NCBI RefSeq assembly: GCF_000750005.1
Contig: NZ_JPYA01000083.1
Location: forward strand, 1 to 64,000
Direction: 5' to 3'
Origin: Geobacillus icigianus
GTDB lineage: Bacteria; Bacillota; Bacilli; Bacillales; Anoxybacillaceae
DNA: 64,000 nucleotides
The notes under the pieces were generated by a model. The model was given only the letters and a program-made list of their open reading frames with translations. It had not been told where the DNA came from and searched no databases. Numbering within the stretch: position 1 is the first letter of the stretch; every line of letters begins with the position of its first letter. Made by a program: the position numbers and the translations under genes. Shown in pieces: positions 1-64,000 of the stretch.

Positions 1-124
1 CAAGCTTTACTACTATAAATATGCAAAAAAAAGTCATAAAAATAAATATTTTTGTCTTTATTCCTTTTTGTTTTATTGATATAATAGGTAATAAAAATAT
101 GATGAGGGAAGAGTGGGTGGAACG

Positions 125-730
125 ATGAAAGGGACAGAACAGCATTATTCCGTCAAAGAGGCGATGCTATTCAGCCAACGGATCGCCCAGCTGAGCAAAG
201 CGCTGTGGAAGTCGATTGAGAAAGATTGGCAACAATGGATTAAGCCGTTTGATTTGAACATCAACGAGCATCACATTTTGTGGATCGCTTATCATTTTAA
301 GGGCGCTTCGATTTCCGAAATCGCCAAGTTTGGCGTGATGCACGTATCGACCGCGTTTAATTTTTCTAAAAAACTGGAAGAGAAGGGGCTGCTTTCGTTC
401 TCGAAAAAACAGGATGACAAGCGCAACACCTACGTTGAGCTGACGGAAAAGGGGGAAGAAGTGCTGATGAGATTGATGGAGACGTATGATCCGAGCAGAA
501 ATGCCGTCTTTAACGGAGCGCTGCCGTTGCGAGAATTGTACGGGAAGTTTCCAGAAATTTTAGAAATGATGTGCATCGTCCGCCACATTTACGGCGATGA
601 CTTTATGGAAATTTTTGAGCGGACGTTCGAAAACATTAAAGAAGATTTTGAGGAGCAGGACGGCAGGCTCGTCAAACGTAAGGCAAAGGCAGAAGAGCGC
701 GAGAAGGAGCTGGCCGGCCAAGCTAACTGA
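125..730 (+). CDS. hpr: HTH-type transcriptional regulator Hpr (ScoC), MarR family
   Basis: Transition-state repressor of extracellular protease, sporulation and motility genes in Bacillus. The protein (201 aa) has the characteristic Hpr stretch around residues 20-110: a helical dimer segment with [13 protein letters not shown], then [12 protein letters not shown] and a winged helix with [24 protein letters not shown] as recognition region. The C-terminal [10 protein letters not shown] block is also typical of Hpr and distinguishes it from generic MarR proteins. ATG at 125 is chosen because the protein then begins like B. subtilis Hpr; an in-frame GTG at 113 is an alternative. A TATAAT-like -10 box lies at 80-85 in an AT-rich leader. 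The gene converges on yhaI, overlapping it by 8 bp at their 3' ends. Family identity is secure; target genes are inferred from B. subtilis. Confidence 0.96.
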
Positions 731-1064
731 CGGCGCGAATGAGCGCTTTCAGCTCCGTCATTAGCGGCACAAACAGTTGCTGGGTCAGCAGAGCGTCAAC
801 CGTTTGTTCGAGCGGGAGGTTGGGAGGCAGCATCCCGGCGAACTGGACGAGCAAGGGAGTGAAGATCGTTAATCCTTCCGCTTTCTGCTGTTCGTATTGG
901 TCGGCGAGCTCTTGGCAAAAGGCCAAGAACGCGTCGACCTCTTCTTTCGTTAAGTCGGCGCGGATGACCAAGGCGTAAAACGGTTTTTTCGCTTCGTCGA
1001 CCATTTCCATCAACAGTGACTGGTGAAACTCCAGCTTGGCCACTCGCTTTTCCAACGATTCCAT
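723..1064 (-). CDS. yhaI: YhaI family protein (DUF1878)
   Basis: Small cytosolic protein of 113 aa and unknown function, recognised by length, composition and position next to hpr as in B. subtilis. It starts with a coiled-coil-like segment ([18 protein letters not shown]) and carries the block [19 protein letters not shown], followed by mostly helical sequence. ATG at 1064 is preceded by AAAGGAG on the minus strand and matches the usual family length; an upstream extension to 1139 has no support. The 3' end overlaps the 3' end of hpr by 8 bp, so the two transcripts are convergent. No catalytic motif is visible. Confidence 0.85.
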
Positions 1065-1221
1065 ACATCGCGCTCCTTTGACAGACATCAACGTACGCTT
1101 GTTTATCTTTATTTTACCGGATTTGCGCGCACGGACCAACCAAAAAATCCGTCTGCCCGCGAAGCAGAAAACGATTGATTTCGGGCGACGAACGATGTAA
1201 AGTTAAAGCCATGGGCGGCGT

Positions 1222-1434
1222 TTGGCGAAAAAGAAAGGGGGACTCGCTTTGACGCTTGATTATTATTTTCTCCCTCTTGCAGTCATCGTTTTGTTTTTCG
1301 TGAACCGGTTCACCTATTTGCTGTGCGCGCAGCGCGACATTCCCGAGGAGCAGCAGCCGGCCGTGTTTCGGACGATCAATGTGCTGACCACCATGTTATT
1401 GATTTCCTCATATTTGGAAGTGTTGTTTACATAA
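1222..1434 (+). CDS. small hypothetical membrane protein
   Basis: Predicted protein of up to 70 aa; the first codon is a non-ATG start (TTG at 1222) and translation could instead begin at a later start codon. It has two hydrophobic segments, roughly residues 12-35 (YYFLPLAVIVLFFVNRF) and 50-68 (INVLTTMLLISSYLEVLF), separated by a charged loop with DIPEEQQPAVF. I do not recognise a named family. It lies alone between the divergent yhaI and a convergent SscA-like micro-gene, and a strong bidirectional terminator follows 40 bp downstream, which supports it as a real transcription unit. Confidence 0.6.
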   Translation: MAKKKGGLALTLDYYFLPLAVIVLFFVNRFTYLLCAQRDIPEEQQPAVFRTINVLTTMLLISSYLEVLFT

Positions 1435-1473
1435 CCAAACGGCTGTTTCTGCGACTGACAGGGGGAACGCGCT

Positions 1474-1509
1474 AAAAGAGGGTGCCCGAGCGGGGGAGCA
1501 CCCTCTTTT
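1474..1509. terminator. bidirectional rho-independent terminator
   Basis: A 12-bp perfect stem (AAAAGAGGGTGC at 1474-1485 with its complement at 1498-1509) encloses a 12-nt loop. The A/T ends supply a U-tract in both directions. It separates the small membrane protein gene (+) from the SscA-like gene (-). Confidence 0.9.
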
Positions 1510-1512
1510 GGC

Positions 1513-1608
1513 TTAGTAGATGACGCAGGCGCAGCCGACGATAATGAGCAAAATAAACAGCACAACAATTAACGCAAAGCCTCCAGCATAAGGTGCAGGT
1601 GCGCTCAT
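1513..1608 (-). CDS. sscA: SscA/YjcZ-family sporulation micro-protein
   Basis: A 31-aa protein with a short Ala/Pro/Gly head (MSAPAPYAGG), one hydrophobic helix (FALIVVLFILLIIVG) and a terminal CACVIY. This is the typical pattern of the YjcZ/SscA family of sporulation proteins; B. subtilis SscA is needed for proper spore coat assembly. Translation signals are very good: AAAGGAGGTG ends about 6 nt before ATG at 1608. Upstream on the minus strand, CATACATAT at 1672-1680 resembles the -10 box used by the mother-cell sigma factors E and K. The gene is too short for normal ORF callers. The family assignment is firm; the exact orthologue within the family is less certain. Confidence 0.85.
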   Translation of the reverse strand: MSAPAPYAGGFALIVVLFILLIIVGCACVIY

Positions 1609-1671
1609 CGTAACACCTCCTTTCGGCAGGGGGGAGCCCGCCGCGGCGCTTCACCCTCATCATATGTATGG

Positions 1672-1680
1672 CAAACGGGC
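1672..1680 (-). promoter_or_regulatory. sigma-E/K-like -10 box for the SscA-like gene
   Basis: CATACATAT on the minus strand, about 65 bp upstream of the micro-protein start, fits the sporulation -10 consensus (CATACANT for sigma E, CATANNNTA for sigma K with one mismatch). An ATAAC at a somewhat short distance upstream could be the -35 element. Assignment is by motif only. Confidence 0.4.
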
Positions 1681-1838
1681 ATGTTATGGGCGGATGACGG
1701 AGCCGGAAAGAGGTTTTTTTTTCTTTGGAAATATGGTATAGTAATTGTCGTGGCTAAAGCGAACAAGCCGTTTCGCCCGCTGCGGGCTCGAACAGCAAAG
1801 GCGAAAGGCGGAAAAATGAAATGGGAGTTGTGAAGCGG

Positions 1839-2681
1839 ATGAAAAAGTGGATGATGACGGCCGCCGTCGTTTCGGTCATGGCTTTATCGGCCTGCAATAA
1901 CGGCGATTCTGAGGTGGTCGTGGAGACGAAAAACGGCAATATTACAAAAGACGAATTTTACAATGAAATGAAAGAACGCGTTGGAAAATCCGTCCTCCGC
2001 GATTTAATCGACGAAAAAGTATTGAGCAAAAAATACAAAGTAACCGATGAGGAAATTGATCGGGAAATCGAGCGGATTAAAGACGCTTATGGCACACAGT
2101 ACGATCTAGCCGTGCAGCAAAACGGCGAAAAAGTGATCCGTGAGATGGTCAAACTTGACTTGCTGCGGGCCAAAGCGGCTGTGGCAGATGTAAAAGTGAC
2201 GGAGAAAGAGTTGAAGGACTATTACAACAACTATAAGCCGAAAATCCGCGCCAGCCATATTTTAGTGAAAGATGAAAAAACGGCGAAAGAAGTGAAAGCC
2301 AAACTAGACAAAGGCGAAGATTTTGCCAAACTGGCGAAAGAATACTCGCAAGACCCGGGATCAGCGTCGAACGGCGGCGATTTAGGTTGGTTTGGCCCGG
2401 GGAAAATGATGAAAGAATTTGAGGAAGCGGCCTACAAGCTTGATGTCGGCGAAGTGAGCGACCCGGTCAAAACGGATTACGGCTATCACATCATTAAAGT
2501 GACGGATAAAGAGAAGAAAAAATCATTTGCCGAGATGAAAGATGAAATCGCCTTTGAAGTGAAGCGAAGCAAGCTCGATCCGTCGACGATGCAGTCAAAG
2601 GTCGATGAGTTGGTAAAAAAAGCTGATGTCGAGATTAAAGATAAAGACTTGCAAAACGTAATCGAACAAGGGAGAAAATAA
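1839..2681 (+). CDS. prsA: Foldase lipoprotein PrsA (parvulin-type peptidyl-prolyl isomerase)
   Basis: Membrane-anchored chaperone that helps secreted proteins such as amylases fold on the outer face of the cytoplasmic membrane. From ATG 1839 the protein is 280 aa: positively charged start MKKW, hydrophobic core, lipobox LSAC with Cys19 as lipidation site, then an N-terminal helical arm ([19 protein letters not shown]). The parvulin PPIC domain, about residues 130-225, carries [35 protein letters not shown] and YGYHIIKV. In-frame ATG at 1821 is possible, but GGGAG upstream and the signal-peptide form favour 1839. A strong terminator follows directly. A secreted amylase at 57.5 kb is a plausible client. 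Confidence 0.97.
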
Positions 2682-2713
2682 AAACGGAAGCCGCGTGTTG
2701 CTTCCGTTTTTTT
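2681..2713. terminator. bidirectional terminator between prsA and hit
   Basis: AAAACGGAAG at 2681-2690 pairs with CTTCCGTTTT at 2701-2710, with a further C-G pair closing the loop and a T-run reaching 2713. It lies between the convergent prsA and hit and can serve both. Confidence 0.9.
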
Positions 2714-2736
2714 GTGCGCCACAGCCGGCAGAAAAA

Positions 2737-3159
2737 TCAGCCGAGCTGCTCGCGAATGGCGGCGGCGATCGTCTGCAAATCGGCTGGGGTGTAATCGCTC
2801 GCGTGCGATTTCCAAACCGCCCCAAATCCGTCGCCTTTGCCGTAGCGCGGAATGAGATGGAGATGGTAATGAAACACCGTCTGGCCCGCTTGCTCGCCGT
2901 TATTGTTCAACACGTTGAGCCCGACGGGGGAAAATGCGTGCTTGAGCGCGTTAGCGATCGCCGGCACGACGCTGAACAAACGGCCAGCGACGTCCGAAGT
3001 GAGCGTAAATACGTTTTCCGTATGTACTTTCGGAATAACCAGCGTATGCCCTTTCGTCACTTGGCTGATGTCCAAAAAGGCGAGCACGTGTTCATCTTCA
3101 TACACTTTCGCCGCCGGCAGCTCGCCGTTCACAATGCGGCAAAAAATGCAATTATCCAC
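2737..3159 (-). CDS. hit: HIT family nucleotide hydrolase
   Basis: Histidine-triad protein of 140 aa, a nucleotide phosphoramidase/hydrolase of the Hint branch; the in vivo substrate is not established. The active-site triad H-Y-H-L-H-L is at residues 97-102 (His97, 99, 101). CIFC at residues 4-7 and an additional His provide the usual Hint zinc-site residues. GHTLVIPKVH and GLNVLNNNGEQAGQTVFH are further family blocks. The gene is divergent from ecsAB as in B. subtilis. On the minus strand a promoter with TACAAT lies 20-30 bp upstream of the start, beside a terminator-like hairpin. Confidence 0.95.
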   Translation of the reverse strand: MDNCIFCRIVNGELPAAKVYEDEHVLAFLDISQVTKGHTLVIPKVHTENVFTLTSDVAGRLFSVVPAIANALKHAFSPVGLNVLNNNGEQAGQTVFHYHLHLIPRYGKGDGFGAVWKSHASDYTPADLQTIAAAIREQLG

Positions 3160-3196
3160 TGGAATGGCCCCCTTTCCTTTTCCCTCATTGTACCAT

Positions 3197-3239
3197 AAAA
3201 AAACCGGGATGTAATCCCGTGAAAACGGCTACATCCCGG
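3197..3239 (-). terminator. intrinsic terminator upstream of hit
   Basis: CCGGGATGTA at 3204-3213 pairs with TACATCCCGG at 3230-3239 (10 bp). Read on the minus strand it is followed by a run of seven T. It sits upstream of hit and overlaps the hit promoter region, so it would stop minus-strand transcription arriving from 3240-3530, where no gene is visible. Confidence 0.7.
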
Positions 3240-3530
3240 CGGTGAAAAGGGGAGAGGGAAATCGGTCCGATGTGCGTTTGATGAACACCCCATTTGCGGC
3301 GAAACTCGTGTCAGCGTGAGCGTTTTCCTTTGTTCAACGTGACCATCCCCTTTGAGAGGGTCGCTGCCATTTGCATTTGGCAACAGGTAGTCATGGCTGC
3401 AAAACGGTCACCATCGTTTTCGGCTCACTGCGGTGTCTTTGACGAACACCCCATTTCTTATGGATCGGTTCATCTACGTTTGGCTTCGCCTCATCCCCTC
3501 TTCGTTTTTTATCATGTCTGAAAGCTGGGG
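3240..3530. other. intergenic region without a recognisable gene
   Basis: About 290 bp between hit and the ecs promoter. Two near-identical direct repeats (core GAACACCCCATTT at 3284-3296 and 3439-3451) lie about 155 bp apart. No ORF here resembles a known protein. No T-box or known riboswitch motif was found, although the minus strand ends in an intrinsic terminator just before hit. Confidence 0.5.
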
Positions 3531-3548
3531 ATGTATGCGGGGGTTTTT

Positions 3549-3578
3549 TTGGTAAACAAGGCGGTTGTTTGGTACAAT
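3549..3578 (+). promoter_or_regulatory. probable sigma-A promoter of ecsAB
   Basis: TTGGTA at 3549-3554 and TACAAT at 3573-3578, spacer 18 bp, about 30 bp before the ecsA ribosome binding site. Motif-based only. Confidence 0.6.
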
Positions 3579-3617
3579 GGGGACAAAAGCCATGATCACA
3601 GCAGAAAGGGAGAGACG

Positions 3618-4355
3618 ATGACGCTTTTGCACGTGGAGCATTTATACGGAGGCTATACAGCGCAAAACGTATTGGAAGACGTGACGTTTGCCGTCAAGCC
3701 CGGCGAAATGGTGGCCTTAATCGGGCTGAACGGGGCCGGCAAAAGCACGACGATCAAACATGTGATCGGTTTGCTCGATCCGCGCCGCGGCGCTATTTCC
3801 ATCAACGGTTATACGCTCGAAACCGAACCGGAAGCGTATCGAAAACAGTTTGCGTTTATTCCGGAAACCCCCGTGCTGTATGAAGAGTTGACGCTTGAAG
3901 AGCATTTGCGTCTCGCGGCGATGGCGTACGGGCTAAGCGAGGACGAGTATGAGCGCCGCCTTCCGCCCTTGCTTCGCGAGTTCCGGCTCGAGCGCCGGCT
4001 TTCCTCGTTCCCGGCGCACTTTTCCAAAGGAATGAAGCAAAAAGTGATGATCGTTTGCGCGTTTTTGCTTGAGCCGCCGCTGTACATTATCGACGAGCCG
4101 TTTCTCGGCCTCGACCCGCTTGCCATTTATGCGCTGCTTGAACGGATGAAGCGGGAAAAGGCGAAGGGAGCGGGCATTTTGTTGTCGACACACATTTTGG
4201 CGACCGCCGAGCGATATTGTGATTCGTTTGTGATTTTGCATCAAGGCCGCGTGCGGGCGAAAGGGACGCTTGACGACATCCGCCGCCAATGCGGACGGAA
4301 TGAGGCGACGCTCGATGACCTGTATCTCGAATTGACAAAGGATGATGAATCATGA
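3618..4355 (+). CDS. ecsA: ABC transporter ATP-binding protein EcsA
   Basis: ATPase subunit of the Ecs ABC-2-type exporter, which in B. subtilis affects protein secretion, competence and regulated intramembrane proteolysis by RasP. The 245-aa protein has Walker A GLNGAGKST at 36-44, an unusual signature FSKGMKQK near 135-142 in place of LSGGQ, Walker B IIDEP at 157-161 and a switch histidine in STHIL. ATG 3618 follows AAAGGGAGAG and gives the start MTLLHVEHLYGGY seen in Ecs proteins; an in-frame upstream extension to 3531 runs through the promoter and is rejected. The stop overlaps the ecsB start (ATGA). Confidence 0.95.
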   Translation: MTLLHVEHLYGGYTAQNVLEDVTFAVKPGEMVALIGLNGAGKSTTIKHVIGLLDPRRGAISINGYTLETEPEAYRKQFAFIPETPVLYEELTLEEHLRLAAMAYGLSEDEYERRLPPLLREFRLERRLSSFPAHFSKGMKQKVMIVCAFLLEPPLYIIDEPFLGLDPLAIYALLERMKREKAKGAGILLSTHILATAERYCDSFVILHQGRVRAKGTLDDIRRQCGRNEATLDDLYLELTKDDES

Positions 4356-5551
4356 TGGATGCCGGCCGGCTTTGGCGGCAGCGGTTGTGGGCTGATTGGC
4401 AAAAAAAGGGTCGCTATTGGCGGTACATGTTGAACAGCCATTTGCTCGTCGGCTTGCTGATCGTTTTGGCGGGCTTGGCCGTGGGGTATGAGCGTTGGGC
4501 GGCGGGACTTCCGCGCTCGTTTCCGTATCCGCTCATCGCCGCCGTGGTGTTTGGATGGGCGGCTTCGTCTGGAACGGTGCGCACGCTGTTTTGCGAGGCC
4601 GATCTTGTGTTTTTGCTTCCAGCGGAACGGCAGCTGCGCCCGTATATTCAACGGGCGTTTTGGTTTTCTTTAGTCTGGCACGTTTACGGCCTCTGTCTGC
4701 TGTTGTTGCTGGCTGGACCTCTTCATGCCCGTTTTTCGCCGCTGCCTTGGCCGCTGTTTTTGCTCATCCTCACGGGGCTGAAACTATGGAATTTGTGGGC
4801 TGCCTGGAGAGGAAGTCGAATCGCTGATCCGTCTTTTGGGCGCTGGAGTGCGTTTGTCCGCTTCAGCTTGGCGGCGGTTGCGATCGGTCTTGTGCTGGCG
4901 TCAGCGCCGTGGCCATTTTTGGTGGCGGTCGCTTTGTGTATCGCCGGCGTTTCTGTCTACGTCTGGCGGCTGACGAAGGGAAAAGGGTGGAAGTGGGAGC
5001 GGCTTATTCGTGATGAACAGCGGGCGAAAAACAAATTTTACCGCTTGGCCAGTATGTTTGTCGATGTTCCCGGATGGCAGGAGGAAGCGAAGCGGCGGCG
5101 CTGGCTTGATCCGGCGCTTCGCCTCATTCCGTACGGGAGGGCGCACGTCTTTTTTCACTTATACGTGCGCACGTTCTTCCGCGCTGGTGGATATGCCGGT
5201 TTGTATATCCGTCTAACCGCGATCGGCGGCGTCCTTCTTGCGTTCATTGGAAACGAATACGCCCAAGCGGCCATCGTGTATTTGTTTCTTTATGCGACCG
5301 CGCTGCAATTGGCGGCGCTGTTTTATCGTCATCGCCATTCGCTATGGCCGCGGCTTTATCCCGTCCCATCGACCCAGCCGGCCGCGGCGGCGGTTCGGTT
5401 GTTGTTCGTTTTGTTGTTTGGACAAAACACCGTGTTTCACCTTGTGCTCGCCGCCGTTTCGCCGCGCGGGCTTTGGGTGGCGACTTGGCTTGTAGGAACC
5501 ATCATCGCGTTGTGGACGGCGAGGCGGCACGCGGCTCCCAAGCGGGCTTGA
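4352..5551 (+). CDS. ecsB: ABC transporter permease EcsB
   Basis: Membrane subunit of the Ecs exporter, 399 aa, with about six to eight hydrophobic segments. The first follows a basic N-terminus (around residues 25-50); two clusters lie near residues 105-190, and the last near residues 285-390. The central cytosolic loop is rich in Arg and Lys. Start ATG 4352 overlaps the ecsA stop; a second ATG follows immediately. Length agrees with B. subtilis EcsB (about 408 aa). No ecsC follows: instead, in the same frame directly after the TGA, a remnant of another membrane protein begins. Confidence 0.92.
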   Translation: MMDAGRLWRQRLWADWQKKGRYWRYMLNSHLLVGLLIVLAGLAVGYERWAAGLPRSFPYPLIAAVVFGWAASSGTVRTLFCEADLVFLLPAERQLRPYIQRAFWFSLVWHVYGLCLLLLLAGPLHARFSPLPWPLFLLILTGLKLWNLWAAWRGSRIADPSFGRWSAFVRFSLAAVAIGLVLASAPWPFLVAVALCIAGVSVYVWRLTKGKGWKWERLIRDEQRAKNKFYRLASMFVDVPGWQEEAKRRRWLDPALRLIPYGRAHVFFHLYVRTFFRAGGYAGLYIRLTAIGGVLLAFIGNEYAQAAIVYLFLYATALQLAALFYRHRHSLWPRLYPVPSTQPAAAAVRLLFVLLFGQNTVFHLVLAAVSPRGLWVATWLVGTIIALWTARRHAAPKRA

Positions 5552-5900
5552 CGCCACCGGCTGGCGTTTTTGGCGCTGGCGTCGGCTATTGTGGCGATGA
5601 GTAAAGTGCTGGCCGTGACCGGCATCAACGATGTGATGGTGTCGCCGTTTGTCCGGCATCTCGCTCGCCGGCTCGATCGCGCACTTGTTTTCGGTGGCGA
5701 TTGGCGGCGGAGCGGCGACATTAACCGCGCTCGGCCAAGTCGCGGCCATTTGGGTTGGCGGTGGTACGCTCGTTCCGTGGGCGCTCATTCCGGCTGCCGC
5801 GATTTGCGGCGTTGATCCGTTTGAGCTGGCGCGCCGCAACTTGCCGCCGGTTGCTATCGGTTTGGCGATCACGACCGTTGTCGCCATGGTTCTCATCTAA
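5552..5900 (+). pseudogene. frameshifted 3' remnant of a multi-spanning membrane transporter
   Basis: Starting immediately after the ecsB stop and in the same frame, the sequence reads as hydrophobic protein (LAFLALASAIVAMSKVLAV, then GINDVMVSP). It then leaves frame at a TTT run (5648-5650). Removing one T restores VSPLSGISLAGS and continues through IAHLFSVAIGGGAATLTALG, WVGGGTLVPWALIPAAAICG and IGLAITTVVAMVLI to a stop at 5900. The joined product looks like the last three or four helices of a permease; I cannot name the family with certainty. There is no start codon or ribosome binding site, so it is a decayed 3' end, and a good terminator follows. Confidence 0.65.
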
Positions 5901-5903
5901 TGA

Positions 5904-5937
5904 AAAACGCTGTCCCGTGCTGTCGGAACAGCGTTTT
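5904..5937 (+). terminator. rho-independent terminator
   Basis: AAAACGCTGT at 5904-5913 pairs with ACAGCGTTTT at 5928-5937, ending in a T-run. It probably ends the ecs transcript, through the remnant. Confidence 0.8.
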
Positions 5938-5974
5938 GCTATAATAGGCACAGGTTGAAAAATCGGTCGATTTT

Positions 5975-6003
5975 TTGACAGTTCGTTTCCTTCTCTATAC
6001 ATT
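5975..6003 (+). promoter_or_regulatory. strong sigma-A promoter of hemEHY
   Basis: TTGACA at 5975-5980, spacer 17 bp, TACATT at 5998-6003. Transcription would begin near 6010, giving a leader of about 95 nt before hemE. Confidence 0.75.
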
Positions 6004-6104
6004 GGACATCGAAAGCGGTATAGTGAAAAAGAGATACGCAATGCGAATGAGCAAAAACGATAAGGAACGGCTGATTGGACTGGGTGAAAGAAAGGCGGAT
6101 GAAG

Positions 6105-7142
6105 ATGACGAGACGAATGAACGATACATTTTTGCGCGCCTGCCGCGGCGAAAAAACGGCCTATGTGCCGGTTTGGTATATGCGGCAAGCTGGACGATCG
6201 CAACCGGAATACCGGGCGCTGAAAGAAAAGTACTCCTTGTTTGAGATTACGCACCAGCCGGAGCTTTGCGCTTATGTCACTAGGCTGCCGGTGGAGCAAT
6301 ACGGCGTCGATGCCGCTATTTTATATAAAGATATTATGACACCGCTGCCGGCCATCGGTGTGGACGTGGAAATTCGCGGCGGCGTTGGTCCCGTCATTTC
6401 CAACCCGATCCGCTCGCTTCATGATGTGGAGCGGCTTGGAGAGATCGACCCGGAGCGCGATGTGCCATACGTCTTAGAAACGATTCGACTGCTTGTCAAC
6501 GAACAGCTCGATGTGCCGCTGATCGGCTTTGCCGGCGCGCCGTTTACGCTCGCCAGCTACATGATTGAAGGCGGCCCGTCGAAAAACTACCATAAAACGA
6601 AGGCGTTTATGTACGCTGAACCAAACGCGTGGTTTGCCTTGATGGACAAGCTTGCGGCGATGACGATCCGCTATGTGAAAGCGCAAATTCGAGCCGGGGC
6701 GAGCGCCGTGCAAATTTTCGACTCTTGGGTCGGGGCGGTCAATGCGGATGACTACCGCACGTTCATCAAACCGGCGATGGCGCGCATTTTTGCCGCTTTG
6801 CGCGAAGAAGGGGTGCCGCTCATCATGTTTGGCGTCGGCGCCAGCCATTTGGTGCGCGAGTGGAATGATTTGCCATTGGATGTCATCGGTCTTGACTGGC
6901 GGCTGTCGATTCGCGACGCGCGTCGTCAAGGGGTGACGAAAACGATTCAAGGCAATTTGGATCCGGCCGTGCTGCTCGCGCCGTGGGATGTGATTGAAGA
7001 GCGGGTGAAGCGCATTTTGGACGAAGGAATGGAGCGGCCAGGCTATGTCTTCAACTTAGGACACGGCATTTTTCCAGATGTTGAGCCGGCGACATTGAAG
7101 CGGCTGACCGCTTTTATCCATGACTATACTTCACGGAACTAA
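6105..7142 (+). CDS. hemE: uroporphyrinogen decarboxylase
   Basis: Converts uroporphyrinogen III to coproporphyrinogen III by four decarboxylations in the cytosol. The 345-aa protein shows the family signature [16 protein letters not shown] near residues 20-35, the block [40 protein letters not shown] and, near the C-terminus, [11 protein letters not shown] and [13 protein letters not shown] 6105 is preferred because AAAGGCGG is then 6-7 nt upstream; in-frame ATGs at 6099 and 6117 and a TTG at 6075 are alternatives. First gene of the hemE-hemH-hemY operon, 15 bp before hemH. Confidence 0.97.
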
Positions 7143-7157
7143 AAGAGGTGCAATACG

Positions 7158-8108
7158 ATGGCAAACAAAACGATTGGGCTGTTGGTGATGGCGTACGGCA
7201 CGCCGTATCAAGAAAGCGATATCGAACGGTATTATACGCACATTCGCCATGGGCGCAAGCCGCCTCAGGAACAGATCGATGATTTAAAAGCGCGCTATCG
7301 GGCGATCGGCGGGCTGTCGCCGCTCGCTGCCATTACAGAGGCGCAAGCGAAACGGCTGGAAGAGCGGCTGAACGAGGTGCAGGATGATGTCGAGTTTCGC
7401 GTGTATTTGGGTCTCAAACATATTGAACCGTTCATCGAGGATGCCGTCAGGCGCATGCATGAGGACGGCATCAGCGAAGCGGTTGGCATCGTCTTAGCCC
7501 CGCATTATTCAACCTTTAGCGTTCGCTCGTACAACGAGCGGGCGAAACAAACAGCCGAGCAGCTGGGCGGGCCGACGATTTATACGATTGATCAATGGTA
7601 TGACGAACCGAAGTTTTTGCGATATTGGGCCGAGCAAGTGGAGGCGATTTTTGCGGCCATGCCGGAGCATGAGCGCGAGCGGGCCGTACTGATCGTATCC
7701 GCCCATAGCTTGCCGGAAAAAATCATTCAAGCCGGCGATCCGTATCCTGCGCAGCTTGAAGACACGGCCAAACGCATCGCCGAGCAAGCCGGGGTCGCCC
7801 ATTACGCCGTCGGCTGGCAAAGCGCTGGACAAACGCCGGAACCTTGGCTCGGTCCGGATGTGCAGGATTTGACGCGCGAGCTTCATCAAACTTACGGTTA
7901 TACTTCATTCGTCTATGCGCCGGTCGGCTTTGTTTCTGATCATTTGGAAGTATTGTACGATAATGACATTGAATGTAAACAGGTGACCGAGGAAATCGGG
8001 GCCCGCTATTATCGTCCAAAAATGCCGAATACCGATCCGCTATTTATCGACGCGTTGGCGACGGTCGTGCTCAATCGGCTGGCCAAAGAAGGCGATCGCG
8101 ATGAGTGA
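7158..8108 (+). CDS. hemH: coproporphyrin III ferrochelatase (HemH/CpfC)
   Basis: Inserts ferrous iron into coproporphyrin III in the Gram-positive haem pathway. The 316-aa soluble protein has [25 protein letters not shown] at the start (first part of the family fold), [13 protein letters not shown], the active-site histidine in [14 protein letters not shown], and the conserved acid in [14 protein letters not shown]. Ribosome binding site AAAGAGGTG precedes ATG 7158. Its 3' end overlaps hemY by 8 bp, indicating translational coupling. The monofunctional length is as in B. subtilis. Iron chelation of coproporphyrin rather than protoporphyrin is inferred from the pathway known for Firmicutes. 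Confidence 0.97.
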
Positions 8109-9543
8109 TGGACAACGGACGGTGGTCATTGTCGGCGGCGGCATTACCGGCCTAGCCGCCGCCTACTACTTGCAAAAAGCGATCAAAAACCAACGTCTCC
8201 CGCTGACGTGCAAGCTCGTCGAAGCGACGCACCGGCTCGGCGGAAAAGTGCAGACGGTCATTCGCGATGGCTTTGTCATCGAGCGCGGGCCGGATTCGTT
8301 TTTGGCGCGGAAAACGAGCGCGTTCCGCTTAGTGCAAGAGGTCGGGCTTGAGCGCGAGATCGTTCACAATGCGACGGGAACGTCGTATATTTTGGTCAAT
8401 GACAAACTGTATCCGATCCCAGGTGGGGCGGTGATGGGCATTCCGACGCGCCTCGCCCCGTTTTTGACGACCGGCTTGTTTTCTCCGTTCGGCAAGCTGC
8501 GAGCCGCGCTTGATTTCGTGCTGCCGCCGGTGAAAACCGAGGGCGATATGCCGCTCGGCCGCTTTTTCCGCCGCCGTTTAGGCGACGAAGTGGTCGACCA
8601 TTTGATCGAGCCGCTGTTATCGGGGATTTATGCCGGCGACATCGACAACATGAGCTTAATGGCGACATTCCCGCAATTTTTCCAACTTGAACAAAAATAC
8701 GGGAGCCTCGTTCGCGGAGCGAGACGGACGACGCCGAAGGAGCAGAGAGAGCGAAAAGGGGCGTTTCAGACGTTAAAAACAGGCTTGCAATCGCTCGTTG
8801 AAGAAGTGGAAAAACGGCTCGAGCCGGGCAGTGTCATCAAAGGGGTGCGCGTTGAGCGGATCACCCGCCTCGGCTCGACGTACCGGCTGCGGTTGAGCAC
8901 GGGTGAAACGTGGGAGGCGGGCAGCGTCATCATCACTACCCCGCATCACACGGTGCCGGATCTGTTCGCCGACTACCCGTTTTTTGCCCCGTTCCGGTCA
9001 GTGCCGCTCACATCGGTGGCAACGGTCGCGCTCGCCTTTCCGGAAAAAGCGATTCGTCGGGACATTGACGGCACCGGGTTTGTCGTTTCGCGCCGCAGCG
9101 ATTACACGCTGACCGCATGCACGTGGACGCATAAAAAATGGCCGCATACCGCGCCCCCCGGCCAAGCGCTTTTGCGCGGCTATGTCGGACGGCCGGGCGA
9201 CGAAGAGATCGTCGATCAGCCCGATGATGAAATCGTTCGCGTTGTGCTCGATGATTTAAACAAAGTGATGAACATCGACGGCCCGCCGCAGTTTGCCGTC
9301 ATTTCGCGGTGGAAGCGGGCGATGCCGCAGTATACGGTCGGTCATCGCGAGCGGTTGGCGGACATTAAAGTGCAGATGGCCGCCGCGCTGCCGGGGGTGT
9401 TTTTAGCAGGCAGTTCCTATGAGGGGCTCGGGCTGCCCGATTGCATTGACCAAGCGGAGAAGGCCGTCCGCGATGTGCTTGAGTATTGGGAAAAACAGCA
9501 GTCCGTTCAAATGATGGAAGCGGGGAGCAAACGCGCTGAGTAA
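8101..9543 (+). CDS. hemY: coproporphyrinogen III oxidase (HemY/CgoX), FAD-dependent
   Basis: Flavoprotein that oxidises coproporphyrinogen III to coproporphyrin III with oxygen. The 480-aa sequence begins with a Rossmann FAD motif [16 protein letters not shown] (about residues 9-24), then the [12 protein letters not shown] block, [12 protein letters not shown], and at the C-terminus [18 protein letters not shown], the second FAD-contact motif of protoporphyrinogen-oxidase-type enzymes. Start ATG 8101 lies inside the end of hemH. Last gene of the operon. The 3' flank holds a dispersed repeat whose hairpin can end the transcript about 480 bp downstream. Confidence 0.96.
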
Positions 9544-9843
9544 TCGAGGACCGGGGCCGAACGGTTTAGGGAGGGGCGCTGTTTTCTCACTTTGAACCGA
9601 GAAGCCTTCGCCCTCTAGACCCCGGAGAGAAGGAGCGTTCAGCGGTGTGCAGGCGAGAGGGGACGATCTTCTTGCAGCCGATGAAGCCGCGCCGTTCGGC
9701 GGCTTCTTCGCAGCGGGAACGGGGCTGATCGAAAAGGCGCTCTTGAAGATCAACTCGCATGACGGAAAAAATTCATCACATTTTGGAAGGATGAAAATCC
9801 CTCGATCCATTTTCCTATTTAGGTATTTTCACGATCGTCACAA
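9544..9843. other. intergenic region, no gene recognised
   Basis: About 300 bp after hemY. A possible hairpin, GCCGAACGG... and GCCGTTCGGCGGC-type segments near 9555 and 9690, can be drawn, but no ORF resembles a known protein and no terminator follows hemY immediately. The region leads into the R4 tandem repeat. Confidence 0.4.
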
Positions 9844-9920
9844 TATATAGTGCGGCCGAGAAACGTTTGCTGCTTATATAGCATATAGTGTGTCCGAGAA
9901 GCGCTTGGTGCTTATATAGC
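9844..9920. repeat. R4: two tandem 38-39 bp units
   Basis: Unit 1 at 9844-9882 and unit 2 at 9883-9920 share TATAGTG, CCGAGAA, a GCTT/GTGCTT segment and the end TTATATAGC. Each unit has TATATAG at one end and CTATATA (complementary strand) at the other. A third, partial end (ACTTATATAGAGC) occurs at about 9998-10010 inside the following R1 element. Function unknown. Confidence 0.7.
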
Positions 9921-9929
9921 GATGAGAGA

Positions 9930-10048
9930 GGGGCTGACTCAAAAGGTTGTCTGCTTTCAAGATCGGCACAACCGATCGTGCGGCAGAAGCAGTCAGCACT
10001 TATATAGAGCAGCGAAAGAGGGTGTCTCGATCCTTTCGGGACACCCTC
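9930..10048 (+). repeat. R1 dispersed element, copy 1 (terminator-bearing)
   Basis: Begins GGGCTGACTCAAAAGGTTG, continues CTTTCAAGATCGGCACAACC, GATCGTGCGGCAGAAGCAG and GCGAAAGAG, and ends in a hairpin GAGGGTGTC (10018-10026) with GACACCCTC (10040-10048). The same series of blocks occurs at 13315-13425 (reverse), 23873-23983 and 45285-45404 (reverse). It sits between hemY and yhgD. Confidence 0.8.
10018..10048 (+). terminator. terminator hairpin inside R1 copy 1
   Basis: A 9-bp stem GAGGGTGTC/GACACCCTC with a 13-nt loop; the following T-run is weak (GTTGTCT). It is probably the 3' end of the hemEHY transcript. Confidence 0.6.
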
Positions 10049-10108
10049 GTTGTCTATCCGTTCCCCCTTTACAGGAAACGCTGGCTATGATAAGATAAGG
10101 ATACGAAT

Positions 10109-10131
10109 TGACCAAAATGTTCATTTAGTCA
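10109..10131. promoter_or_regulatory. palindromic operator upstream of yhgD
   Basis: A 23-bp imperfect palindrome with arms TGACCAAAAT and ATTTAGTCA. The same 23-bp design, in opposite orientation, lies at 10749-10771 before yhgE. TTGACC within it can act as a -35 box. Likely target of the adjacent TetR-family protein. Confidence 0.7.
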
Positions 10132-10149
10132 TATTGAAGGATGAGGCTC

Positions 10150-10722
10150 ATGGCAAGCGACCGGAAACGACAAATCATTTCTGCAGCGGCCCAATCATTT
10201 TCCGCTTTTGGCTATAAAGCGACGACGATGGAACAAATCGCTAGGCTCGCCAACGTCGGCAAAGGAACGATTTATACGTTTTTTAAAAGCAAAGAGGAGC
10301 TTCTTGATGAAATTATTTCTTCCTTGATCGCTCAAATTAAAACCGAAGCCGAGCAGGCGATGGATCCATCGTTGCCGTTTTCCGAAAATGTTCCCCGCGC
10401 CTTGTATCGCATTCTGAAATTTCGCCAACGCCATCAGCTGACCGCCAAGCTGCTTCAAGAAGTGCGCAGCATCGGCACGGCGGCGGTGCAGGAAGTATTG
10501 GCAAAGTTTGATCGCGAGATGGTCCGATTCATTCGATGTAAAATCGAGGCGGCGGTGGAAAAAGGCGAAATCCGCCCTTGTGATTCGGAAATTACGGCGT
10601 TTGTGATGCTGAAAACTTACATCGCCCTGATCGTCGATTGGGAAAAGGAGCATGAGCCGCTGAGCAAAGAACAAATTGCCGAATTGTTCACGCTGTATTT
10701 TTTGCAAGGATTATCAAAATAG
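10150..10722 (+). CDS. yhgD: TetR-family transcriptional regulator YhgD
   Basis: DNA-binding repressor of 190 aa. The N-terminal helix-turn-helix (about residues 18-47, ATTMEQIARLANVGKGTIYTFFKSKEEL) is typical of the TetR family; the remaining helical domain (residues 55-190) would bind an effector. ATG 10150 is preferred over ATG 10141 because GAAGG then lies at suitable distance. In B. subtilis yhgD also follows hemEHY and precedes yhgE. The pair of identical-type palindromes upstream of yhgD and yhgE suggests autorepression and control of yhgE. Effector unknown. Confidence 0.9.
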   Translation: MASDRKRQIISAAAQSFSAFGYKATTMEQIARLANVGKGTIYTFFKSKEELLDEIISSLIAQIKTEAEQAMDPSLPFSENVPRALYRILKFRQRHQLTAKLLQEVRSIGTAAVQEVLAKFDREMVRFIRCKIEAAVEKGEIRPCDSEITAFVMLKTYIALIVDWEKEHEPLSKEQIAELFTLYFLQGLSK

Positions 10723-10748
10723 ATGATCCATTCTTTATTTCTTGTGTT

Positions 10749-10771
10749 TGACTAAATAGACAAATTGGTCA
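10749..10771. promoter_or_regulatory. palindromic operator upstream of yhgE
   Basis: A 23-bp imperfect palindrome with arms TGACTAAAT and AATTGGTCA; its reverse complement aligns with the operator at 10109-10131 at most positions. It ends only 25 bp before the yhgE start and probably overlaps the promoter. Confidence 0.7.
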
Positions 10772-10796
10772 TTTGTACAAAGGAGGGATTTGTGCG

Positions 10797-13172
10797 ATGC
10801 TGGCCAAAGAATGGCGGGCGATTTTGTTTCGTCCTAAAGTGCTGATTCCCATTGTTGCTGTTTTGTTTATCCCCCTTCTTTACAGCGGGTCGTTTTTATG
10901 GGCGTTTTGGGACCCGTATGGTCATTTGGACCGCTTGCCCGTGGCGGTCGTCAATGAAGATCGGGGAGCGAACCTCGATGGCCATTCTCTTCATCTTGGT
11001 GACGATGTGGTGAAGCGGTTGAAAAAAACTCATTCATTTTCTTGGCATTTTGTCAATCGCGATAAGGCGTTAAACGGTTTGCAAAACGGCGACTATTATA
11101 TGGCGATAATGATTCCAGCTGATTTTTCTGAGCACGCTACGACGGTGCAAGATGCTGCGCCCCAACCGCTTCGCCTTAAGTACATCGTCAATGAAGGAGC
11201 GAACTATCTCGTCGGGAAAATCGGCGATTCTGCCGTTTCAGCCATCAAAGAGGAGATCGGCAAAAATGTCACTAAAGCGTATGCCGAAGCCATGTTGACG
11301 AAAATGAAAGAAGCGGGAAAAGGTTTGAAAGAAGCGGCAGATGGCGCTGAGCGGCTGCATGAAGGTTTGCAATCAGCAGAACAAGGAAGCCGCCGTCTGA
11401 CAAAAGGAGTAGACGCCGCCGAGCAAGGAAGTGCACGTTTAGAAGCCGGAGTGCAGAAGCTTCGAGAAGGAACGGGAAGTCTATCTAGATATTTAACGGA
11501 GTTAGCGGATAAATCGATCGTGTTTGATCAAGGCCTTCAGGCGGCTAGTAGCGGCGCTTCGCAAGTGAAAAATGGTGCATCCGCTCTCCAAGCTGGTCTT
11601 GGCCAATTAGCGGCCGGCGCAAACCGGTTGGCTGACGGAGAGCAGCAAGCTCAGGCCGGTGCTACCCGGTTGGCCGAGGGGCTCAATCAATCATTAACGG
11701 GGTTACAAACACTGCAATCTCGTCTTCCGGCGCTGACGGATGGAACAACGAAGCTGCGTTCTGGTGCCGAGCAACTATCTCAAGGGATGGCGCAGTGGGG
11801 GCAGAAAGCGGGAGAAGCAGCAGCTGGTGCTGACCGAGTAAGCGAAGGGCTCGCGCAGTATGCTGCGGCACTGCAGGCGTTGTCTGAGAAAGCGGTCGAT
11901 CCGAATCAAAAGGCAGCTTTACAGGCACTGTCACAACAGTTGCAGCCGCTTGTTGAGGGAAGTAAAGCGGTGGCGGTCGGTGTAGGAAAACTTGCTGATA
12001 CAGCCGGACAGCTGCAAGACGGGGCCGCTCGCCTTGCCGATGGAACGGCATCGCTTGTCAACGGGCAACAAGCTGTGCAAGATGCGATCGACAAGCTCGT
12101 AGATGGTCAGCAAAAACTTACGTCCGGAGCCTCTCAATTATCGGCCGCTCATCAACGATTAGGATCGGGAGCAACAGAGCTCGCCAAGCAGCTTGGCCGT
12201 GCTGACCGCGGCGCTGCGCGATTGGCTGCCGGAACAGACCAATTGGCGCAAGGAGTTGGAGCGCTTGCAAACGGATCAGACAAACTTGTATCTGGTACGC
12301 ATCAGTTGGCGGGTGGGGCCAAGAGGCTGACTGATGGGACAAAAGAGCTAGCCCAAGGAGTGAATTCGCTTCACCATGGAATGAAAAAGCTCTCTAATGG
12401 GGGCCAAGCGCTTACCAACGGATTAGATTCACTAACAAAAGGAGCGGCAAAGATGGAAGACCGTCTGAACGAGGGGGCGAAACAAGCCGCCCACGTTCAA
12501 GCGAACGACCGCGTGTATGATATGATCGCCGATCCTGTGCAAAAGAAAAAGCAGCCGCTCCATCATGTTCCTAATTACGGAACGGGATTTGCGCCCTACT
12601 TCTTGTCATTAGGGCTGTTTGTCGGTGCCCTGCTGTTGACCATCGTCTTTCCGCTGCGTGAACCAGCGGATCGCCCAACTTCTGGAATAGCATGGTTTTT
12701 CGGGAAATGGGGAGTATTGGTGGTGGCCACGGTATTCCAGTCACTCTTGGCTGATGTGTGGTTGCTGTATGGACTCGATTTGCACGTGCAAAGCGTTGGG
12801 CGCTTTTTGTTGTTTACGTGGATCATCAGCCTGACGTTTATGATGATCATTCAATTTCTTGTGACCTTGTTTGATAATCCCGGCCGTTTTCTCGCTATTT
12901 TGCTGCTGATCGCCCAGCTGATCGGAAGCGCTGGAACGTATCCGATTGAGCTTGTTCCGTATAAATTGCAATCGTTGCATCCTTGGCTGCCGATGACCCA
13001 TGCGATTCGCGGGCTAAGAGCGGTCATTTCAAGTGGCGATTTTGCGGTGATGTGGGAAGAAGCGACGAAGTTAGGAATGGTGGCGGTGATTTTTGCGGCT
13101 GGAACGTTGCTTTATTTTCACTTTTTGTACCGGCGTCGTTATCGGACGGCTGCAGAGGAGCCTGCCATGTAA
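10797..13172 (+). CDS. yhgE: YhgE/Pip-domain membrane protein (ABC-2-like)
   Basis: Large membrane protein of 791 aa (B. subtilis YhgE is about 775 aa). One transmembrane segment near residues 15-38 starts the Pip N-terminal domain (VLIPIVAVLFIPLLYSGSFLWAFWDPYG is the classical start). A long extracellular region from about 180 to 590 is built of repeated A-x-x-L-x-x-G units, likely helical or coiled. Five or six C-terminal transmembrane helices (about 600-785) form the ABC-2-like part. ATG 10797 follows AAAGGAGGG. Members act in phage adsorption, type VII secretion (EsaA-like) or export; the substrate here is unknown. Regulation by YhgD is inferred from the shared operators. Confidence 0.9.
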   Translation: MLAKEWRAILFRPKVLIPIVAVLFIPLLYSGSFLWAFWDPYGHLDRLPVAVVNEDRGANLDGHSLHLGDDVVKRLKKTHSFSWHFVNRDKALNGLQNGDYYMAIMIPADFSEHATTVQDAAPQPLRLKYIVNEGANYLVGKIGDSAVSAIKEEIGKNVTKAYAEAMLTKMKEAGKGLKEAADGAERLHEGLQSAEQGSRRLTKGVDAAEQGSARLEAGVQKLREGTGSLSRYLTELADKSIVFDQGLQAASSGASQVKNGASALQAGLGQLAAGANRLADGEQQAQAGATRLAEGLNQSLTGLQTLQSRLPALTDGTTKLRSGAEQLSQGMAQWGQKAGEAAAGADRVSEGLAQYAAALQALSEKAVDPNQKAALQALSQQLQPLVEGSKAVAVGVGKLADTAGQLQDGAARLADGTASLVNGQQAVQDAIDKLVDGQQKLTSGASQLSAAHQRLGSGATELAKQLGRADRGAARLAAGTDQLAQGVGALANGSDKLVSGTHQLAGGAKRLTDGTKELAQGVNSLHHGMKKLSNGGQALTNGLDSLTKGAAKMEDRLNEGAKQAAHVQANDRVYDMIADPVQKKKQPLHHVPNYGTGFAPYFLSLGLFVGALLLTIVFPLREPADRPTSGIAWFFGKWGVLVVATVFQSLLADVWLLYGLDLHVQSVGRFLLFTWIISLTFMMIIQFLVTLFDNPGRFLAILLLIAQLIGSAGTYPIELVPYKLQSLHPWLPMTHAIRGLRAVISSGDFAVMWEEATKLGMVAVIFAAGTLLYFHFLYRRRYRTAAEEPAM

Positions 13173-13314
13173 GGCTGAGTGTGATCTGTGCTTTGATTCG
13201 CACCAGCAGGATGAGGGAAGTTCGTTTCTCTCATTTGTTCTTAAATGCTATCCTTTTTTGCTATTGAACCGACCGTATTCATTGTTCGGTCACGAGCGAA
13301 ATTTGCTAAGTGAA

Positions 13315-13425
13315 GAAGGGGTATCCCACAAGGAGCGGGATACCCCTCTTTCGTTGCGTGTTGGGCTTCTACGACACGATCGGTTGTGCCGATCTTGAAG
13401 GCAAACCACCTTTTGGATCAACCCC
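13315..13425 (-). repeat. R1 dispersed element, copy 2 (reverse)
   Basis: On the minus strand it reads GGGGTTGATCCAAAAGG, CCTTCAAGATCGGCACAACC, GATCGTGTCGTAGAAGCCC and GCAACGAAAGAG, then the hairpin GGGGTATCCC/GGGATACCCC (13318-13346). It lies 3' of yhgE. Confidence 0.8.
13318..13346. terminator. hairpin of R1 copy 2, probable yhgE terminator
   Basis: A 10-bp stem GGGGTATCCC (13318-13327) with GGGATACCCC (13337-13346), followed on + by TCTTTCG, a weak U-tract. It is about 145 bp after yhgE. Confidence 0.55.
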
Positions 13426-13479
13426 TTCTTTATCGGATGCAGGATATTTTTTATGCTCATCATGTCGGGGATATCATGC

Positions 13480-13512
13480 AAAAAAAAAAAGACGCCTCTA
13501 TGATGGAGGCGT
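13480..13512 (-). terminator. terminator of yhfH
   Basis: ACGCCTC (13492-13498) and GAGGCGT (13506-13512) form the stem; on the minus strand a run of about eleven T (13480-13490) follows. It lies about 90 bp beyond the yhfH stop. Confidence 0.8.
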
Positions 13513-13599
13513 GTGCAAAAGACAGGCTGTATCGGGGAACAGCCGTTTGCCGGCGGGGCAGCCGGCACAATGTGTGACGCAAGGGATGCGTCCGCTCAC

Positions 13600-13737
13600 C
13601 TATTGGCGGTAAGCGGCGCCAAGGCAGTCCGAGCACGTGTTGCCGTAGCATTCATGTTGCTCATCCATCTCTTTCCCGCAGTGCAGACATTTTTTTGACG
13701 GTAAGTTTCTGAAAAATTCCAACACTTTAGCCAACAT
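13600..13737 (-). CDS. yhfH: YhfH family zinc-ribbon-like small protein
   Basis: A 45-aa protein with MLAKVLEFFRNLPSKK followed by two Cys pairs, CLHCGKEMDEQHECYGNTCSDC, a compact putative zinc-binding unit. The residue pattern CxxCG...EQHECYGN is the YhfH signature in Bacillaceae. ATG 13737 is preceded on the minus strand by GGAGGGGAT; the longer frame up to 13785 lacks a ribosome binding site. Divergent from yhfI, as in B. subtilis. Function unknown. Confidence 0.85.
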   Translation of the reverse strand: MLAKVLEFFRNLPSKKCLHCGKEMDEQHECYGNTCSDCLGAAYRQ

Positions 13738-13886
13738 TTCCGATCCCCTCCGTTGTCTTGTTGGTTTTATTGTATTATAACACAACCTAGAATGTCAATA
13801 GTTGTTTTAAAACAAAAAATGAAAGATGAAAAAATAGGCTTCGTTGTGTATGATGGAAATAAAACGAAAGAAAGGAGAGAACGGCG

Positions 13887-14621
13887 ATGAAAGTGACGGT
13901 CATCGGTTACTGGGGAGGATTTCCCGCTGCCAATGAAGCGACATCAGCGTATTTATTCGAACATGATGGGTTTCACCTTCTTGTTGACTGCGGAAGCGGA
14001 GCGCTTGCCAAACTGCAAAACGAGGTCGATGTCCGGCAGTTGGACGCGGTTGTCCTTTCCCATTATCATTATGATCATGTGGCCGATATTGGACCGCTTC
14101 AATACGCGCGCCTCATCCATCGAAATTTGGGCGCCGATTTGCCCGTGTTGCCGATCTATGGCCATGCGGAAGACGAGGAGGCGTTTGCCCGTTTGACCCA
14201 CAGCGGCATCACCGAAGGCGTGGCGTATGATCCGCAAGAAACGGTAACGGTGGGGCCGTTTGCGCTGTCGTTTCTCAAAACCGCCCATCCGGTGCCGTGC
14301 TACGCGATGCGGATTAGCGCCGGCGGCAAGGACGTTGTGTATACCGCCGATTCCAGCTATTTGCCGGAGTTTGTGCCGTTTGCGCAAGGCGCCGATTTAC
14401 TGATCAGCGAGTGCAACTTTTACGCTGGGCAACATGCGGCAGCGGCCGGGCACATGACGAGCGAGGAGGCGGCGGCTATCGCCAAAGGGGCAGAAGTCGG
14501 CGAATTGTGGCTGACGCATTTGCCGCACGTTGGCCGTCATGAGCAGCTTGTTGAGGAGGCTGCCCGCTTATTTGGTGGCGTCATTCGCCTAGCTCGCACC
14601 GGGCTCGTATGGGCGCCGTAG
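13887..14621 (+). CDS. yhfI: metallo-beta-lactamase-fold hydrolase YhfI
   Basis: Soluble MBL-fold enzyme of 244 aa, the same length as B. subtilis YhfI. The metal-binding signature HYHYDHVAD is at residues 59-67, with further ligands in KTAHPVPCYAM, YTADSSY (Asp) and the terminal THLPH. The family resembles RNase Z and phosphodiesterase-like MBL proteins; the substrate is not known. Start ATG 13887 follows AAAGGAGAG. The 3' flank contains an R2 element and a strong terminator. Confidence 0.9.
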   Translation: MKVTVIGYWGGFPAANEATSAYLFEHDGFHLLVDCGSGALAKLQNEVDVRQLDAVVLSHYHYDHVADIGPLQYARLIHRNLGADLPVLPIYGHAEDEEAFARLTHSGITEGVAYDPQETVTVGPFALSFLKTAHPVPCYAMRISAGGKDVVYTADSSYLPEFVPFAQGADLLISECNFYAGQHAAAAGHMTSEEAAAIAKGAEVGELWLTHLPHVGRHEQLVEEAARLFGGVIRLARTGLVWAP

Positions 14622-14633
14622 CCGAGCTGGTTT

Positions 14634-14770
14634 TAGGAGGCTGGTGAAAAACGGTTGGTTCTCTTGAGCCATGGGGGAACGTTTGCAAGGCGCTCCTGAT
14701 GCGACAAGGCTTATCTATTTGAGAAACAGGTTTGATAAGCGGCTTGCTCCCTTCAATCACCGGCCTTTTA
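14634..14770 (+). repeat. R2 element copy A (137 bp, MITE-like)
   Basis: Terminal inverted repeats TAGGAGGCTGGTGA (14634-14647) and TCACCGGCCTTTTA (14757-14770). Inner stem GGCTTATC...GATAAGC flanks a loop with ATTTGAGAAAC. It is very close to copy B at 61719-61855. No coding capacity. Confidence 0.85.
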
Positions 14771-14774
14771 GAGA

Positions 14775-14820
14775 AGCAGCAAAGGAAACGCTTTCTCTTG
14801 TCCTTTGCTGCTCTTTTTTT
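14775..14820 (+). terminator. strong rho-independent terminator after yhfI
   Basis: A 12-bp perfect stem AGCAGCAAAGGA (14775-14786) with TCCTTTGCTGCT (14801-14812), followed by C and a run of T. It borders the R2 element but is not part of it. Confidence 0.92.
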
Positions 14821-14857
14821 TATAATAGGTATAGTTCGAATTTTTTTACTTGTAAAA

Positions 14858-14875
14858 TGAATGGTCATTCATTCA
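14858..14875. promoter_or_regulatory. FadR-type operator upstream of lcfB
   Basis: The 18-bp site with TGAATG and CATTCA arms agrees at most positions with the Bacillus FadR (YsiA) box TGAATGAMTANTCATTCA. It lies 20 bp before lcfB; a TATAAT-like box is at 14821-14826. In B. subtilis lcfB belongs to the FadR regulon, derepressed by long-chain acyl-CoA. Confidence 0.75.
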
Positions 14876-14895
14876 TTTTGGGGGAGGAGCTTCGC

Positions 14896-16440
14896 ATGAA
14901 CTTACCTGCACGATTGGCGCAAATCGCAAAGCAATTGCCGGACAAGGAAGCGTATGTGTTTGTAGGGGAGCGCTGCACCTATCGGCAGCTTAACGCCGCT
15001 GTTTCACAATTCGCCGATGGGTTGGCACAGCTTGGCATCCGCCGCGGCGATCACGTTGCCCTGCTGCTTGGCAACTCGCCGCAGTTTGTCATCGGCTTGT
15101 ACGGGGCGCTGCGACTCGGCGCGACCGTCATCCCGATTAACCCGATTTACACCCCGGAGGAAATCGGCTATATTTTGCAAAACGGCGATGTAAAAGCCGT
15201 CATCGGTCTTGATTTGCTCGCGCCGCTGTTCGCCGAGGCAAAGCGGCGGCTGCCGCTGCTTTCCCATGCGATCGTTTGTGAAACGCCGCAAGGAAAGGAA
15301 AAAGCAGTTCCGTTGACCGAAGAGATGAAAACGTTTGCTGCCGTATTGGCTGCCGGCAGCCCGGAATTCACCGGCCCTGAGCTTGCCGATGACGAAGTGG
15401 CCGTCATTTTGTATACGTCGGGAACGACAGGAAAACCGAAAGGGGCGATGCTCACCCATAAAAACTTATACAGCAACGCCCAAGATATAGCCGATTATTT
15501 AGGCATCAATGAGCACGATCGCGTCATTGCCGCTTTGCCGATGTTCCATGTGTTTTGTCTGAGCGTCGCTCTCAATGCTCCGCTGATGAACGGGGGAACG
15601 GTGCTCATCATGCCGAAGTTCAGTCCGGCGCAATTGTTTGCGCTTGCTCGCGAAGAGCGGGCGACGATTTTCGCCGGCGTGCCGACGATGTATAACTTTC
15701 TTTACCAGTATAAGGAGGGGAGTGCCGACGATCTGCGGACGCTTCGTCTTTGCATTTCAGGAGGCGCTTCCATGCCGGTTGCGCTGTTGAAAAACTTCGA
15801 AGAAAAATTCAATGTGATCATTTCCGAAGGGTATGGGCTGTCCGAAGCGTCGCCGGTCACTTGCTTTAACCCGCTCGACCGGCCGCGCAAACCGGGGTCG
15901 ATCGGGACGAACATTAAGAACGTGATCAACAAAGTGGTGAACGAATACGGTGAGGAAGTGCCGGTCGGCGAAGTGGGCGAACTTGTCGTCCGCGGCCCGA
16001 ACGTCATGAAGGGGTATTATAAAATGCCGGAGGAAACAGCCATCGCCTTGCGCGACGGTTGGTTGCACACCGGTGATTTGGCGCGCATGGACGAGGATGG
16101 CTACTTTTACATCGTAGACCGGAAAAAAGAGATGATCATTGTCGGCGGCTATAACGTGTACCCGCGTGAAGTCGAGGAGGTGCTGTACAGCCATCCGGAT
16201 GTGGTCGAAGCGGCGGTGATCGGCGTTCCCGACCCGGATTACGGCGAGGCGGTAAGGGCGTTTGTAGTCACGAAAAATCCGGAGTTGACCGCCGAGCAAT
16301 TGATCGCCTATTGTCGCGAACGGCTGGCGAAATATAAGGTGCCGACCGCCATTGAGTTTTTGAATGAACTGCCGAAAAACACAACTGGAAAAATTTTGCG
16401 CAGAATATTGAAGGAGCAATTCGTCGCTTCTCGCGCTTGA
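14896..16440 (+). CDS. lcfB: long-chain fatty-acid-CoA ligase LcfB (YhfL)
   Basis: Activates fatty acids to acyl-CoA through an acyl-adenylate for beta-oxidation. The 514-aa protein has the AMP-binding P-loop [15 protein letters not shown] (about residues 175-190), the A5 motif [12 protein letters not shown], the A7-A8 region [24 protein letters not shown] and the catalytic lysine near the end in [14 protein letters not shown] 14896 follows GGGGAGGAG and agrees with the family start; the open frame from 14671 runs through a repeat and a terminator and is rejected. A single-gene unit, controlled by the FadR-like operator just upstream. Confidence 0.95.
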
Positions 16441-16535
16441 CGGTTGGCGCGGAAAGCGCCGGGAGGTCCGTGACGCGGCAAAGAAGGGGCTCGCGCGTCT
16501 GGGCCTCTCTTTTTTTCATTTCCGGCAATAGTATA

Positions 16536-16564
16536 TTGAAAATAATTTTATTATTTTTTATAAT
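16536..16564 (+). promoter_or_regulatory. sigma-A promoter of the TrpXYZ-type operon
   Basis: TTGAAA at 16536-16541, 17-bp spacer, TATAAT at 16559-16564 in an AT-rich stretch. A weak hairpin with T-run (about 16483-16516), which may end lcfB transcription, lies just before it. No T-box motif is visible in the leader. Confidence 0.75.
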
Positions 16565-16614
16565 TTTAAATATGTGATAGTTTCGAATTATTTTACATAG
16601 GGGGACTAGATCAT

Positions 16615-17625
16615 ATGGGCAAGCGTATTCGGCGGTTCGCCATCGTCTGTGCAGCCGGCTTGTTTCTGCTCGGCGGCTGTGGCCGAGCAAAGGAAACAGG
16701 GAGCGGCCAAGGAAACGGGGAAGGCGGAGGACAGAAGGAAAAAACGTACAAAATCGGCGTGACGCAAATCGTGGAGCATCCGTCGCTCGATGCGGCGCGC
16801 AAAGGATTCCAGCAAGCGTTAAAAGACAAGGGGCTGTCCGTTACGTATGACGTGCAAATCGCCCAAGGCGATCAAAGCACCAACCAAACGATCGCCAACA
16901 ATTTTGTCTCCGATGGCGTGGACTTGATCTTTGCCAACTCAACCCCAAGCGCGCAGGCTGCGCTCAATGCGACGAAAGACATTCCCATCGTCTTTACATC
17001 GGTATCCGATCCGGTTGGCGCCCAGCTCGTGCAATCGATGGAACAGCCGGGCGGCAATGTCACAGGAACGACGGATACCCACCCTGACGCGATTCCGAAA
17101 ACGGTGCAGTTTATTGACAAGTATGTGCAAGGCCATCGCGTCGGCATGGTGTACAACGCCGGCGAACAAAATTCGGTCGCCCAAGTCGAGCAAGTTAAAA
17201 AAGCGATGGAAGGGACGGATTTGCAGATCGTGCCCGCATCGGTATCCACGTCCGCGGAAGTGAAGCAGGCGGCTGAATCGCTGGTCGGCAAGGTCGACTG
17301 TTTTTACATCATTACGGATAACACGGTTGTGTCGGCGCTCGAATCGGTCATTCAAGTCGCCAATGAACACGACATCCCGCTGTTCGTCGGCGAGCTTGAT
17401 TCTGTCAAACGCGGTGGGTTTGCCGCCTATGGCTTTGACTATTACGACATCGGATATGAAGCCGGGGAAATGGCGGCGCAAATTTTGCAAGACGGCAAAA
17501 AGCCGTCCGAGCTTCCAGTGCAGTATCCGAAAAAGCTGAAGCTGGTCATCAACAAAAAAGCGGCCCAAGAAATGGGGATTAAACTCAATCCGGAATGGGA
17601 TTCGATCGCGGAATACATTGAATAA
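16615..17625 (+). CDS. ABC transporter substrate-binding lipoprotein (TrpX-like, ABC_sub_bind family)
   Basis: Extracytoplasmic binding protein of 336 aa, anchored by lipid at Cys22 in the lipobox LLGGC after a basic signal start (MGKRIRR). A Gly/Glu-rich linker follows, then the binding fold of the Peripla_BP/ABC_sub_bind type: KTYKIGVTQIVEHPSLDAARKGF, TIANNFVSDGVDLIFANSTPSAQ, PIVFTSVSDPVGAQLV, GNVTGTTD. Such proteins with this permease and ATPase type are predicted or known importers of tryptophan or other aromatic amino acids in Firmicutes (TrpXYZ). The substrate here is inference. A hairpin between this gene and the permease could give the extra binding protein usually needed. Confidence 0.85.
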   Translation: MGKRIRRFAIVCAAGLFLLGGCGRAKETGSGQGNGEGGGQKEKTYKIGVTQIVEHPSLDAARKGFQQALKDKGLSVTYDVQIAQGDQSTNQTIANNFVSDGVDLIFANSTPSAQAALNATKDIPIVFTSVSDPVGAQLVQSMEQPGGNVTGTTDTHPDAIPKTVQFIDKYVQGHRVGMVYNAGEQNSVAQVEQVKKAMEGTDLQIVPASVSTSAEVKQAAESLVGKVDCFYIITDNTVVSALESVIQVANEHDIPLFVGELDSVKRGGFAAYGFDYYDIGYEAGEMAAQILQDGKKPSELPVQYPKKLKLVINKKAAQEMGIKLNPEWDSIAEYIE

Positions 17626-17635
17626 ACGAGCGGCT

Positions 17636-17656
17636 TCCCCCTTCGACGAAGGGGGA
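17636..17656 (+). other. intercistronic hairpin between binding protein and permease genes
   Basis: TCCCCCTTCG pairs with CGAAGGGGGA around a tiny loop, with no U-tract. It may stabilise the upstream mRNA or attenuate read-through into the permease gene. Confidence 0.55.
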
Positions 17657-17673
17657 TTGCCGTCAAAAGGCGG

Positions 17674-18687
17674 GTGAATGGTGTGTGGACGGCCATGTTC
17701 AGTTCGGTGGAGGCCGGCTTGATTTACGCTGTGATGGCGCTTGGCGTCTATTTGTCGTTTCGCGTGTTGGACTTTCCCGATTTGACGGTTGACGGCAGCT
17801 TTGTCACCGGCGCATCGGTCGCCGCCGTGATGATCGTCAACGGAGCGAATCCGTTTGCCGCTTCGGCCGCGGCGCTATTGGCCGGATTTGCCGCCGGAGT
17901 CGTGACAGGACTTTTGCATACAAAAGGGAAGATCAATCCGCTCTTGTCAGGTATTTTAATGATGATCGCGTTGTATTCGATCAATTTGCGCATCATGGGA
18001 AAATCAAATATTCCGCTCCTTCAAGAGGAGACGGTCATCAAGCAAATGACAGCCGCTTGGCAGCAGGCCGGATGGGATGATGTGCTCAACCGAGCCGTTT
18101 CCTTCACAGGATTCGCGCCGCGAACGTGGGCGGTGCTCGTGGCGATGGCGGCGGTGGCGGTCGTGGTAAAAGGAATGGTGGACTGGTTGTTGAAAACGGA
18201 GTTGGGCATTGCCATGCGGGCCACGGGGGACAATCAGCCGATGGTGGCGAGCTTTTCCGCCAATACGGACGGCCTCATCATCTTCGGGCTTGGGCTGTCG
18301 AATGCGCTTGTCGCTTTTTCCGGGGCGCTCGTCGCCCAGTACGGAGGATTTAGCGACATCGGCATGGGAATTGGCATGATTGTCATCGGGTTAGCTTCCG
18401 TCATTATCGGCGAGGCGCTGTTTGGCGCTCACTCCGTTGTTCGGGCGACGTGGGCAGTGATCGGCGGGGCCATCGTCTATCGCCTGATTTTGGCGCTCGC
18501 TTTGCGGGTCGAGTTTTTGGAGACGAGCGATGTGAAGCTGATTACCGCTCTCATTGTCATGGCGGCCCTCATCGTGCCCAACCTCTGGGCGGCCCAAAAA
18601 GAAAAGCGGAGAAAAAGACGAAAAGCCGAGCAGCTGGAGAGGGGGGAGGCTGTTGCTGGAGCTGAAACGAATTACAAAAGTGTTTAA
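17674..18687 (+). CDS. ABC transporter permease (TrpY-like, BPD_transp_2 family)
   Basis: Inner-membrane subunit of 337 aa with about eight or nine hydrophobic segments (for example AGLIYAVMALGVYLSF, NPLLSGILMMIALYSIN, GMIVIGLASVIIGEALFG). The block ALGVYLSFRVLDFPDLTVDGSF is typical of LivH/branched-chain-type permeases used by TrpXYZ systems. The GTG start at 17674 is tentative because AAAAGGCGG is rather close; GTG 17683 and ATG 17695 are alternatives. The C-terminal tail is highly charged. Its last 35 bp overlap the ATPase gene. Confidence 0.85.
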   Translation: MNGVWTAMFSSVEAGLIYAVMALGVYLSFRVLDFPDLTVDGSFVTGASVAAVMIVNGANPFAASAAALLAGFAAGVVTGLLHTKGKINPLLSGILMMIALYSINLRIMGKSNIPLLQEETVIKQMTAAWQQAGWDDVLNRAVSFTGFAPRTWAVLVAMAAVAVVVKGMVDWLLKTELGIAMRATGDNQPMVASFSANTDGLIIFGLGLSNALVAFSGALVAQYGGFSDIGMGIGMIVIGLASVIIGEALFGAHSVVRATWAVIGGAIVYRLILALALRVEFLETSDVKLITALIVMAALIVPNLWAAQKEKRRKRRKAEQLERGEAVAGAETNYKSV

Positions 18688-19450
18688 CGAAGGAACGGCC
18701 GATGAAAAAATCGCTTTAGGCGGCATCGACTTGACGCTTTCCCCCGGTGATTTCGTCACGGTCATCGGCAGCAACGGCGCCGGGAAATCGACGCTGATGA
18801 ACATCATTTCCGGACGGCTGTCTCCCGACACGGGGGAAGTATGGATCAACGGCCGCAATGTGACATCGCTTAAGGAACATGCGCGCGCCCGTTATATCGG
18901 CCGTGTTTTCCAAGACCCGATGGCCGGCACCGCCCCGCATATGACGATTGAGGAAAATCTTGCCCTCGCTTACAACCGGACGAAGCGGCGCACGCTCCGG
19001 TTCGGGGTGACGAAGCAAAAGCGCGAGTGGTTTCGCGAGACGTTGCGAACGCTTCATTTAGGGCTAGAGGATCGGCTGACAGCGAAAGTCGGACTGCTTT
19101 CCGGCGGCGAGCGGCAGGCGCTCTCGTTATTGATGGCGACGTTTACTAAGCCTGATGTGCTTCTTCTTGATGAACATACGGCTGCTCTCGACCCGGCGCG
19201 CGCTGAGCTCGTCACTGAATTGACGAAGGAAATCGTCGCCAAACACCGTTTGACGACGCTGATGGTGACGCATAACATGGAGCAGGCGATTCGCCTTGGC
19301 AACCGGCTCATTATGATGGACGGCGGACAAATCATCTTTGCCGCCGAAGGAAAGGAAAAGGAGGAGCTGACCGTCGAACGGCTGCTTGCTGAATTTCAAC
19401 GCATTCGCGGCAGTCAATTTGCGAGCGATCGCGCGGTCCTCAGCCAATAG
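18653..19450 (+). CDS. ABC transporter ATP-binding protein (TrpZ-like)
   Basis: ATPase of 265 aa that powers the import system. Walker A GSNGAGKST near residue 40, Q-loop in VFQDPMAG, signature LLSGGERQALSLL and Walker B VLLLDEHTAALDP are all present; the switch histidine is in MVTHNMEQA. A TTG start at 18653 is chosen because GGGGGAGGC lies at correct distance and the product MLELKRITKVF starts like its family; no ATG is close. The overlap with the permease gene implies translational coupling. A good terminator follows at once. Confidence 0.88.
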   Translation: MLELKRITKVFNEGTADEKIALGGIDLTLSPGDFVTVIGSNGAGKSTLMNIISGRLSPDTGEVWINGRNVTSLKEHARARYIGRVFQDPMAGTAPHMTIEENLALAYNRTKRRTLRFGVTKQKREWFRETLRTLHLGLEDRLTAKVGLLSGGERQALSLLMATFTKPDVLLLDEHTAALDPARAELVTELTKEIVAKHRLTTLMVTHNMEQAIRLGNRLIMMDGGQIIFAAEGKEKEELTVERLLAEFQRIRGSQFASDRAVLSQ

Positions 19451-19455
19451 ACGAG

Positions 19456-19496
19456 GCGAGGTGCCCCGAACGAGAGGAGCGGGACACCTCGCTTTT
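19456..19496 (+). terminator. terminator of the TrpXYZ-type operon
   Basis: GCGAGGTGCCCCG (from 19456) and CGGGACACCTCGC (ending 19492) form a long stem with small mismatches, followed by TTTT. Confidence 0.85.
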
Positions 19497-19510
19497 CATT
19501 GGTGGGCCCG

Positions 19511-20374
19511 CTAGGCGTTGCGCGCGGCCGGCTGCGTTGCCGTTTGGTAGGCGGCTTGCAACGATTGGGTGACGGCTCCCGGCTGGCCGCTGCCGATCGT
19601 GGTGTCGTCCACTTGGATAATCGGAATAATGGATGAGGTGGTGCTCGTTAAAAACAGCTCATCGGCTTGGGCGAGGTCGTGGACCGAAAACGCTTCTTCC
19701 ATGAACGGGATGCCAAGCTCTCCGCAAAACTGCTTCACTTTCGTGCGGACGATGCCGTTTAAAATCCGCTCGGTGGCAGGATGGGTATATACCGTCCCAG
19801 CTTTGACGAGAAAAATGTTCGACGAACTTCCTTCCGTGACGATGCCATCGCGGTGGAGAATCGCTTCGAATGCCCCGCGCTCGACCGCTTCTTGCTTGGC
19901 CAGCACGTTTGGCAACAAGTTCAAGCTTTTAATATAGCAATACTCCCAGCGGACATCCTTGGTCACAATGACGCGCACGCCACGCGTCATTTCGTTTCTT
20001 TTCCGCGCCATCGGCTCGATGTAGGCATACAAGTTCGGACGGTTTTCCGCCGGAAAAGCATGGGCGCGGGGAAAGCTTCCGCGCGTCACTTGCAAATATA
20101 AAATGGCATCTTCGTGCACATCGTTCAAGCGGCGGAGCTCCTCGAGCCGCGCGGCCAGCTCTTCGGGAGCGAACGGGACAGACAGGCGAATAGCGGCCGC
20201 CGAACGATACAGACGATCGAGATGTTCTTCTAACCAGATGTACGTTCCATTGTATAGGCGCACGACTTCGTAGACGCCATCGCCGAACTGCAAGCCGCGC
20301 TCTTCCATCGGATACGTCACCTGCTCATAGCGGAGAACGCCGCGTTCGGTCAATACGTACGGTTTTACTGACAC
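19511..20374 (-). CDS. dat: D-amino-acid aminotransferase
   Basis: PLP-dependent fold-type IV transaminase of 287 aa that makes D-alanine or D-glutamate for the cell wall. Visible are ERGLQFGDGVYEVVRLY near the N-terminus, the PLP lysine in IKSLNLLPNVLAKQEA, and EAILHRDGIVTEGSSSNIF, HPATERILNGIVR and FLTSTTSSIIP of the cofactor pocket. These match Dat better than branched-chain transaminases. GTG 20374 with GGAG upstream gives the family-like start; an open frame extends to ATG 20404. It stands alone, convergent with the ABC operon. Confidence 0.92.
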   Translation of the reverse strand: MSVKPYVLTERGVLRYEQVTYPMEERGLQFGDGVYEVVRLYNGTYIWLEEHLDRLYRSAAAIRLSVPFAPEELAARLEELRRLNDVHEDAILYLQVTRGSFPRAHAFPAENRPNLYAYIEPMARKRNEMTRGVRVIVTKDVRWEYCYIKSLNLLPNVLAKQEAVERGAFEAILHRDGIVTEGSSSNIFLVKAGTVYTHPATERILNGIVRTKVKQFCGELGIPFMEEAFSVHDLAQADELFLTSTTSSIIPIIQVDDTTIGSGQPGAVTQSLQAAYQTATQPAARNA

Positions 20375-20477
20375 AATAGCCCACTCCTTTTCAATTGCGC
20401 ACATAATGAACCAATTCGATTATATCATAGATGGATTTTCTCCCCTACTCCCGCTTTGTGCCAAAGCGGGAGTTTCC

Positions 20478-20615
20478 TAGGAGGCTGGTGATTTAGTGCA
20501 AAAACGACTGATTCCACTCATTTCTCAATTAGAGAAACTTGGTAGAATCCGCTTTCTTTTTTGAATGAAAATGCCGCCGATCGGGGTGTGACAGCGGCTT
20601 TTCACCGGCTTTCTA
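20478..20615 (+). repeat. R2 element copy F (138 bp, divergent interior)
   Basis: Terminal inverted repeats TAGGAGGCTGGTGA (20478-20491) and TCACCGGCTTTCTA (20602-20615). The interior differs strongly from copies A and B but keeps a TTAGAGAAAC core. It lies between the divergent dat and azlC genes. Confidence 0.7.
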
Positions 20616-20714
20616 GTTAAGAGGATAAAAGAATTGACCTATGTTCGGGTTGCGAAATGACAGCGATTTTTAGACAATAAACATATGAAACTAGCGAAAC
20701 AGGGGAATGGATGG

Positions 20715-21431
20715 ATGGAAACGACATGGACGGCCGGGAAAATGGCGCCGTTTCGCCAAGGGGTGCAGGCGGGGGTGGCGATCGCCATCGGCTATATGCC
20801 GATCGCGCTGACATTTGGCCTGCTCGCTAAGACGACCGGGCTGACGCTCGCAGAAACGGTGCTGATGAGCGTCGTTGTTTTTGCCGGCGCCTCGCAATAT
20901 ATTGCCCTCAGCTTGCTTTCCGTCGGTACCGGCATATTTGAAATCATTTTAACAACATTTGTTTTAAACCTTCGCCATTTTTTAATGTCCGCTTCGCTCA
21001 ACGAAAAAGCGGAGGCGGATGCGCTTTGGAAAAAGGCGCTGTATGCGTTTGGCATCACCGATGAAACGTTTTCCGTTGCGGCCATGAAAGAGGGGACGGT
21101 CAGCGCTTCGTATATGTTTGGGTTGATCATGATGGCGTACGGCAGCTGGGTCGTCAACTCCGGCATCGGTTATGCTGTCGGGGCGAGTTTGCCGGAAAGC
21201 TTACAAGAGAGCATGTCGGTCGCTTTGTACGCCATGTTTATCGGCTTGCTCGTCCCAGCGCTGAAAAAGGAGCGGAAAACGGTATGGCTGGCAGGATTAG
21301 CGGCCGTGTTCAACTCGCTCGGCACGCTTGTCTTTCACCTGTCTAAAGGCTGGTCGATCGTGCTGGCGACGCTTCTTTCCGCAGTCGTCGTCGAGTGGCT
21401 GGCGAAGAAGGGGGAGAATGAGGATGAATAA
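20715..21431 (+). CDS. azlC: AzlC-type branched-chain amino acid exporter, large subunit
   Basis: Membrane protein of 238 aa that, with AzlD, exports branched-chain amino acids or their analogues. About six hydrophobic segments; GVQAGVAIAIGYMPIALTFGLLA is the family hallmark at the start, followed by FAGASQYIALSLL and LNLRHFLMSASL. ATG 20715 is preferred over ATG 20685 because AGGGG is then about 9 nt upstream. Overlaps azlD by 8 bp. Unlike B. subtilis azlBCD, no AzlB or Lrp-type regulator is adjacent. Confidence 0.9.
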   Translation: METTWTAGKMAPFRQGVQAGVAIAIGYMPIALTFGLLAKTTGLTLAETVLMSVVVFAGASQYIALSLLSVGTGIFEIILTTFVLNLRHFLMSASLNEKAEADALWKKALYAFGITDETFSVAAMKEGTVSASYMFGLIMMAYGSWVVNSGIGYAVGASLPESLQESMSVALYAMFIGLLVPALKKERKTVWLAGLAAVFNSLGTLVFHLSKGWSIVLATLLSAVVVEWLAKKGENEDE

Positions 21432-21729
21432 CGCGATCGTTTGGATGATTCTCGGCATGGGGATCGTCACGTATTTGCCGCGCATGTTGCCGTTCGTGCT
21501 GTTTGGGCGCGTCGAGCTGCCGCCGTTTTGGCAAGGGGTGCTGAAAAATGTGCCGTATGCTGCACTTGGCGCGCTGATTATCCCTGATATTTTTTTCATT
21601 CAAGACGACGTTCTTTTTGGGGTGATCGGTTTTGCGGCGGCGGTGACGGCCGCTTGGCTCGGTGCGAATGTTATTGTTGTCGTGCTTGCGGCGGTTGTCG
21701 TGCTTAGTTGCTATTCGATGTTGATGTGA
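21424..21729 (+). CDS. azlD: AzlD-type small subunit of branched-chain amino acid exporter
   Basis: A 101-aa protein with about three to four hydrophobic helices, beginning NNAIVWMILGMGIVTYLPRMLPFVLFG and continuing with LKNVPYAALGALIIPDIFF, typical of the AzlD family. ATG 21424 lies in the last codons of azlC, preceded by a GGGGGAGAATGAGG stretch, so the two are translationally coupled. A terminator follows 20 bp after the stop. Confidence 0.92.
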   Translation: MNNAIVWMILGMGIVTYLPRMLPFVLFGRVELPPFWQGVLKNVPYAALGALIIPDIFFIQDDVLFGVIGFAAAVTAAWLGANVIVVVLAAVVVLSCYSMLM

Positions 21730-21747
21730 AAGGTTCGGCGTTCAATG

Positions 21748-21778
21748 AAAAAAGGGCAGACAATGCCCTCTTTTTTTT
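21748..21778 (+). terminator. terminator of azlCD
   Basis: AAAAAAGGGCA pairs with TGCCCT and following T residues; stem from 21748, T-run to 21778. The A-rich left side may also stop the convergent SCO1-like transcript. Confidence 0.88.
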
Positions 21779-21795
21779 ATACCTGTACAAAATCG

Positions 21796-22389
21796 TTATG
21801 ACAATTCATCCATAATCGTTTCGTACACATCATCAACACGAAATCGTGACGCTCCCCCCATGTCGATCTGTTCGATGACCCGTCCGTCGCGATTGAGCAA
21901 GTAAGCGAGCGACGTATGCACCATCATGCCGTTTCCCGGGTCACGGTATTGGAAGTGGAAAGCGTCCGCCGTCGCTTTTGTCGTCGCTTCACTGCCGCGC
22001 AAAAACACCCATCCTTGCCCATCGCCAGTTACGCCAAATGCATTTGCGTATGCTTGCAGTTTTTCTTTTGTGTCGCGCGCCGGGTCGATAGTGATCGTGA
22101 CGAATTCCACATCGCGCCCGAACACTCCGGCTTTTTGCAGCCGGTCGCGCAGTTTGGCCATTTGCATCGTCGTATTCGGGCAAATATCCGGGCAGTTCGT
22201 ATAGATGAATTCGATGAGTCGAACTTTGGGCGGCAAGCCGTCAAAGGAATAAGGAGCTCCCCACGCCGTTTCCATCGTCACGTTCTTCGGCAGGCTTATT
22301 GAAGCTGGTTGGTAGACCGTGAAATAGATAATGCCAACACCGATGCCAATAAGCAAGAGGCTGGCGACAATGATATATAGTTTTTTCAT
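21796..22389 (-). CDS. SCO1/SenC family copper-binding protein (cytochrome oxidase assembly)
   Basis: Thioredoxin-fold protein of 197 aa, tethered outside the membrane by one N-terminal helix (LYIIVASLLLIGIGVGIIYF). The copper site is formed by CPDICP (Cys-x3-Cys) in YTNCPDICPNTT and a distant histidine in MMVHTSLAYL. Such proteins deliver copper to the CuA centre of cytochrome oxidase; B. subtilis BsSco (YpmQ) is the model. Two consecutive ATG codons (22392, 22389) follow GGGAGG; the second has better spacing. Monocistronic and convergent with azlCD. Confidence 0.92.
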   Translation of the reverse strand: MKKLYIIVASLLLIGIGVGIIYFTVYQPASISLPKNVTMETAWGAPYSFDGLPPKVRLIEFIYTNCPDICPNTTMQMAKLRDRLQKAGVFGRDVEFVTITIDPARDTKEKLQAYANAFGVTGDGQGWVFLRGSEATTKATADAFHFQYRDPGNGMMVHTSLAYLLNRDGRVIEQIDMGGASRFRVDDVYETIMDELS

Positions 22390-22500
22390 CATGATCCTCC
22401 CTTCATGATCGATCATACCAAAACGAGGAGCGACAAAAACACCATGTTTATGAACATTGTGCGTCTATTTTCCTAATGAAAAAAATTTTGCAAAAAAGGA

Positions 22501-22528
22501 TTGCATTTTTCTAGTTCTGTTATATAAT
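22501..22528 (+). promoter_or_regulatory. sigma-A promoter of isocitrate lyase gene
   Basis: TTGCAT at 22501-22506, 16-bp spacer, TATAAT at 22523-22528, about 50 bp before the start codon. Confidence 0.7.
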
Positions 22529-22580
22529 AATGTTGTAAATAAATATATGTATTATAACAAAAAGAATGGGGGAAAGGAAA

Positions 22581-23867
22581 ATGGCGTCATTTGCTGAACG
22601 TGTTCGTCAATTGGAGGAAAGCTGGAAAAACGAGGAGCGCTGGAAAGGAATTGTCCGTCCGTACAGCGCGGAAGATGTCATTAAGTTGCGCGGCTCGCTT
22701 GATATTGAGCATACGCTCGCTCGGCGCGGAGCGGAGAAGTTATGGCAGCTGTTAAATACGGAAGATTACGTTCATGCGCTCGGCGCGCTGACCGGCAATC
22801 AAGCGGTGCAACAGGTGAAAGCGGGGCTGAAAGCCATTTACTTAAGCGGCTGGCAGGTGGCGGCCGATGCCAACCTCGCCGGGCATATGTATCCGGACCA
22901 AAGCTTGTATCCGTCCAACAGCGTTCCGCACGTTGTGAAACGCATTAACCAAGCATTGCAGCGCGCAGATCAAATTCAATATTTGGAAGGCAGCGGCGAT
23001 ATCGATTATTTCGTGCCGATCGTTGCCGATGCCGAGGCTGGGTTCGGCGGCCAGCTGAACGTGTTTGAGCTCATGAAAGCGATGATTGAGGCGGGAGCGG
23101 CTGGCGTCCACTTTGAGGATCAGTTGTCATCGGAGAAAAAATGCGGCCATTTAGGGGGCAAAGTGCTGTTGCCGACGCAAACGGCGGTGCGTAACTTGAT
23201 TGCGGCGCGGCTTGCCGCTGACGTCATGGGTGTCCCGACGGTGCTGATCGCCCGCACCGATGCCAATGCCGCCGATTTGATCACAAGCGACATCGACCCG
23301 CGCGATCAAGAATTTATTACCGGCGAGCGGACGACGGAAGGGTTTTACCGCACGAGAGCTGGTCTCGATCAGGCCATCGCTCGCGGTTTGGCCTATGCGC
23401 CGTATGCGGATCTCATTTGGTGCGAAACGAGCGAACCGAACTTGGAGGAAGCACGGCAGTTTGCCGAAGCCATTCACGAGAAGTTCCCGGGCAAGCTGTT
23501 GGCGTACAACTGCTCGCCATCATTCAACTGGAAGAAAAAGCTGGATGATGAAACGATTGCGAAGTTCCAGCAAGAGCTTGGGAAAATGGGATACAAATTC
23601 CAGTTCGTCACTTTGGCCGGGTTCCATGCCCTCAACTATAGCATGTTCGAACTGGCGCGCGGTTACAAGGAGCGCGGCATGGCGGCGTACGCTGAGCTGC
23701 AGCAAGCCGAGTTTGCCGCTGAGAAGTACGGGTATACGGCTACGCGCCATCAGCGCGAAGTCGGCACCGGCTATTTCGATGAAGTCGCCCAAGTCATCTC
23801 CGGCGGCCAGTCGTCGACCGTCGCGTTGAAAGGATCGACCGAGGAAGAACAGTTTACAAAGGCTTGA
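22581..23867 (+). CDS. aceA: isocitrate lyase
   Basis: First enzyme of the glyoxylate shunt, cleaving isocitrate to succinate and glyoxylate so that acetyl units can be used for growth. The 428-aa protein holds the catalytic block [12 protein letters not shown] (Cys188), metal and substrate residues in [10 protein letters not shown] and VHFEDQ, and the late motif [15 protein letters not shown] 22581 follows GGGGGAAAGGAA; an in-frame ATG at 22566 is less favoured. Malate synthase is not adjacent. The 3' end is followed directly by an R1 element with a strong hairpin. Confidence 0.97.
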
Positions 23868-23872
23868 ATGAA

Positions 23873-23983
23873 ACTGACCGAAACGGTTGTCTGCCTTCAA
23901 GATAGCATCGCATGAAACACAAAGCGATGCGCCGATCACTGCGAAAGAGGTTGTCCTGATCCTTCGGGACAACCTCATTTTTT
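23873..23983 (+). repeat. R1 dispersed element, copy 3
   Basis: Begins CTGACCGAAACGGTTGTCTG, with CCTTCAAGAT, a variant centre (GCATCGC...GCGATGC inverted repeat) and GCGAAAGAGG, and ends with the hairpin GAGGTTGTCC (23947-23956) and GGACAACCTC (23967-23976) plus T-run. It lies 5 bp after the aceA stop. Confidence 0.8.
23947..23983 (+). terminator. terminator of aceA, within R1 copy 3
   Basis: A 10-bp stem with a 10-nt loop, followed by ATTTTTTT. The clearest terminator among the R1 copies. Confidence 0.9.
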
Positions 23984-24053
23984 TGGTTTGGCTGCAAGTG
24001 CAGCGCATAAAAGGAAAAAGACGGCGCATGTTATATAGGTAGGAGGCGATGCG

Positions 24054-24248
24054 ATGAAAAAGGACAAAAGCGAGCTGCCGGAGGTAATGCCGGCGGAATT
24101 CCGCGTCAGCACCGATCTCCATTTTGAACAATGGGGAATGAATGAGGAAACGTACGCGGGCGACTCTGTCGGCGAACATACGGCGCTGGAACAAGCGAAT
24201 GAATATTTGGCGATGAAAGAAATCGGTCAAACGTTTGAAAACGCCTAA
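24054..24248 (+). CDS. small acidic hypothetical protein
   Basis: A 64-aa soluble protein with many acidic residues and no Cys. ATG 24054 has a very good ribosome binding site (GTAGGAGGCGATGCG) and a perfect terminator follows, so expression is well supported. Segment WGMNEETYAGDSVGEHTALEQ is mainly polar; the C-terminal half (QANEYLAMKEIGQTFENA) looks helical. Its place before comK is where B. subtilis has yhzC, but I cannot confirm homology and give no name. Confidence 0.7.
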   Translation: MKKDKSELPEVMPAEFRVSTDLHFEQWGMNEETYAGDSVGEHTALEQANEYLAMKEIGQTFENA

Positions 24249-24252
24249 ACCG

Positions 24253-24280
24253 ACCCATGACCAGCGTCATGGGTTTTTTC
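24253..24280 (+). terminator. rho-independent terminator
   Basis: ACCCATGAC (24253-24261) pairs with GTCATGGGT (24266-24274) around a 4-nt loop, then TTTTT. Confidence 0.92.
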
Positions 24281-24332
24281 ATTAACTTTGGTTCGTCATC
24301 AAAACGTGTACTTGACAGACAGTGAACTTCTC

Positions 24333-24474
24333 TAAGAGACCGATGATTTAAGGGGGCAAGCCACTGATCAAGCCCGTTTTTCAATCAAATAGAAAAGCCT
24401 CGTCGCATCAGGATCACCTTTCAAACGATCCCCCCATTGCTCAAAATAAACAACCATTTTTCACCAGCCTTCTA
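24333..24474 (-). repeat. R2 element copy C (142 bp, reverse)
   Basis: Ends TAAGAGACCGATGA (24333-24346) and TCACCAGCCTTCTA (24461-24474). On the minus strand it keeps GAGCAATGGGGGGATCG, GATCCTGATGCGAC and CTATTTGATTGAAAAACGGG. It lies between the small acidic gene and comK. Confidence 0.8.
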
Positions 24475-24659
24475 AACAGGTGTAGGCAAAAAATGATTGA
24501 TTTCCCCTGTTCTTTCGTAGATGCATAAGTTAAGATGTGTAATGAAAAAATCAAGTACAATTTTTGATGAAAAGTCTTAACTTTTTTCAAAATATAGAAA
24601 AATATAACTACTTGTGTTATGATAGAAAATAGCGAGCGAATAGGAAAGGAGATGGATCG

Positions 24660-25193
24660 ATGAAGATCAACGAGTTCATTGTCCTTGAACAGTTCATCGT
24701 CAGTCGATATACGATGGCGATTCTCCCCTACTTTTTGAACAGCGACGTGTATGCGAAAGTCATCGAGGAAGATGGTGAGTACATTGTGAAAAAAACGCCG
24801 ACCGATATCGTCAAACAGAGTTGTGATTATTATGGAAGTAGCTACCGGGGGAGGAAAGAGGGAACCAAGGCCATTATCGGCATCACCCATAAGGCGCCGA
24901 TCGCCATCGAACCGTCCAATGAAATTTACGTATTCCCAACCGCTTCTCCACGAGATTTCCGCTGCGTTTGGCTTTCGCACATGCACGTTTATCGATACGA
25001 GCCTGCCAAATATGAACAGACCATCGTGTATTTCCGCAACGGAAAAAGTGTCTCCCTCGATGTTTCCTGCAAGTCGTTTATCAATCAATTGCACCGGACC
25101 GCCCAACTGCGGACGAAGTTATCCGAACGGATGGAAGCGCGAGAACGCAAGCTCCAGTACATATTCCGCATGCAGCAGGAAAAACAGACGTAA
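24660..25193 (+). CDS. comK: competence transcription factor ComK
   Basis: Master activator of late competence genes for DNA uptake in Bacillus. The 177-aa protein shows ComK landmarks: TMAILPYF at the start, VKQSCDYYGSSYRGRKEGTKAIIGITHKAPI (compare the B. subtilis GSSYAGRKAGT block), PSNEIYVFPT, CVWLSHMHV and FINQLHRTAQLRTKL. It is shorter at the C-terminus than B. subtilis ComK (192 aa), where the ClpC/MecA degradation signal lies. ATG 24660 follows AAAGGAGATGG. No clean pair of AAAA-N5-TTTT ComK boxes was seen upstream, so autoactivation cannot be shown. Confidence 0.9.
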   Translation: MKINEFIVLEQFIVSRYTMAILPYFLNSDVYAKVIEEDGEYIVKKTPTDIVKQSCDYYGSSYRGRKEGTKAIIGITHKAPIAIEPSNEIYVFPTASPRDFRCVWLSHMHVYRYEPAKYEQTIVYFRNGKSVSLDVSCKSFINQLHRTAQLRTKLSERMEARERKLQYIFRMQQEKQT

Positions 25194-25272
25194 TTTTGCA
25201 AAGGTGAGTTCCAATTGGGCGCCTAGGGGTGTAAAATAGACATATAAACAGCATGTGAATGGGGAAAGATAC

Positions 25273-25896
25273 ATGGACATGGAAACCGTCAAACAATGGT
25301 TCACACTCGATCACATTCTTGCTTTGCTTGATCAGTATCGCTCCTTCGGCTTGCTTCCCGGCATCGCGGTGACGCTTTTGGAATCATTTTTTCCGATTTT
25401 GCCGATGGTTGTTTTTGTCATGGCCAATGCAGCGGCGTTTGGGTTGTGGAAAGGATTTTTCATTTCTTGGTTCGGCGCCTCGCTTGGGTCGCTCCTCGTT
25501 TTTTGGCTGACGCGGAAAGTGGGGCAGAAGCGCTTTTTTCATTTCGTCCGCCGTCATCCGAAGGTGCGCCAATTTATGCATTGGATTGAACGGCACGGAT
25601 TCGGGCCGCTGTTTTTGCTGTATTGTTTTCCGTTCACTCCGTCGGCGCTTGTCAACATTGTCGCCGGGCTGTCGCGCATCAGTCGGCAGCAGTTTATACT
25701 GGCTGTGCTCCTCGGAAAGATGATCATGGTGTTTACGATCAGTTTCATCGGCTACGACTTGGTGGCGCTCGTCCACCAGCCGCTGCGGACGGCGATGATC
25801 ACCGCAGCCGTTTTCCTTCTTTGGTATGCCGGAAAGCGGGTCGAAGCGAGGTTTTCACTGACGGAAAAACGCGAAAGCGAGGGGGACGGAGAGTGA
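25273..25896 (+). CDS. yhjE: TVP38/TMEM64 (DedA-like) membrane protein YhjE
   Basis: Integral membrane protein of 207 aa with about five hydrophobic segments. Family features are the re-entrant-loop blocks LLESFFPILPMVVFVMANAAAFG and SWFGASLGSLLVFWLTRKVG, then YCFPFTPSALVNIVAGLS. Proteins of this group are thought to move lipids such as undecaprenyl phosphate or to act in membrane homeostasis; the role here is unproven. ATG 25273 with GGGGAAAG upstream is preferred to GTG 25255. The stop overlaps the sipV start, as in B. subtilis where yhjE precedes sipV. Confidence 0.88.
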   Translation: MDMETVKQWFTLDHILALLDQYRSFGLLPGIAVTLLESFFPILPMVVFVMANAAAFGLWKGFFISWFGASLGSLLVFWLTRKVGQKRFFHFVRRHPKVRQFMHWIERHGFGPLFLLYCFPFTPSALVNIVAGLSRISRQQFILAVLLGKMIMVFTISFIGYDLVALVHQPLRTAMITAAVFLLWYAGKRVEARFSLTEKRESEGDGE

Positions 25897-26441
25897 CAGA
25901 ACGGAAAGAGAAACAAGGGCACCGGTGGCTGTGGATGACAGCCGTCTGCCTTGCGGTTGCGCTCCGTTTGTTTGTGTTCAGTCCTTATATCGTTGAAGGA
26001 AAATCGATGATGCCAACGTTAGAAAACGGCAATTGGCTCGTTGTCAACAAGCTGTCTTATGACATCGGTCCGATTCATCGGTTTGATGTAATCGTCTTTC
26101 ACGCCACGAGAAACGAAGACTATGTCAAGCGCGTCATTGGCTTGCCGGGCGACCGGATTGAGTATAAAAACGATGTGTTGTATGTCAATGGGAAACGGAT
26201 GGATGAGCCGTATTTGCGCCCGTATAAGCAAAGATTAGCTGGGGGCAAGCTGACCGGTGATTTTACACTTGAGGAAGTGACAGGAAAAACGAGGGTGCCG
26301 CCTGGCTGTGTGTTTGTCCTTGGCGATAATCGTTTGGGCAGTTGGGACAGTCGGCATTTCGGCTTCGTGAAAATCAGCCGAATCGTCGGCAAAGTCGATC
26401 TTCGCTATTGGCCGCTGAACGAGTTCGCGTTCCAGTTTTAA
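25893..26441 (+). CDS. sipV: type I signal peptidase (SipV-like)
   Basis: Membrane-bound serine-lysine protease of 182 aa that removes signal peptides of secreted proteins. One N-terminal transmembrane helix (WLWMTAVCLAVALRLFVF) is followed by the catalytic serine in VEGKSMMPTL, the box NKLSYDIGPIHRFDVIVFH, the catalytic lysine in DYVKRVIGLPGD and the late box GDNRLGSWDSRHFG. GTG 25893 overlaps the yhjE stop and follows GGGGGACGGA; the longer open frame upstream belongs to yhjE. Position matches sipV of B. subtilis. Confidence 0.92.
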   Translation: MTERKEKQGHRWLWMTAVCLAVALRLFVFSPYIVEGKSMMPTLENGNWLVVNKLSYDIGPIHRFDVIVFHATRNEDYVKRVIGLPGDRIEYKNDVLYVNGKRMDEPYLRPYKQRLAGGKLTGDFTLEEVTGKTRVPPGCVFVLGDNRLGSWDSRHFGFVKISRIVGKVDLRYWPLNEFAFQF

Positions 26442-26513
26442 CGAACCAACGGAAGACGTCTCTCACTTCGAAACAATAGTGAAAGGGAGATGACCATCTT
26501 AAAAAGAAAGGCC

Positions 26514-26579
26514 CTGAAAAAGTGTCAGCGTAGCTGGCGGGAGTATGTCACGCTGGATGAGGCTGCGCTTTTTTTCTTT
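26514..26579 (+). terminator. possible terminator between sipV and addB
   Basis: AAAAAGTGTCAGC near 26517 and GGCTGCGCTTTTT ending near 26577 can pair with one bulged base, followed by T residues. The loop is long, so this is a moderate candidate. Confidence 0.45.
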
Positions 26580-26625
26580 CTAAAAGCGAACGTATGTGCT
26601 AAAATAAAGAAAATAAAGGAAACGG

Positions 26626-29600
26626 ATGGTGGTAAGAGCCATGTCGCTTCGGTTTTTGCTCGGGCGGTCGGGGAGCGGGAAAACGGCCGCCTGTCTGAGC
26701 GAAATACAAACCATGCTGAAAGAAAGCCCGCAAGGACGAACGATCGTTTACCTCGTTCCGGAACAAATGACGTTTCAATGCGAATACGCCCTCATACATA
26801 CAGAAGGGACGGACGGGATGATCCGTGCCCAAGTGTTCAGTTTCACGCGCCTCGCTTGGCGCGTGCTGCAAGAAACCGGCGGCATGAACCGCTATCACGT
26901 GCATGATGTTGGCGTGCAAATGATGCTCCGCAACATTATTGAACAGCGCCGGCAGGAGCTTAGACTGTTCGGACGCGCGGCGGACAAACAAGGGTTTATT
27001 GAGCAGCTGCACGACATGATCGCCGAATGCAAACGATATTGCCTGACGCCGGGGGAGCTCCGCCGCCACGCCGAGGCGCTTACGGCCGAGTCGAATCAAC
27101 CGGGACGGCGGCTGCTCGCCGACAAACTAAGCGATGTCGCGCTCGTCTATGGCGAGCTCGAACGAAGCCTGAGCGGCCATTATCTCGATTCCGAAGATTA
27201 TTTGCGCTTGCTCGCTGAACAAATTCCGCACTCCGTTTATTTGCGTGACGCTGAGATTTATATCGACGGATTCCATCATTTTGCGCCGCAGGAATACGCG
27301 GTCATCGAACAGCTTCTCCGCCATTGCCGACGCGTCACCGTTTCTTTGACCATTGACCGGCCATATGACGATGGCGTGCCGGATGCGCTCGATCTGTTTT
27401 ATTTGCCGGCGCAAACGTATCAACAGCTGCGCGCACTCGCGCTCAGCAGCGGCGTATTGATCGAAGAGCCGGTCGTGCTTACGGAAAACCGCCGGCATGA
27501 AAGCAGCGCGCTTGCCCATTTGGAAAGGCAATTTCACCATCGTCCGTTGATTCCGTATGAGGAAAAGACCGATGCGGTTTGCATTTACGAAGCAGCCAAC
27601 CGGCGGGCGGAAGTGGAGGCGGTTGCCCGCGAAATCATTCGCCTCGTCCGCGATGAGGGAGCGCGCTATCGCGACATTGCCTTGATCATTCGCGATCTTG
27701 AATCATATCGCGATGTGGTCAAAACGGTATTTTTTGACTTTGGCATCCCGTCCTTCATGGACGAGAAAGAGCCGATGCACTACCATCCGCTCATTGAGCT
27801 CGTACGCGCCGCGCTCGAAACCGTCGTGACGCGCTGGCGCTACGAGGCGGTGTTTCGGGCGGTGAAAACCGATTTGCTTTTTCCGGCTGACGAAGACGCG
27901 GCCTTGTGGCGCGAGGCGGCGGACAAGCTGGAAAATTACGTGCTTGCCCATGGAGTGAAAGGGGATCAGTGGACGAGCGGCGAACGTTGGACGTACCGCC
28001 GCTATCAAGCGCTTGACGGGTTGAATGTGCCGCAGACTGACGAAGAGCGGCAGTTTGAAGATGAGTTGAACCGGTGGCGCGAGGTGTTGACCGCCCCGCT
28101 TCGCCGGCTTGACCGCCGCTTGCGCCGGGCTGCGGATGGACGCGGGCTTTGCACGGCGTTATATCTCTTTCTCGAAGAATTGCAGATTCCAAAAAAACTC
28201 GAGAAAATGAGCGCCGAAGCCGAAGCGGCCGGGCGCTTAATCGAGGCGCGTCAGCACGAACAAGCGTGGAACGCGGTCGTTGACTTGCTCGATCAGTATG
28301 TGGAAATGCTTGGAACCGAGTCTCTTCCGCTCGCCGAGTTTGCCAAAATCATTGAAGCCGGGCTCGATCGCCTCGAATTCTCGCTCGTTCCGCCGGCGCT
28401 CGATCAAGTGATTATCGCCCAGCTGGATCGTTCGCGGCTGTTTGACATCAAGTACGCGTTTGTCATTGGCGTCAACGAGGGCGTCATTCCGGCCAAAGTG
28501 AAGGAAGAAGGGCTGATGGCCGAGATCGAGCGCGAACAATTGCGCGCGCTCGGCGTGTCGCTAGCCCCCGGAAGTCGGGAGCAGCTGTTTTATGATCCGT
28601 TTTTCGTCTACTTGGCGCTCGTGGCTCCGCGCCGCCGTCTGTACGTCGCCTATCCGCTCGCTGACGGCGAAGGAAAGGCGCTGATGCCGTCCCCGCTCAT
28701 TCAACAATTGAAGAGTTTGTTCCCGCTGGCGTCGGTGAAGTTATGCAGCAATGACCCGTTCGATGTTCCCAAGGAGGCGGCGGAAGCCTTCGTCACCGTC
28801 CGGAGGGCGACGCAAACGTATTTGGTCAGCCAACTGCGGGTGTGGAAGCGGAATTATCGCATCGATCCGTTGTGGTGGGGAGTGTATAACGCGCTCGTCC
28901 GCCATCCGGAGTGGCGCAAAGACGTGCAGCATGCCGTTTCCGCTCTCTTTTATACGAACAAAGCGGCGCCGCTGAAAAAACGGTGGAGCGAGCGGCTGTA
29001 CGGAACAAAGATTCAAGCGAGCGTCTCGCGCATGGAACAGTTTCAAAAATGCCCGTACGCTCACTTTGCCTCGCACGGGCTGCGTTTGAAAGAGCGCCAT
29101 GTTTTTCGGCTTGAGGCTCCCGATGTCGGGCAGTTGTTTCACGCTGCCATCAAGCAAATCGCCGACCAGCTCCGTGAACGGCATGTCGAATGGAGCAAAC
29201 TATCAAAGCTGGAATGCGAGCGGCTGTCGGCCGAGGCTGTTGAGCGGATTGCCCCGCTCATTCAGCGGCAAGTGCTAGCAAGCTCATCTCGCTATCAATA
29301 TATGAAACGGAAACTGCAAAACGTGGTCGCCCGCACGGCGTACGTGCTAAGCGAGCACGCGCGGGCGAGCGGCTTCGTTCCGGTTGGGATGGAGCTGTCG
29401 TTTGGACCGGGCGGCGACTTGCCACCGCTTCGCTTTCGGCTCCGCGACGGAACGACGATGGAGCTCGTCGGGCGGATCGACCGCATTGACAAAGCGGAAA
29501 GCGGCCAAGGGGTGCTGCTTCGCATCATCGATTACAAATCGAGTGCCAAAGCGCTTGATATAGCGGAAGTATACTATGGGCTGGCGCTGCAAATGTTCAC

Positions 29601-30147
29601 GTATTTGGACATTGTATTGACGTATGCCGAACAATTGGTCGGAAAGCCGGCGCTTCCGGCGGGAGTGCTTTATTTCCATATTCACAATCCGATCGTTCAA
29701 GCGAAACAGTGGGTCGATGACGAAGTGAAGCTGGCGCAAAAGCTGCTTGAACCGTTTCGGATGCGCGGGCTGCTGCTCGCGGACGTGGAAGCGATCCGGC
29801 TGATGGACAGCAAGCTTGAAGACGGGCAATGGTCGCTGATCGTACCCGCACAAATCACCAAAAGCGGATCGATCCATTCGCGCTCATCGGTGGCGAGTGA
29901 ATCCGATTTTACGGCGCTTCGTCGCCATATCCGCCGCTTGTTTGTCGAGATCGGCGGGCAAATCGCCGATGGCGTTGTATCGATTGCTCCATATAAGCTG
30001 AAAGAGAAAACGGCGTGCGAGTTTTGCCCGTTCAAGCCGGTGTGCCAGTTTGACGAGGCGCTTCCGGGCAATGAATATCGAAAACTAGTTCCGCAGACGA
30101 AAGAAGCGGTCTTGGAAAAAGTAGCGGAAGGAGAGGACGAGCGATGA
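26626..30147 (+). CDS. addB: ATP-dependent helicase/nuclease subunit AddB
   Basis: Subunit of the AddAB complex, which processes double-strand breaks for RecA loading at Chi sites. The 1173-aa protein opens with a P-loop (LGRSGSGKT, about residues 12-20). It carries the C-terminal RecB-type nuclease core (ELVGRIDRID, LRIIDYKSS) and four cysteines expected to hold a 4Fe-4S cluster: one in FQKCPYAHFASHGL and three in CEFCPFKPVC. ATG 26626 has AAGGA at good distance; ATG 26641 (MSLRF) is a reasonable alternative. Its stop overlaps addA. Confidence 0.97.
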   Translation: MVVRAMSLRFLLGRSGSGKTAACLSEIQTMLKESPQGRTIVYLVPEQMTFQCEYALIHTEGTDGMIRAQVFSFTRLAWRVLQETGGMNRYHVHDVGVQMMLRNIIEQRRQELRLFGRAADKQGFIEQLHDMIAECKRYCLTPGELRRHAEALTAESNQPGRRLLADKLSDVALVYGELERSLSGHYLDSEDYLRLLAEQIPHSVYLRDAEIYIDGFHHFAPQEYAVIEQLLRHCRRVTVSLTIDRPYDDGVPDALDLFYLPAQTYQQLRALALSSGVLIEEPVVLTENRRHESSALAHLERQFHHRPLIPYEEKTDAVCIYEAANRRAEVEAVAREIIRLVRDEGARYRDIALIIRDLESYRDVVKTVFFDFGIPSFMDEKEPMHYHPLIELVRAALETVVTRWRYEAVFRAVKTDLLFPADEDAALWREAADKLENYVLAHGVKGDQWTSGERWTYRRYQALDGLNVPQTDEERQFEDELNRWREVLTAPLRRLDRRLRRAADGRGLCTALYLFLEELQIPKKLEKMSAEAEAAGRLIEARQHEQAWNAVVDLLDQYVEMLGTESLPLAEFAKIIEAGLDRLEFSLVPPALDQVIIAQLDRSRLFDIKYAFVIGVNEGVIPAKVKEEGLMAEIEREQLRALGVSLAPGSREQLFYDPFFVYLALVAPRRRLYVAYPLADGEGKALMPSPLIQQLKSLFPLASVKLCSNDPFDVPKEAAEAFVTVRRATQTYLVSQLRVWKRNYRIDPLWWGVYNALVRHPEWRKDVQHAVSALFYTNKAAPLKKRWSERLYGTKIQASVSRMEQFQKCPYAHFASHGLRLKERHVFRLEAPDVGQLFHAAIKQIADQLRERHVEWSKLSKLECERLSAEAVERIAPLIQRQVLASSSRYQYMKRKLQNVVARTAYVLSEHARASGFVPVGMELSFGPGGDLPPLRFRLRDGTTMELVGRIDRIDKAESGQGVLLRIIDYKSSAKALDIAEVYYGLALQMFTYLDIVLTYAEQLVGKPALPAGVLYFHIHNPIVQAKQWVDDEVKLAQKLLEPFRMRGLLLADVEAIRLMDSKLEDGQWSLIVPAQITKSGSIHSRSSVASESDFTALRRHIRRLFVEIGGQIADGVVSIAPYKLKEKTACEFCPFKPVCQFDEALPGNEYRKLVPQTKEAVLEKVAEGEDER

Positions 30148-33100
30148 ACATGGCGATTCGCCCGAAGCCGGCCGGAAGCCGATGGACGGAAGAACAATGG
30201 AAGGCGATCACCGCCGGCGGCCGCGATCTTCTCGTTGCCGCGGCGGCCGGTTCTGGCAAAACGGCGGTTCTTGTCGAACGGATCATTCAAAAAGTGACGG
30301 CGGAAGAAGGAGCGGTGGATATCGACCGCCTGCTTGTCGTCACGTTTACCAATGCCGCTGCGGCTGAGATGAAGGCAAGGATCGGCGAAGCGCTCGAACG
30401 GGAGCTGGCGAAACGCCCGCATTCTCTCCACTTGCGGCGCCAGCTCAGCCTGCTTCCCCGCGCTTCGATTTCGACGCTTCATTCATTTTGTTTGGATGTC
30501 ATTCGCAAATATTACTATTTGCTTGATTTAGACCCGTCGTTTCGCATCGCCGATGAAACGGAGATCGAGCTGCTCAAGGAAGATGTCCTTGAAGACCTGC
30601 TTGAAGAAGAATATGGAAAGGCGGACAATGATCGCTTTTTGGCGGTCGTCGATGCGTATACGGGCGATCGGAGCGATGCAGAGCTACAGGAAATGATTTT
30701 CTCGCTTTATGAGTTTTCTCGCTCTCATCCTGAGCCGGACGAATGGCTTGCCGGCTTGGCGTCGATGTATGATGTTGATGCTGAAGCGGACGTGAGAACG
30801 TTGGCGCCGGCACGCTATCTCGCTCAGCATGCAGAAATGGAGCTGACGGCGGCTTTGCGGTTGATCCGAAAGGCGCTGGAGCTGGCGGAAGCACCGGGCG
30901 GTCCCGAGCCGTACGCGGAACGGTTGCGCGAAGACGCCGCGCTCGTTTCCGGGCTGCAAATGAGGGTCGCCGGACCGTGGGACAAGCTGCACGAGGCGTT
31001 GCAATCCTTGTCGTTCGGACGCTTGCCGTCGTGCAGCAGCAAACGATACGAAGCGCACCTGATCGATGAAGTGAAGGCGTTGCGCGAGCAGGCGAAAAAG
31101 AAAATCGAAGCGCTGCGCGACCATGTATTTTCGCTTCCTCCGTCCGCTTGGCTCCGCCACATGCAGGAAATGAAACCGATCGTGGAAACGATCGCCGCGC
31201 TCGTTCGCCGTTTTGCCGCTAGGTTTCAGGAAGCCAAACGGGAAAAAGGGGTCGTAGATTTCTCCGATTTGGAGCATTATTGCTTGCGCGTTCTGCGGCA
31301 CCGCCATCCAGAGACGGGCGAATGGCAGCCCACCGCCGCCGCCCTCGAGTACCAAGCTCAGTTTGATGAGGTGCTTGTCGACGAATATCAAGATACGAAC
31401 CTTGTCCAAGAAGCTATTTTGCAATTGGTCAAGAAAGGAAGCGAGCGGACGGGCAACTTGTTTATGGTCGGCGATGTCAAACAGTCGATCTATCGATTTC
31501 GGCTGGCCGAACCGCTGCTGTTTTTGGATAAATATAAACGGTTTACGGCGGACGGAGAAGGTGGGGGCATGAAAATCGATCTAGCGAGCAACTTCCGCAG
31601 CCGCCGGGAAGTATTGGACGGAACGAATTTTCTTTTTTCACAAATCATGGGCGAAGCCGTTGGGGAACTCGTTTATGATGAAGCCGCGCGCCTGAAATAC
31701 GGCGCCGATTACCCCGACGGGAGCGATGCCGTCCCGGAAGTCGTGATCATCAATCGGCAGCGGACCGAGGAAGAGGAAGAAGAGGAAGCGGCTGAATTGG
31801 CGGCCGCCGAGCTGGAAGCGCGCTGGATCGCCAAAAAGGTGAAAGAGCTCATTGCCCGGCCGTTTTGGGTGTACGACCGTTCTACCGGTGCACCGCGGCG
31901 CGTGATGTACCGCGATATCGTCATTCTTGTCCGCTCGATGACCAATGCGTCGCCGATGATCGAGCAGTTGCAGGCGCAAGGCATTCCCGCGGCGGCTGAC
32001 CTGTCTGCCGGCTATTTTCAGGCGACGGAAGTATCCACCATGCTGTCGCTGTTACGGGTCATCGATAATCCGGATCAAGATATTCCGCTGGCGGCTGTGC
32101 TCCGTTCACCGCTGTTTCGTTTTGACGAAAACGAGCTGGCGATGATCCGCTTGGCCGCTCCGAAAGGCACGTTTTATGAAGCGCTGCAGTCTTTCCAAAA
32201 CAAGCCGGCCGAAACGGATGAGGAGGAACAAGCGAAGCGGAAGGCGGCGGTTTTTCTCGAGCGGCTGGCAAGCTGGCGCACGATGGCGCGCCGCCGTTCA
32301 TTGGCCGACCTCATTTGGCAGCTGTACCGCGATACGCAGTATTACGATTTTGTCGGCGCGCTGCCGGGTGGAAAACAGCGCCAAGCCAACTTGCGCGCCT
32401 TGTATGATCGCGCTCGCCAGTATGAATCGGCGTCGTTTCGCGGGCTGTTTCGCTTTCTTCGCTTCATCGAACGGCTGCAAGAGCGCGGTGACGATCTCGG
32501 CTCCGCCCGGCCGCTCGGCGAGCAGGAAGATGTCGTGCGGATCATGACGATCCACAGCAGCAAAGGGCTCGAGTTTCCGGTCGTCTTTTTGGCCGGGCTC
32601 GCGCGGCCGTTTTATACGCGCGATTTGCATCATCCGTATTTGCTCGACAAAGAGCTTGGTTTTGCTGCCCGCTATGTCCATCCGCGGCTGCGCATCAGCT
32701 ACCCGACGTTGCCGTTTATGGCCATTCAGCAAAAAAAGCGGCTCGAGCTGCTGGCGGAGGAGATGCGCATTTTATACGTCGCGCTGACGCGGGCGAAAGA
32801 AAAGCTGTATTTCATCGCTTCCGTTCCTGACGCGGACAAGGAGCTGAAAAAGTGGAGAGGGGCGATGGCGGAAGACGGCTGGCTTCTTCCTGACGACATG
32901 CGGGCATCGGCTCGCTCGTATTTGGACTGGATCGGGCGCGCCCTCATCCGCCACCGTGCCGGCTGCGAGCTTGTGGGAGAACCGGCGTCTGCGGAGATCG
33001 CTTCCCACCCGTCTGTCTGGCGCATCGTGATCGTGCCGGCCGCCGAGCTTCACGGCAGCGAAGCGACAGCGGATGAGACAGAGCTTCACCTATTGACGGC

Positions 33101-33872
33101 TCTAAAGGAAGGACTTCCCGTTCCAGCCGGCGAGGAGTGGGAGGGAGAGGCGAAGCGGCGCTTCATGTGGACGTATCCTTATGAAAAAGAAACAGCGGTG
33201 CGCGCCAAACAATCCGTATCTGAGCTCAAAGAACAGCGCGCGCTGTTTGGCGAGCAGGCGGACGAATGGCGGCCGCGCCAAGGGACGGCGCCGGTGTTTT
33301 CCCGTCCGCGCTTCATGCAGGCCAAAACATTAACGCCCGCTGAAAAAGGGACGGCGCTTCATGTCGTGATGCGACATCTCGATTGGCGCGCTCCGCTTGA
33401 TGAGCGAGCGATCCGCAGCCAGATTGCCCGCCTCGTGGAAAACGAGCTGCTGGCCGCCGAACAAGCGGAAGCGGTGGACAGCGAAGCGATCTTGTCCTTT
33501 TTCGCCACCGATATCGGCCGACGCCTTCGTGAAGCGCGCGAAGTGCACCGCGAAGTGCCGTTCAGTTTGGGAATTCCGGCGGCTGAGCTTTATGGGCACC
33601 TAGGGATGGAGGGCGACCGCCGCGTGCTTGTGCAAGGGGTGATCGACTGCGTGTTTGCGGATGAACGCGGTTATGTGATGCTCGATTATAAGACCGACGA
33701 AGTGGTGGACCGCTTTGGCGGACAACTGGAAGAAGCGGCTCGATTTCTGCTCGGGCGTTACGGGGAGCAGATGCGCTTGTATCGTCGGGCCATTGAGCAA
33801 ATCTGGCGGGTGCCGGTTTCGGAATGCTATTTGTATTCATTTTCCGGCGGGTGTGCGATTGCTGTTGACTAA
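30144..33872 (+). CDS. addA: ATP-dependent helicase/nuclease subunit AddA
   Basis: UvrD-type helicase and nuclease of 1242 aa. Walker A VAAAAGSGKTAVLVERI is near residues 31-47, TFTNAAAAEMKARI (motif Ia), VLVDEYQDTN (motif II, DEYQDT), GDVKQSIYRFR (III), TIHSSKGLEFPVVFLAGL (V) and LYVALTRAKEKLYFI (VI). The C-terminal nuclease motif MLDYKTDEV is at about residue 1180. ATG 30144 overlaps the addB TGA; a second in-frame ATG follows at 30150. Cluster addB-addA-sbcD-sbcC is conserved in Bacilli and groups recombination-repair nucleases. Confidence 0.97.
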   Translation: MNMAIRPKPAGSRWTEEQWKAITAGGRDLLVAAAAGSGKTAVLVERIIQKVTAEEGAVDIDRLLVVTFTNAAAAEMKARIGEALERELAKRPHSLHLRRQLSLLPRASISTLHSFCLDVIRKYYYLLDLDPSFRIADETEIELLKEDVLEDLLEEEYGKADNDRFLAVVDAYTGDRSDAELQEMIFSLYEFSRSHPEPDEWLAGLASMYDVDAEADVRTLAPARYLAQHAEMELTAALRLIRKALELAEAPGGPEPYAERLREDAALVSGLQMRVAGPWDKLHEALQSLSFGRLPSCSSKRYEAHLIDEVKALREQAKKKIEALRDHVFSLPPSAWLRHMQEMKPIVETIAALVRRFAARFQEAKREKGVVDFSDLEHYCLRVLRHRHPETGEWQPTAAALEYQAQFDEVLVDEYQDTNLVQEAILQLVKKGSERTGNLFMVGDVKQSIYRFRLAEPLLFLDKYKRFTADGEGGGMKIDLASNFRSRREVLDGTNFLFSQIMGEAVGELVYDEAARLKYGADYPDGSDAVPEVVIINRQRTEEEEEEEAAELAAAELEARWIAKKVKELIARPFWVYDRSTGAPRRVMYRDIVILVRSMTNASPMIEQLQAQGIPAAADLSAGYFQATEVSTMLSLLRVIDNPDQDIPLAAVLRSPLFRFDENELAMIRLAAPKGTFYEALQSFQNKPAETDEEEQAKRKAAVFLERLASWRTMARRRSLADLIWQLYRDTQYYDFVGALPGGKQRQANLRALYDRARQYESASFRGLFRFLRFIERLQERGDDLGSARPLGEQEDVVRIMTIHSSKGLEFPVVFLAGLARPFYTRDLHHPYLLDKELGFAARYVHPRLRISYPTLPFMAIQQKKRLELLAEEMRILYVALTRAKEKLYFIASVPDADKELKKWRGAMAEDGWLLPDDMRASARSYLDWIGRALIRHRAGCELVGEPASAEIASHPSVWRIVIVPAAELHGSEATADETELHLLTALKEGLPVPAGEEWEGEAKRRFMWTYPYEKETAVRAKQSVSELKEQRALFGEQADEWRPRQGTAPVFSRPRFMQAKTLTPAEKGTALHVVMRHLDWRAPLDERAIRSQIARLVENELLAAEQAEAVDSEAILSFFATDIGRRLREAREVHREVPFSLGIPAAELYGHLGMEGDRRVLVQGVIDCVFADERGYVMLDYKTDEVVDRFGGQLEEAARFLLGRYGEQMRLYRRAIEQIWRVPVSECYLYSFSGGCAIAVD

Positions 33873-33964
33873 CGGCGGAAACGACCGGGGAAAAGAGCGC
33901 GGCGATAGAAAGAAAATGTGGCGCCGATCGGGCCAAAAGCCATAGCCAAGGGGGAGAGAGAAAG

Positions 33965-35149
33965 ATGCGCATTTTGCATACGGCGGATTGGCATTTCGGG
34001 CGAACGCTTGAAGGGCGGAGTCGGCTCGCCGAACAAGAAGCGTTCGTTGATGAGCTTGTGGAACTCGTTTCAGCCGAACGAATCGATGTGGTGTTGATGG
34101 CGGGGGACGTGTTTGACTCCGTCAACCCGCCGGCAGCCGCCGAGCAGCTGTTTTATGAAAGCTTGGCCCGGCTGTCGGATAAAGGCCGCCGGCCGATCGC
34201 GGTCATCAGCGGCAATCACGATCACCCGGAGCGCATTAGCGCCGCTTGTTCGCTTCTTTTAGAGCATCGTATTTTCCTATTTGGACGGCCGCAGGCTTCG
34301 GTTTGCCGAATCGACGTTCCATCTTGCGGCGAAACGATGGTGCTTGCCCCTCTGCCGTATCCGTCCGAATCGCGCCTCGCTGAGCTGCTGTCGACGGAGC
34401 ATGACGAAACGGCGCTGCGCGATCGGTACGACGACCGCGTCCGCGCCTTGTTCGAAGCCATGGCCGCTTCGTTCACCGCTGAAACGGTCAATGTCGCCAT
34501 GAGCCATCTTTATGTCGCCGGCGGCCATGCGTCCGATTCGGAACGGCCGATTGAAGTCGGCGGCGCCTATACGGTGGCCGCGGAGAGCTTGCCGGCTTCT
34601 GCGCAGTACGTGGCGCTTGGCCATCTCCACCGGCCGCAGGACGTCAGGCGGGCGAGAACGTCGGCGCGTTACGCCGGCTCGCCGCTTGCTTACAGTTTTT
34701 CCGAGGCAGGGCATGCGAAATCGGTCACGATTGTGGATGTCCAGCCGGGCGGCCAAGCCAATGTCGCGGAAATTCCCTTGTCTGCTGGAAAACCGCTCGT
34801 TCGCTGGCAGGCGAAAGAAGGTCTGGCCCAAGTGTACCGGTGGTGCGAGGAAGGGAGGGACCAGTCGGGGTGGATCGATCTCGAGCTTTATGTGACGGAA
34901 CCGTTGACGATGGAAGACATTCAGCGGCTGCGCAGGCTCCACCCGGGATTGATCTACATCCGTCCGGTACTGCGAGACGAGCCGCGCGAAAACGAAGCGT
35001 CCGCGGTCAGCCGTGAACCGCTGTCCCTCGCCGAAATGTTTCGCCGCTTCTATGAACGGCAAACCGGTGGGCACTCTCCTGATGACGAGTTGGTCCGCTT
35101 ATTTTTGGAGCTGGCGGTGGAAGAAGAAGAGGAAGGTGAAGGGGAATGA
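33965..35149 (+). CDS. sbcD: nuclease SbcCD subunit D
   Basis: Mre11-type metallophosphoesterase of 394 aa that cuts hairpin and blocked DNA ends together with SbcC. Phosphoesterase motifs are complete: DWHFG (Asp8, His10), GDVFD (Asp48), GNHDHPE (Asn84, His85), then SHLYVAGG and LGHLHRPQ. ATG 33965 follows AAGGGGGAGAG. The last codons overlap sbcC by 4 bp. The tail is very acidic (runs of Glu). Separated from addA by about 90 bp, probably the same transcript. Confidence 0.97.
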   Translation: MRILHTADWHFGRTLEGRSRLAEQEAFVDELVELVSAERIDVVLMAGDVFDSVNPPAAAEQLFYESLARLSDKGRRPIAVISGNHDHPERISAACSLLLEHRIFLFGRPQASVCRIDVPSCGETMVLAPLPYPSESRLAELLSTEHDETALRDRYDDRVRALFEAMAASFTAETVNVAMSHLYVAGGHASDSERPIEVGGAYTVAAESLPASAQYVALGHLHRPQDVRRARTSARYAGSPLAYSFSEAGHAKSVTIVDVQPGGQANVAEIPLSAGKPLVRWQAKEGLAQVYRWCEEGRDQSGWIDLELYVTEPLTMEDIQRLRRLHPGLIYIRPVLRDEPRENEASAVSREPLSLAEMFRRFYERQTGGHSPDDELVRLFLELAVEEEEEGEGE

Positions 35150-38100
35150 AGCCGATCTCGCTGACGATCGCTGGGCTTCATAGCTTTCGTGAAAAACAGA
35201 CGATTGATTTCACCGCGCTGTGTGCGGGCGGGGTATTCGGTATTTTTGGGCCGACCGGCAGCGGCAAGTCCACGATTTTGGATGCCATGACGCTCGCCTT
35301 GTTTGGCAGTGTTGAGCGAGCGGCCAACCGCACACAGGCCATTATCAACCATGCCGAGCAGGAGCTGTTTGTCTCGTTTACCTTCGAGCTGGAAAATGCC
35401 AACGGGACTAGGCGGTATACGGTGGAGCGGAGCTTGAAAAAAGTGGACGAGTGGCGGGCGCGCAGCGCTGTTTGCCGATTGATCGAACATCAAGCGGAGC
35501 CGATCGTCCTCGCTGACAAACTGTCCGATGTCGATCGAGAAATTGAACGGTTGCTTGGGTTGACGATGGATGATTTTACGCGGGCGGTCGTTTTGCCGCA
35601 AGGGAAGTTCGCCGAATTTTTGTCGCTCAAAGGAGTGGAGCGGCGGCAAATGCTACAGCGTTTGTTTCACCTTGAGCGGTATGGCGATCGGTTGAACCAA
35701 AAGTTGAAGACGCGGCTTGCGGCTGCCGAACAAGAGCGGGAAAAGATCGAGGCGGAACAGGCGGGGCTTGGCGACGCCTCCAAGGCGGCGCTCGAACAGG
35801 CGGAAGCAAAAGAGCGCGAGCTGGTGGCGCTGTTTGCCAAGCGGAAAAAAGAGCTGGCCCAGGTGGAAGCGGAGGTTGAACGAACAAGACTTCTATGGGC
35901 GTGGCAACAGGAAAAAGAAGCGGTGGAACGGGAGCTCTCCGAATGGAAACGGCGCGAGGCCGGGATTCGCGAGTTGGAAGAGAAAAAAGAGCGCGCCGAA
36001 CAAGCGGAGCGCATTTGGCCGTATTGGGAACAGTGCGAACAGGCGGAGCGACTGCGGGCCGAGGCATTTCGCCGCGATCAAGAGTTGGCGCGGCGCCTTG
36101 AAGAAGCCCGCACCCATTATGAGGATGCGGCGCGCGCCTATGAACAGGCGCGGCAGGAAAAAGCGCAGCGCGAGCCGCAGCTGTTGGCGGAGACGGAGCG
36201 GCTTCGGCAGGCTGAGGAGCTCGAACGGCAAATGGAAGCGCTCAAGCGCGAATGGGCGAGCTTGCGTGAGAAACGGGAGCGCCTGCTCGCTGAGGAGAAA
36301 GCGGCGGCACGCCGGTTCGAAGAAGCGTCCGCATGGTATGAGCGAGGCTTAACGCGGCAACAGGAGCTGAAGGAAGAGGCAAAGCGACTGGCGGCAGCGC
36401 TGGGCGACAAAGACGAGGTCGAGCGGGCGCATGCCGAGAAGCAGCCAATCGAGCAAGCCGCCGCGGCCATTGCCCGCCTCGACGCCCAGCTTCGGCAAAA
36501 AGAATCCGCTTGGCGTCAAGCGGAGGAGGAAAAAGCGAAGAAAGAACAGCGAGCTAGAGCGGCGGAAATGAAGCTTCGCGAGCTGTTCCGCTTCGTGGAG
36601 AACACATACCGCTCCGTCTGTTGGCGGCAACAAGAGATAGAAAAGCGGATGCATAGGTTGCAGCAAGCGATCGAGATGGAGCGAAAGCAGGCGGAGGAGG
36701 CGCGGACGGCGGAGTTGGCCGCCTTGCTTGCCGACGGCCTCCGTCCGGGTGAACCGTGTCCTGTGTGCGGGTCGCGCGAGCACCCGCGTCCGGCTGTGAT
36801 GTCTCATCGAAAACCAAACCGGTTGCCAGATCTCGAGGAGGAATGGCGGCAGTGCGATCAAAAACGGCAGACGCTGCTGTCGCTGAGGGCGCAGTTGGAA
36901 CAGCTCGCTGAGCTTGCAGCTAGCCAGGGCGCACCGCCGGCCTTGACGGAAAGCGCCCCTGCGGATGAGGTCGCAGATCTTTCTGTCGAGGTGCGCGCGC
37001 TTGAACAAGATGTGATCGCCGGCAAAGAATCCGTTTACCAAGCGCTCTCGAAATGGCATGAAGCGGAGGCGGCGCGGCGCGAAGCGGAAAACGCGTGCCG
37101 GTGGTTGGCCGCCGATCTCGAGGCGCTGCAAGCCGAGAAACGGCGGCTCGAAGAGGAATACGAGCGGCTGATCGGGCAGTGGCGGCGCGCCTATCCGTCG
37201 TTTTCATTAGAGGAAATCGATGACGTCTACGAACGCTTGCGCGAGCGGGAGAAACAATGGCGTGAGGTGCAAAAGCGATTGGACGATAGCGTGCCGTTTT
37301 TGGAAGAAAAGCAGCGGGAAAAAGAGACGGCGGCACAAGAGCAGCGGCGGCTCGAAACGGAGCGGGTGCGCCTTGAGTCGCTGCTTGACGCCAAGCAGCA
37401 GCTGTGGAACGAATACGAGCAACAGTGGAAAGAAAAGACCGGTTCGAATCCAGCCCACATGCAGTTGCAAGCGGTGGAAGCGGAATGGCAGCGGTTAAAG
37501 AGCAAAGAACAGCAAGCTTATGAGGCTTGGCAGCATGCCCAGCGCCAATATCAAACATTCGAAAGCGAGAGAAACGCTGCCAAGCATGCGGCGGAAGAGG
37601 GAGCGAAGCGGGTGGAAGAAGCGCTTGCCCGTTGGCGGCAGGCGCTGGCCGATACCGTTTTCACCGATCGCGAAGAAGTGAAGGCGGCCAAGGTGCCGGC
37701 GGAGCAACGCCGGGAATGGGAAGAAGCGATTCGCCGCTATTGGCGGCAAATGGAACAGGCTCAACATCGCCTTGCCCAGCTGGAGGCGGCGATTGGCGGG
37801 GTGGAGGTGAGCGCGGAACAATGGGAAATGATGCAGCTCATCTATGCCGAGCTGAAAGCGCAAATGGAAACGTTGACCGAACAGCTCGGCGCCATCCGGG
37901 GAAAGGTGACGGAGCTGAGGAGCAAGCATGCCCGGTTTGTCGAGCTTGAGGCGAAACGGGCGGAACTTGACCGGCAAATCGCCAAGTATCAGCAACTGCA
38001 ATCGTTGTTGCGCGGCAATAGCTTTGTCGAATTCATGGCGGAGGAACAGCTGGAGCAAGTGACCATCATGGCGGCCGAGCGGTTGCAGCGGCTGACGCAG

Positions 38101-38487
38101 CACCGCTACTCACTGGAACTTGATTCACAAGGCGGATTTCTCATTCGCGATGATGCCAACGGCGGCGTCAAACGGCCGGTGACGACGCTCTCAGGCGGAG
38201 AGACGTTTTTGACCTCGCTGTCGCTGGCCTTGGCGCTATCGGCGCAAATTCAGCTGCGCGGCGAATACCCGCTTCGCTTCTTTTTCTTGGACGAAGGGTT
38301 TGGAACGCTCGATCCGGAACGGCTGGAGACTGTAATCTCCGCCTTGGAAAAGCTGCATACCGAGCGGTTGGCTGTCGGCGTCATCAGCCATGTTCCGGAA
38401 ATCCGCCACCGTCTGCCGCGCAAGCTAATTGTCGAGCCAGCCGAACCATCCGGCCGCGGCACGCGCGTATGTTTGGAAGTGATGTAA
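35146..38487 (+). CDS. sbcC: nuclease SbcCD subunit C (SMC-like ATPase)
   Basis: Rad50-type ATPase of 1113 aa. Walker A FGPTGSGKST is at about residues 34-43. Long Glu/Arg/Gln-rich antiparallel coiled-coil arms run from about 180 to 980, interrupted by the zinc hook CPVC at 538-541. The C-terminal half-site has the signature TTLSGGETFLTSLSLALALS and Walker B FFLDEGFGTLD. Start ATG 35146 overlaps the sbcD stop. The coiled coils create many spurious open frames on the other strand, which were ignored. Confidence 0.97.
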   Translation: MKPISLTIAGLHSFREKQTIDFTALCAGGVFGIFGPTGSGKSTILDAMTLALFGSVERAANRTQAIINHAEQELFVSFTFELENANGTRRYTVERSLKKVDEWRARSAVCRLIEHQAEPIVLADKLSDVDREIERLLGLTMDDFTRAVVLPQGKFAEFLSLKGVERRQMLQRLFHLERYGDRLNQKLKTRLAAAEQEREKIEAEQAGLGDASKAALEQAEAKERELVALFAKRKKELAQVEAEVERTRLLWAWQQEKEAVERELSEWKRREAGIRELEEKKERAEQAERIWPYWEQCEQAERLRAEAFRRDQELARRLEEARTHYEDAARAYEQARQEKAQREPQLLAETERLRQAEELERQMEALKREWASLREKRERLLAEEKAAARRFEEASAWYERGLTRQQELKEEAKRLAAALGDKDEVERAHAEKQPIEQAAAAIARLDAQLRQKESAWRQAEEEKAKKEQRARAAEMKLRELFRFVENTYRSVCWRQQEIEKRMHRLQQAIEMERKQAEEARTAELAALLADGLRPGEPCPVCGSREHPRPAVMSHRKPNRLPDLEEEWRQCDQKRQTLLSLRAQLEQLAELAASQGAPPALTESAPADEVADLSVEVRALEQDVIAGKESVYQALSKWHEAEAARREAENACRWLAADLEALQAEKRRLEEEYERLIGQWRRAYPSFSLEEIDDVYERLREREKQWREVQKRLDDSVPFLEEKQREKETAAQEQRRLETERVRLESLLDAKQQLWNEYEQQWKEKTGSNPAHMQLQAVEAEWQRLKSKEQQAYEAWQHAQRQYQTFESERNAAKHAAEEGAKRVEEALARWRQALADTVFTDREEVKAAKVPAEQRREWEEAIRRYWRQMEQAQHRLAQLEAAIGGVEVSAEQWEMMQLIYAELKAQMETLTEQLGAIRGKVTELRSKHARFVELEAKRAELDRQIAKYQQLQSLLRGNSFVEFMAEEQLEQVTIMAAERLQRLTQHRYSLELDSQGGFLIRDDANGGVKRPVTTLSGGETFLTSLSLALALSAQIQLRGEYPLRFFFLDEGFGTLDPERLETVISALEKLHTERLAVGVISHVPEIRHRLPRKLIVEPAEPSGRGTRVCLEVM

Positions 38488-38550
38488 TGGTTGCGGCAGC
38501 CAATAGCGCCTCGTTGGCCGGCATCGTTCATGGCTGGACGTTACAAATGG

Positions 38551-38576
38551 AAAGGGGGCCTGGCGAGCCCCTCTTT
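38551..38576. terminator. hairpin between sbcC and gerPF
   Basis: AAAGGGGGC and GCCCCTCTTT form a compact stem that touches the gerPF stop codon. It can terminate the sbcC transcript (+) and possibly that of gerP (-); U-tracts are short. Confidence 0.65.
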
Positions 38577-38796
38577 AGTTGTTGGCCGCGACCGTTTGAT
38601 CCACCACGTCCGGGTCAAAGGCGTTCGTAAAGCTAATGGCGTTATTCGTCATCACAAAGTCGCCGGTGTTGAATCCACCGGATCCTGCTTGCGTTTTGGT
38701 GGCGACTTTCGGTGCGATATACAGACAATCGCCCACTTGGACAACAGCGCCGCTGCCGACGCTGTTAATTTTAATCGGACCGACGAATGAAGGCAT
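38575..38796 (-). CDS. gerPF: spore germination protein GerPF
   Basis: A 73-aa protein of the GerPA/GerPF family (PSFVGPIKINSVGSGAVVQVGDCLYIAPK, TQAGSGGFNTGDF, AFDPDVVDQ). Gly/Asn-rich sequence with little charge is typical. GerP proteins are made in the mother cell, sit in the inner coat and let germinants reach their receptors. ATG 38796 follows GGAGG 7 nt upstream; a TTG two codons earlier is less likely. Last gene of the gerP operon. Confidence 0.93.
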   Translation of the reverse strand: MPSFVGPIKINSVGSGAVVQVGDCLYIAPKVATKTQAGSGGFNTGDFVMTNNAISFTNAFDPDVVDQTVAANN

Positions 38797-38905
38797 GTTC
38801 AAACCTCCTCAGCCAAGGCATAGCGACGTCGAAAAGGAATCGGTTCCCGCTGTTGGCGCCTAGTGCCGGAGCGTGCGGCTGGCGGTTCGTTCCGGGCTCG
38901 TTCGT

Positions 38906-39283
38906 TTACGCCCCTAGCTCCGGAGCGGCGAGCTCGCGTATATGTTTTATTCTTGCTTCCGCCTCAACCGTTGAAGTGGAGCCAATCTGGACGACGGCGG
39001 ATGAAGAAATCGCCAATATGCGTACATCACGGACAGAAAGAACCGGGGATTCGTGGATCGTTTGGCGGACAGTGATCGGCGGCGGTGAAAGCCAGCGCGG
39101 GATCGGTTTAGTGAAAATCGGGAATACTTGTTCTCCTTCTGCTCCGAAAAACAACTCATATTGACGCTGAACGGCCAAGGCGCGTGTACGGGCGGAAATC
39201 CGCTCGGAATCGCCGATTTGCAGTACCGAACTGATGATGAGGGTTTCTGCGTGAAACGTTTGCACCACCGATGTCCGTTTCAC
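38906..39283 (-). CDS. gerPE: spore germination protein GerPE
   Basis: A 125-aa protein recognised by two related blocks, SSVLQIGDSERI near residue 18 and SSAVVQIGSTSTVEAEARIKHIREL near the end. These SS-x-x-QIG motifs recur in GerPB, GerPD and GerPE. It begins in the last codons of gerPD (4-bp overlap, 39280-39283), so translation is coupled. The gap to gerPF is about 110 bp. Structural coat-permeability role is inferred from B. subtilis gerP mutants. Confidence 0.9.
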   Translation of the reverse strand: MKRTSVVQTFHAETLIISSVLQIGDSERISARTRALAVQRQYELFFGAEGEQVFPIFTKPIPRWLSPPPITVRQTIHESPVLSVRDVRILAISSSAVVQIGSTSTVEAEARIKHIRELAAPELGA

Positions 39284-39471
39284 GATTGTTCCCCTCGAGC
39301 CGGCACGAGCGGAACGAACGGGCCGATAATGAGCGACTCCGGCGGCGTGTCAAACGCCGAAGCCAAGTGAATCGTATCAGCATCGCCGATTAAAAACAGC
39401 GAGGCGCTCGTAACAGCCACGAGGCGGATTGCGCCGACGTGTACATCGCGGTTGATGACCGTATAGTTCAT
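39280..39471 (-). CDS. gerPD: spore germination protein GerPD
   Basis: A 63-aa protein (B. subtilis GerPD 58 aa) with MNYTVINRDVHVGAIRLVAV, SASLFLIGDADTIHLASAFDTPPESLI and GPFVPLVP, typical of GerPD. ATG 39471 overlaps the gerPC stop, and its own stop overlaps gerPE: tight coupling in the operon. Confidence 0.92.
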   Translation of the reverse strand: MNYTVINRDVHVGAIRLVAVTSASLFLIGDADTIHLASAFDTPPESLIIGPFVPLVPARGEQS

Positions 39472-40070
39472 GTCTGTTCTCCTCCTGAAGGCAAATGTTT
39501 CAAAAACATATCGAGCGACTGTTCAATATCGGCTTTGACTTTCTGAAAAATTTCGTTTTCAGTTGCCTCATCGCGGTCGGCGGTCGGGATATAGCCGCTG
39601 GCGGCTTTTTCCTGCAAATAAAAACGAATGCGCTCTTCCGTTTGCCGACTGATGTCTTGCAAAATAAATTGGCGGTACGGATCATCGAGGCGGCGGCCGT
39701 ATCGCTGCTCAAGCTGCTTTAGCGTTTCCGGCGCTTCTTTGCCTAGGTACGCCGCCACCCTCTCCTGAATCGCTCGCATCAGCACGGGTTCCGGTTTAGG
39801 AACGACCGTTTTAACCGGCTCTACAGCCAAGTCCTCAATCGTCCCGCCGGCCCCGGGCGGTGCGATGCCGATGTTCAGCGTGCCTTCCAGCGTTTCGACT
39901 TTGAGTTGATCAAATTTATATTCGATTCGTTCGATCGAAGTGCGCGGCTGGGCTTCGATTTCTTGCAGCCGGGCTTCAAGGGTGCGAAGCCGGCGTTCCA
40001 ACGCGCGCATCTTGTTCGTCTGCCATACTAAATAGCGGTGCAGCTGGGCGAAATAGTCATAGACACTCAT
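39468..40070 (-). CDS. gerPC: spore germination protein GerPC
   Basis: The largest GerP protein, 200 aa. An N-terminal coiled coil (about residues 8-45, RALERRLRTLEARLQEIE) is followed by IEYKFDQLKVETLEGTLNIGIAP, which is the family signature, and a helical C-terminal half. It may assemble into the GerP coat structure through the coiled coil. It overlaps gerPD by 4 bp and starts about 80 bp after gerPB. Confidence 0.93.
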   Translation of the reverse strand: MSVYDYFAQLHRYLVWQTNKMRALERRLRTLEARLQEIEAQPRTSIERIEYKFDQLKVETLEGTLNIGIAPPGAGGTIEDLAVEPVKTVVPKPEPVLMRAIQERVAAYLGKEAPETLKQLEQRYGRRLDDPYRQFILQDISRQTEERIRFYLQEKAASGYIPTADRDEATENEIFQKVKADIEQSLDMFLKHLPSGGEQT

Positions 40071-40151
40071 CGGGCGCCATCATCCTCTCCAAGTCCCCTC
40101 TTACTTCAATATATGGACGGCCTTTTGCCATCATCACTGTTTGTGTTGAAT

Positions 40152-40376
40152 TTAGCGGGTGGCGGAATGGAGAGGAACGAGCGGAGCGGACGGCTGCACC
40201 GCTGTTCCTAGCGGCACGATGGCCTGCGGCGCCGGCTCGGAGAAGCCCCCCGTGTTGGCGAGCGTCGACAGCGCTTGGATGCTTCCGGCGCTGCCGATTT
40301 GCAAAACCGATGAATTGGTCACTGAGCCGATCCGCAGCTGGTGGATGCAAATGCTTTGACTGATGTAAAAACGCAT
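40152..40376 (-). CDS. gerPB: spore germination protein GerPB
   Basis: A 74-aa protein beginning MRFYISQSICIHQLRIGSV, followed by NSSVLQIGSAGSIQALSTLANTGGF and a Pro-rich tail, as in GerPB. ATG 40376 follows GGAAGAGGGG on the minus strand; the longer open frame to 40505 is inside gerPA and is rejected. The gerPA stop is 13 bp upstream. Confidence 0.92.
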   Translation of the reverse strand: MRFYISQSICIHQLRIGSVTNSSVLQIGSAGSIQALSTLANTGGFSEPAPQAIVPLGTAVQPSAPLVPLHSATR

Positions 40377-40389
40377 CCCCTCTTCCTCC

Positions 40390-40611
40390 TTATACGTTTC
40401 CGACGACGTTTTCGTCAGCGACATCTGCGTCGTTCGTGTTCGTGTTGCTGTAATAGTTGTAAACGTGGAGCCCGTCGCCCGTATTGAACGAACCGGCACC
40501 GGCAAACGTTTTGGTCACACTTTGCGGAGAAATGGCAAACACATCGCCGATATGGAACACGCCGCTGCTTCCAATGCTGTTCAGTTTCACGATCCCGACA
40601 AAAGCCGGCAT
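40390..40611 (-). CDS. gerPA: spore germination protein GerPA
   Basis: A 73-aa GerPA/GerPF-family protein (PAFVGIVKLNSIGSSGVFHIGDVFAISP, GAGSFNTGDG, ADVADENVVGN). First gene of the gerPABCDEF order. AAAGGAGC precedes ATG 40611. A sigma-K-like -10 box CATACATTA lies at 40645-40653 on the minus strand, in line with mother-cell expression known for gerP in B. subtilis. Confidence 0.92.
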   Translation of the reverse strand: MPAFVGIVKLNSIGSSGVFHIGDVFAISPQSVTKTFAGAGSFNTGDGLHVYNYYSNTNTNDADVADENVVGNV

Positions 40612-40644
40612 GGGGGCATGCTCCTTTCACAGCGTCCTTATCCA

Positions 40645-40653
40645 TAATGTATG
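40645..40653 (-). promoter_or_regulatory. sigma-K-like -10 box of the gerP operon
   Basis: CATACATTA on the minus strand fits CATANNNTA exactly, 34 bp before gerPA; an AAC about 17 bp upstream could be the -35 element. Confidence 0.6.
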
Positions 40654-40677
40654 GGCGCGCACCGAAAAACGTTCCCC

Positions 40678-40902
40678 TCAATTGTTTGCGGCATTGTTCG
40701 AGTCGGAGACGTCCGGATCGCCGGTATTGGTGAAACTAATAAATGTATTCGTCTGCATAAAATCTCCGTTGTTGCTTCCACCTGAACCTGTGTGGGCTTT
40801 CGCTGTGCTCTTGGGGGCAATTTGCAATACGTCCCCGAAGTTGACCGTTCCATCTCCGCTCACATGGGTAATTTTAATCGGTCCGCTGATAAATGAGGGC
40901 AT
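40678..40902 (-). CDS. additional GerPA/GerPF-family protein upstream of gerPA
   Basis: A 74-aa paralogue (PSFISGPIKITHVSGDGTVNFGDVLQIAPK, THTGSGG-type Gly/Asn block, NTGDPDVSD). It lies immediately before gerPA on the same strand but has its own ribosome binding site (GGAAGGAGGAAAG) and its own sigma-K-like box at 40936-40944. B. subtilis has no such gene at this place. Closest in this window to the divergent protein at 41049-41273, sharing NVSGNGTVN/HVSGDGTVN and GDVLQIAPKSTAK. Confidence 0.88.
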   Translation of the reverse strand: MPSFISGPIKITHVSGDGTVNFGDVLQIAPKSTAKAHTGSGGSNNGDFMQTNTFISFTNTGDPDVSDSNNAANN

Positions 40903-40935
40903 AGCACTTTCCTCCTTCCGATGGCATCGCTATCG

Positions 40936-40944
40936 TATTGTATG
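40936..40944 (-). promoter_or_regulatory. sigma-K-like -10 box for the extra GerPA/PF gene
   Basis: CATACAATA on the minus strand fits CATANNNTA, with AACC about 16 bp upstream as possible -35 element; 34 bp before the start codon, the same distance as for gerPA. Confidence 0.55.
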
Positions 40945-41004
40945 TAAAGAAGGGAAATTCGGTTCAGCGCCGGGCAGGTGTCCGACGAGCCGGTATCATT
41001 GCGG

Positions 41005-41013
41005 CATATAATA
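41005..41013 (+). promoter_or_regulatory. sigma-K-like -10 box for the divergent GerPA/PF gene
   Basis: CATATAATA fits CATANNNTA and lies 35 bp before the gene at 41049. It also contains a TATAAT-like string, so sigma-A use cannot be excluded. Confidence 0.5.
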
Positions 41014-41048
41014 AAAAAAGGGAAGGGACAGAAAGGAAGGGAAAGGCG

Positions 41049-41273
41049 ATGCCAGCGATCGTCATCGGCGGGATTAAAGTGACCAACGTCAGCGGCAACG
41101 GCACCGTAAACATGGGAGATGTGCTGCAAATCGCTCCGAAAAGTACCGCGAAAACCAACTCCGGTGCCGGCGGCGGCAATACGGGTGACTTTTTGCAAAC
41201 AAACACGTTTTGCAGCGTCACGAATACGGTAGATCCCGATGTGTTTGATGCCGGGGTGAAAGGAAACAACTAG
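41049..41273 (+). CDS. divergently transcribed GerPA/GerPF-family protein
   Basis: A 74-aa protein, PAIVIGGIKVTNVSGNGTVNMGDVLQIAP, then SGAGGGNTGDFLQTNTFCSVTN and DPDVFDAGVKGN. AAGGAAGGGAAAGG precedes ATG 41049. It is divergent from the gerP cluster, with 146 bp between the two extra paralogues. Directly after its stop, in the same frame, an acyl-CoA synthetase remnant starts. Confidence 0.88.
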   Translation: MPAIVIGGIKVTNVSGNGTVNMGDVLQIAPKSTAKTNSGAGGGNTGDFLQTNTFCSVTNTVDPDVFDAGVKGNN

Positions 41274-41672
41274 ACAGCTGCAACGATTCGTGACAGTTGG
41301 CTGTATACAGGGGATATGGCGACAGTCGATGAATACGGGCATATTGATATCGTCGACCGGAAAAAGGATATTATTATTAGCGGAGGAGAAAACATTTCCT
41401 CGATTGAAGTCGAAGGGGCGCTTTATGAACATCCGGCCGTGCTTGAAGCGGCCGTCATCGCCGTGCCGCATGAAAAATGGGGGGAAACGCCGCATGCGTT
41501 CGTCGTCGTTCGACCGGGGCATACGGTGAGCGAAGAAGAGTTGATCGCCTTTTCGCGGGAAAAGTTGGCCCATTTTAAAGCGATCACAGGTGTAACGTTT
41601 GTGGATGAGCTGCCGAAGACCGCGTCTGGAAAAATTCAAAAAGTGCATTTGCGCCGTCAATATTGGGATTAG
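41274..41672 (+). pseudogene. C-terminal remnant of an acyl-CoA synthetase (AMP-binding enzyme)
   Basis: About 132 codons starting right after the stop of the GerPA/PF gene and in its frame. The start reads IRDSWLYTGDMATVDEYGHIDIVDRKKDIIISGGENI, the hinge region of the adenylate-forming family. It ends with ELPKTASGKIQKVHLRRQYW, which contains the catalytic lysine motif of the small domain. The AMP-binding N-terminal domain (about 400 residues) is missing, so this cannot be an active ligase. ATG 41316 with GGGGAT before it could allow a small product, but no proper ribosome binding site is present. A deletion probably joined the remnant to the GerPA/PF gene. Confidence 0.85.
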
Positions 41673-41738
41673 ATGGGAAAAACAGGACGTTATGTCAACT
41701 GATGGCGTGACGTGCGCGGGCTGCTCTGACAACAGAGA

Positions 41739-41864
41739 TCGAAGGCTGGCGAAATACGGTTGTTTCTTTTAAGCAATGAGGGGGAGCGTGTGGAAGACGA
41801 TGGGCTTTTCGATTTGAGAAACGAGGCTGATAAGCGGCCTGCTTCCTAAATCACCAACCTTAGA
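41739..41864 (+). repeat. R2 element copy E (about 126 bp, degenerate)
   Basis: Starts TCGAAGGCTGGCGA, keeps GGTTGTTTCTTTTAAGCAATG and GATTTGAGAAACGAGGCTGATAAGCGG, and ends TCACCAACCTTA. Shorter than the 137-bp copies. About 150 bp of sequence without a gene then leads to the DUF418 gene. Confidence 0.75.
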
Positions 41865-42021
41865 GAAAACGGCAGGAGATCATGATAGGTGGCGGAGGGT
41901 TTGGCGGTGCAAGGGTGCCGACTGTTCCGTAATAGGGCGAAACGTTTGGCGATCACATGAGATTGCCCACTCAGTAAGCCGCCTCCTTCGGCATAGCGAA
42001 AAGATAGAAAGAAGGGATTTG

Positions 42022-43191
42022 GTGACACCTTTATCGGCAGAACGGATCGCGGCGGCTGACATCTTGCGCGGCTTTGCCTTGTTTGGCATTTTGCTTGTCA
42101 ACATGCGCTATTTCTCGTCGCCGGCGTTATATGTGGAAGACGTCGGCGACGGCGCCCTCAACCGCGCGGTTGCCGCAGCGATTGATCTTTTGTTTGAAGC
42201 GAGCACCTACCCGCTGTTTGCCTTTTTATTCGGATTCGGCACGGTCGTCCTTTACCACCGATTGCGCGAGCGCGGGAAGCGGCCGCTTCCGATTTTGCTG
42301 CGCCGCTTCCTTCTTTTGTTGGCGTTCGGCGCCATTCATGCGTTCGGCCTATGGTTTGGCGACATTTTACTTCCGTACGCGCTTGTTGGGCTGATATTGC
42401 TGTTGTTCATGAACGTCCCTTCACGCTGGTGGCGGACGACAGCATTTGTTAGTTTTTTTCTTTTTCACAGCTTCATGACCTTGTTGCTGGCCATAAGTAT
42501 GGTGGTCGGTTGGATGGGGGCAGCCAATGACCGCGCGGCGGAGGCGTCCGTTGCTCTTCGCCATTACCAAAGCGGAACGTTTCGCGATGTGTTTTGGCAA
42601 CGATGGCACGATTGGTTGTATCTCAATAGCGATGGTGGGCTTCTATTTACGCTTTTGGCGGTATGGCCGTTTTGCCTTCTCGGCGCCTATGCCGCCAAAG
42701 AGCGCTGGCTTGAGGCCGAACGCTATCCGGCCGCGACGTTGCGCCGCTTCATGGTCGTGTCGCTATGCCTCGGTCTGACGTTAAAAACGATTCCGTATTG
42801 GGCTGGGGCCAACGCGTTGACGATGTATATCCACGACAACGTTGGCGGCACGGTTTTGGCGGGGTTCTACGCCGCGGCCGCCGTGTTGGTTGGCGGGAAA
42901 GCCAATCGACGGCCGGCGTGGCGCTGGCTGCAAGACGCGGGAAGAATGTCGCTCACCCATTATCTTCTTCAGTCGCTCATCTGCACATCGTTGTTTTACA
43001 GCTACGGGCTTGGGTGGTATGGAAGGGTGGAGGAATGGCAAGGAGCGCTGCTGGCCGTTGGATTGTATGCACTGCAAGTGTGGGTGAGCCGCCCTTGGTT
43101 TCAGTCGTTTTATTTTGGACCCGCCGAATGGGTTTGGCGATGGGCGACGTACGGAAAACGGCCGCCGTTTCGCCGCCGGCCGAGCCAATAA
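42022..43191 (+). CDS. DUF418 (YeiB-type) membrane protein
   Basis: Integral membrane protein of 389 aa with about ten hydrophobic segments. Family marks are the opening ERIAAADILRGFALFGILLVNM, the FLFGFGTVVLYHRL block with LLRRFLLLLAFGAIHAF, and the C-terminal DUF418 domain with GRMSLTHYLLQSLICTSLFY and WFQSFYFGPAEWVWRW. These proteins are possible acyltransferase-like or transport proteins without proven function. GTG 42022, after GAAGGG, is preferred to TTG 42019. Monocistronic; a terminator-like hairpin follows. Confidence 0.88.
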   Translation: MTPLSAERIAAADILRGFALFGILLVNMRYFSSPALYVEDVGDGALNRAVAAAIDLLFEASTYPLFAFLFGFGTVVLYHRLRERGKRPLPILLRRFLLLLAFGAIHAFGLWFGDILLPYALVGLILLLFMNVPSRWWRTTAFVSFFLFHSFMTLLLAISMVVGWMGAANDRAAEASVALRHYQSGTFRDVFWQRWHDWLYLNSDGGLLFTLLAVWPFCLLGAYAAKERWLEAERYPAATLRRFMVVSLCLGLTLKTIPYWAGANALTMYIHDNVGGTVLAGFYAAAAVLVGGKANRRPAWRWLQDAGRMSLTHYLLQSLICTSLFYSYGLGWYGRVEEWQGALLAVGLYALQVWVSRPWFQSFYFGPAEWVWRWATYGKRPPFRRRPSQ

Positions 43192-43215
43192 AAAACCCGC
43201 CGTTATTGAACGGGC
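43192..43215 (-). terminator. terminator of the Spo0E-like gene
   Basis: On the minus strand CCGCCCGTT pairs with AACGGCGGG through one bulge, followed by TTTTTT. It overlaps the 3' end of the Spo0E-like gene and separates it from the convergent DUF418 gene. Confidence 0.7.
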
Positions 43216-43385
43216 GGACAAGATTGCTTCGACTCACCGGTCTGGCGCAAATATTCATTGATCAACTGATCGAGTTGTTGGCTGCATTCGATCGTTTCCT
43301 TTGCCGTTAGTCCGTAGGTGAGCGCGAGCTCGATCATCTGTTGCCGCTTTTCTTCAATGAGCAGGAGAACCATTTCCTTCACCAT
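43203..43385 (-). CDS. yisI: Spo0E-family aspartyl-phosphate phosphatase (YisI-like)
   Basis: A 60-aa helical protein with IEEKRQQMIELALTYGLTAKETIECSQQLDQLINEYLRQ, matching the Spo0E family, whose short helical hairpin with S-Q-x-L-D dephosphorylates Spo0A~P and so delays sporulation. In B. subtilis yisI lies next to gerPA. ATG 43385 is the first start codon that gives family length, but no ribosome binding site is convincing; ATG 43373 is possible. An R2 element (43448-43579) sits about 60 bp upstream and may have replaced the native promoter. Confidence 0.8.
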   Translation of the reverse strand: MVKEMVLLLIEEKRQQMIELALTYGLTAKETIECSQQLDQLINEYLRQTGESKQSCPPVQ

Positions 43386-43447
43386 CAATTCGTTGGAATG
43401 TCGGTTAAGGCATGCCGTCGTAGACAAAAAACGTCCAGCGCGCACCG

Positions 43448-43579
43448 AAAAAGGTTGGTGAAAAATCGCTGTTTGCCTTGATCGATGCTGGAACGCGAAC
43501 ATAGAGGCTGAGGCACAAGTTTTTTCACTTGAGAACCGATTCGGAGAGGCGGTTGCGCCAGCCAATCATCAGCCTCCTA
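43448..43579 (+). repeat. R2 element copy G (132 bp)
   Basis: Ends AAAAAGGTTGGTGA (43448-43461) and TCATCAGCCTCCTA (43566-43579), with a CACTTGAGAAC core and a possible G-U-rich inner stem. It lies between the divergent yisI-like gene and yisK. Confidence 0.7.
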
Positions 43580-43824
43580 AAGTTGCGGACGGCGAGAGGG
43601 GAAGTTAAACATTATTATACATAGAACGACGAAAAAAGAAAGAGATTCGAGAAAATAAGTGATAAATTTCCTAATTTAGACAAAATTCTACAAGAGACAG
43701 GAGTTTTGGCTTCGATGGCGAATAGGAGAACGTGGAAGCTTTGCCACAGGCAGAAACGGTCGAGGGCGCTGACCCGCGTTTTTGCTAGGGCAACGGAAGA
43801 CGGATTATGGAAAGGAAGAAGGAT
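43580..43824. other. yisK upstream region
   Basis: AT-rich sequence (43610-43700) that probably carries the yisK promoter, but no pair of boxes stands out with good spacing. No ORF here resembles a known protein. Confidence 0.35.
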
Positions 43825-44727
43825 ATGAAGCTTGTCACAGCGGTTGTCAACGGAGAATCGTTTGTTGGAGCCGTGTCAGAAGGGGAAACGACGGTGATTC
43901 ATTTGCGCGGTGCGGAGCGGGCCATGAGCGGAACGGAGACGATACCGGCTTCGATGTTGGCTGCGATCGCGCAAGGAGAGCGATTTTTGGCGCGGGCGCA
44001 AGAGGTCGTTGATTGGGCGCTTCGCCAGCCGAAGCCCGACTACGTCTTTCACCTTGATGCCGTTCGTTTGTTGGCCCCGATTCCACGGCCGGCCAAAAAC
44101 ATTTTTTGCATTGGGAAAAACTACGCTGATCACGCCCTTGAGCTCGGCGGCTCCGCGATTCCCGAACATTTGATTGTGTTTACAAAACCGCCGACGACGG
44201 TGATTGGCCATGGTGAAACGATTTTGCGCCATGCCGATGTCACTGATGAAGTTGATTACGAAGGGGAGCTGGCGGTGGTCATTGGCAAACGGGGGCGAGC
44301 GATCCGCCGCGAGGAAGCGCTCGATTACGTATTTGGATACACGATCATCAATGATGTGACCGCCAGAGATTTGCAAGAGCGGCACCAACAGTATTTCCTC
44401 GGAAAAAGTTTGGATACGTTTTGTCCGATGGGGCCGTGGATTGTGCCTAAATCGCTGCTGCCACACGCGAACGACTTGCGGATTGAAACGCGGGTCAACG
44501 GCGAAGTGCGCCAGCAGGCGAGCACTACGCAACTCATTTTTTCGCTGGAAGCGATCATTGAGACGATTTCCAAAGGCATCACCCTTGAACCGGGCGACGT
44601 GATCGCCACAGGCACGCCGGCGGGAGTCGGAAAAGGGATGAATCCGCCGCGGTTTTTGCAACCGGGCGATGTCGTTGAGGTCACGGTTGAAGGAATCGGC
44701 ACGCTGCGCAACCAAGTGGGCGAGTAA
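43825..44727 (+). CDS. yisK: fumarylacetoacetate hydrolase-family protein YisK
   Basis: A 300-aa enzyme of the FAH superfamily; B. subtilis YisK has been described as an oxaloacetate decarboxylase associated with the Mbl cytoskeleton. The N-terminal third is a variable domain. The FAH domain begins at IFCIGKNYADHALELG (about residue 93), with the metal-binding acids in VDYEGELAVVIGKRG (E-x-E) and the Asp in IINDVTARDLQ, followed by QFLGK-type KSLDTFCPMGPWIV and the final GDVIATGTPAGVG. ATG 43825 after GAAGAAGGAT gives the family-like start MKLVTAVV; an ATG six codons upstream is less likely. Confidence 0.93.
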   Translation: MKLVTAVVNGESFVGAVSEGETTVIHLRGAERAMSGTETIPASMLAAIAQGERFLARAQEVVDWALRQPKPDYVFHLDAVRLLAPIPRPAKNIFCIGKNYADHALELGGSAIPEHLIVFTKPPTTVIGHGETILRHADVTDEVDYEGELAVVIGKRGRAIRREEALDYVFGYTIINDVTARDLQERHQQYFLGKSLDTFCPMGPWIVPKSLLPHANDLRIETRVNGEVRQQASTTQLIFSLEAIIETISKGITLEPGDVIATGTPAGVGKGMNPPRFLQPGDVVEVTVEGIGTLRNQVGE

Positions 44728-44857
44728 CTTGCGCGTAGGCAGCCGACGGCGACCAAGCGCCGGCTGTGCTGCTGCCACGGCCGCAAAAAGCCGCCCCTTT
44801 CCAGTCGCCGCTCGCGGTTCGGGAAGCGGGAAACGACGCGTTCGGCTGTCATCGTGT

Positions 44858-44887
44858 TTGTCAATGATCCGCCGCCCATGCTATGAT
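44858..44887 (+). promoter_or_regulatory. sigma-A promoter of yisL
   Basis: TTGTCA at 44858-44863, 18-bp spacer, TATGAT at 44882-44887. Its position supports the TTG start of yisL at 44922 because any start at 44883-44898 would overlap the -10 box or the transcription start. Confidence 0.65.
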
Positions 44888-44921
44888 GGGGATGAACATG
44901 GAAACGTTGGAGGGATGGACA

Positions 44922-45275
44922 TTGACGCATGCTCATATTACGAGCTGGCTGATCACGATCGTGCTGTTTCTCATCGCCGTATCGATGGTGCGGCGGGGAG
45001 CAGGCAAGGCGAAGGTTGTGCAAATGGTGTTGCGGCTGTTTTACCTTATTACGCTGGCGACAGGGTTGATGCTGTTGCATGGCATCACGACGATTTCACC
45101 GCTTTATTGGTTGAAGGCGCTCGCCGGACTGTGGGTGATTGGGGCGATGGAAATGGTATTAGCGGCAGAAAAAAAAGGAAAACGCACGGCGGCAGGATGG
45201 ACGCAATGGATCGTTGCGCTCGTGGTCACGCTGTTTTTAGGGTTGATGCTGCCGCTCGGTTTTGACTTGTTTTAG
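44922..45275 (+). CDS. yisL: YisL family membrane protein (DUF1516)
   Basis: A 117-aa protein with four hydrophobic helices: ITSWLITIVLFLIAVSM, MVLRLFYLITLATGLMLL, WLKALAGLWVIGAMEMVL and WIVALVVTLFLGLMLPLGF. Length, the TH-x-HIT start and the end LPLGFDLF agree with B. subtilis YisL (118 aa). TTG 44922 has GGAGGG 8 nt upstream and starts like YisL; upstream ATGs conflict with the promoter. Function unknown. yisK-yisL order is as in B. subtilis, where wprA comes next; here repeats follow. Confidence 0.9.
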   Translation: MTHAHITSWLITIVLFLIAVSMVRRGAGKAKVVQMVLRLFYLITLATGLMLLHGITTISPLYWLKALAGLWVIGAMEMVLAAEKKGKRTAAGWTQWIVALVVTLFLGLMLPLGFDLF

Positions 45276-45284
45276 GCGCAACAA

Positions 45285-45404
45285 AGGGGGTATCCCAAAA
45301 GGCCGGGACGCCCTCTCTCATCGCCATAGACAAACAACGGCTCCTTCTCTGCCACACGATATGTTGCGTCTTTCTTGAAGGGAGATCGCTTTTTCGGTCA
45401 GCCG
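45285..45404 (-). repeat. R1 dispersed element, copy 4 (reverse)
   Basis: On the minus strand: GCGGCTGACCGAAAAAGCG, CCCTTCAAGAAAGACGC, ATCGTGTGGCAGAGAAGG, GATGAGAGAGGGCG and the hairpin GAGGGCGTCCC/GGGATACCCCC (45286-45314). It lies about 10 bp after the yisL stop and probably acts as its terminator. Confidence 0.75.
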
Positions 45405-45587
45405 CTTTTTCGCCGCGCCGGGATCAACCGGCGGCTTCTGTTCACGGCGAGAAAGCCCGCTCCTGTCCGCCGGCGATCGCCAAACGATCCGCCGGCTGCA
45501 GCTTGGCTGCCCATGAAGATGAGGGAGAAGCGGCCTTTCCGCGCCGGAAAGGGGGAAAGGGAACGCTGCTTTTTATTTTCCTAATTT
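45405..45587. other. gene-free stretch between R1 and R3 repeats
   Basis: GC-rich, no recognisable protein or RNA. It ends in an AT-rich TTTTTATTTTCC segment before the R3 array. In B. subtilis wprA follows yisL, and no trace of it is visible here. Confidence 0.35.
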
Positions 45588-45866
45588 TCTGTGAAAAAAT
45601 GTTGGCAAGCGGCCCTTTTCATCCTCGGGTGGAGGGCAGGTCGCGCTCTCCATGGAACTTTCCGTGAACATATTGAACTGACGCGAGATTTTCCTCCCCG
45701 GATGGAGGGCAAAACGTCTCCCATGGAACTTTCCGTGAACATGCCGAGCTGACGCGGATTTTCCTCCCCGGATGGAGGGCAAAACCTTGCTCGTGGATCT
45801 TTTCTGTAAAAATGCAGGACTGACGCGGATTTTCCTCCCCCGGGTGGAGGGCAAAACGTTGACCAT
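45588..45866 (-). repeat. R3 tandem array, four units of about 71 bp
   Basis: Units at about 45588-45653, 45654-45724, 45725-45794 and 45795-45866. On the + strand each has TTTTCTGT or CTTTCCGTGAACA, CTGACGCG, ATTTTCCTCCCC, GGATGGAGGGCAAAAC and a CCATGG end. Each can form the hairpin TTTTGCCCTCC/GGAGGAAAA (complementary strand). The first unit is the most divergent. A single copy in opposite orientation is at 57435-57510. Confidence 0.88.
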
Positions 45867-46152
45867 GGATCTTTTCTGTCCGAATAACTGTGACGAAAAA
45901 CGGCGGTTCTCAAGCGGTTTTTGTTCGAAGCGACCCGGCTGACTGCTCTGCCCGGCGCTTACGAGTCGACTATTTCAGAGAAATGGACGAGGGGGCGGTT
46001 TTTCATAATGAACGGTTGGGATGGTGGCCTTCTGGCGGTTGCTTGGTTGAGAAGCGTGGGGCATGAGAGGTGGGGCTGCTTGCTCGCCTGATTGTTCGAT
46101 CGGCTCCACTCGGGCTTTTCCGGATGTCCAATGAAAGGGGGTCTGATCGTTG
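45867..46152. other. gene-free stretch before the FIST-EAL gene
   Basis: A truncated start of a fifth R3 unit (ATCTTTTCTGTCC, 45867-45879), then GC-rich sequence. No promoter pair with good spacing was found; AAAGGGGG at 46134-46141 is the ribosome binding site of the next gene. Confidence 0.4.
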
Positions 46153-48993
46153 ATGCGGTTTTTTGGCTGCCGCCGCGTAGAGGAGTTGCATGATTGGCTT
46201 AGGGAGCATCGCTTCTTAGCGGACGAGCCTCCGTTTGTACAAGTTGCTGGCCATGATGAAACGGACGTGCGCCGCGCGATTGAGGCGCTGGCTCACCATT
46301 GGCCGCAATCCGAAGTGATCGGGATGACTAGCCCGCTGGCTATGGTGGGGGACGCTTCACTCACGATCGGTGCCGCTTCACTGGCCGTTTCCAGCGTTTC
46401 CATGCTGGAGCTGCCGGCGAGTGAATTCGCCCGTCCCACAGAGCTGGCAGCGTTGGTGGCCGAGGCGATCCTTCGTGACGATACCGCTTGGCTGCTGCTG
46501 CTGACCGATCGCCGCGCGGATTTGCCTTCTTTGCTTCGCCATGTGCCGCTGGTGAATGAGCGGATGGTCATCGTTGGGTGCGCGCTGCCGGAACATAGCG
46601 TGCTAGTTTCGCGTGACGGCCGGTTGGAGGGCGGGGGAGTCGCTGTTTCGTTCAGTGGCCCGGCGCTTCGCAGCCACTGCTTTGCGCCGTTTTTGTGGGA
46701 GCCGGTTGGGTTGGCGTTCACCGTGACGAAAAGCCGCGGCCAGCGGCTTGTGGAGCTGGAGGGACAAAAGGCGTCGCTTTATTTGGAACGATACTTGGGA
46801 AAAGAGTTCATTGACCGTTTGCCGCTGTCGGGAGTGGAGTTCCCGTTTCTAGTGGAACGGAATGGGCAGGATGTTTGCCTGCCGATTGTGGCGGTTGATC
46901 AAGACGGGGCGGTTGTCGTGCGCGGCCGCGTCCGTGAAGGGGAAAAAGTGCGGTTTTCTTATGTGCATGCCCCGTCGCTGTACTGGAGTGGGCGCGATTT
47001 GGCTGGACAAGCCGCCAAGCAGCCAACCGGCGGAATGTGGCTGTATCATAGCGCGGCGCTGGGCGGGTATACACGTTCCTTGTTTGACGGCATGGCGGCG
47101 GCTCTGCAGCCAGCGGCATTATTCCCCGCGGTGGAAGTGATCGTTAAAGACGCTTATGCTCCGGTGCGACCGGCCGTGTTTGCTGCGGTTTCGCTGTCGG
47201 AAACATCGGCAGTGGCAGACAGTGGGCTGCCAGCGCCGTTGCCGACGCCGCCTGATGGGGTGATGGCCTTGGCCCAGTTGATGGCCACCGCATCGCGTGA
47301 TATGGAGCGCCTCCATGCCCGCCTGCAAATGTCGGAGCAACGGTATAAGTCGTTGTTTGAACATAATACAGATATTGTCTATTCGACCGATTTGCATGGG
47401 TATTTTACGAGCGTCAATCCAGCCTTTGAGCGCGTGCTGGGCTACCGGAAAGAGGAGATTTTGCATACGAACTCGCTGAAGTATATTCAACCGAGCGACA
47501 TCCCGCGCGTCATCCGTTATTTTTATCGGGCGCTGCGCGGGATGGTGCAAACGTATCAGCTGGAAATCCCAACGAAAGCAGGGGAGCGCCTTCTTTTTCA
47601 AATCAAAAACATCCCGATCATCATCGATGGAAAAAAAGTCGGCATTTATGGGATCGGGCACAATATTACGGAGCAAAAAAAGGCGGAAGAAAAAATCGCC
47701 TATTTGGCGTATTACGATCCCGATACGAATTTGCCGAATCGGACGAAGTGGGAAGAGCTGCTGGCTGAGCAGCTTGAGAAAGCGAGGCGGAAGCAACGAA
47801 AAACAGCCGTTGCGTTGATCGACTTGGATCGGTTTAAATGGATCAACGACAGCATCGGCCATTACGCCGGTGATGGCGTTTTGCGCCAGCTTGTCGAGCG
47901 CATTCAACGCGTCTTGCCCGTCGGCGCCGCGCTTGGCCGGTTTCACGGCGACAAGTTTTGCTTGTTTTTTCCGCTCAAAACGGAAGAAGGGGCGATGGAA
48001 ACGGCGCTCCGCGTTGTGCGGGAAGTCGCGAAGCCGACCGTGTATGGCGAAAAAGAATTTTTTATTACCGCGAGCATTGGGCTCGCTGTTTTTCCTGACG
48101 ATGGAGCGGATGAGCAGGCGCTGTTGCGCCACGCGGACATCGCAGTCAATCGGGCCAAAAAGGTCGGCGGCAACCGGGTCGAGCGGTACAGTGCCCAAAT
48201 GAATGAGGAGGCGCTGCATCGGCTCGAAATGGACAGCCATTTGCGCAAGGCGGTGGAAGAAAATGAACTGTTTCTTTGTTATCAGCCGATCGTGGACATA
48301 CATACAGGGGCGGTGAAGGCGACGGAGGCGCTCGTTCGCTGGCGTCATCCGAAACTCGGTCTCGTGCGTCCGGATGAGTTTATCCCGCTGGCCGAGGAAA
48401 CCGGGGTCATTCATGAAATCGGCCGCTGGGTGTTGCGGACGGCGTGCCTGCAAACGAAACGATGGCAGAAGATGACAGGCAACGATGATCTAGCGGTGTT
48501 TGTCAATGTCTCCGCCGTCCAGTTTCAGCACGAACGGTTTGTCGGCGATGTGAAACAGGCGCTCAGACAGTCGCAGCTGCCGCCGTCTTGCCTGCATCTT
48601 GAACTGACCGAACATTCGATGTTGCGCCATCTCCCCAGCACGCTGCGAACTATGGATGAACTGAGGCGGCTAGGGGTTGGGATCGCTGTCGACGATTTTG
48701 GCAGCGGATATTCGTCGTTTCATTATTTAAAACAGCTGCCGGCCACCATTTTGAAAATCGACCGGGCGTTTATTGAGCACTTGCATACGAACGCGTCGGA
48801 TGAGGCGATTGTCAAAGCGATGATCACGATGGGACGAGGGCTCGGGCTCGAGACGATCGCGGAAGGGGTGGAAACGGTCGAACAGCTCGATCGGCTCCGC
48901 GATTTGCAATGCACGTATGCGCAAGGGTACGCGCTATGCCCGCCGCTGATGGCGGAAGAGGCGACTCCGTATGTGGCCGGAGTTCGGAAATAA
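46153..48993 (+). CDS. FIST-PAS-GGDEF-EAL protein, probable c-di-GMP phosphodiesterase
   Basis: A soluble sensory protein of 946 aa. Residues about 25-200 form a FIST N domain and 215-350 a FIST C domain (small-ligand, perhaps amino-acid sensing). A PAS domain follows at 395-510 (YKSLFEHNTDIVYSTDLHGYFTSVNPAFERVLGY), then GGDEF at 515-685 and EAL at 690-940. The cyclase signature is degenerate (HGDKF at 598-602 instead of GGDEF). The EAL core is intact: EALVRWRHP (E725), ELTEHS, VDDFGSGYSSFHYL, LKIDRAFI and AEGVET. It should therefore degrade c-di-GMP, with GGDEF perhaps a GTP-sensing module. ATG 46153 or TTG 46150 after AAAGGGGG. No transmembrane segment. Confidence 0.93.
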   Translation: MRFFGCRRVEELHDWLREHRFLADEPPFVQVAGHDETDVRRAIEALAHHWPQSEVIGMTSPLAMVGDASLTIGAASLAVSSVSMLELPASEFARPTELAALVAEAILRDDTAWLLLLTDRRADLPSLLRHVPLVNERMVIVGCALPEHSVLVSRDGRLEGGGVAVSFSGPALRSHCFAPFLWEPVGLAFTVTKSRGQRLVELEGQKASLYLERYLGKEFIDRLPLSGVEFPFLVERNGQDVCLPIVAVDQDGAVVVRGRVREGEKVRFSYVHAPSLYWSGRDLAGQAAKQPTGGMWLYHSAALGGYTRSLFDGMAAALQPAALFPAVEVIVKDAYAPVRPAVFAAVSLSETSAVADSGLPAPLPTPPDGVMALAQLMATASRDMERLHARLQMSEQRYKSLFEHNTDIVYSTDLHGYFTSVNPAFERVLGYRKEEILHTNSLKYIQPSDIPRVIRYFYRALRGMVQTYQLEIPTKAGERLLFQIKNIPIIIDGKKVGIYGIGHNITEQKKAEEKIAYLAYYDPDTNLPNRTKWEELLAEQLEKARRKQRKTAVALIDLDRFKWINDSIGHYAGDGVLRQLVERIQRVLPVGAALGRFHGDKFCLFFPLKTEEGAMETALRVVREVAKPTVYGEKEFFITASIGLAVFPDDGADEQALLRHADIAVNRAKKVGGNRVERYSAQMNEEALHRLEMDSHLRKAVEENELFLCYQPIVDIHTGAVKATEALVRWRHPKLGLVRPDEFIPLAEETGVIHEIGRWVLRTACLQTKRWQKMTGNDDLAVFVNVSAVQFQHERFVGDVKQALRQSQLPPSCLHLELTEHSMLRHLPSTLRTMDELRRLGVGIAVDDFGSGYSSFHYLKQLPATILKIDRAFIEHLHTNASDEAIVKAMITMGRGLGLETIAEGVETVEQLDRLRDLQCTYAQGYALCPPLMAEEATPYVAGVRK

Positions 48994-49093
48994 ATCGTCT
49001 AGCGGTCATGCTGCCGCCCAAACGGCCGAAGCCCGCTCATCGGGCAAAGCGGCGCAACGGAAGGTTTCGCACGCTCCCAAGGCGGGCTGCCGG

Positions 49094-49642
49094 TCAGCCC
49101 ATCTGGGCGCAAATGGCCCGCTTTCCGCTGTTGAAGGTGATTTCAAAGCGGTCGCTCGCCCGTTTTCCGCGCTCATAATAATGGTGGACGCTGCCGATTT
49201 GCTCGCTGTTATCATAAATGATAAAGTTCACACCGATAGGGAGGGCGAACAGCAAGCCATTATAGCAATACAAACAATCGTAAAGAGAAAAACCTAGGCC
49301 GTTCAGCCAATGAACGAACTGGAAAAAGGATGGGTCAGATAGAGAAAGAAGCCACTGTTGATACGCATAGGTCAATGGCTTGCGAAAACGGAGGCGATCG
49401 CCATGGCGAACAGGAAAAACGCCAAGATCGGTGGCGACGGCGCCGTTTTCCTGCCATTGACCGGATAACCAATGCCCGCCGCGGAACAGTTCGATCCCTT
49501 GTTCCGCGACTTCCTCCACTAAAGACGCTTCGTCGGATTCGTCATCAAAAAAGATCCATTCGTCATTGACCAACTCGGCAGTTCCATGCACATAAGCCCG
49601 CGGTTGTTCAGCAATCGATTGCAGTCGTTCTTGGATCGTCAC
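49094..49642 (-). CDS. yisN: YisN-like protein (DUF2777-type)
   Basis: A 182-aa cytosolic protein without recognised catalytic motif. Sequence features are TIQERLQSIAEQPRAYVHG, DEWIFFDDESDEASLVEEV, WLNGLGFSLYDCLYCYNGLLF and a C-terminal GSVHHYYERGKRASDRFEITFNSGKRAI. Position beside asnO on the opposite strand equals that of yisN in B. subtilis; the product appears somewhat shorter than B. subtilis YisN. GTG 49642 follows AAGGAGGAGGAAACGCC; the open frame continues upstream over asnO to 50584, which is rejected. The name rests mainly on synteny. Confidence 0.65.
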   Translation of the reverse strand: MTIQERLQSIAEQPRAYVHGTAELVNDEWIFFDDESDEASLVEEVAEQGIELFRGGHWLSGQWQENGAVATDLGVFPVRHGDRLRFRKPLTYAYQQWLLSLSDPSFFQFVHWLNGLGFSLYDCLYCYNGLLFALPIGVNFIIYDNSEQIGSVHHYYERGKRASDRFEITFNSGKRAICAQMG

Positions 49643-49891
49643 GGCGTTTCCTCCTCCTTGTGTTCGTTTTTTCCATTTTTTTGTTTGTTTATTCGTGCGG
49701 TGGCCATGATTGGACAATTCAACGAACGAAAAGACGCTGCATAAAATGAAACCATGCCGATGGAAAATGGGCGGTCGTGTCGTCAAAACGGGCGATCGCT
49801 GACCAATGCCGTGAAAAACGAGACGGGAAAGGAAATGGAGAAGGCGGGGAACGCCTGTTTGCCATTTTCGATCAGGAAAGGATTGATTCAT

Positions 49892-51739
49892 ATGTGTGGC
49901 ATCACTGGCTGGGTCCATTTCGGCCGCGATTTGCGCCGCGAGCAGGCGGTCATTGCTCACATGACCGAGACGCTGGCTCAGCGCGGACCGGACGATACCA
50001 ACATTTGGTTGGATGTTCATGTCGCCTTTGGCCACAAGCGGCTCGTCGTCGTAGATCCGGCGGGCGGCAAGCAGCCGATGGCCCGGCACCAACGTGGGCA
50101 CCGGTATACGATCGTCTATAACGGCGAGCTGTATAATACAGAAGAGATTCGCAGGGAACTGCTGGGCAAAGGCTATACGTTTGAAGGCCATTCCGATACC
50201 GAAGTGCTGCTTGCTGCCTATATGGAATGGAAAGAGCAATGCGTCGACTGGCTCAACGGCATTTTTGCCTTCGCCGTTTGGGATGAGGAGCGCGAGCAGC
50301 TGTTTATGGCGCGCGATCGACTCGGCGTCAAGCCGCTGTTTTATCGCCAAGCAGACGGGGGGCTGCTGTTTGGATCGGAAATCAAGGCGATTTTGGCCCA
50401 TCCGGAAGTAAAAGCGGAAATCAACGGCGAAGGGCTGGCGGAAGTATTCGGTCTCGGGCCGTCGCGGACGCCGGGGCACGGGGTGTTTTGCGGCATTCAA
50501 GAACTGCGTCCGGCGCACGCGCTCACGTTCTCTCGCTCCGGGCTTCGCCGTTGGCGGTATTGGAACGTCGAAAGCGACATCCACCGCGATTCGTTTGCCG
50601 AAACGGTGGAGAAACTTCGTTTTTTATTGACCGATGCGGTCAAGCGCCAATTGGTTTCCGATGTGCCGGTATGCACGTTTTTATCAGGCGGTGTCGACTC
50701 GAGCGCCATTACGGCCATCGCGGCGACGGCGTTTGCTGCCGATGGCCGGGGGCCGCTGCATACGTACTCGATTGATTACGAAGGAAACGATCGCTATTTC
50801 CAAGCAAACGATTTTCAGCCCAATACGGATGCGCCGTTTATTGAACAAGTATCAAGCCAATTTCAAACGATTCATCATCGTTGTGTGATCACTCAAGACG
50901 AACTGTTCAGCCATTTGCGGGATGCCGTCATCGTCCGCGATGTTCCCGGCATGGCGGATATTGATTCGTCGCTTCTTTGGTTTTGCAAGCAAATTCGTGA
51001 GCAATTTGTCGTCAGTTTGTCTGGGGAATGTGCCGATGAAATTTTCGGCGGCTATCCGTGGTTTCACCGCCCGGATGATTTAGCGCGCAAAGGATTCCCG
51101 TGGATGCGATCGATTGAGGCGCGCATCGGCCTGTTAAAAGAGGAATGGCGGCAAAAGCTTCGGCTCGACGATTACGTGCAAATGCGCTATGAAGAAACGA
51201 TGGCCGAGGTGCCGCGCCTTGAGGGGGAGAGCGCTGAAGACGCCAAACGGCGCGAGTGGTTTTACTTAAATATGATTTGGTTTATGACGACGCTTCTTGA
51301 CCGAAAAGATCGAATGAGCATGGGAGCGAGCCTTGAGGTGCGCGTGCCGTTTGCCGATCATCGGCTCGTTGAATATGTCTGGAACATCCCGTGGGAGATG
51401 AAAATGTATGGCGGCCGCGAAAAGGGCATTTTGCGCAAGGCGCTCGAAGGGCTGTTGCCCACGGAGGTGCTCTACCGGAAGAAAAGCCCGTATCCGAAAA
51501 CGCATCATCCCTACTATACGAAACTCGTCAAACAATGGCTGGAGCAGCTGCTCCGCGATCGCTCTTCCATTTTGCATGAGCTGTTCGACCGAGAAAAATT
51601 GACTGCGCTCATTGAATCGGAAGGGAAATCGTTCCAAGTGCCATGGTTCGGCCAGCTGATGACCGGCCCGCAGCTGCTCGCTTACCTTGGCCAAGTGCAT
51701 GTTTGGTTTGAACATTACGGCATTGTGATTACAGAATGA
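49892..51739 (+). CDS. asnO: asparagine synthetase (glutamine-hydrolysing), AsnO type
   Basis: Makes asparagine from aspartate, ATP and glutamine. The 615-aa protein starts MCGITGW, with Cys2 (after Met removal) as glutaminase nucleophile. GATase features RGPDDTNIW, YNGELYN and SDTEVLL precede the synthetase domain with the PP-loop FLSGGVDSSAI (about residue 263-273), LSGECADEIFGGYPWF and the late SMGASLEVRVPFADH block. In B. subtilis AsnO is used in sporulation; its order beside yisN is conserved. ATG 49892 after AGGAAAGG is required for Cys2; the upstream in-frame extension to 49754 is rejected. Confidence 0.96.
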   Translation: MCGITGWVHFGRDLRREQAVIAHMTETLAQRGPDDTNIWLDVHVAFGHKRLVVVDPAGGKQPMARHQRGHRYTIVYNGELYNTEEIRRELLGKGYTFEGHSDTEVLLAAYMEWKEQCVDWLNGIFAFAVWDEEREQLFMARDRLGVKPLFYRQADGGLLFGSEIKAILAHPEVKAEINGEGLAEVFGLGPSRTPGHGVFCGIQELRPAHALTFSRSGLRRWRYWNVESDIHRDSFAETVEKLRFLLTDAVKRQLVSDVPVCTFLSGGVDSSAITAIAATAFAADGRGPLHTYSIDYEGNDRYFQANDFQPNTDAPFIEQVSSQFQTIHHRCVITQDELFSHLRDAVIVRDVPGMADIDSSLLWFCKQIREQFVVSLSGECADEIFGGYPWFHRPDDLARKGFPWMRSIEARIGLLKEEWRQKLRLDDYVQMRYEETMAEVPRLEGESAEDAKRREWFYLNMIWFMTTLLDRKDRMSMGASLEVRVPFADHRLVEYVWNIPWEMKMYGGREKGILRKALEGLLPTEVLYRKKSPYPKTHHPYYTKLVKQWLEQLLRDRSSILHELFDREKLTALIESEGKSFQVPWFGQLMTGPQLLAYLGQVHVWFEHYGIVITE

Positions 51740-51820
51740 CTGTTGCTTGTTAGGTTAGACGAGAGCTTGCGGACCGAAAAATATCATCAGCATTAAAGAA
51801 TAGCGGCTGCGCGTGCAAGG

Positions 51821-51853
51821 AGGGCGTCAGACTCGGCGCCCTTTGATTTTTTC
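51821..51853 (+). terminator. terminator of asnO
   Basis: AGGGCG (51821-51826) pairs with CGCCCT (51837-51842), extendable outward with mismatches, followed by TTGATTTTTTC. Confidence 0.7.
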
Positions 51854-51908
51854 ACTATGGCAATCGTTTCGTTTTCTTTATCTCGGGGGAATCTTCTCGG
51901 TAAAACGG

Positions 51909-53684
<1,776 letters not shown>

Positions 53685-53692
53685 TTACAAAA

Positions 53693-53705
53693 GCAATCGT
53701 TTGCA
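53693..53705. promoter_or_regulatory. LacI-family/cre-like operator near nplT
   Basis: GCAATCGTTTGCA, an almost perfect LacI-family palindrome around the central CG, 21 bp upstream of the nplT start on the complementary strand. It may bind the local LacI-type regulator or CcpA. Confidence 0.6.
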
Positions 53706-53772
53706 TCATTTCCTCTTTAAAAAAAGAGTAAAACAAGAAGAGAAGAAAAGTCAAATTTTATAGAAAAAGAGC

Positions 53773-53800
53773 TTGTAAAATAGAAAAAAGGCGATATAAT
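53773..53800 (+). promoter_or_regulatory. sigma-A promoter of the maltodextrin transport operon
   Basis: TTGTAA at 53773-53778, 16-bp spacer, TATAAT at 53795-53800. Two operator-like palindromes lie just downstream (53813 and 53850). Confidence 0.7.
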
Positions 53801-53812
53801 AGAAATGAGCGG

Positions 53813-53826
53813 TGCAATCGTTTTCA
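53813..53826. promoter_or_regulatory. cre/LacI-type operator downstream of the malE promoter
   Basis: TGCAATCGTTTTCA agrees with cre TGWAANCGNTNWCA at 13 of 14 positions and lies near +6 to +20 of the expected transcript, a repression position. Confidence 0.65.
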
Positions 53827-53849
53827 TCGATAATGTCGTTGTTTATTTG

Positions 53850-53863
53850 TGCAAACGATTTCC
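53850..53863. promoter_or_regulatory. second LacI-type operator before malE
   Basis: TGCAAACGATTTCC; the first 11 bases are the reverse of the sites at 53693 and 53813. It lies 37 bp after the previous site. Confidence 0.5.
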
Positions 53864-53916
53864 TGATGGTTGCACTGTGGCCGTGTTCTCAAACTTTCTT
53901 GTTTAGGAGGGGGATT

Positions 53917-55188
53917 ATGAGAAAAGCGTTGTCGTTGTTTCTCATGACGGTGCTCTTGGTCGGTCTGCTTTCCGCCTGCGGGCCGAAGCGGGATGCGGAG
54001 CAGCCAAAACAGACCAACAATGGGACCGAAGAAGCGAAGAAACCGGAAAAGCTGGTCGTTTGGGTGAACGACGATGAAAAACAAAAACAAGCGTTGAAAG
54101 ATATTTTTCAAAAGTATACACAAAAAACCGGCATCCAAATCCAAATGGTTGCTGTCAAAATGCTGGATCAAACAAAAAAATTGGCGCTTGACGGTCCAGC
54201 CGGCAAAGGGCCGGACGTGTTCTACCAGCCGCATGACCGCATCGGCGACATTGTGCTGCAAGGGCTGGCCGATCCGGTTGATCTTGGCGATGCGAAAGGC
54301 GAGTACAGCGAGACCGCTGTCAATGCGGTGACGTATGACGGACAAACGTACGGTGTGCCGGCGGTTGTGGAAACATACGGCGTGTTCTATAACAAAAATT
54401 TAGTGCCGGAAGCGCCGAAAACGATGGATGAGTTGATGAAGATCGCTAAAGAAAAAACGAATGCGGCGAAAGACCAATACGGCTTTTTAATGGAAGCGGC
54501 GAACTTCTACTTCGTTTATCCGTTCTTCGCCGGCTACGGCGGCTATGTGTTCAAAAATGAAAACGGCAAATACGATACGAGCGACATCGGTTTGGCCAAC
54601 GACGGAGCCGTCAAGGGAGCAGAGCTCGTCCGATCGTGGTTTAAAAACGGCTACATCCCGAAAGAAATCACCAGCGATATTATGAACGGGCTGTTTACAA
54701 AAGGAAAGGTGGCAGTCGCCATCACCGGTCCGTGGAACATTGCTTCGTACAAGGAAGCGTTAGGCGACAAGCTGGCAACGGCACCGCTGCCGGTGCTCGA
54801 CAACGGCGAACATCCGAAATCGTTTGTGGGTGTCAAAACATGGATGTTGTCCGCTTATTCGAAAAACAAAGCGTGGGCAGTCGATTTCATGAAATTTGTG
54901 ACGAACGAAGAAAACTCGCTTCACTACTATGAAGTGGCCGGCGAAATGCCAGCAAACGAAAAAGCGTTGACGAACGAAAAAATCACGAACGACCCGCTGA
55001 TCGCCGGCTTTGCTGAGCAAATCCAATACGGCGAACCGATGCCGAACGTGCCGGAAATGTCGCAAGTATGGGAGCCGATGGGCAACGCGCTGCAATTCAT
55101 CGCGAAAGGCGATAACCCGAAAGCGGTGCTCAGCGAAGCGGTCAAAACGATTCAAGACAAAATCGCGGCCAGCGGTGCTGGAAAATAA
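53917..55188 (+). CDS. malE: maltodextrin-binding lipoprotein (MalE/MdxE type)
   Basis: Extracellular binding protein of 423 aa for maltose and maltodextrins. Signal sequence MRKALSLFLMTVLLVGLLSAC with lipidation at Cys21, a short Gln/Lys/Glu linker, then the SBP_bac fold: KLVVWVNDDEKQKQALKDIF, GPDVFYQPHDRIGDI, YGVPAVVETYGVFYNKNL, GFLMEAANFYFVYPFFAGYGGYVF and FTKGKVAVAITGPWN. ATG 53917 after TAGGAGGGGGATT. First gene of the transport operon. Expression is probably repressed at the palindromes upstream. Substrate class is inferred from family and neighbours. Confidence 0.94.
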   Translation: MRKALSLFLMTVLLVGLLSACGPKRDAEQPKQTNNGTEEAKKPEKLVVWVNDDEKQKQALKDIFQKYTQKTGIQIQMVAVKMLDQTKKLALDGPAGKGPDVFYQPHDRIGDIVLQGLADPVDLGDAKGEYSETAVNAVTYDGQTYGVPAVVETYGVFYNKNLVPEAPKTMDELMKIAKEKTNAAKDQYGFLMEAANFYFVYPFFAGYGGYVFKNENGKYDTSDIGLANDGAVKGAELVRSWFKNGYIPKEITSDIMNGLFTKGKVAVAITGPWNIASYKEALGDKLATAPLPVLDNGEHPKSFVGVKTWMLSAYSKNKAWAVDFMKFVTNEENSLHYYEVAGEMPANEKALTNEKITNDPLIAGFAEQIQYGEPMPNVPEMSQVWEPMGNALQFIAKGDNPKAVLSEAVKTIQDKIAASGAGK

Positions 55189-55200
55189 CACGTCATATGG

Positions 55201-55228
55201 CGGTGGATAGGATCATCCCTATCCACCG
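55201..55228 (+). other. intercistronic hairpin malE-malF
   Basis: CGGTGGATAGG (55201-55211) pairs perfectly with CCTATCCACCG (55218-55228) over a 6-nt loop, with no U-tract. Such structures usually protect the binding-protein mRNA and allow excess MalE. Confidence 0.75.
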
Positions 55229-55257
55229 TTCTTATCCATCGATAGGAGGGAGTTCCG

Positions 55258-56538
55258 ATGCCGGAAGCGAACGTCCGTCATCGGCCGGCGGTGGCGATGG
55301 CGCTGTCATTGCTGTTTGCCGGCCTTGGACAATTGTACAACCGCCGCTATATCAAAGGAATTTTGTTCCTCATCATCGAAGCGGCGTTCCTTATCACCTT
55401 TTATAACTTTTTGAATATCGGGCTGTGGGGGCTGGTGACCCTCGGCGAAATCCCGATGCTCGATCATTCGATTTTCTTGTTGATTCAAGGGCTTGTTTCC
55501 GTGATCATCATCGCTTTTGCCGTTGCGTTGCACGTTGCCAACGTCATTGACGCCCGCAACGACGCCCGCCGGCGGCAGCGCGGCGAGCCGTTTCCCTCGC
55601 TTGTTGAGTCGTGCCGGAACGCATGGGACCGAGGATTTCCGTACATTTTTGTCACGCCTGGGCTTGTCATGCTTTTGTTTATCGTTGTGCTGCCGCTGCT
55701 GTTCATGGTGTCGCTCGCCTTTACGGACTACAACTTGTATCATTCACCGCCGCGGCATTTGTTGAATTGGGTCGGATTTGACAACTTCAAAAACTTAGTC
55801 TCCATTCCGATTTGGAAAAGCACGTTTTTCAGCGTCCTCGCGTGGACGATCGTCTGGACGGTCGTAGCGACGACGATGCAAATCGCGCTTGGGCTGTTTT
55901 TGGCGCTGCTCGTCAACGATCCGCGCATTAAGTTGAAACGATTCATCCGCACGGTGCTCATTTTGCCGTGGGCCGTGCCGGCGTTTGTCACGATTTTGGT
56001 GTTTGCCGCGATGTTTAACGATAAATTCGGGGCGATCAACCGTGAGGTGCTGAGTTTGTTTGGGTTGTCGGTTCCGTGGATGACCGACCCGTTTTGGACG
56101 AGAGTGGCGCTCATCTTGATTCAGACATGGCTTGGTTTCCCGTTTGTGTTTGCGTTATTTACCGGCGTTTTGCAAAGCATTTCCCGCGATTGGTACGAAG
56201 CGGCCGATATCGACGGGGCGACGCGCTGGCAAAAGTTTAAATCGATCACCTTGCCGCATGTGCTGTACGCCACGGCTCCGCTGTTGATCATGCAATACGC
56301 GGGGAACTTCAATAACTTCAACATCATCTATTTGTTCAACCATGGCGGTCCGGCCGTGCGCGGGCAAAACGCCGGCGGAACGGACATTCTTATTTCGTGG
56401 GTGTACGATTTGACGTTTACGACGAACAACTACAATATGGCGGCTGCGATTTCGCTCATCATCGGCTTGATTGTGTGCGGGTTTGCTGTTTATCAGTTCC
56501 GGCGCACCCGTTCCTTTAAAGAGGAGGGGAACATTTAA
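55258..56538 (+). CDS. malF: maltodextrin ABC transporter permease (MalF type)
   Basis: Membrane subunit of 426 aa. An N-terminal extension with two or three helices (residues 15-100) includes ALSLLFAGLGQLYNRRYIKG, a motif frequent in Bacillus MdxF-like proteins. The permease core carries about six more helices and the EAA loop EAADIDGATRWQKFKSITLPH (about residues 315-335), which docks the ATPase. ATG 55258 follows ATAGGAGGGAG. It shares one base with the start of malG. No ATPase gene is in the operon, so a common MsmX/MalK-type protein must be encoded elsewhere. Confidence 0.94.
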   Translation: MPEANVRHRPAVAMALSLLFAGLGQLYNRRYIKGILFLIIEAAFLITFYNFLNIGLWGLVTLGEIPMLDHSIFLLIQGLVSVIIIAFAVALHVANVIDARNDARRRQRGEPFPSLVESCRNAWDRGFPYIFVTPGLVMLLFIVVLPLLFMVSLAFTDYNLYHSPPRHLLNWVGFDNFKNLVSIPIWKSTFFSVLAWTIVWTVVATTMQIALGLFLALLVNDPRIKLKRFIRTVLILPWAVPAFVTILVFAAMFNDKFGAINREVLSLFGLSVPWMTDPFWTRVALILIQTWLGFPFVFALFTGVLQSISRDWYEAADIDGATRWQKFKSITLPHVLYATAPLLIMQYAGNFNNFNIIYLFNHGGPAVRGQNAGGTDILISWVYDLTFTTNNYNMAAAISLIIGLIVCGFAVYQFRRTRSFKEEGNI

Positions 56539-57380
56539 TGAAGCGCAAATGGAAATCGCATATCGAAGTCACGCTCATTTACTTGTTTATCGCGTTCATG
56601 TTTGTCGTCATCGCTTATCCGCTTCTTTGGACCATCAGCATGTCGCTCAATCCGGGTACAAGTTTGTACTCGGCATCGCTCATTCCAGAAAAATGGACGC
56701 TCGAGCATTACAAATGGCTGTTTACCAGCCCGCAAAGCGATTATTTGCTTTGGTATAAAAACAGCCTGTTTGTCGCGGCGGTGAACGCAGCGCTGTCCGT
56801 TTTCTTCACGGCGCTCATCGCTTATGCGTTTTCGCGTTACAAATTCGTCGGGCGGAAAACGGGGCTGTACTTGTTTTTAGTCTTGCAAATGTTCCCCTCG
56901 CTCATGGCGATGGTGGCGCTGTATATTTTGCTTGACATGCTCCATTTGCTCGATTCGCTCTGGGGGCTTATTCTCATTTATGTCGGCGGGCAAATTCCGT
57001 TTAACGCCTGGCTTGTGAAAGGCTATTTTGACACGATTCCGCGCGAATTGGACGAGGCGGCGCGCATCGATGGCGCCGGTCATTTCGGCGTCTTTTTCCG
57101 CATCATGCTCCCGTTAGCCAAGCCGATTTTGGCCGTTGTCGCCTTGTTTAACTTCATGGCGCCGTTTACCGACTTTTTGCTGCCGTCGATCGTCTTGCGC
57201 GATCCGGACAAATTTACGCTGGCGGTCGGATTGTTCAATTTCATCAGCGACCGGTTTGCCAACAACTTCACTCGCTTCGCCGCCGGCTCGATTTTGATTG
57301 CCGCTCCGATTGCCATCGTCTTTTTGTTCTTGCAGCGATATTTGATTTCCGGCTTAACAGCGGGTGGCACAAAAGGGTAA
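56538..57380 (+). CDS. malG: maltodextrin ABC transporter permease (MalG type)
   Basis: Membrane subunit of 280 aa with six helices (for example VTLIYLFIAFMFVVIAYPLLW and GLYLFLVLQMFPSLMAMVALYILL). The EAA loop reads ELDEAARIDGAGHFGVFFRIMLPLAKP near residues 172-198. Ends SGLTAGGTKG as usual for MalG. ATG 56538 uses the last base of the malF stop codon; GAGGAGGGGAAC upstream lies in malF. The amylase gene follows after about 145 bp that contain a solo R3 repeat. Confidence 0.95.
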   Translation: MKRKWKSHIEVTLIYLFIAFMFVVIAYPLLWTISMSLNPGTSLYSASLIPEKWTLEHYKWLFTSPQSDYLLWYKNSLFVAAVNAALSVFFTALIAYAFSRYKFVGRKTGLYLFLVLQMFPSLMAMVALYILLDMLHLLDSLWGLILIYVGGQIPFNAWLVKGYFDTIPRELDEAARIDGAGHFGVFFRIMLPLAKPILAVVALFNFMAPFTDFLLPSIVLRDPDKFTLAVGLFNFISDRFANNFTRFAAGSILIAAPIAIVFLFLQRYLISGLTAGGTKG

Positions 57381-57434
57381 GAACCGCTATCATAAATAGT
57401 GGGCTTACCCGTTTCCACACAGCTAAACGGATAG

Positions 57435-57510
57435 AAAAGTTCCATGGGCAGCGCGATCTGCCCTCCACCCGGGGATGAAAATCCCGCGTCAGTTCGACAT
57501 TTTCACAGTA
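57435..57510 (+). repeat. R3 solo copy in front of the amylase gene
   Basis: AAAAGTTCCATGGG, then GCCCTCCACCCGGGGATGAAAA, CCGCGTCAGTTCGACAT and TTTCACAG match the R3 unit in the orientation opposite to the array at 45588-45866. It lies between malG and the amylase gene and would be part of the transcript leader. Confidence 0.82.
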
Positions 57511-57526
57511 AAGGGGGGAAACGGAA

Positions 57527-59062
57527 ATGGGGAACCGTCTTGGTGTACTGTTCATCCTTCCGTTCCTTCTTTTTTATGCCATGCCGGCTGCGGCGGCGGA
57601 AAAAGAAGAACGGACGTGGCAAGACGAAGCGATTTATTTCATCATGGTCGACCGTTTCAACAATATGGATCCGACGAACGACCGAGACGTCAATGTCAAC
57701 GACCCAAAAGGATATTTTGGCGGGGATTTAAAAGGAGTGACCGCGAAGCTCGATTACATCAAGGAAATGGGGTTTACCGCCATTTGGCTGACGCCGGTGT
57801 TTGAAAACATGCCGGGCGGCTATCATGGATATTGGATCAAAGATTTTTATCGCGTCGACCCGCATTTCGGCACGCTCGATGACTTGAAAACGCTGGTCAA
57901 AGAGGCGCACCGGCGCGACATGAAAGTCATTTTGGACTTTGTTGCCAACCATGTCGGTTACGACCATCCGTGGCTTCAAGATCCGGCGAAAAAAGACTGG
58001 TTCCACCCGAAGAAAGAGATTTTTGACTGGAACAATCAAAAGCAAGTAGAAAACGGCTGGGTGTATGGGCTTCCCGATCTGGCACAGGAAAACCCGGAAG
58101 TGAAAAAATACCTCATTGACGCCGCCAAATGGTGGATCAAAGAGACCGACATTGACGGCTACCGGCTCGATACGGTGCGGCATGTGCCGAAATCGTTTTG
58201 GCAAGAATTTTCTAAAGAAGTGAAGGCGGTGAAGAAAGACGTTTTCCTTCTCGGTGAAGTGTGGAGCGACGATCCGCGCTATATCGCCGATTACGGGAAG
58301 TACGGCATCGATGGGTTTGTCGATTACCCGCTCTATGGCGCGGTGAAGCAGTCGCTTGCGAGGCGCGATGCTTCGCTCCGCCCGCTCTATGATGTCTGGG
58401 AGTACAACCAAACGTTTTACGACCGCCCGTATTGGCTTGGGACGTTTTTGGACAACCATGATAATGTCCGGTTTACAAAGCTAGCGATTGACAACCGCAA
58501 CAACCCGATTTCGCGCATCAAACTAGCCATGACGTATTTGTTCACCGCCCCAGGCATCCCGATCATGTATTATGGAACGGAAATCGCGATGAACGGCGGC
58601 CCCGATCCGGACAACCGCCGGTTGATGGACTTCCGCGCCGACCCGGAAATCATCGATTACTTAAAAAAAATCGGCCCGCTCCGTCAACAGCTGCCGTCGT
58701 TGCGGCGCGGCGATTTTACGCTCTTGTATGAAAAAGACGGCATGGCGGTGTTCAAGCGGCGCTATCGGGATGAAACCACTGTCATCGCCATCAACAATAC
58801 AAGCAAAACGCAGCACGTGCATTTGACGAACGATCAGCTGCCGAAAAACAAAGAGCTGCGCGGCTTTTTATTGGACGATCTCGTCCGCGGCGATGGGGAC
58901 GGCTACGATCTTGTATTGGACCGCGAAACGGCGGAAGTGTACAAACTGCGGGACAAAACGGGGATCAACATCCCGTTTATCGCCGCGCTAGTCGCGGTTT
59001 ACGCGCTATTCCTCTTGTTTTTATACATGGTGAAAAAACGGGCAAAACGGATCCATGAATAA
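57527..59062 (+). CDS. extracellular membrane-anchored alpha-amylase (GH13, GH13_45-like)
   Basis: Starch-degrading enzyme of 511 aa. Signal peptide of about 24 residues (LGVLFILPFLLFYAMPAAAA), mature start EKEERTWQDEAIYFIMVDRF. Catalytic residues: nucleophile Asp215 in DGYRLDTVRH, acid/base Glu244 in LLGEVWSDD and Asp312 in FLDNHDNVR. The conserved region LPDLAQENPEV is characteristic of the GH13_45 group with Geobacillus GTA and Anoxybacillus enzymes. A hydrophobic helix near the C-terminus (INIPFIAALVAVYALFLLFLYMV) followed by basic residues should anchor it to the membrane. ATG 57527 after AAGGGGGGAAACGG. It feeds the transporter encoded upstream. Confidence 0.93.
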   Translation: MGNRLGVLFILPFLLFYAMPAAAAEKEERTWQDEAIYFIMVDRFNNMDPTNDRDVNVNDPKGYFGGDLKGVTAKLDYIKEMGFTAIWLTPVFENMPGGYHGYWIKDFYRVDPHFGTLDDLKTLVKEAHRRDMKVILDFVANHVGYDHPWLQDPAKKDWFHPKKEIFDWNNQKQVENGWVYGLPDLAQENPEVKKYLIDAAKWWIKETDIDGYRLDTVRHVPKSFWQEFSKEVKAVKKDVFLLGEVWSDDPRYIADYGKYGIDGFVDYPLYGAVKQSLARRDASLRPLYDVWEYNQTFYDRPYWLGTFLDNHDNVRFTKLAIDNRNNPISRIKLAMTYLFTAPGIPIMYYGTEIAMNGGPDPDNRRLMDFRADPEIIDYLKKIGPLRQQLPSLRRGDFTLLYEKDGMAVFKRRYRDETTVIAINNTSKTQHVHLTNDQLPKNKELRGFLLDDLVRGDGDGYDLVLDRETAEVYKLRDKTGINIPFIAALVAVYALFLLFLYMVKKRAKRIHE

Positions 59063-59086
59063 GAATAAATAGAAAGGAGGGGACTT

Positions 59087-60106
59087 ATGACCGTTACAAT
59101 TAAAGATGTCGCCAAGCGGGCCAATGTCGCGCCGTCGACCGTATCGCGCGTCATCGCCGACAGCCCGCGCATCAGCGAGAAAACGAAGCAGCGGGTGCGC
59201 GAGGCGATGAAAGAGCTCGGCTACCATCCAAATTTTATCGCCCGCAGCCTCGCCAGCCAAGCAACGCAAGTGATCGGCATCGTCATGCCGAGCTCGGCGG
59301 ACCAAGCGCTGCAAAACCCGTTTTTCCCGGAAGTGATCCGCGGCATCAGCAAAGCCGCCCATGAAAAGCGGTACGCCTTGCAAATGTCGACCGGGGAAAA
59401 AGAGAGCGACATTTACGAGCGGGTCGTCGAGATGCTGCAAGGGCGGCGCGTGGACGGCGTCATTTTGCTTTATTCAAGGCAAAACGACAAGCTGATGAAA
59501 TACTTGCAAAAACATGACTTCCCATTCGTCGTCATCGGCAAGCCGCACCAAAAGGCGGAACAAGTGACCCATGTCGACAACGACAACGTGCAGGCGGGAA
59601 AGGACGCCACGACCTATTTAATCGCCCACGGCCATGAACGCATCGCCTTTGTCGGGGGCAATCCGCAATATTTGGTGACCATCGACCGCCAAACCGGCTA
59701 TGAAGAGGCGCTTCGTGAAGCGGGGCTGCCGTACCGGCCGGAATACGTCATCCATGAGGAGTTTTTGCAAGAAGGCGGCCAAGAGGCGATGAAAGAGCTG
59801 CTTTCTTTGCCCGAGCCGCCGACCGGGCTGGTGGTCGCCGACGATCTCATGGCGCTCGGGATGCTGAAGACGCTCGATGAAATCGGCCTGCGCGTCCCCG
59901 AAGACGTGTCGATCGTCAGCTTTAACAACACCTTGCTCGCCGAAATGTCGCGCCCGCCGCTCACCTCAATCGACATCGGCATTTTCCAGCTCGGCTACGA
60001 AGCGGCGAAAAGTTTAATGGAAAAAATCGAAAACGAAGCCGAACCGATCAAGCGCATCATCATCCCGCACCGGCTTGTCGAGCGGGGGTCGTGTGCAAGG
60101 CGCTAG
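59087..60106 (+). CDS. malR: LacI-family transcriptional regulator of maltodextrin genes (MalR-like)
   Basis: Repressor of 339 aa. The N-terminal LacI helix-turn-helix TIKDVAKRANVAPSTVSRVIAD (residues 3-24) and hinge (KELGYHPNFIARSLAS) precede a sugar-binding core with QVIGIVMPSSADQ, GRRVDGVILLYSRQ, TYLIAHGHERIAFVGGN and the final SIDIGIFQLGYEAAKSL. ATG 59087 follows AAAGGAGGGG, 24 bp after the amylase gene, probably cotranscribed. Palindromes of its operator type lie between nplT and malE, so feedback control of the whole locus by maltose is likely. Confidence 0.92.
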   Translation: MTVTIKDVAKRANVAPSTVSRVIADSPRISEKTKQRVREAMKELGYHPNFIARSLASQATQVIGIVMPSSADQALQNPFFPEVIRGISKAAHEKRYALQMSTGEKESDIYERVVEMLQGRRVDGVILLYSRQNDKLMKYLQKHDFPFVVIGKPHQKAEQVTHVDNDNVQAGKDATTYLIAHGHERIAFVGGNPQYLVTIDRQTGYEEALREAGLPYRPEYVIHEEFLQEGGQEAMKELLSLPEPPTGLVVADDLMALGMLKTLDEIGLRVPEDVSIVSFNNTLLAEMSRPPLTSIDIGIFQLGYEAAKSLMEKIENEAEPIKRIIIPHRLVERGSCARR

Positions 60107-60185
60107 ATCACGGAAGCGCTGTTGGGGAAAGGTGTCCGTCGCACGTCGCATGGGCGGGCATCTTTTTCTATTTCTACATAGAGCT

Positions 60186-60322
60186 TAGAAGGCCAGTGAA
60201 AAACCGCTGATTCCCTTCATCAATGGGGGAACGCGTGAAAAGCAGGACCGATGCAACAAAGTTTTTCTAGTTGAGAAATGAGATGGAAAAGCTGGGCCCA
60301 CGAGTAAATCACCGGCCCTCTA
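60186..60322 (+). repeat. R2 element copy D (137 bp)
   Basis: Ends TAGAAGGCCAGTGA (60186-60199) and TCACCGGCCCTCTA (60309-60322). The inner stem TTTTC...GGAAA replaces the TTATC...GATAA of copies A and B, a compensated change; the loop keeps GTTGAGAAA. It is downstream of malR. Confidence 0.8.
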
Positions 60323-60390
60323 GAAGGCCGGTGATGTGTGAAGACAATCAGCGCGCGATCTGCCTTTCTCCATTTGAGAAACCTTGCCTC
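60321..60390 (+). repeat. partial R2 element abutting copy D
   Basis: A second left end, TAGAAGGCCGGTGA (60321-60334), starts on the last two bases of copy D, so the two ends form a palindrome. The piece keeps CCATTTGAGAAACC and CTCATCACC but lacks the rest. The right border (about 60390) meets the stop of the next gene. Confidence 0.6.
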
Positions 60391-60391
60391 A

Positions 60392-60619
60392 TCACCATGC
60401 ATTCAAGATCCAGACAATCAAAGGGATGACGATCACAAAGCCTAATATAAGATAACTGAAATACCGAAGCCATTTGGGTGCGGATTTTACTTTCAAGCTC
60501 TCTCGTTTCCATGCTCCGCCTGTTACGATTCTTTCAAAATCTTCAATGGGCGAAAAAATTTGCTCGTTATCTTTTTTCGGATATTCCTCCGTTGCTTGCG
60601 TTTCGTGAAGATCCTTCAT
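60392..60619 (-). CDS. small hypothetical membrane protein
   Basis: A 75-aa protein with a charged N-terminal part (KDLHETQATEEYPKKDNEQIF, SPIEDFERIVTGGAWKRE) and one transmembrane helix near the C-terminus (YFSYLILGFVIVIPLIVWIL), giving a tail-anchored form. No family recognised. ATG 60619 with AAGAAGGTG upstream is preferred to GTG 60628. The partial R2 element ends at its stop codon. It lies 40 bp after the convergent-free minus-strand gene at 60669 and is probably its operon partner. Confidence 0.65.
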   Translation of the reverse strand: MKDLHETQATEEYPKKDNEQIFSPIEDFERIVTGGAWKRESLKVKSAPKWLRYFSYLILGFVIVIPLIVWILNAW

Positions 60620-60668
60620 GACCGTCACCTTCTTTTTCAGTATTGGTGAACTACCCCCACTTAATTTT

Positions 60669-61088
60669 CTAGCGAAAAAAACTTACTATGACTCCGTAGA
60701 AAAGATGCCCAATTTGCCAGCAAAGGAGCGCCACGCCTGAGGTCAAGGGCGGCGTTCGCTCTGACAGGGCGGTTGTCGGATAAAGGATAAGACCAAGCAA
60801 AAAGCAAACAATAGGAAGGCGGATGAACATTTGCTGAGTGGTCCACTGTTGCTTGACCGCAACATAGAAAAGGCTTACTGCCAATACGATCGATATAAGT
60901 AGATGAAAAGAAAACTCGACCGCTTCCGAAAAGGCAAAGCGATTGAAAACGGGGACATAATCGATATTTAGAAGCAGTGTATACAGTTTGATGTTCCAAT
61001 ATGCCTCAAGCATTTTAAAAAACAAGCCAAGCCATATGCCTGACACCAAGCCAGCCACAATTCCTTTTATGACAAGCGAGCGACTCAT
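60669..61088 (-). CDS. hypothetical four-helix membrane protein
   Basis: A 139-aa protein with about four hydrophobic segments: IKGIVAGLVSGIWLGLFF, LLISIVLAVSLFYVAV, LPIVCFLLGLILYPTTAL and GVALLCWQIGHLFYGVIV. Conserved-looking polar residues lie at the helix ends (FRFAFSEAVEFSFH region). I recognise no named family. AGGGAGAG precedes ATG 61088. A long AT-rich region (61089-61260) upstream may hold its promoter. The following small membrane gene (60619) is on the same strand. Confidence 0.7.
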   Translation of the reverse strand: MSRSLVIKGIVAGLVSGIWLGLFFKMLEAYWNIKLYTLLLNIDYVPVFNRFAFSEAVEFSFHLLISIVLAVSLFYVAVKQQWTTQQMFIRLPIVCFLLGLILYPTTALSERTPPLTSGVALLCWQIGHLFYGVIVSFFR

Positions 61089-61334
61089 GACTTCTCTCCC
61101 TTTATTAAATAATCAGTCTTAAATCTATAAAAGGACTGACATATCATAGTAATAATCATTCAGTATTCTCATTGTATTATCATCTTGTATTGGTTGTAAA
61201 GCAAGCATTGGTTAAGGCTCACCTACCAGAAACATTGTGATAGGCTAAAGAATGTTTGCATAGGAGATTCATTATACTATACAATGGAATCAATCGGTAA
61301 GCAGCATTTTTGAACCAAAAGGAAGGGGAACAGT

Positions 61335-61613
61335 ATGGCAGGGATACAAGTAGAACAATCGAATGATCATTTAGTGATTCGTTGGCTGTTATCGGACATA
61401 GAAATCCCTCTCTCTGATATTGTAGAAGTAACACTTGACGATACTTATGCTGGGGAGGAGAAGACAGCGATCAGAATTGGTACGCCATACGGGGAAACCG
61501 ATAGATTGGTCATTCGCACCCATGCGAATACTTATATTTTGTTTACGACTGATGCGGCCAACCTTAAAAACAAAATTGGCTCGTTTCAAAACGATGTGCG
61601 TAAACACCAATGA
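61335..61613 (+). CDS. SunI/YnzG-family PH-like protein
   Basis: A 92-aa soluble beta-rich protein (IQVEQSNDHLVIRWLLSDIEIPLSDIVEVTLDD, then TAIRIGTPYGETDRLVI and NTYILFTTDA). The pattern S-D-I-x-E-V, IGTPYGxT-x-R, and TYLLFTT is shared with the short SunI/YnzG family, where the longer SunI gives immunity to sublancin. ATG 61335 after AAAAGGAAGGGG. Stand-alone gene; no bacteriocin gene is adjacent, so an immunity role is only a possibility. Confidence 0.72.
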   Translation: MAGIQVEQSNDHLVIRWLLSDIEIPLSDIVEVTLDDTYAGEEKTAIRIGTPYGETDRLVIRTHANTYILFTTDAANLKNKIGSFQNDVRKHQ

Positions 61614-61718
61614 TATTCTCGTTCTTACAGACATCGGTTAGATAACCGTTGTCTTTTTTTGTTTGCCAAAATCAGTACTCTCGGATGATCATGGTGAGCA
61701 AACGAAAATCATAAAGCC

Positions 61719-61855
61719 TAGGAGACCGGTGATTTAAGGGGACAAGTCGCTTATCAAGCCCGTTTCTCAAATAGATAAGCCTTGTCGCATCAGGATCGCC
61801 TTTCAAGCGTTCCCCCATTGCTCAAGAGAAACAACCGTTTTTCACCAGCCTCCTA
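61719..61855 (-). repeat. R2 element copy B (137 bp, reverse; best-preserved)
   Basis: Ends TAGGAGACCGGTGA (61719-61732) and TCACCAGCCTCCTA (61842-61855). On the minus strand: GAGCAATGGGGGAACGC, GATCCTGATGCGACAAGG, the inner stem GCTTATC/GATAAGC and loop TATTTGAGAAACGGG. It lies between the SunI-like gene and the hmoA operon. Confidence 0.85.
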
Positions 61856-61875
61856 GCGGTCAGGAGATGAAGAAT

Positions 61876-61911
61876 TTGATCTTTTGTATATTTTTATATA
61901 CAATTGTATAC
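61876..61911 (+). promoter_or_regulatory. promoter and overlapping palindrome of the hmoA operon
   Basis: TTGATC (61876-61881) and TACAAT (61899-61904), spacer 17 bp. An inverted repeat TTGTATA (61884-61890) and TATACAA (61897-61903) fills the spacer and -10 box, and a further TTGTATAC follows (61904-61911). This suits binding of a repressor; which one is unknown. Confidence 0.65.
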
Positions 61912-61929
61912 AGAAAGGAGGGGAGAAGG

Positions 61930-62091
61930 ATGGAACTGAGGCGTCGATATGATCACCATGAAGGATGGGAGTTGGTCCGGCAATGAAACCGCTACTTGAA
62001 TGAACAGTTTGCTCCGCAAGATGAAGTGCTTGCCAGTGTCTTACGATCGGTGGCGAGAGTGAAAGAAACGATGGGAAAGGAGGAAAGATGA
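61930..62091 (+). pseudogene. small ORF interrupted by an in-frame TGA
   Basis: A good ribosome binding site (AAAGGAGGGGAGAAGG) precedes ATG 61930. The frame reads 18 codons (MELRRRYDHHEGWELVRQ), a TGA at 61984-61986, then a further 34 codons (NRYLNEQFAPQDEVLASVL, RSVARVKETMGKEER) to TGA at 62089. If the internal TGA was TGG (Trp), the protein would be 53 aa. The downstream half has natural amino acid composition and its end overlaps the ribosome binding site of the next gene, so it looks like a recently inactivated or recoded gene. No family assigned. Confidence 0.6.
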
Positions 62092-62095
62092 GCAA

Positions 62096-62467
62096 ATGCA
62101 TGGACATTTTTTCCCCGGGGATGGGCATTCATTCGAAGGTCATCCCCCTTGGAAAGGCCCCCATATGCGCATGGGGCCTCATCGCGGCGCCAAAACATTT
62201 CGACGGGGACGGGTGCTCGATTTTTTACAAAGGTTATACGTCAAGCGTGAGACCTTAAAGCAGCAGTTGCAGTCGCCAGAGCTTCAATCGATTCATCCTG
62301 TGTTGACGGGGGAATTGAAAGCGATCGAAATGGTGATCAACGAATTCATTCAGTCGTTTGACATTCATGATGATGAGTTGAACATGATGTTGGGGATCCA
62401 CAAGTCCGATGATGCCCAAATCGCTGAACGCGATGATGAAGGCAATGGCGAAGTAGGAAAGGAATGA
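62096..62467 (+). CDS. hypothetical protein with His-rich N-terminus, in hmoA operon
   Basis: A 123-aa protein. Residues 1-30 contain six His (MHGHFFPGDGHSFEGHPPWKG, then PHMRMGPHRG), a possible metal- or haem-binding region. The remainder is helical and charged: RRGRVLDFLQRLYVKRETLKQQLQ, ELKAIEMVINEFIQSFDIHDDE. Sequences of the form His/Gly-rich head plus RRGR-LDFL occur in PadR-like and related regulators, but no winged helix is visible, so I leave it unnamed. ATG 62096 lies 12 nt after GGAGG, a long spacing. The next gene, hmoA, begins 25 bp downstream. Confidence 0.7.
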   Translation: MHGHFFPGDGHSFEGHPPWKGPHMRMGPHRGAKTFRRGRVLDFLQRLYVKRETLKQQLQSPELQSIHPVLTGELKAIEMVINEFIQSFDIHDDELNMMLGIHKSDDAQIAERDDEGNGEVGKE

Positions 62468-62492
62468 CCATCCAAAAAAGGAGAGAGGATTC

Positions 62493-62831
62493 ATGTTTGT
62501 GCAAATGCGCAAAATTACAGTGGCGGAAGGATTCGCTGACCAAGTGGTTGAACGCTTTCAAAAACCAGGAATCATCGAGCAGCAAGAAGGATTTGTTGAT
62601 TTAAAAATTTTAGTAAAAAAAACGCGTCGTGGTGATGAGGAAGTCGTGCTTCTGATCACATGGGAATCGGAAGAACATTGGAAAAAGTGGGAGAAAAGCG
62701 ACGCGCACATCGCCGGTCATAAAGCGAAACGAAATGAGCCCAAACCGGAGTTTATTCTTCATGTAGAAGTAGGGCATTACGAAGTAAAAGCAGTGAAACA
62801 AGGGGGACAGTCGGCAGCGGCCGAAGATTGA
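62493..62831 (+). CDS. hmoA: haem-degrading monooxygenase HmoA
   Basis: An ABM-fold protein of 112 aa related to B. subtilis HmoA (YetG) and to IsdG/IsdI, which open the haem ring to free iron. Shared blocks: MFVQMRKITVAEGFADQVVERF, GIIEQQEGFVDLKILVKKTRRGDEEVVLLITWESEEHWKKWEKSDAHIAGHK, and the C-terminal VGHYEVKAVKQG. ATG 62493 follows AAAAGGAGAGAGG. Last gene of a three-gene unit that starts at the palindromic promoter near 61880. Iron or haem control is likely, but no classical Fur box was identified. Confidence 0.92.
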   Translation: MFVQMRKITVAEGFADQVVERFQKPGIIEQQEGFVDLKILVKKTRRGDEEVVLLITWESEEHWKKWEKSDAHIAGHKAKRNEPKPEFILHVEVGHYEVKAVKQGGQSAAAED

Positions 62832-62891
62832 AGGGAGACAACAAAGCTCCTCTTTCACCGATGGCGGTCGGGGGAAGAGGAGCTGAACAGG

Positions 62892-63053
62892 TTATTGTTT
62901 TGCTTCGTTTCGGACATTCGGCGTTCCGTAAGTATGGAACGTTTCGACGGTTTTGTTTCCCCATGCCTGCCCTCGGCTTCTCTCTTCTTCAGTCCATGTA
63001 ATCGGTTTCCAATCCGGCGCTACGACGAGATAGCCGCCGGCACGTCCTTTTAT
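62892..63053 (-). pseudogene. unrecognised C-terminal protein remnant
   Basis: Fifty-three sense codons ending in TAA with protein-like composition: GRAGGYLVVAPDWKPITWTE, then RSRGQAWGNKTVETFHTYGTPNVRNEAKQ. Upstream the frame is closed by two TGA codons (63054-63056 and 63069-63071), and no start codon or ribosome binding site exists. Probably the 3' end of a lost gene; family unknown. Confidence 0.45.
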
Positions 63054-63171
63054 TCAGTCCCTTCCTTTTCAAAAACAAAACCTCTGCCATAGGCAACGCA
63101 CGCCCAAAGAGAGATGGGCACGATTCACACAAAGATCGGTCAGGGGCATGCTCCGTTCGCCTTTCACGGTC

Positions 63172-63201
63172 AAAGAAAACACCCGCCCCATCCGGGACGG
63201 G
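63172..63201 (-). terminator. probable terminator of yhxD
   Basis: On the minus strand CCCGTCCC pairs with GGGGCGGG (one G-U) over GGAT, then TGTTTTCTTTG. It lies about 140 bp past the yhxD stop. Confidence 0.6.
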
Positions 63202-63340
63202 CAGAGAGAAGAGGGGCACCTTGTCAAGAAGTAGGGAACATCGTAGCTTTATCGTACGCGATGTTTTCCCATCGTGCCATATTTTTGTAAGAAAAGGTAA
63301 CGCGATTTTGTAAAAGGTTTGTCGTCAGCGGCGGCTGCCA

Positions 63341-64000
63341 TCAGCCGCTAATGAATTGGCCGCCGTCGACATGAAGCATTTGCCCGGTCATGTATGATGA
63401 TTCGTCACTCGCCAAAAAGACGTAGCACGGGGCGACTTCGCTCGGCTGGCCGGGCCGTTTCATCGGGGTGTTGGCGCCGAACGTGGCGACTTGGCTGCTT
63501 TGGAATGTCGACGGGATGAGCGGTGTCCAAATCGGACCTGGGGCGACGCCGTTGACGCGGATGCCTTGGCCGACGAGCGCTTTGGCCAGCGAGCGGGTAA
63601 AGGCGACGATCGCTCCTTTTGTTGCTGAATAGTCAATCAGCTGTTCATTGCCTTCATAGGCGGTGATGGAAGCGGTGTTAATGATGACGCTGCCGTTTTT
63701 TAAGTGCGGGAGCGCCGCTTTCGTTAGGAAAAAGTAGCCGAATACGTTCGTGCGGAACGTTTTTTCCAGCTGTGCCGCGGTGATATTGAGAACGTTCGGC
63801 TGCGGGTGCTGTTCAGCGGCGTTGTTGATGACGATGTCCAGCTTGCCGAACGTCTCGATCGTTTGTTTCACCGCCTCTTTGCAAAACGTTTCATCGCCGA
63901 CGTCGCCGGCGATCGCCAAGCACTGTTTTCCTTCCTGTTCGACGAGCCGTTTCGTTTCCGCGGCGTCCTCGTGTTCGTTCAAATACAAAATGACGACATC
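63341..64000 (-). CDS. yhxD: short-chain dehydrogenase/reductase YhxD (5' part outside window)
   Basis: NAD(P)-dependent oxidoreductase, at least 219 aa visible; the start and the glycine-rich nucleotide motif lie beyond position 64000. Visible are the DVVILYLNEHEDAAETKRL segment (end of the second strand), the NNAAEQHP motif, INTASITAYEG with the catalytic Ser region, the YSATKGA active site (Y-x3-K), NGVAPGPIWTPL and the C-terminal SYMTGQMLHVDGGQFI. The QHP and APGPIWTPLIPS variants are typical of the glucose-dehydrogenase-like YhxD/YhdF group of Bacillus. In B. subtilis yhxD lies close to comK. Confidence 0.9.
   Translation of the reverse strand, partial: DVVILYLNEHEDAAETKRLVEQEGKQCLAIAGDVGDETFCKEAVKQTIETFGKLDIVINNAAEQHPQPNVLNITAAQLEKTFRTNVFGYFFLTKAALPHLKNGSVIINTASITAYEGNEQLIDYSATKGAIVAFTRSLAKALVGQGIRVNGVAPGPIWTPLIPSTFQSSQVATFGANTPMKRPGQPSEVAPCYVFLASDESSYMTGQMLHVDGGQFISG

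Follow-up and report, generated by a model that had tools for sequence, protein, structure and literature searches.

The window, a stretch of 64,000 nucleotides of Geobacillus icigianus, contains a dispersed repeat with inverted ends and a conserved interior, which raises the question of whether it is a non-autonomous mobile element (MITE), a structured RNA, or both. We conclude that the 137-base repeat is a gene-less MITE of Geobacillus. We regard it as highly probable that it belongs to a Geobacillus family proposed to be moved in trans by an IS1182-like DDE transposase, with insertion at YTAR and a 4-bp duplication. Judging from sequence, it is probably moved by an enzyme encoded elsewhere in the same genome, in a larger mobile element. 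Parasites of the MITE type are a familiar kind; here they are high in number and often arranged end to end.

Copies in the window and across the genus

A covariance model built from 31 copies, the seven window copies among them, recovered all seven full copies reported in the initial annotation, with scores of 86-165 bits (E 2e-20 to 2e-40). The features of the window are as follows:

14633..14771 (core 14637-14767), plus strand: MITE copy A; 157.8 bits; empty in 13/13 congeners
14633-14636 and 14768-14771: duplication of copy A, identical 4-mers TTAG and TTAG
20477..20616, minus strand: MITE copy B, divergent type; 86.5 bits; duplication CTAG/CTAG
24332..24475, minus strand: MITE copy C; 137 bits; duplication CTAA/CTAA
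41739..41864, plus strand: MITE copy D, 126 bp; 100.8 bits; decayed ends, 4-mers ATCG/AGAG, duplication gone
43448..43579, plus strand: MITE copy E, 132 bp; 86.2 bits; left end decayed, 4-mers GAAA/CTAA
60185..60323, plus strand: MITE copy F, second main subfamily; 126.2 bits; 4-mers TTAG/CTAG, one mismatch
60320..60447, minus strand: decayed copy adjoining F; 19.4 bits, E 4e-5 with filters off
61718..61856, minus strand: MITE copy G; 164.7 bits; duplication CTAG/CTAG; identical copy on contig C56

Some details of the first description change. The element proper is ~131 bp long rather than 137, because the outer TAG/CTA are part of the duplicated target. Copy B (20478-20615), previously read on the plus strand, is a minus-strand copy, scoring 86.5 bits in that direction against 14.8 on plus. 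The partial copy placed at 60321-60390 does correspond to a match, but to a weak and decayed one on the minus strand, covering 60321-60447 (19.4 bits); copy F and this neighbour have the CTAG at 60320-60323 in common. Copy C sits inside a second mini-element (24290-24576).

In the whole genome, all 150 scored candidate places match the model, and pooled model searches gave at least 194 distinct copies, from which two cut or partial matches (L101 and L121) were left out; a rough estimate of the total is ~270. Most pooled copies (147/194) measure 135-139 bases when read as TAG..CTA. A DNA search with a single copy (61719-61855) returned at least 49 matches in the same genome, with 40 of 206 candidate places scored. 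One relative of copy G is 100% identical and three are 99% identical, a similarity that points to recent activity of the MITE. The family is present in 14/14 genomes of the genus, own genome included; outside the genus we found it in 4/23 other genomes of the family and in 0/24 from other families of the order, and plasmid and phage collections searched with copy G gave no match.

The copies had all been described as intergenic. This holds broadly, but in the wider set a crude ORF call places 159/187 copies outside ORFs of at least 100 aa, while 27 share more than 30 bp with an ORF end and one lies inside (the other 7 of the 194 pooled copies are in stretches outside that analysis).

Ends, target site and probable partner insertion sequence

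The terminal inverted repeats of the MITE read RAGGCYGGTGA. In eleven end pairs 82% of cells are paired, against 18-54% when the ends are slid. On either side of the element stands a 4-bp duplication, YTAR, in most cases CTAG. Among the 120 single copies with known flanks, 83 have TA at both ends, and 67 of these 83 carry identical 4-mers, against a mean of 36.7 and a maximum of 51 over 10,000 shuffles. Empty orthologous sites were compared for two of the seven window copies and found in 13/13 congeners for copy A (14633) and in 12/13 for copy C (24332), the region of copy C being absent from those 12/13. A base-exact pre-insertion site of copy A was not seen among the 13 congeners, because interspecies identity of its flanks is no more than 75-84%. 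The MITE reading is supported by the duplicated target sites, the empty sites, the large number of copies and a transposon whose ends match.

The duplication also bears on whether the repeat might be a REP/BIME-like element, moved as a hairpin by a RAYT (Y1) transposase, as its high copy number, mostly intergenic position, arrays and inverted ends could suggest. However, the 4-bp duplication of the MITE and the wide spacing of its inverted repeats fit a DDE enzyme, and the transposon with matching ends encodes one; we give a RAYT-type origin almost no credence.

The absence of a transposase from the window is consistent with our searches, where the matches of two transposase families in G000 exclude contig C82. 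Elsewhere, a transposase with matching ends does exist, in an IS1182-like DDE element of ~1.55 kb whose ends and duplication are the same; as far as sequence can tell, this element is the likely partner of the MITE. Its ends, TAGAAGGCCGGTGAAAAA and TTAATTCACCGGCCTTCTA, match those of the MITE, the similarity being confined to ~18 bp per end (judged by eye), and an uninterrupted transposase ORF of 493 aa is present on contig C26 of the same genome. At 15 of 20 IS loci, identical YTAR 4-mers, or 4-mers one step off, stand at both ends, in a ranking weighted toward equal 4-mers; the loci with equal 4-mers span Geobacillus, Brevibacillus, Lentibacillus and two MAGs. Those whose top row lacks equal YTAR-type 4-mers are L172, L173, L182, L187 and L202. 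In another reading L173 has CTAG at either side, and L187 and L202 are partial matches.

The nearest NCBIfam model of the partner transposase is NF033551 (IS1182), with 208-230 bits for three proteins. As these scores all fall below the curated cut-off of 270 bits, we name the element IS1182-like and do not file it as a member. Two of the partner proteins contain the DDE_Tnp_1 domain PF01609 (~50 bits), plus PF05598 and PF13751. According to the available excerpt of PMC5678879, IS1272, of the IS1182 family, replaces inverted repeats without target duplication, unlike the partner element, which makes a 4-bp YTAR-type duplication.

We also considered that the repeat is a MITE moved by a different enzyme. 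The uninterrupted IS copy of the same genome has unequal flanking 4-mers (TTAG and CTAA) and hence no matched duplication, and three of the 14 genus genomes (G004, G008 and G010) have no transposase match at E 1e-60 while carrying 9, 37 and 25 scored MITE matches, respectively. However, end sequence and duplication both agree with the IS1182-like element, and only 3/37 transposase loci are framed by MITE-type ends, ~1.56 kb apart, all of them in the IS1182-like group; the other 34 are without such ends (the 37 are a subset of 92 matches to the two transposase domain families scanned, and some are cut by contig ends). We consider a different mover very unlikely. The IS701-type transposases (DDE_5) of the same genome were rejected as partner, with 0/7 loci having a matching end pair.

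Interior of the element and the structured-RNA reading

The conserved interior could instead reflect a structured or regulatory RNA (riboswitch-like, terminator or sRNA) that was dispersed by duplication and whose fold the host selects. Two minus-strand folds indeed beat shuffles by a wide margin (61719, z -4.51; 20478, z -4.46), and the interior holds a palindromic block conserved between genera. In a cross-genus alignment of 28 elements (one of eight cross-genus copies, L322, left out), the stem first proposed is paired in 76.6% of cells against 74.5% in shuffles, a level reached by 31/500 of them. However, neither this stem nor a better local one is clear of shuffles in that alignment, for which the RNAalifold covariation term is 0.03, and for several strands folding is no better than in shuffles (24333 plus, z +0.12; 41739, z -0.67). 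The 183-row alignment, for which distinct N-free sequences of 120-146 bases were taken from the 194 copies, gives 78.4% paired cells for the proposed stem, against a shuffle mean of 77.1% and maximum of 78.5%. Private mutations are evenly spread (variance/mean 0.84 and 0.95) and fall in the hairpin arms about as expected (12 observed against 12.3, and 8 against 8.9). Neighbouring genes occur in all orientations (58 tandem same, 36 tandem opposite, 39 divergent, 39 convergent and 14 undetermined), and a scan of the window against Rfam gave 0 matches at gathering thresholds. With covariation not beyond shuffles and private mutations evenly spread, we hold a structured RNA to be very unlikely. 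In a covariation scan of all column pairs, the top pairs track subfamily linkage and do not form any run of stacked pairs.

The change from TTATC/GATAA to TTTTC/GGAAA, which had been read as compensatory, is a real difference between copies. At the variable pair, however, A-T occurs in 15, T-A in 45 and an unpaired T-T in 55 of the 183 copies, and the change is therefore not a general compensation.

A hairpin-like inner block does exist, but its stem is TTNTC/GAGAA and not the one originally drawn. This block, TTNTC-N5-GAGAAA, is conserved across genera while the rest of the MITE interior has diverged, and its GAGAAA half was looked for in four Geobacillus IS copies and did not turn up. It is conceivable, if rather doubtful, that the block acts in cis as a module of the MITE under selection, for example as a binding site for a host protein or as an inner site for the transposase. 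As such an inner site, it might let the small MITE out-compete its parent; if true, the block and the self-regenerating CTAG target would make it a specialised array-building parasite and not a passive deletion derivative.

An internal frame is open for more than 30 codons in 88/183 copies. We rejected it as a gene remnant, since its three codon positions are about equally variable (0.106, 0.104 and 0.118 in a 54-copy subfamily).

Array formation and known bacterial MITEs

The observed ends, duplication, empty sites (two copies), arrays and uninterrupted transposase gene in the same genome lead us to infer that the IS1182-like transposase acts on the MITE in trans, through a cut-and-paste or copy step. 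The DDE transposase of the separate IS would bind the MITE ends, excise or copy the MITE, and place it at a YTAR site (CTAG by preference), with duplication of 4 bp. Insertion at CTAG would leave CTAG at both ends of the MITE, and new copies would often land on old ones, giving arrays that share the duplicated site. Such a palindromic target, recreated at each end, would show how tandem arrays of this kind arise.

We found that 99/186 copies adjoin another end. The pooled model search listed fewer same-strand neighbours than an earlier one, so that arrays are undercounted there. CTAG sites in the analysed stretches number 180 at pooled element ends and 128 elsewhere between genes, some of the latter possibly being ends of unpooled copies. 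In view of these counts we rejected the arrays as proof of an active end preference, and CTAG regeneration alone may suffice.

According to the available excerpt of PMC3733652, the bacterial MITEs RUP, NEMIS, ERIC, Nezha and EFAR are 70-300 bp long, have terminal inverted repeats and no coding capacity, adjoin genes, and are mobilisable by transposases that recognise their ends. The Geobacillus MITE resembles them in size, non-coding nature, inverted ends and proximity to genes, but differs in its host, its 4-bp YTAR target and the adjoining of another end by more than half of its copies; its ends are probably different as well. No published account of this MITE was among the matches listed, in a search that most subscription journals lie outside. 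For Geobacillus, the result is a genus-wide and very abundant MITE family, together with its candidate transposase, its target site and testable empty sites. The family explains some hundreds of intergenic sequences that might otherwise be taken for RNAs. Another dispersed repeat in Bacillales, bcr1, occurs in the Bacillus cereus group, where its integral copies average 39 and reach 130 (PMC6542083, in the excerpt available); there, mobility of bcr elements is tied to repetitions of a TTTAT motif, whereas the Geobacillus MITE has a YTAR site and an IS with the same ends.

Copy number and distribution of the repeat

The dispersed repeat is a genus-wide, high-copy MITE (a geneless element with terminal inverted repeats), ordinary in kind, abundant and array-forming; among the options of the initial annotation, that of a MITE is supported by a target duplication, empty sites and an insertion sequence (IS) with matching ends. 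No paper on this family was among the matches listed in a literature search whose scope left out most subscription journals. General MITE features are described in PMC3733652, bcr elements in PMC6542083 and IS1272 in PMC5678879. PMC8024623, on IS elements that are active in G. kaustophilus HTA426, shows direct repeats of 4-9 bp for elements other than the partner IS discussed below, and neither IS1182 nor MITE occurs in its text.

The seven full copies annotated at 14634 (A), 20478 (B), 24333 (C), 41739 (D), 43448 (E), 60186 (F) and 61719 (G) are borne out by the sequence and by a covariance model built from 31 own-genome copies, these seven among them (86 to 165 bits). However, copy B, listed without a minus sign, is placed on the minus strand by the model, and the supposed partial copy, although a relic of the repeat, is really a decayed neighbour of copy F, the two having one CTAG in common. 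The ends of copies D and E are decayed.

The window covers the first 64 kb of its parent contig (C82), which measures 74.6 kb in a genome of 3.46 Mb and 206 contigs. A single-copy query gave 49 own-genome matches although no more than 40 of the 206 candidate places were scored, and the covariance model matched all 150 scored candidates at E 0.01 or better, giving at least 150 copies, or 194 distinct ones after pooling with matches within fetched stretches. Since 71 of 100 listed element ends (118 counted) lie at pooled copies, the data suggest a total in the region of 270 copies, making up some 1% of the genome. Across 61 genomes, surveyed with strict filters and at most 54 places scored in each, the family is present in all 14 of the genus (own included) and in 4/23 others of the same family, with 1 to 4 weaker copies each; under the same model and filters it was found in none of the 24 that represent the order's other families.

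Target duplication and a probable IS1182-like partner

The annotated length of 137 bp is indeed the commonest when the repeat is read from TAG to CTA (68/194 copies), but the element itself spans about 131 bp. The flanks are known for 120 single copies, of which 83 carry TA on either side, and the left and right xTAy 4-mers are identical in 67 of these (46 CTAG, 12 TTAG, 7 CTAA, 2 CTAT), whereas 10,000 shuffles gave 36.7 on average and 51 at most. The outer bases are therefore part of a duplicated 4-bp target, mostly YTAR, a type of site that also marks other IS families. In the window, the duplication is perfect at copies A, B, C and G, has one mismatch at F and does not remain at D and E.

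When up to one mismatch is allowed, the own genome contains 118 MITE left ends, and a control search with the reversed sequence gave no match. In another genome, G012, four such left ends share a fixed spacing from a DDE_Tnp_1 frame of 501 aa. The corresponding IS, probably the partner of the MITE, is about 1.55 kb in full length, with ends TAGAAGGCCGGTGAAAAA and TTAATTCACCGGCCTTCTA; we call it IS1182-like because the NCBIfam IS1182 model, although nearest, scores 208-230 bits in three proteins, below its cut-off of 270. MITE-type ends frame just 3/37 DDE transposase loci compared, all three of the IS1182-like group. Equal 4-mers stand at both IS ends in 15 of the 20 loci examined (7 CTAG, 3 CTAA, 2 TTAG, and one each of TTAA, ATAG and CTAT), in Geobacillus, Brevibacillus, Lentibacillus, a Dethiobacter MAG and a Bacillales MAG, four of the 15 being copies within G012 and four copies within one Lentibacillus.

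The own genome carries an uninterrupted 493-aa transposase frame on contig C26, with unequal flanking 4-mers (one counted TGA must fall in the 27 aligned bases upstream of the ATG, outside the frame), and a second copy with two stop codons on contig C200. Transposase matches at E 1e-60 occur in 11/14 genus genomes, several fragmentary, in 2/23 other genomes of the family, and in none of 24 from the remaining families of the order.

The partner transposase ends in ...SPAF, and its stop codon lies in the flanking target duplication; a YTAR duplication always supplies TAA or TAG to the frame:

3037-3040 of locus L172 (own-genome contig C26): stop codon inside the duplication, transposase 3' end
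1151-1154 of locus L168: stop codon inside the duplication, transposase 3' end

Hairpins, drift and a conserved interior block

Compensating changes in a TTATC/GATAA-type stem had been taken in the initial annotation as a sign of selected structure, a reading that is not supported: pairing stays within the shuffle range both in 183 copies and in a cross-genus alignment of 28 diverse elements, seven of them from other genera. In the 183 copies, 78.4% of the cells of this stem hold standard pairs, compared with 77.1% on average and 78.5% at most in shuffles, and a more local hairpin (TTNTC, five bases, GAGAA) is 86.4% paired (mean 86.3%, maximum 87.0%). In the 28 elements, nothing in the local hairpin exceeded shuffles, and for the annotated stem the observed pairing was reached by 31/500 shuffles and the covariation score by 100/500. 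Slid controls pair less than both stems, as expected because the stems were picked from these very sequences.

In the two main subfamilies, private mutations (84 among 54 copies and 61 among 76) have a Poisson-like spread, with no depletion in the hairpin or ends, and the copies thus appear to drift freely once inserted. An interior block is near-constant between subfamilies and genera: across the 28 aligned elements, conservation reaches 90% or more at 11 positions of the block (78, 79, 81, 82, 84, 86-89, 91, 92), and at two interior positions (26 and 65) outside the block and end regions. TTGAGAAA and TTTGAGAA were not found in 6/8 IS copies checked, including all four from Geobacillus; the remaining two, L180 and L182, have one. 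The block looks like the mark of a constraint acting on active master copies.

Empty sites, nesting and arrays

The empty sites that the initial annotation proposed to look for were found for both window copies compared, A and C (2/7). Copy A is absent, with adjoining flanks, in 13/13 congeners (gap of 15-39 bases instead of 154-174). The whole copy C stretch is absent in 12/13 (278-303 bases in the window vs -8 to 23), and the thirteenth has 436 bases at the site. Copy C (24333-24474) is nested in a second mini-element, presumably ISL3-like:

24290-24576: second mini-element, about 147 bp without copy C, ends GGTTCGTCATCAAAA / GACTTTTCATCAAAA
24282-24289 and 24577-24584: bounding 8-bp repeat TTAACTTT

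A single TTAACTTT stands at the empty site of this mini-element in one congener (L298), and similar DNA occurs in the own genome (C189:89-192) and in G007 (C1:2437747-2437844).

In the first copy list, 18 of 22 neighbour pairs at most 300 bases apart overlap by exactly two bases, TA. A further end-like sequence, with up to 3 mismatches in 14, adjoins 99/186 copies with known flanks on at least one side, and 11 on both; as background, 29/3,654 TA sites in the window resemble an end, true ends counted. Insertion into CTAG leaves this 4-mer at both element ends, making the target available again, and repeated use of this recreated target is the simplest account of the arrays. There may be an extra preference for element ends beyond such reuse.

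Copy A contains an open ATG frame that reads through, in phase, to the ORF downstream of it (589 aa, 14671-16440), so that an automatic gene call may begin within the MITE. The window also holds a different dispersed repeat containing TGGAGGGCA, with three or so tandem units, each of roughly 72 bp, at 45616-45874 and a further inverse copy about 11.7 kb off at 57436-57513 (-), as well as two tandem 38-nt units, 87% alike, within 9845-9990, and a 71-nt inverted repeat (9920-9990 vs 13365-13435).
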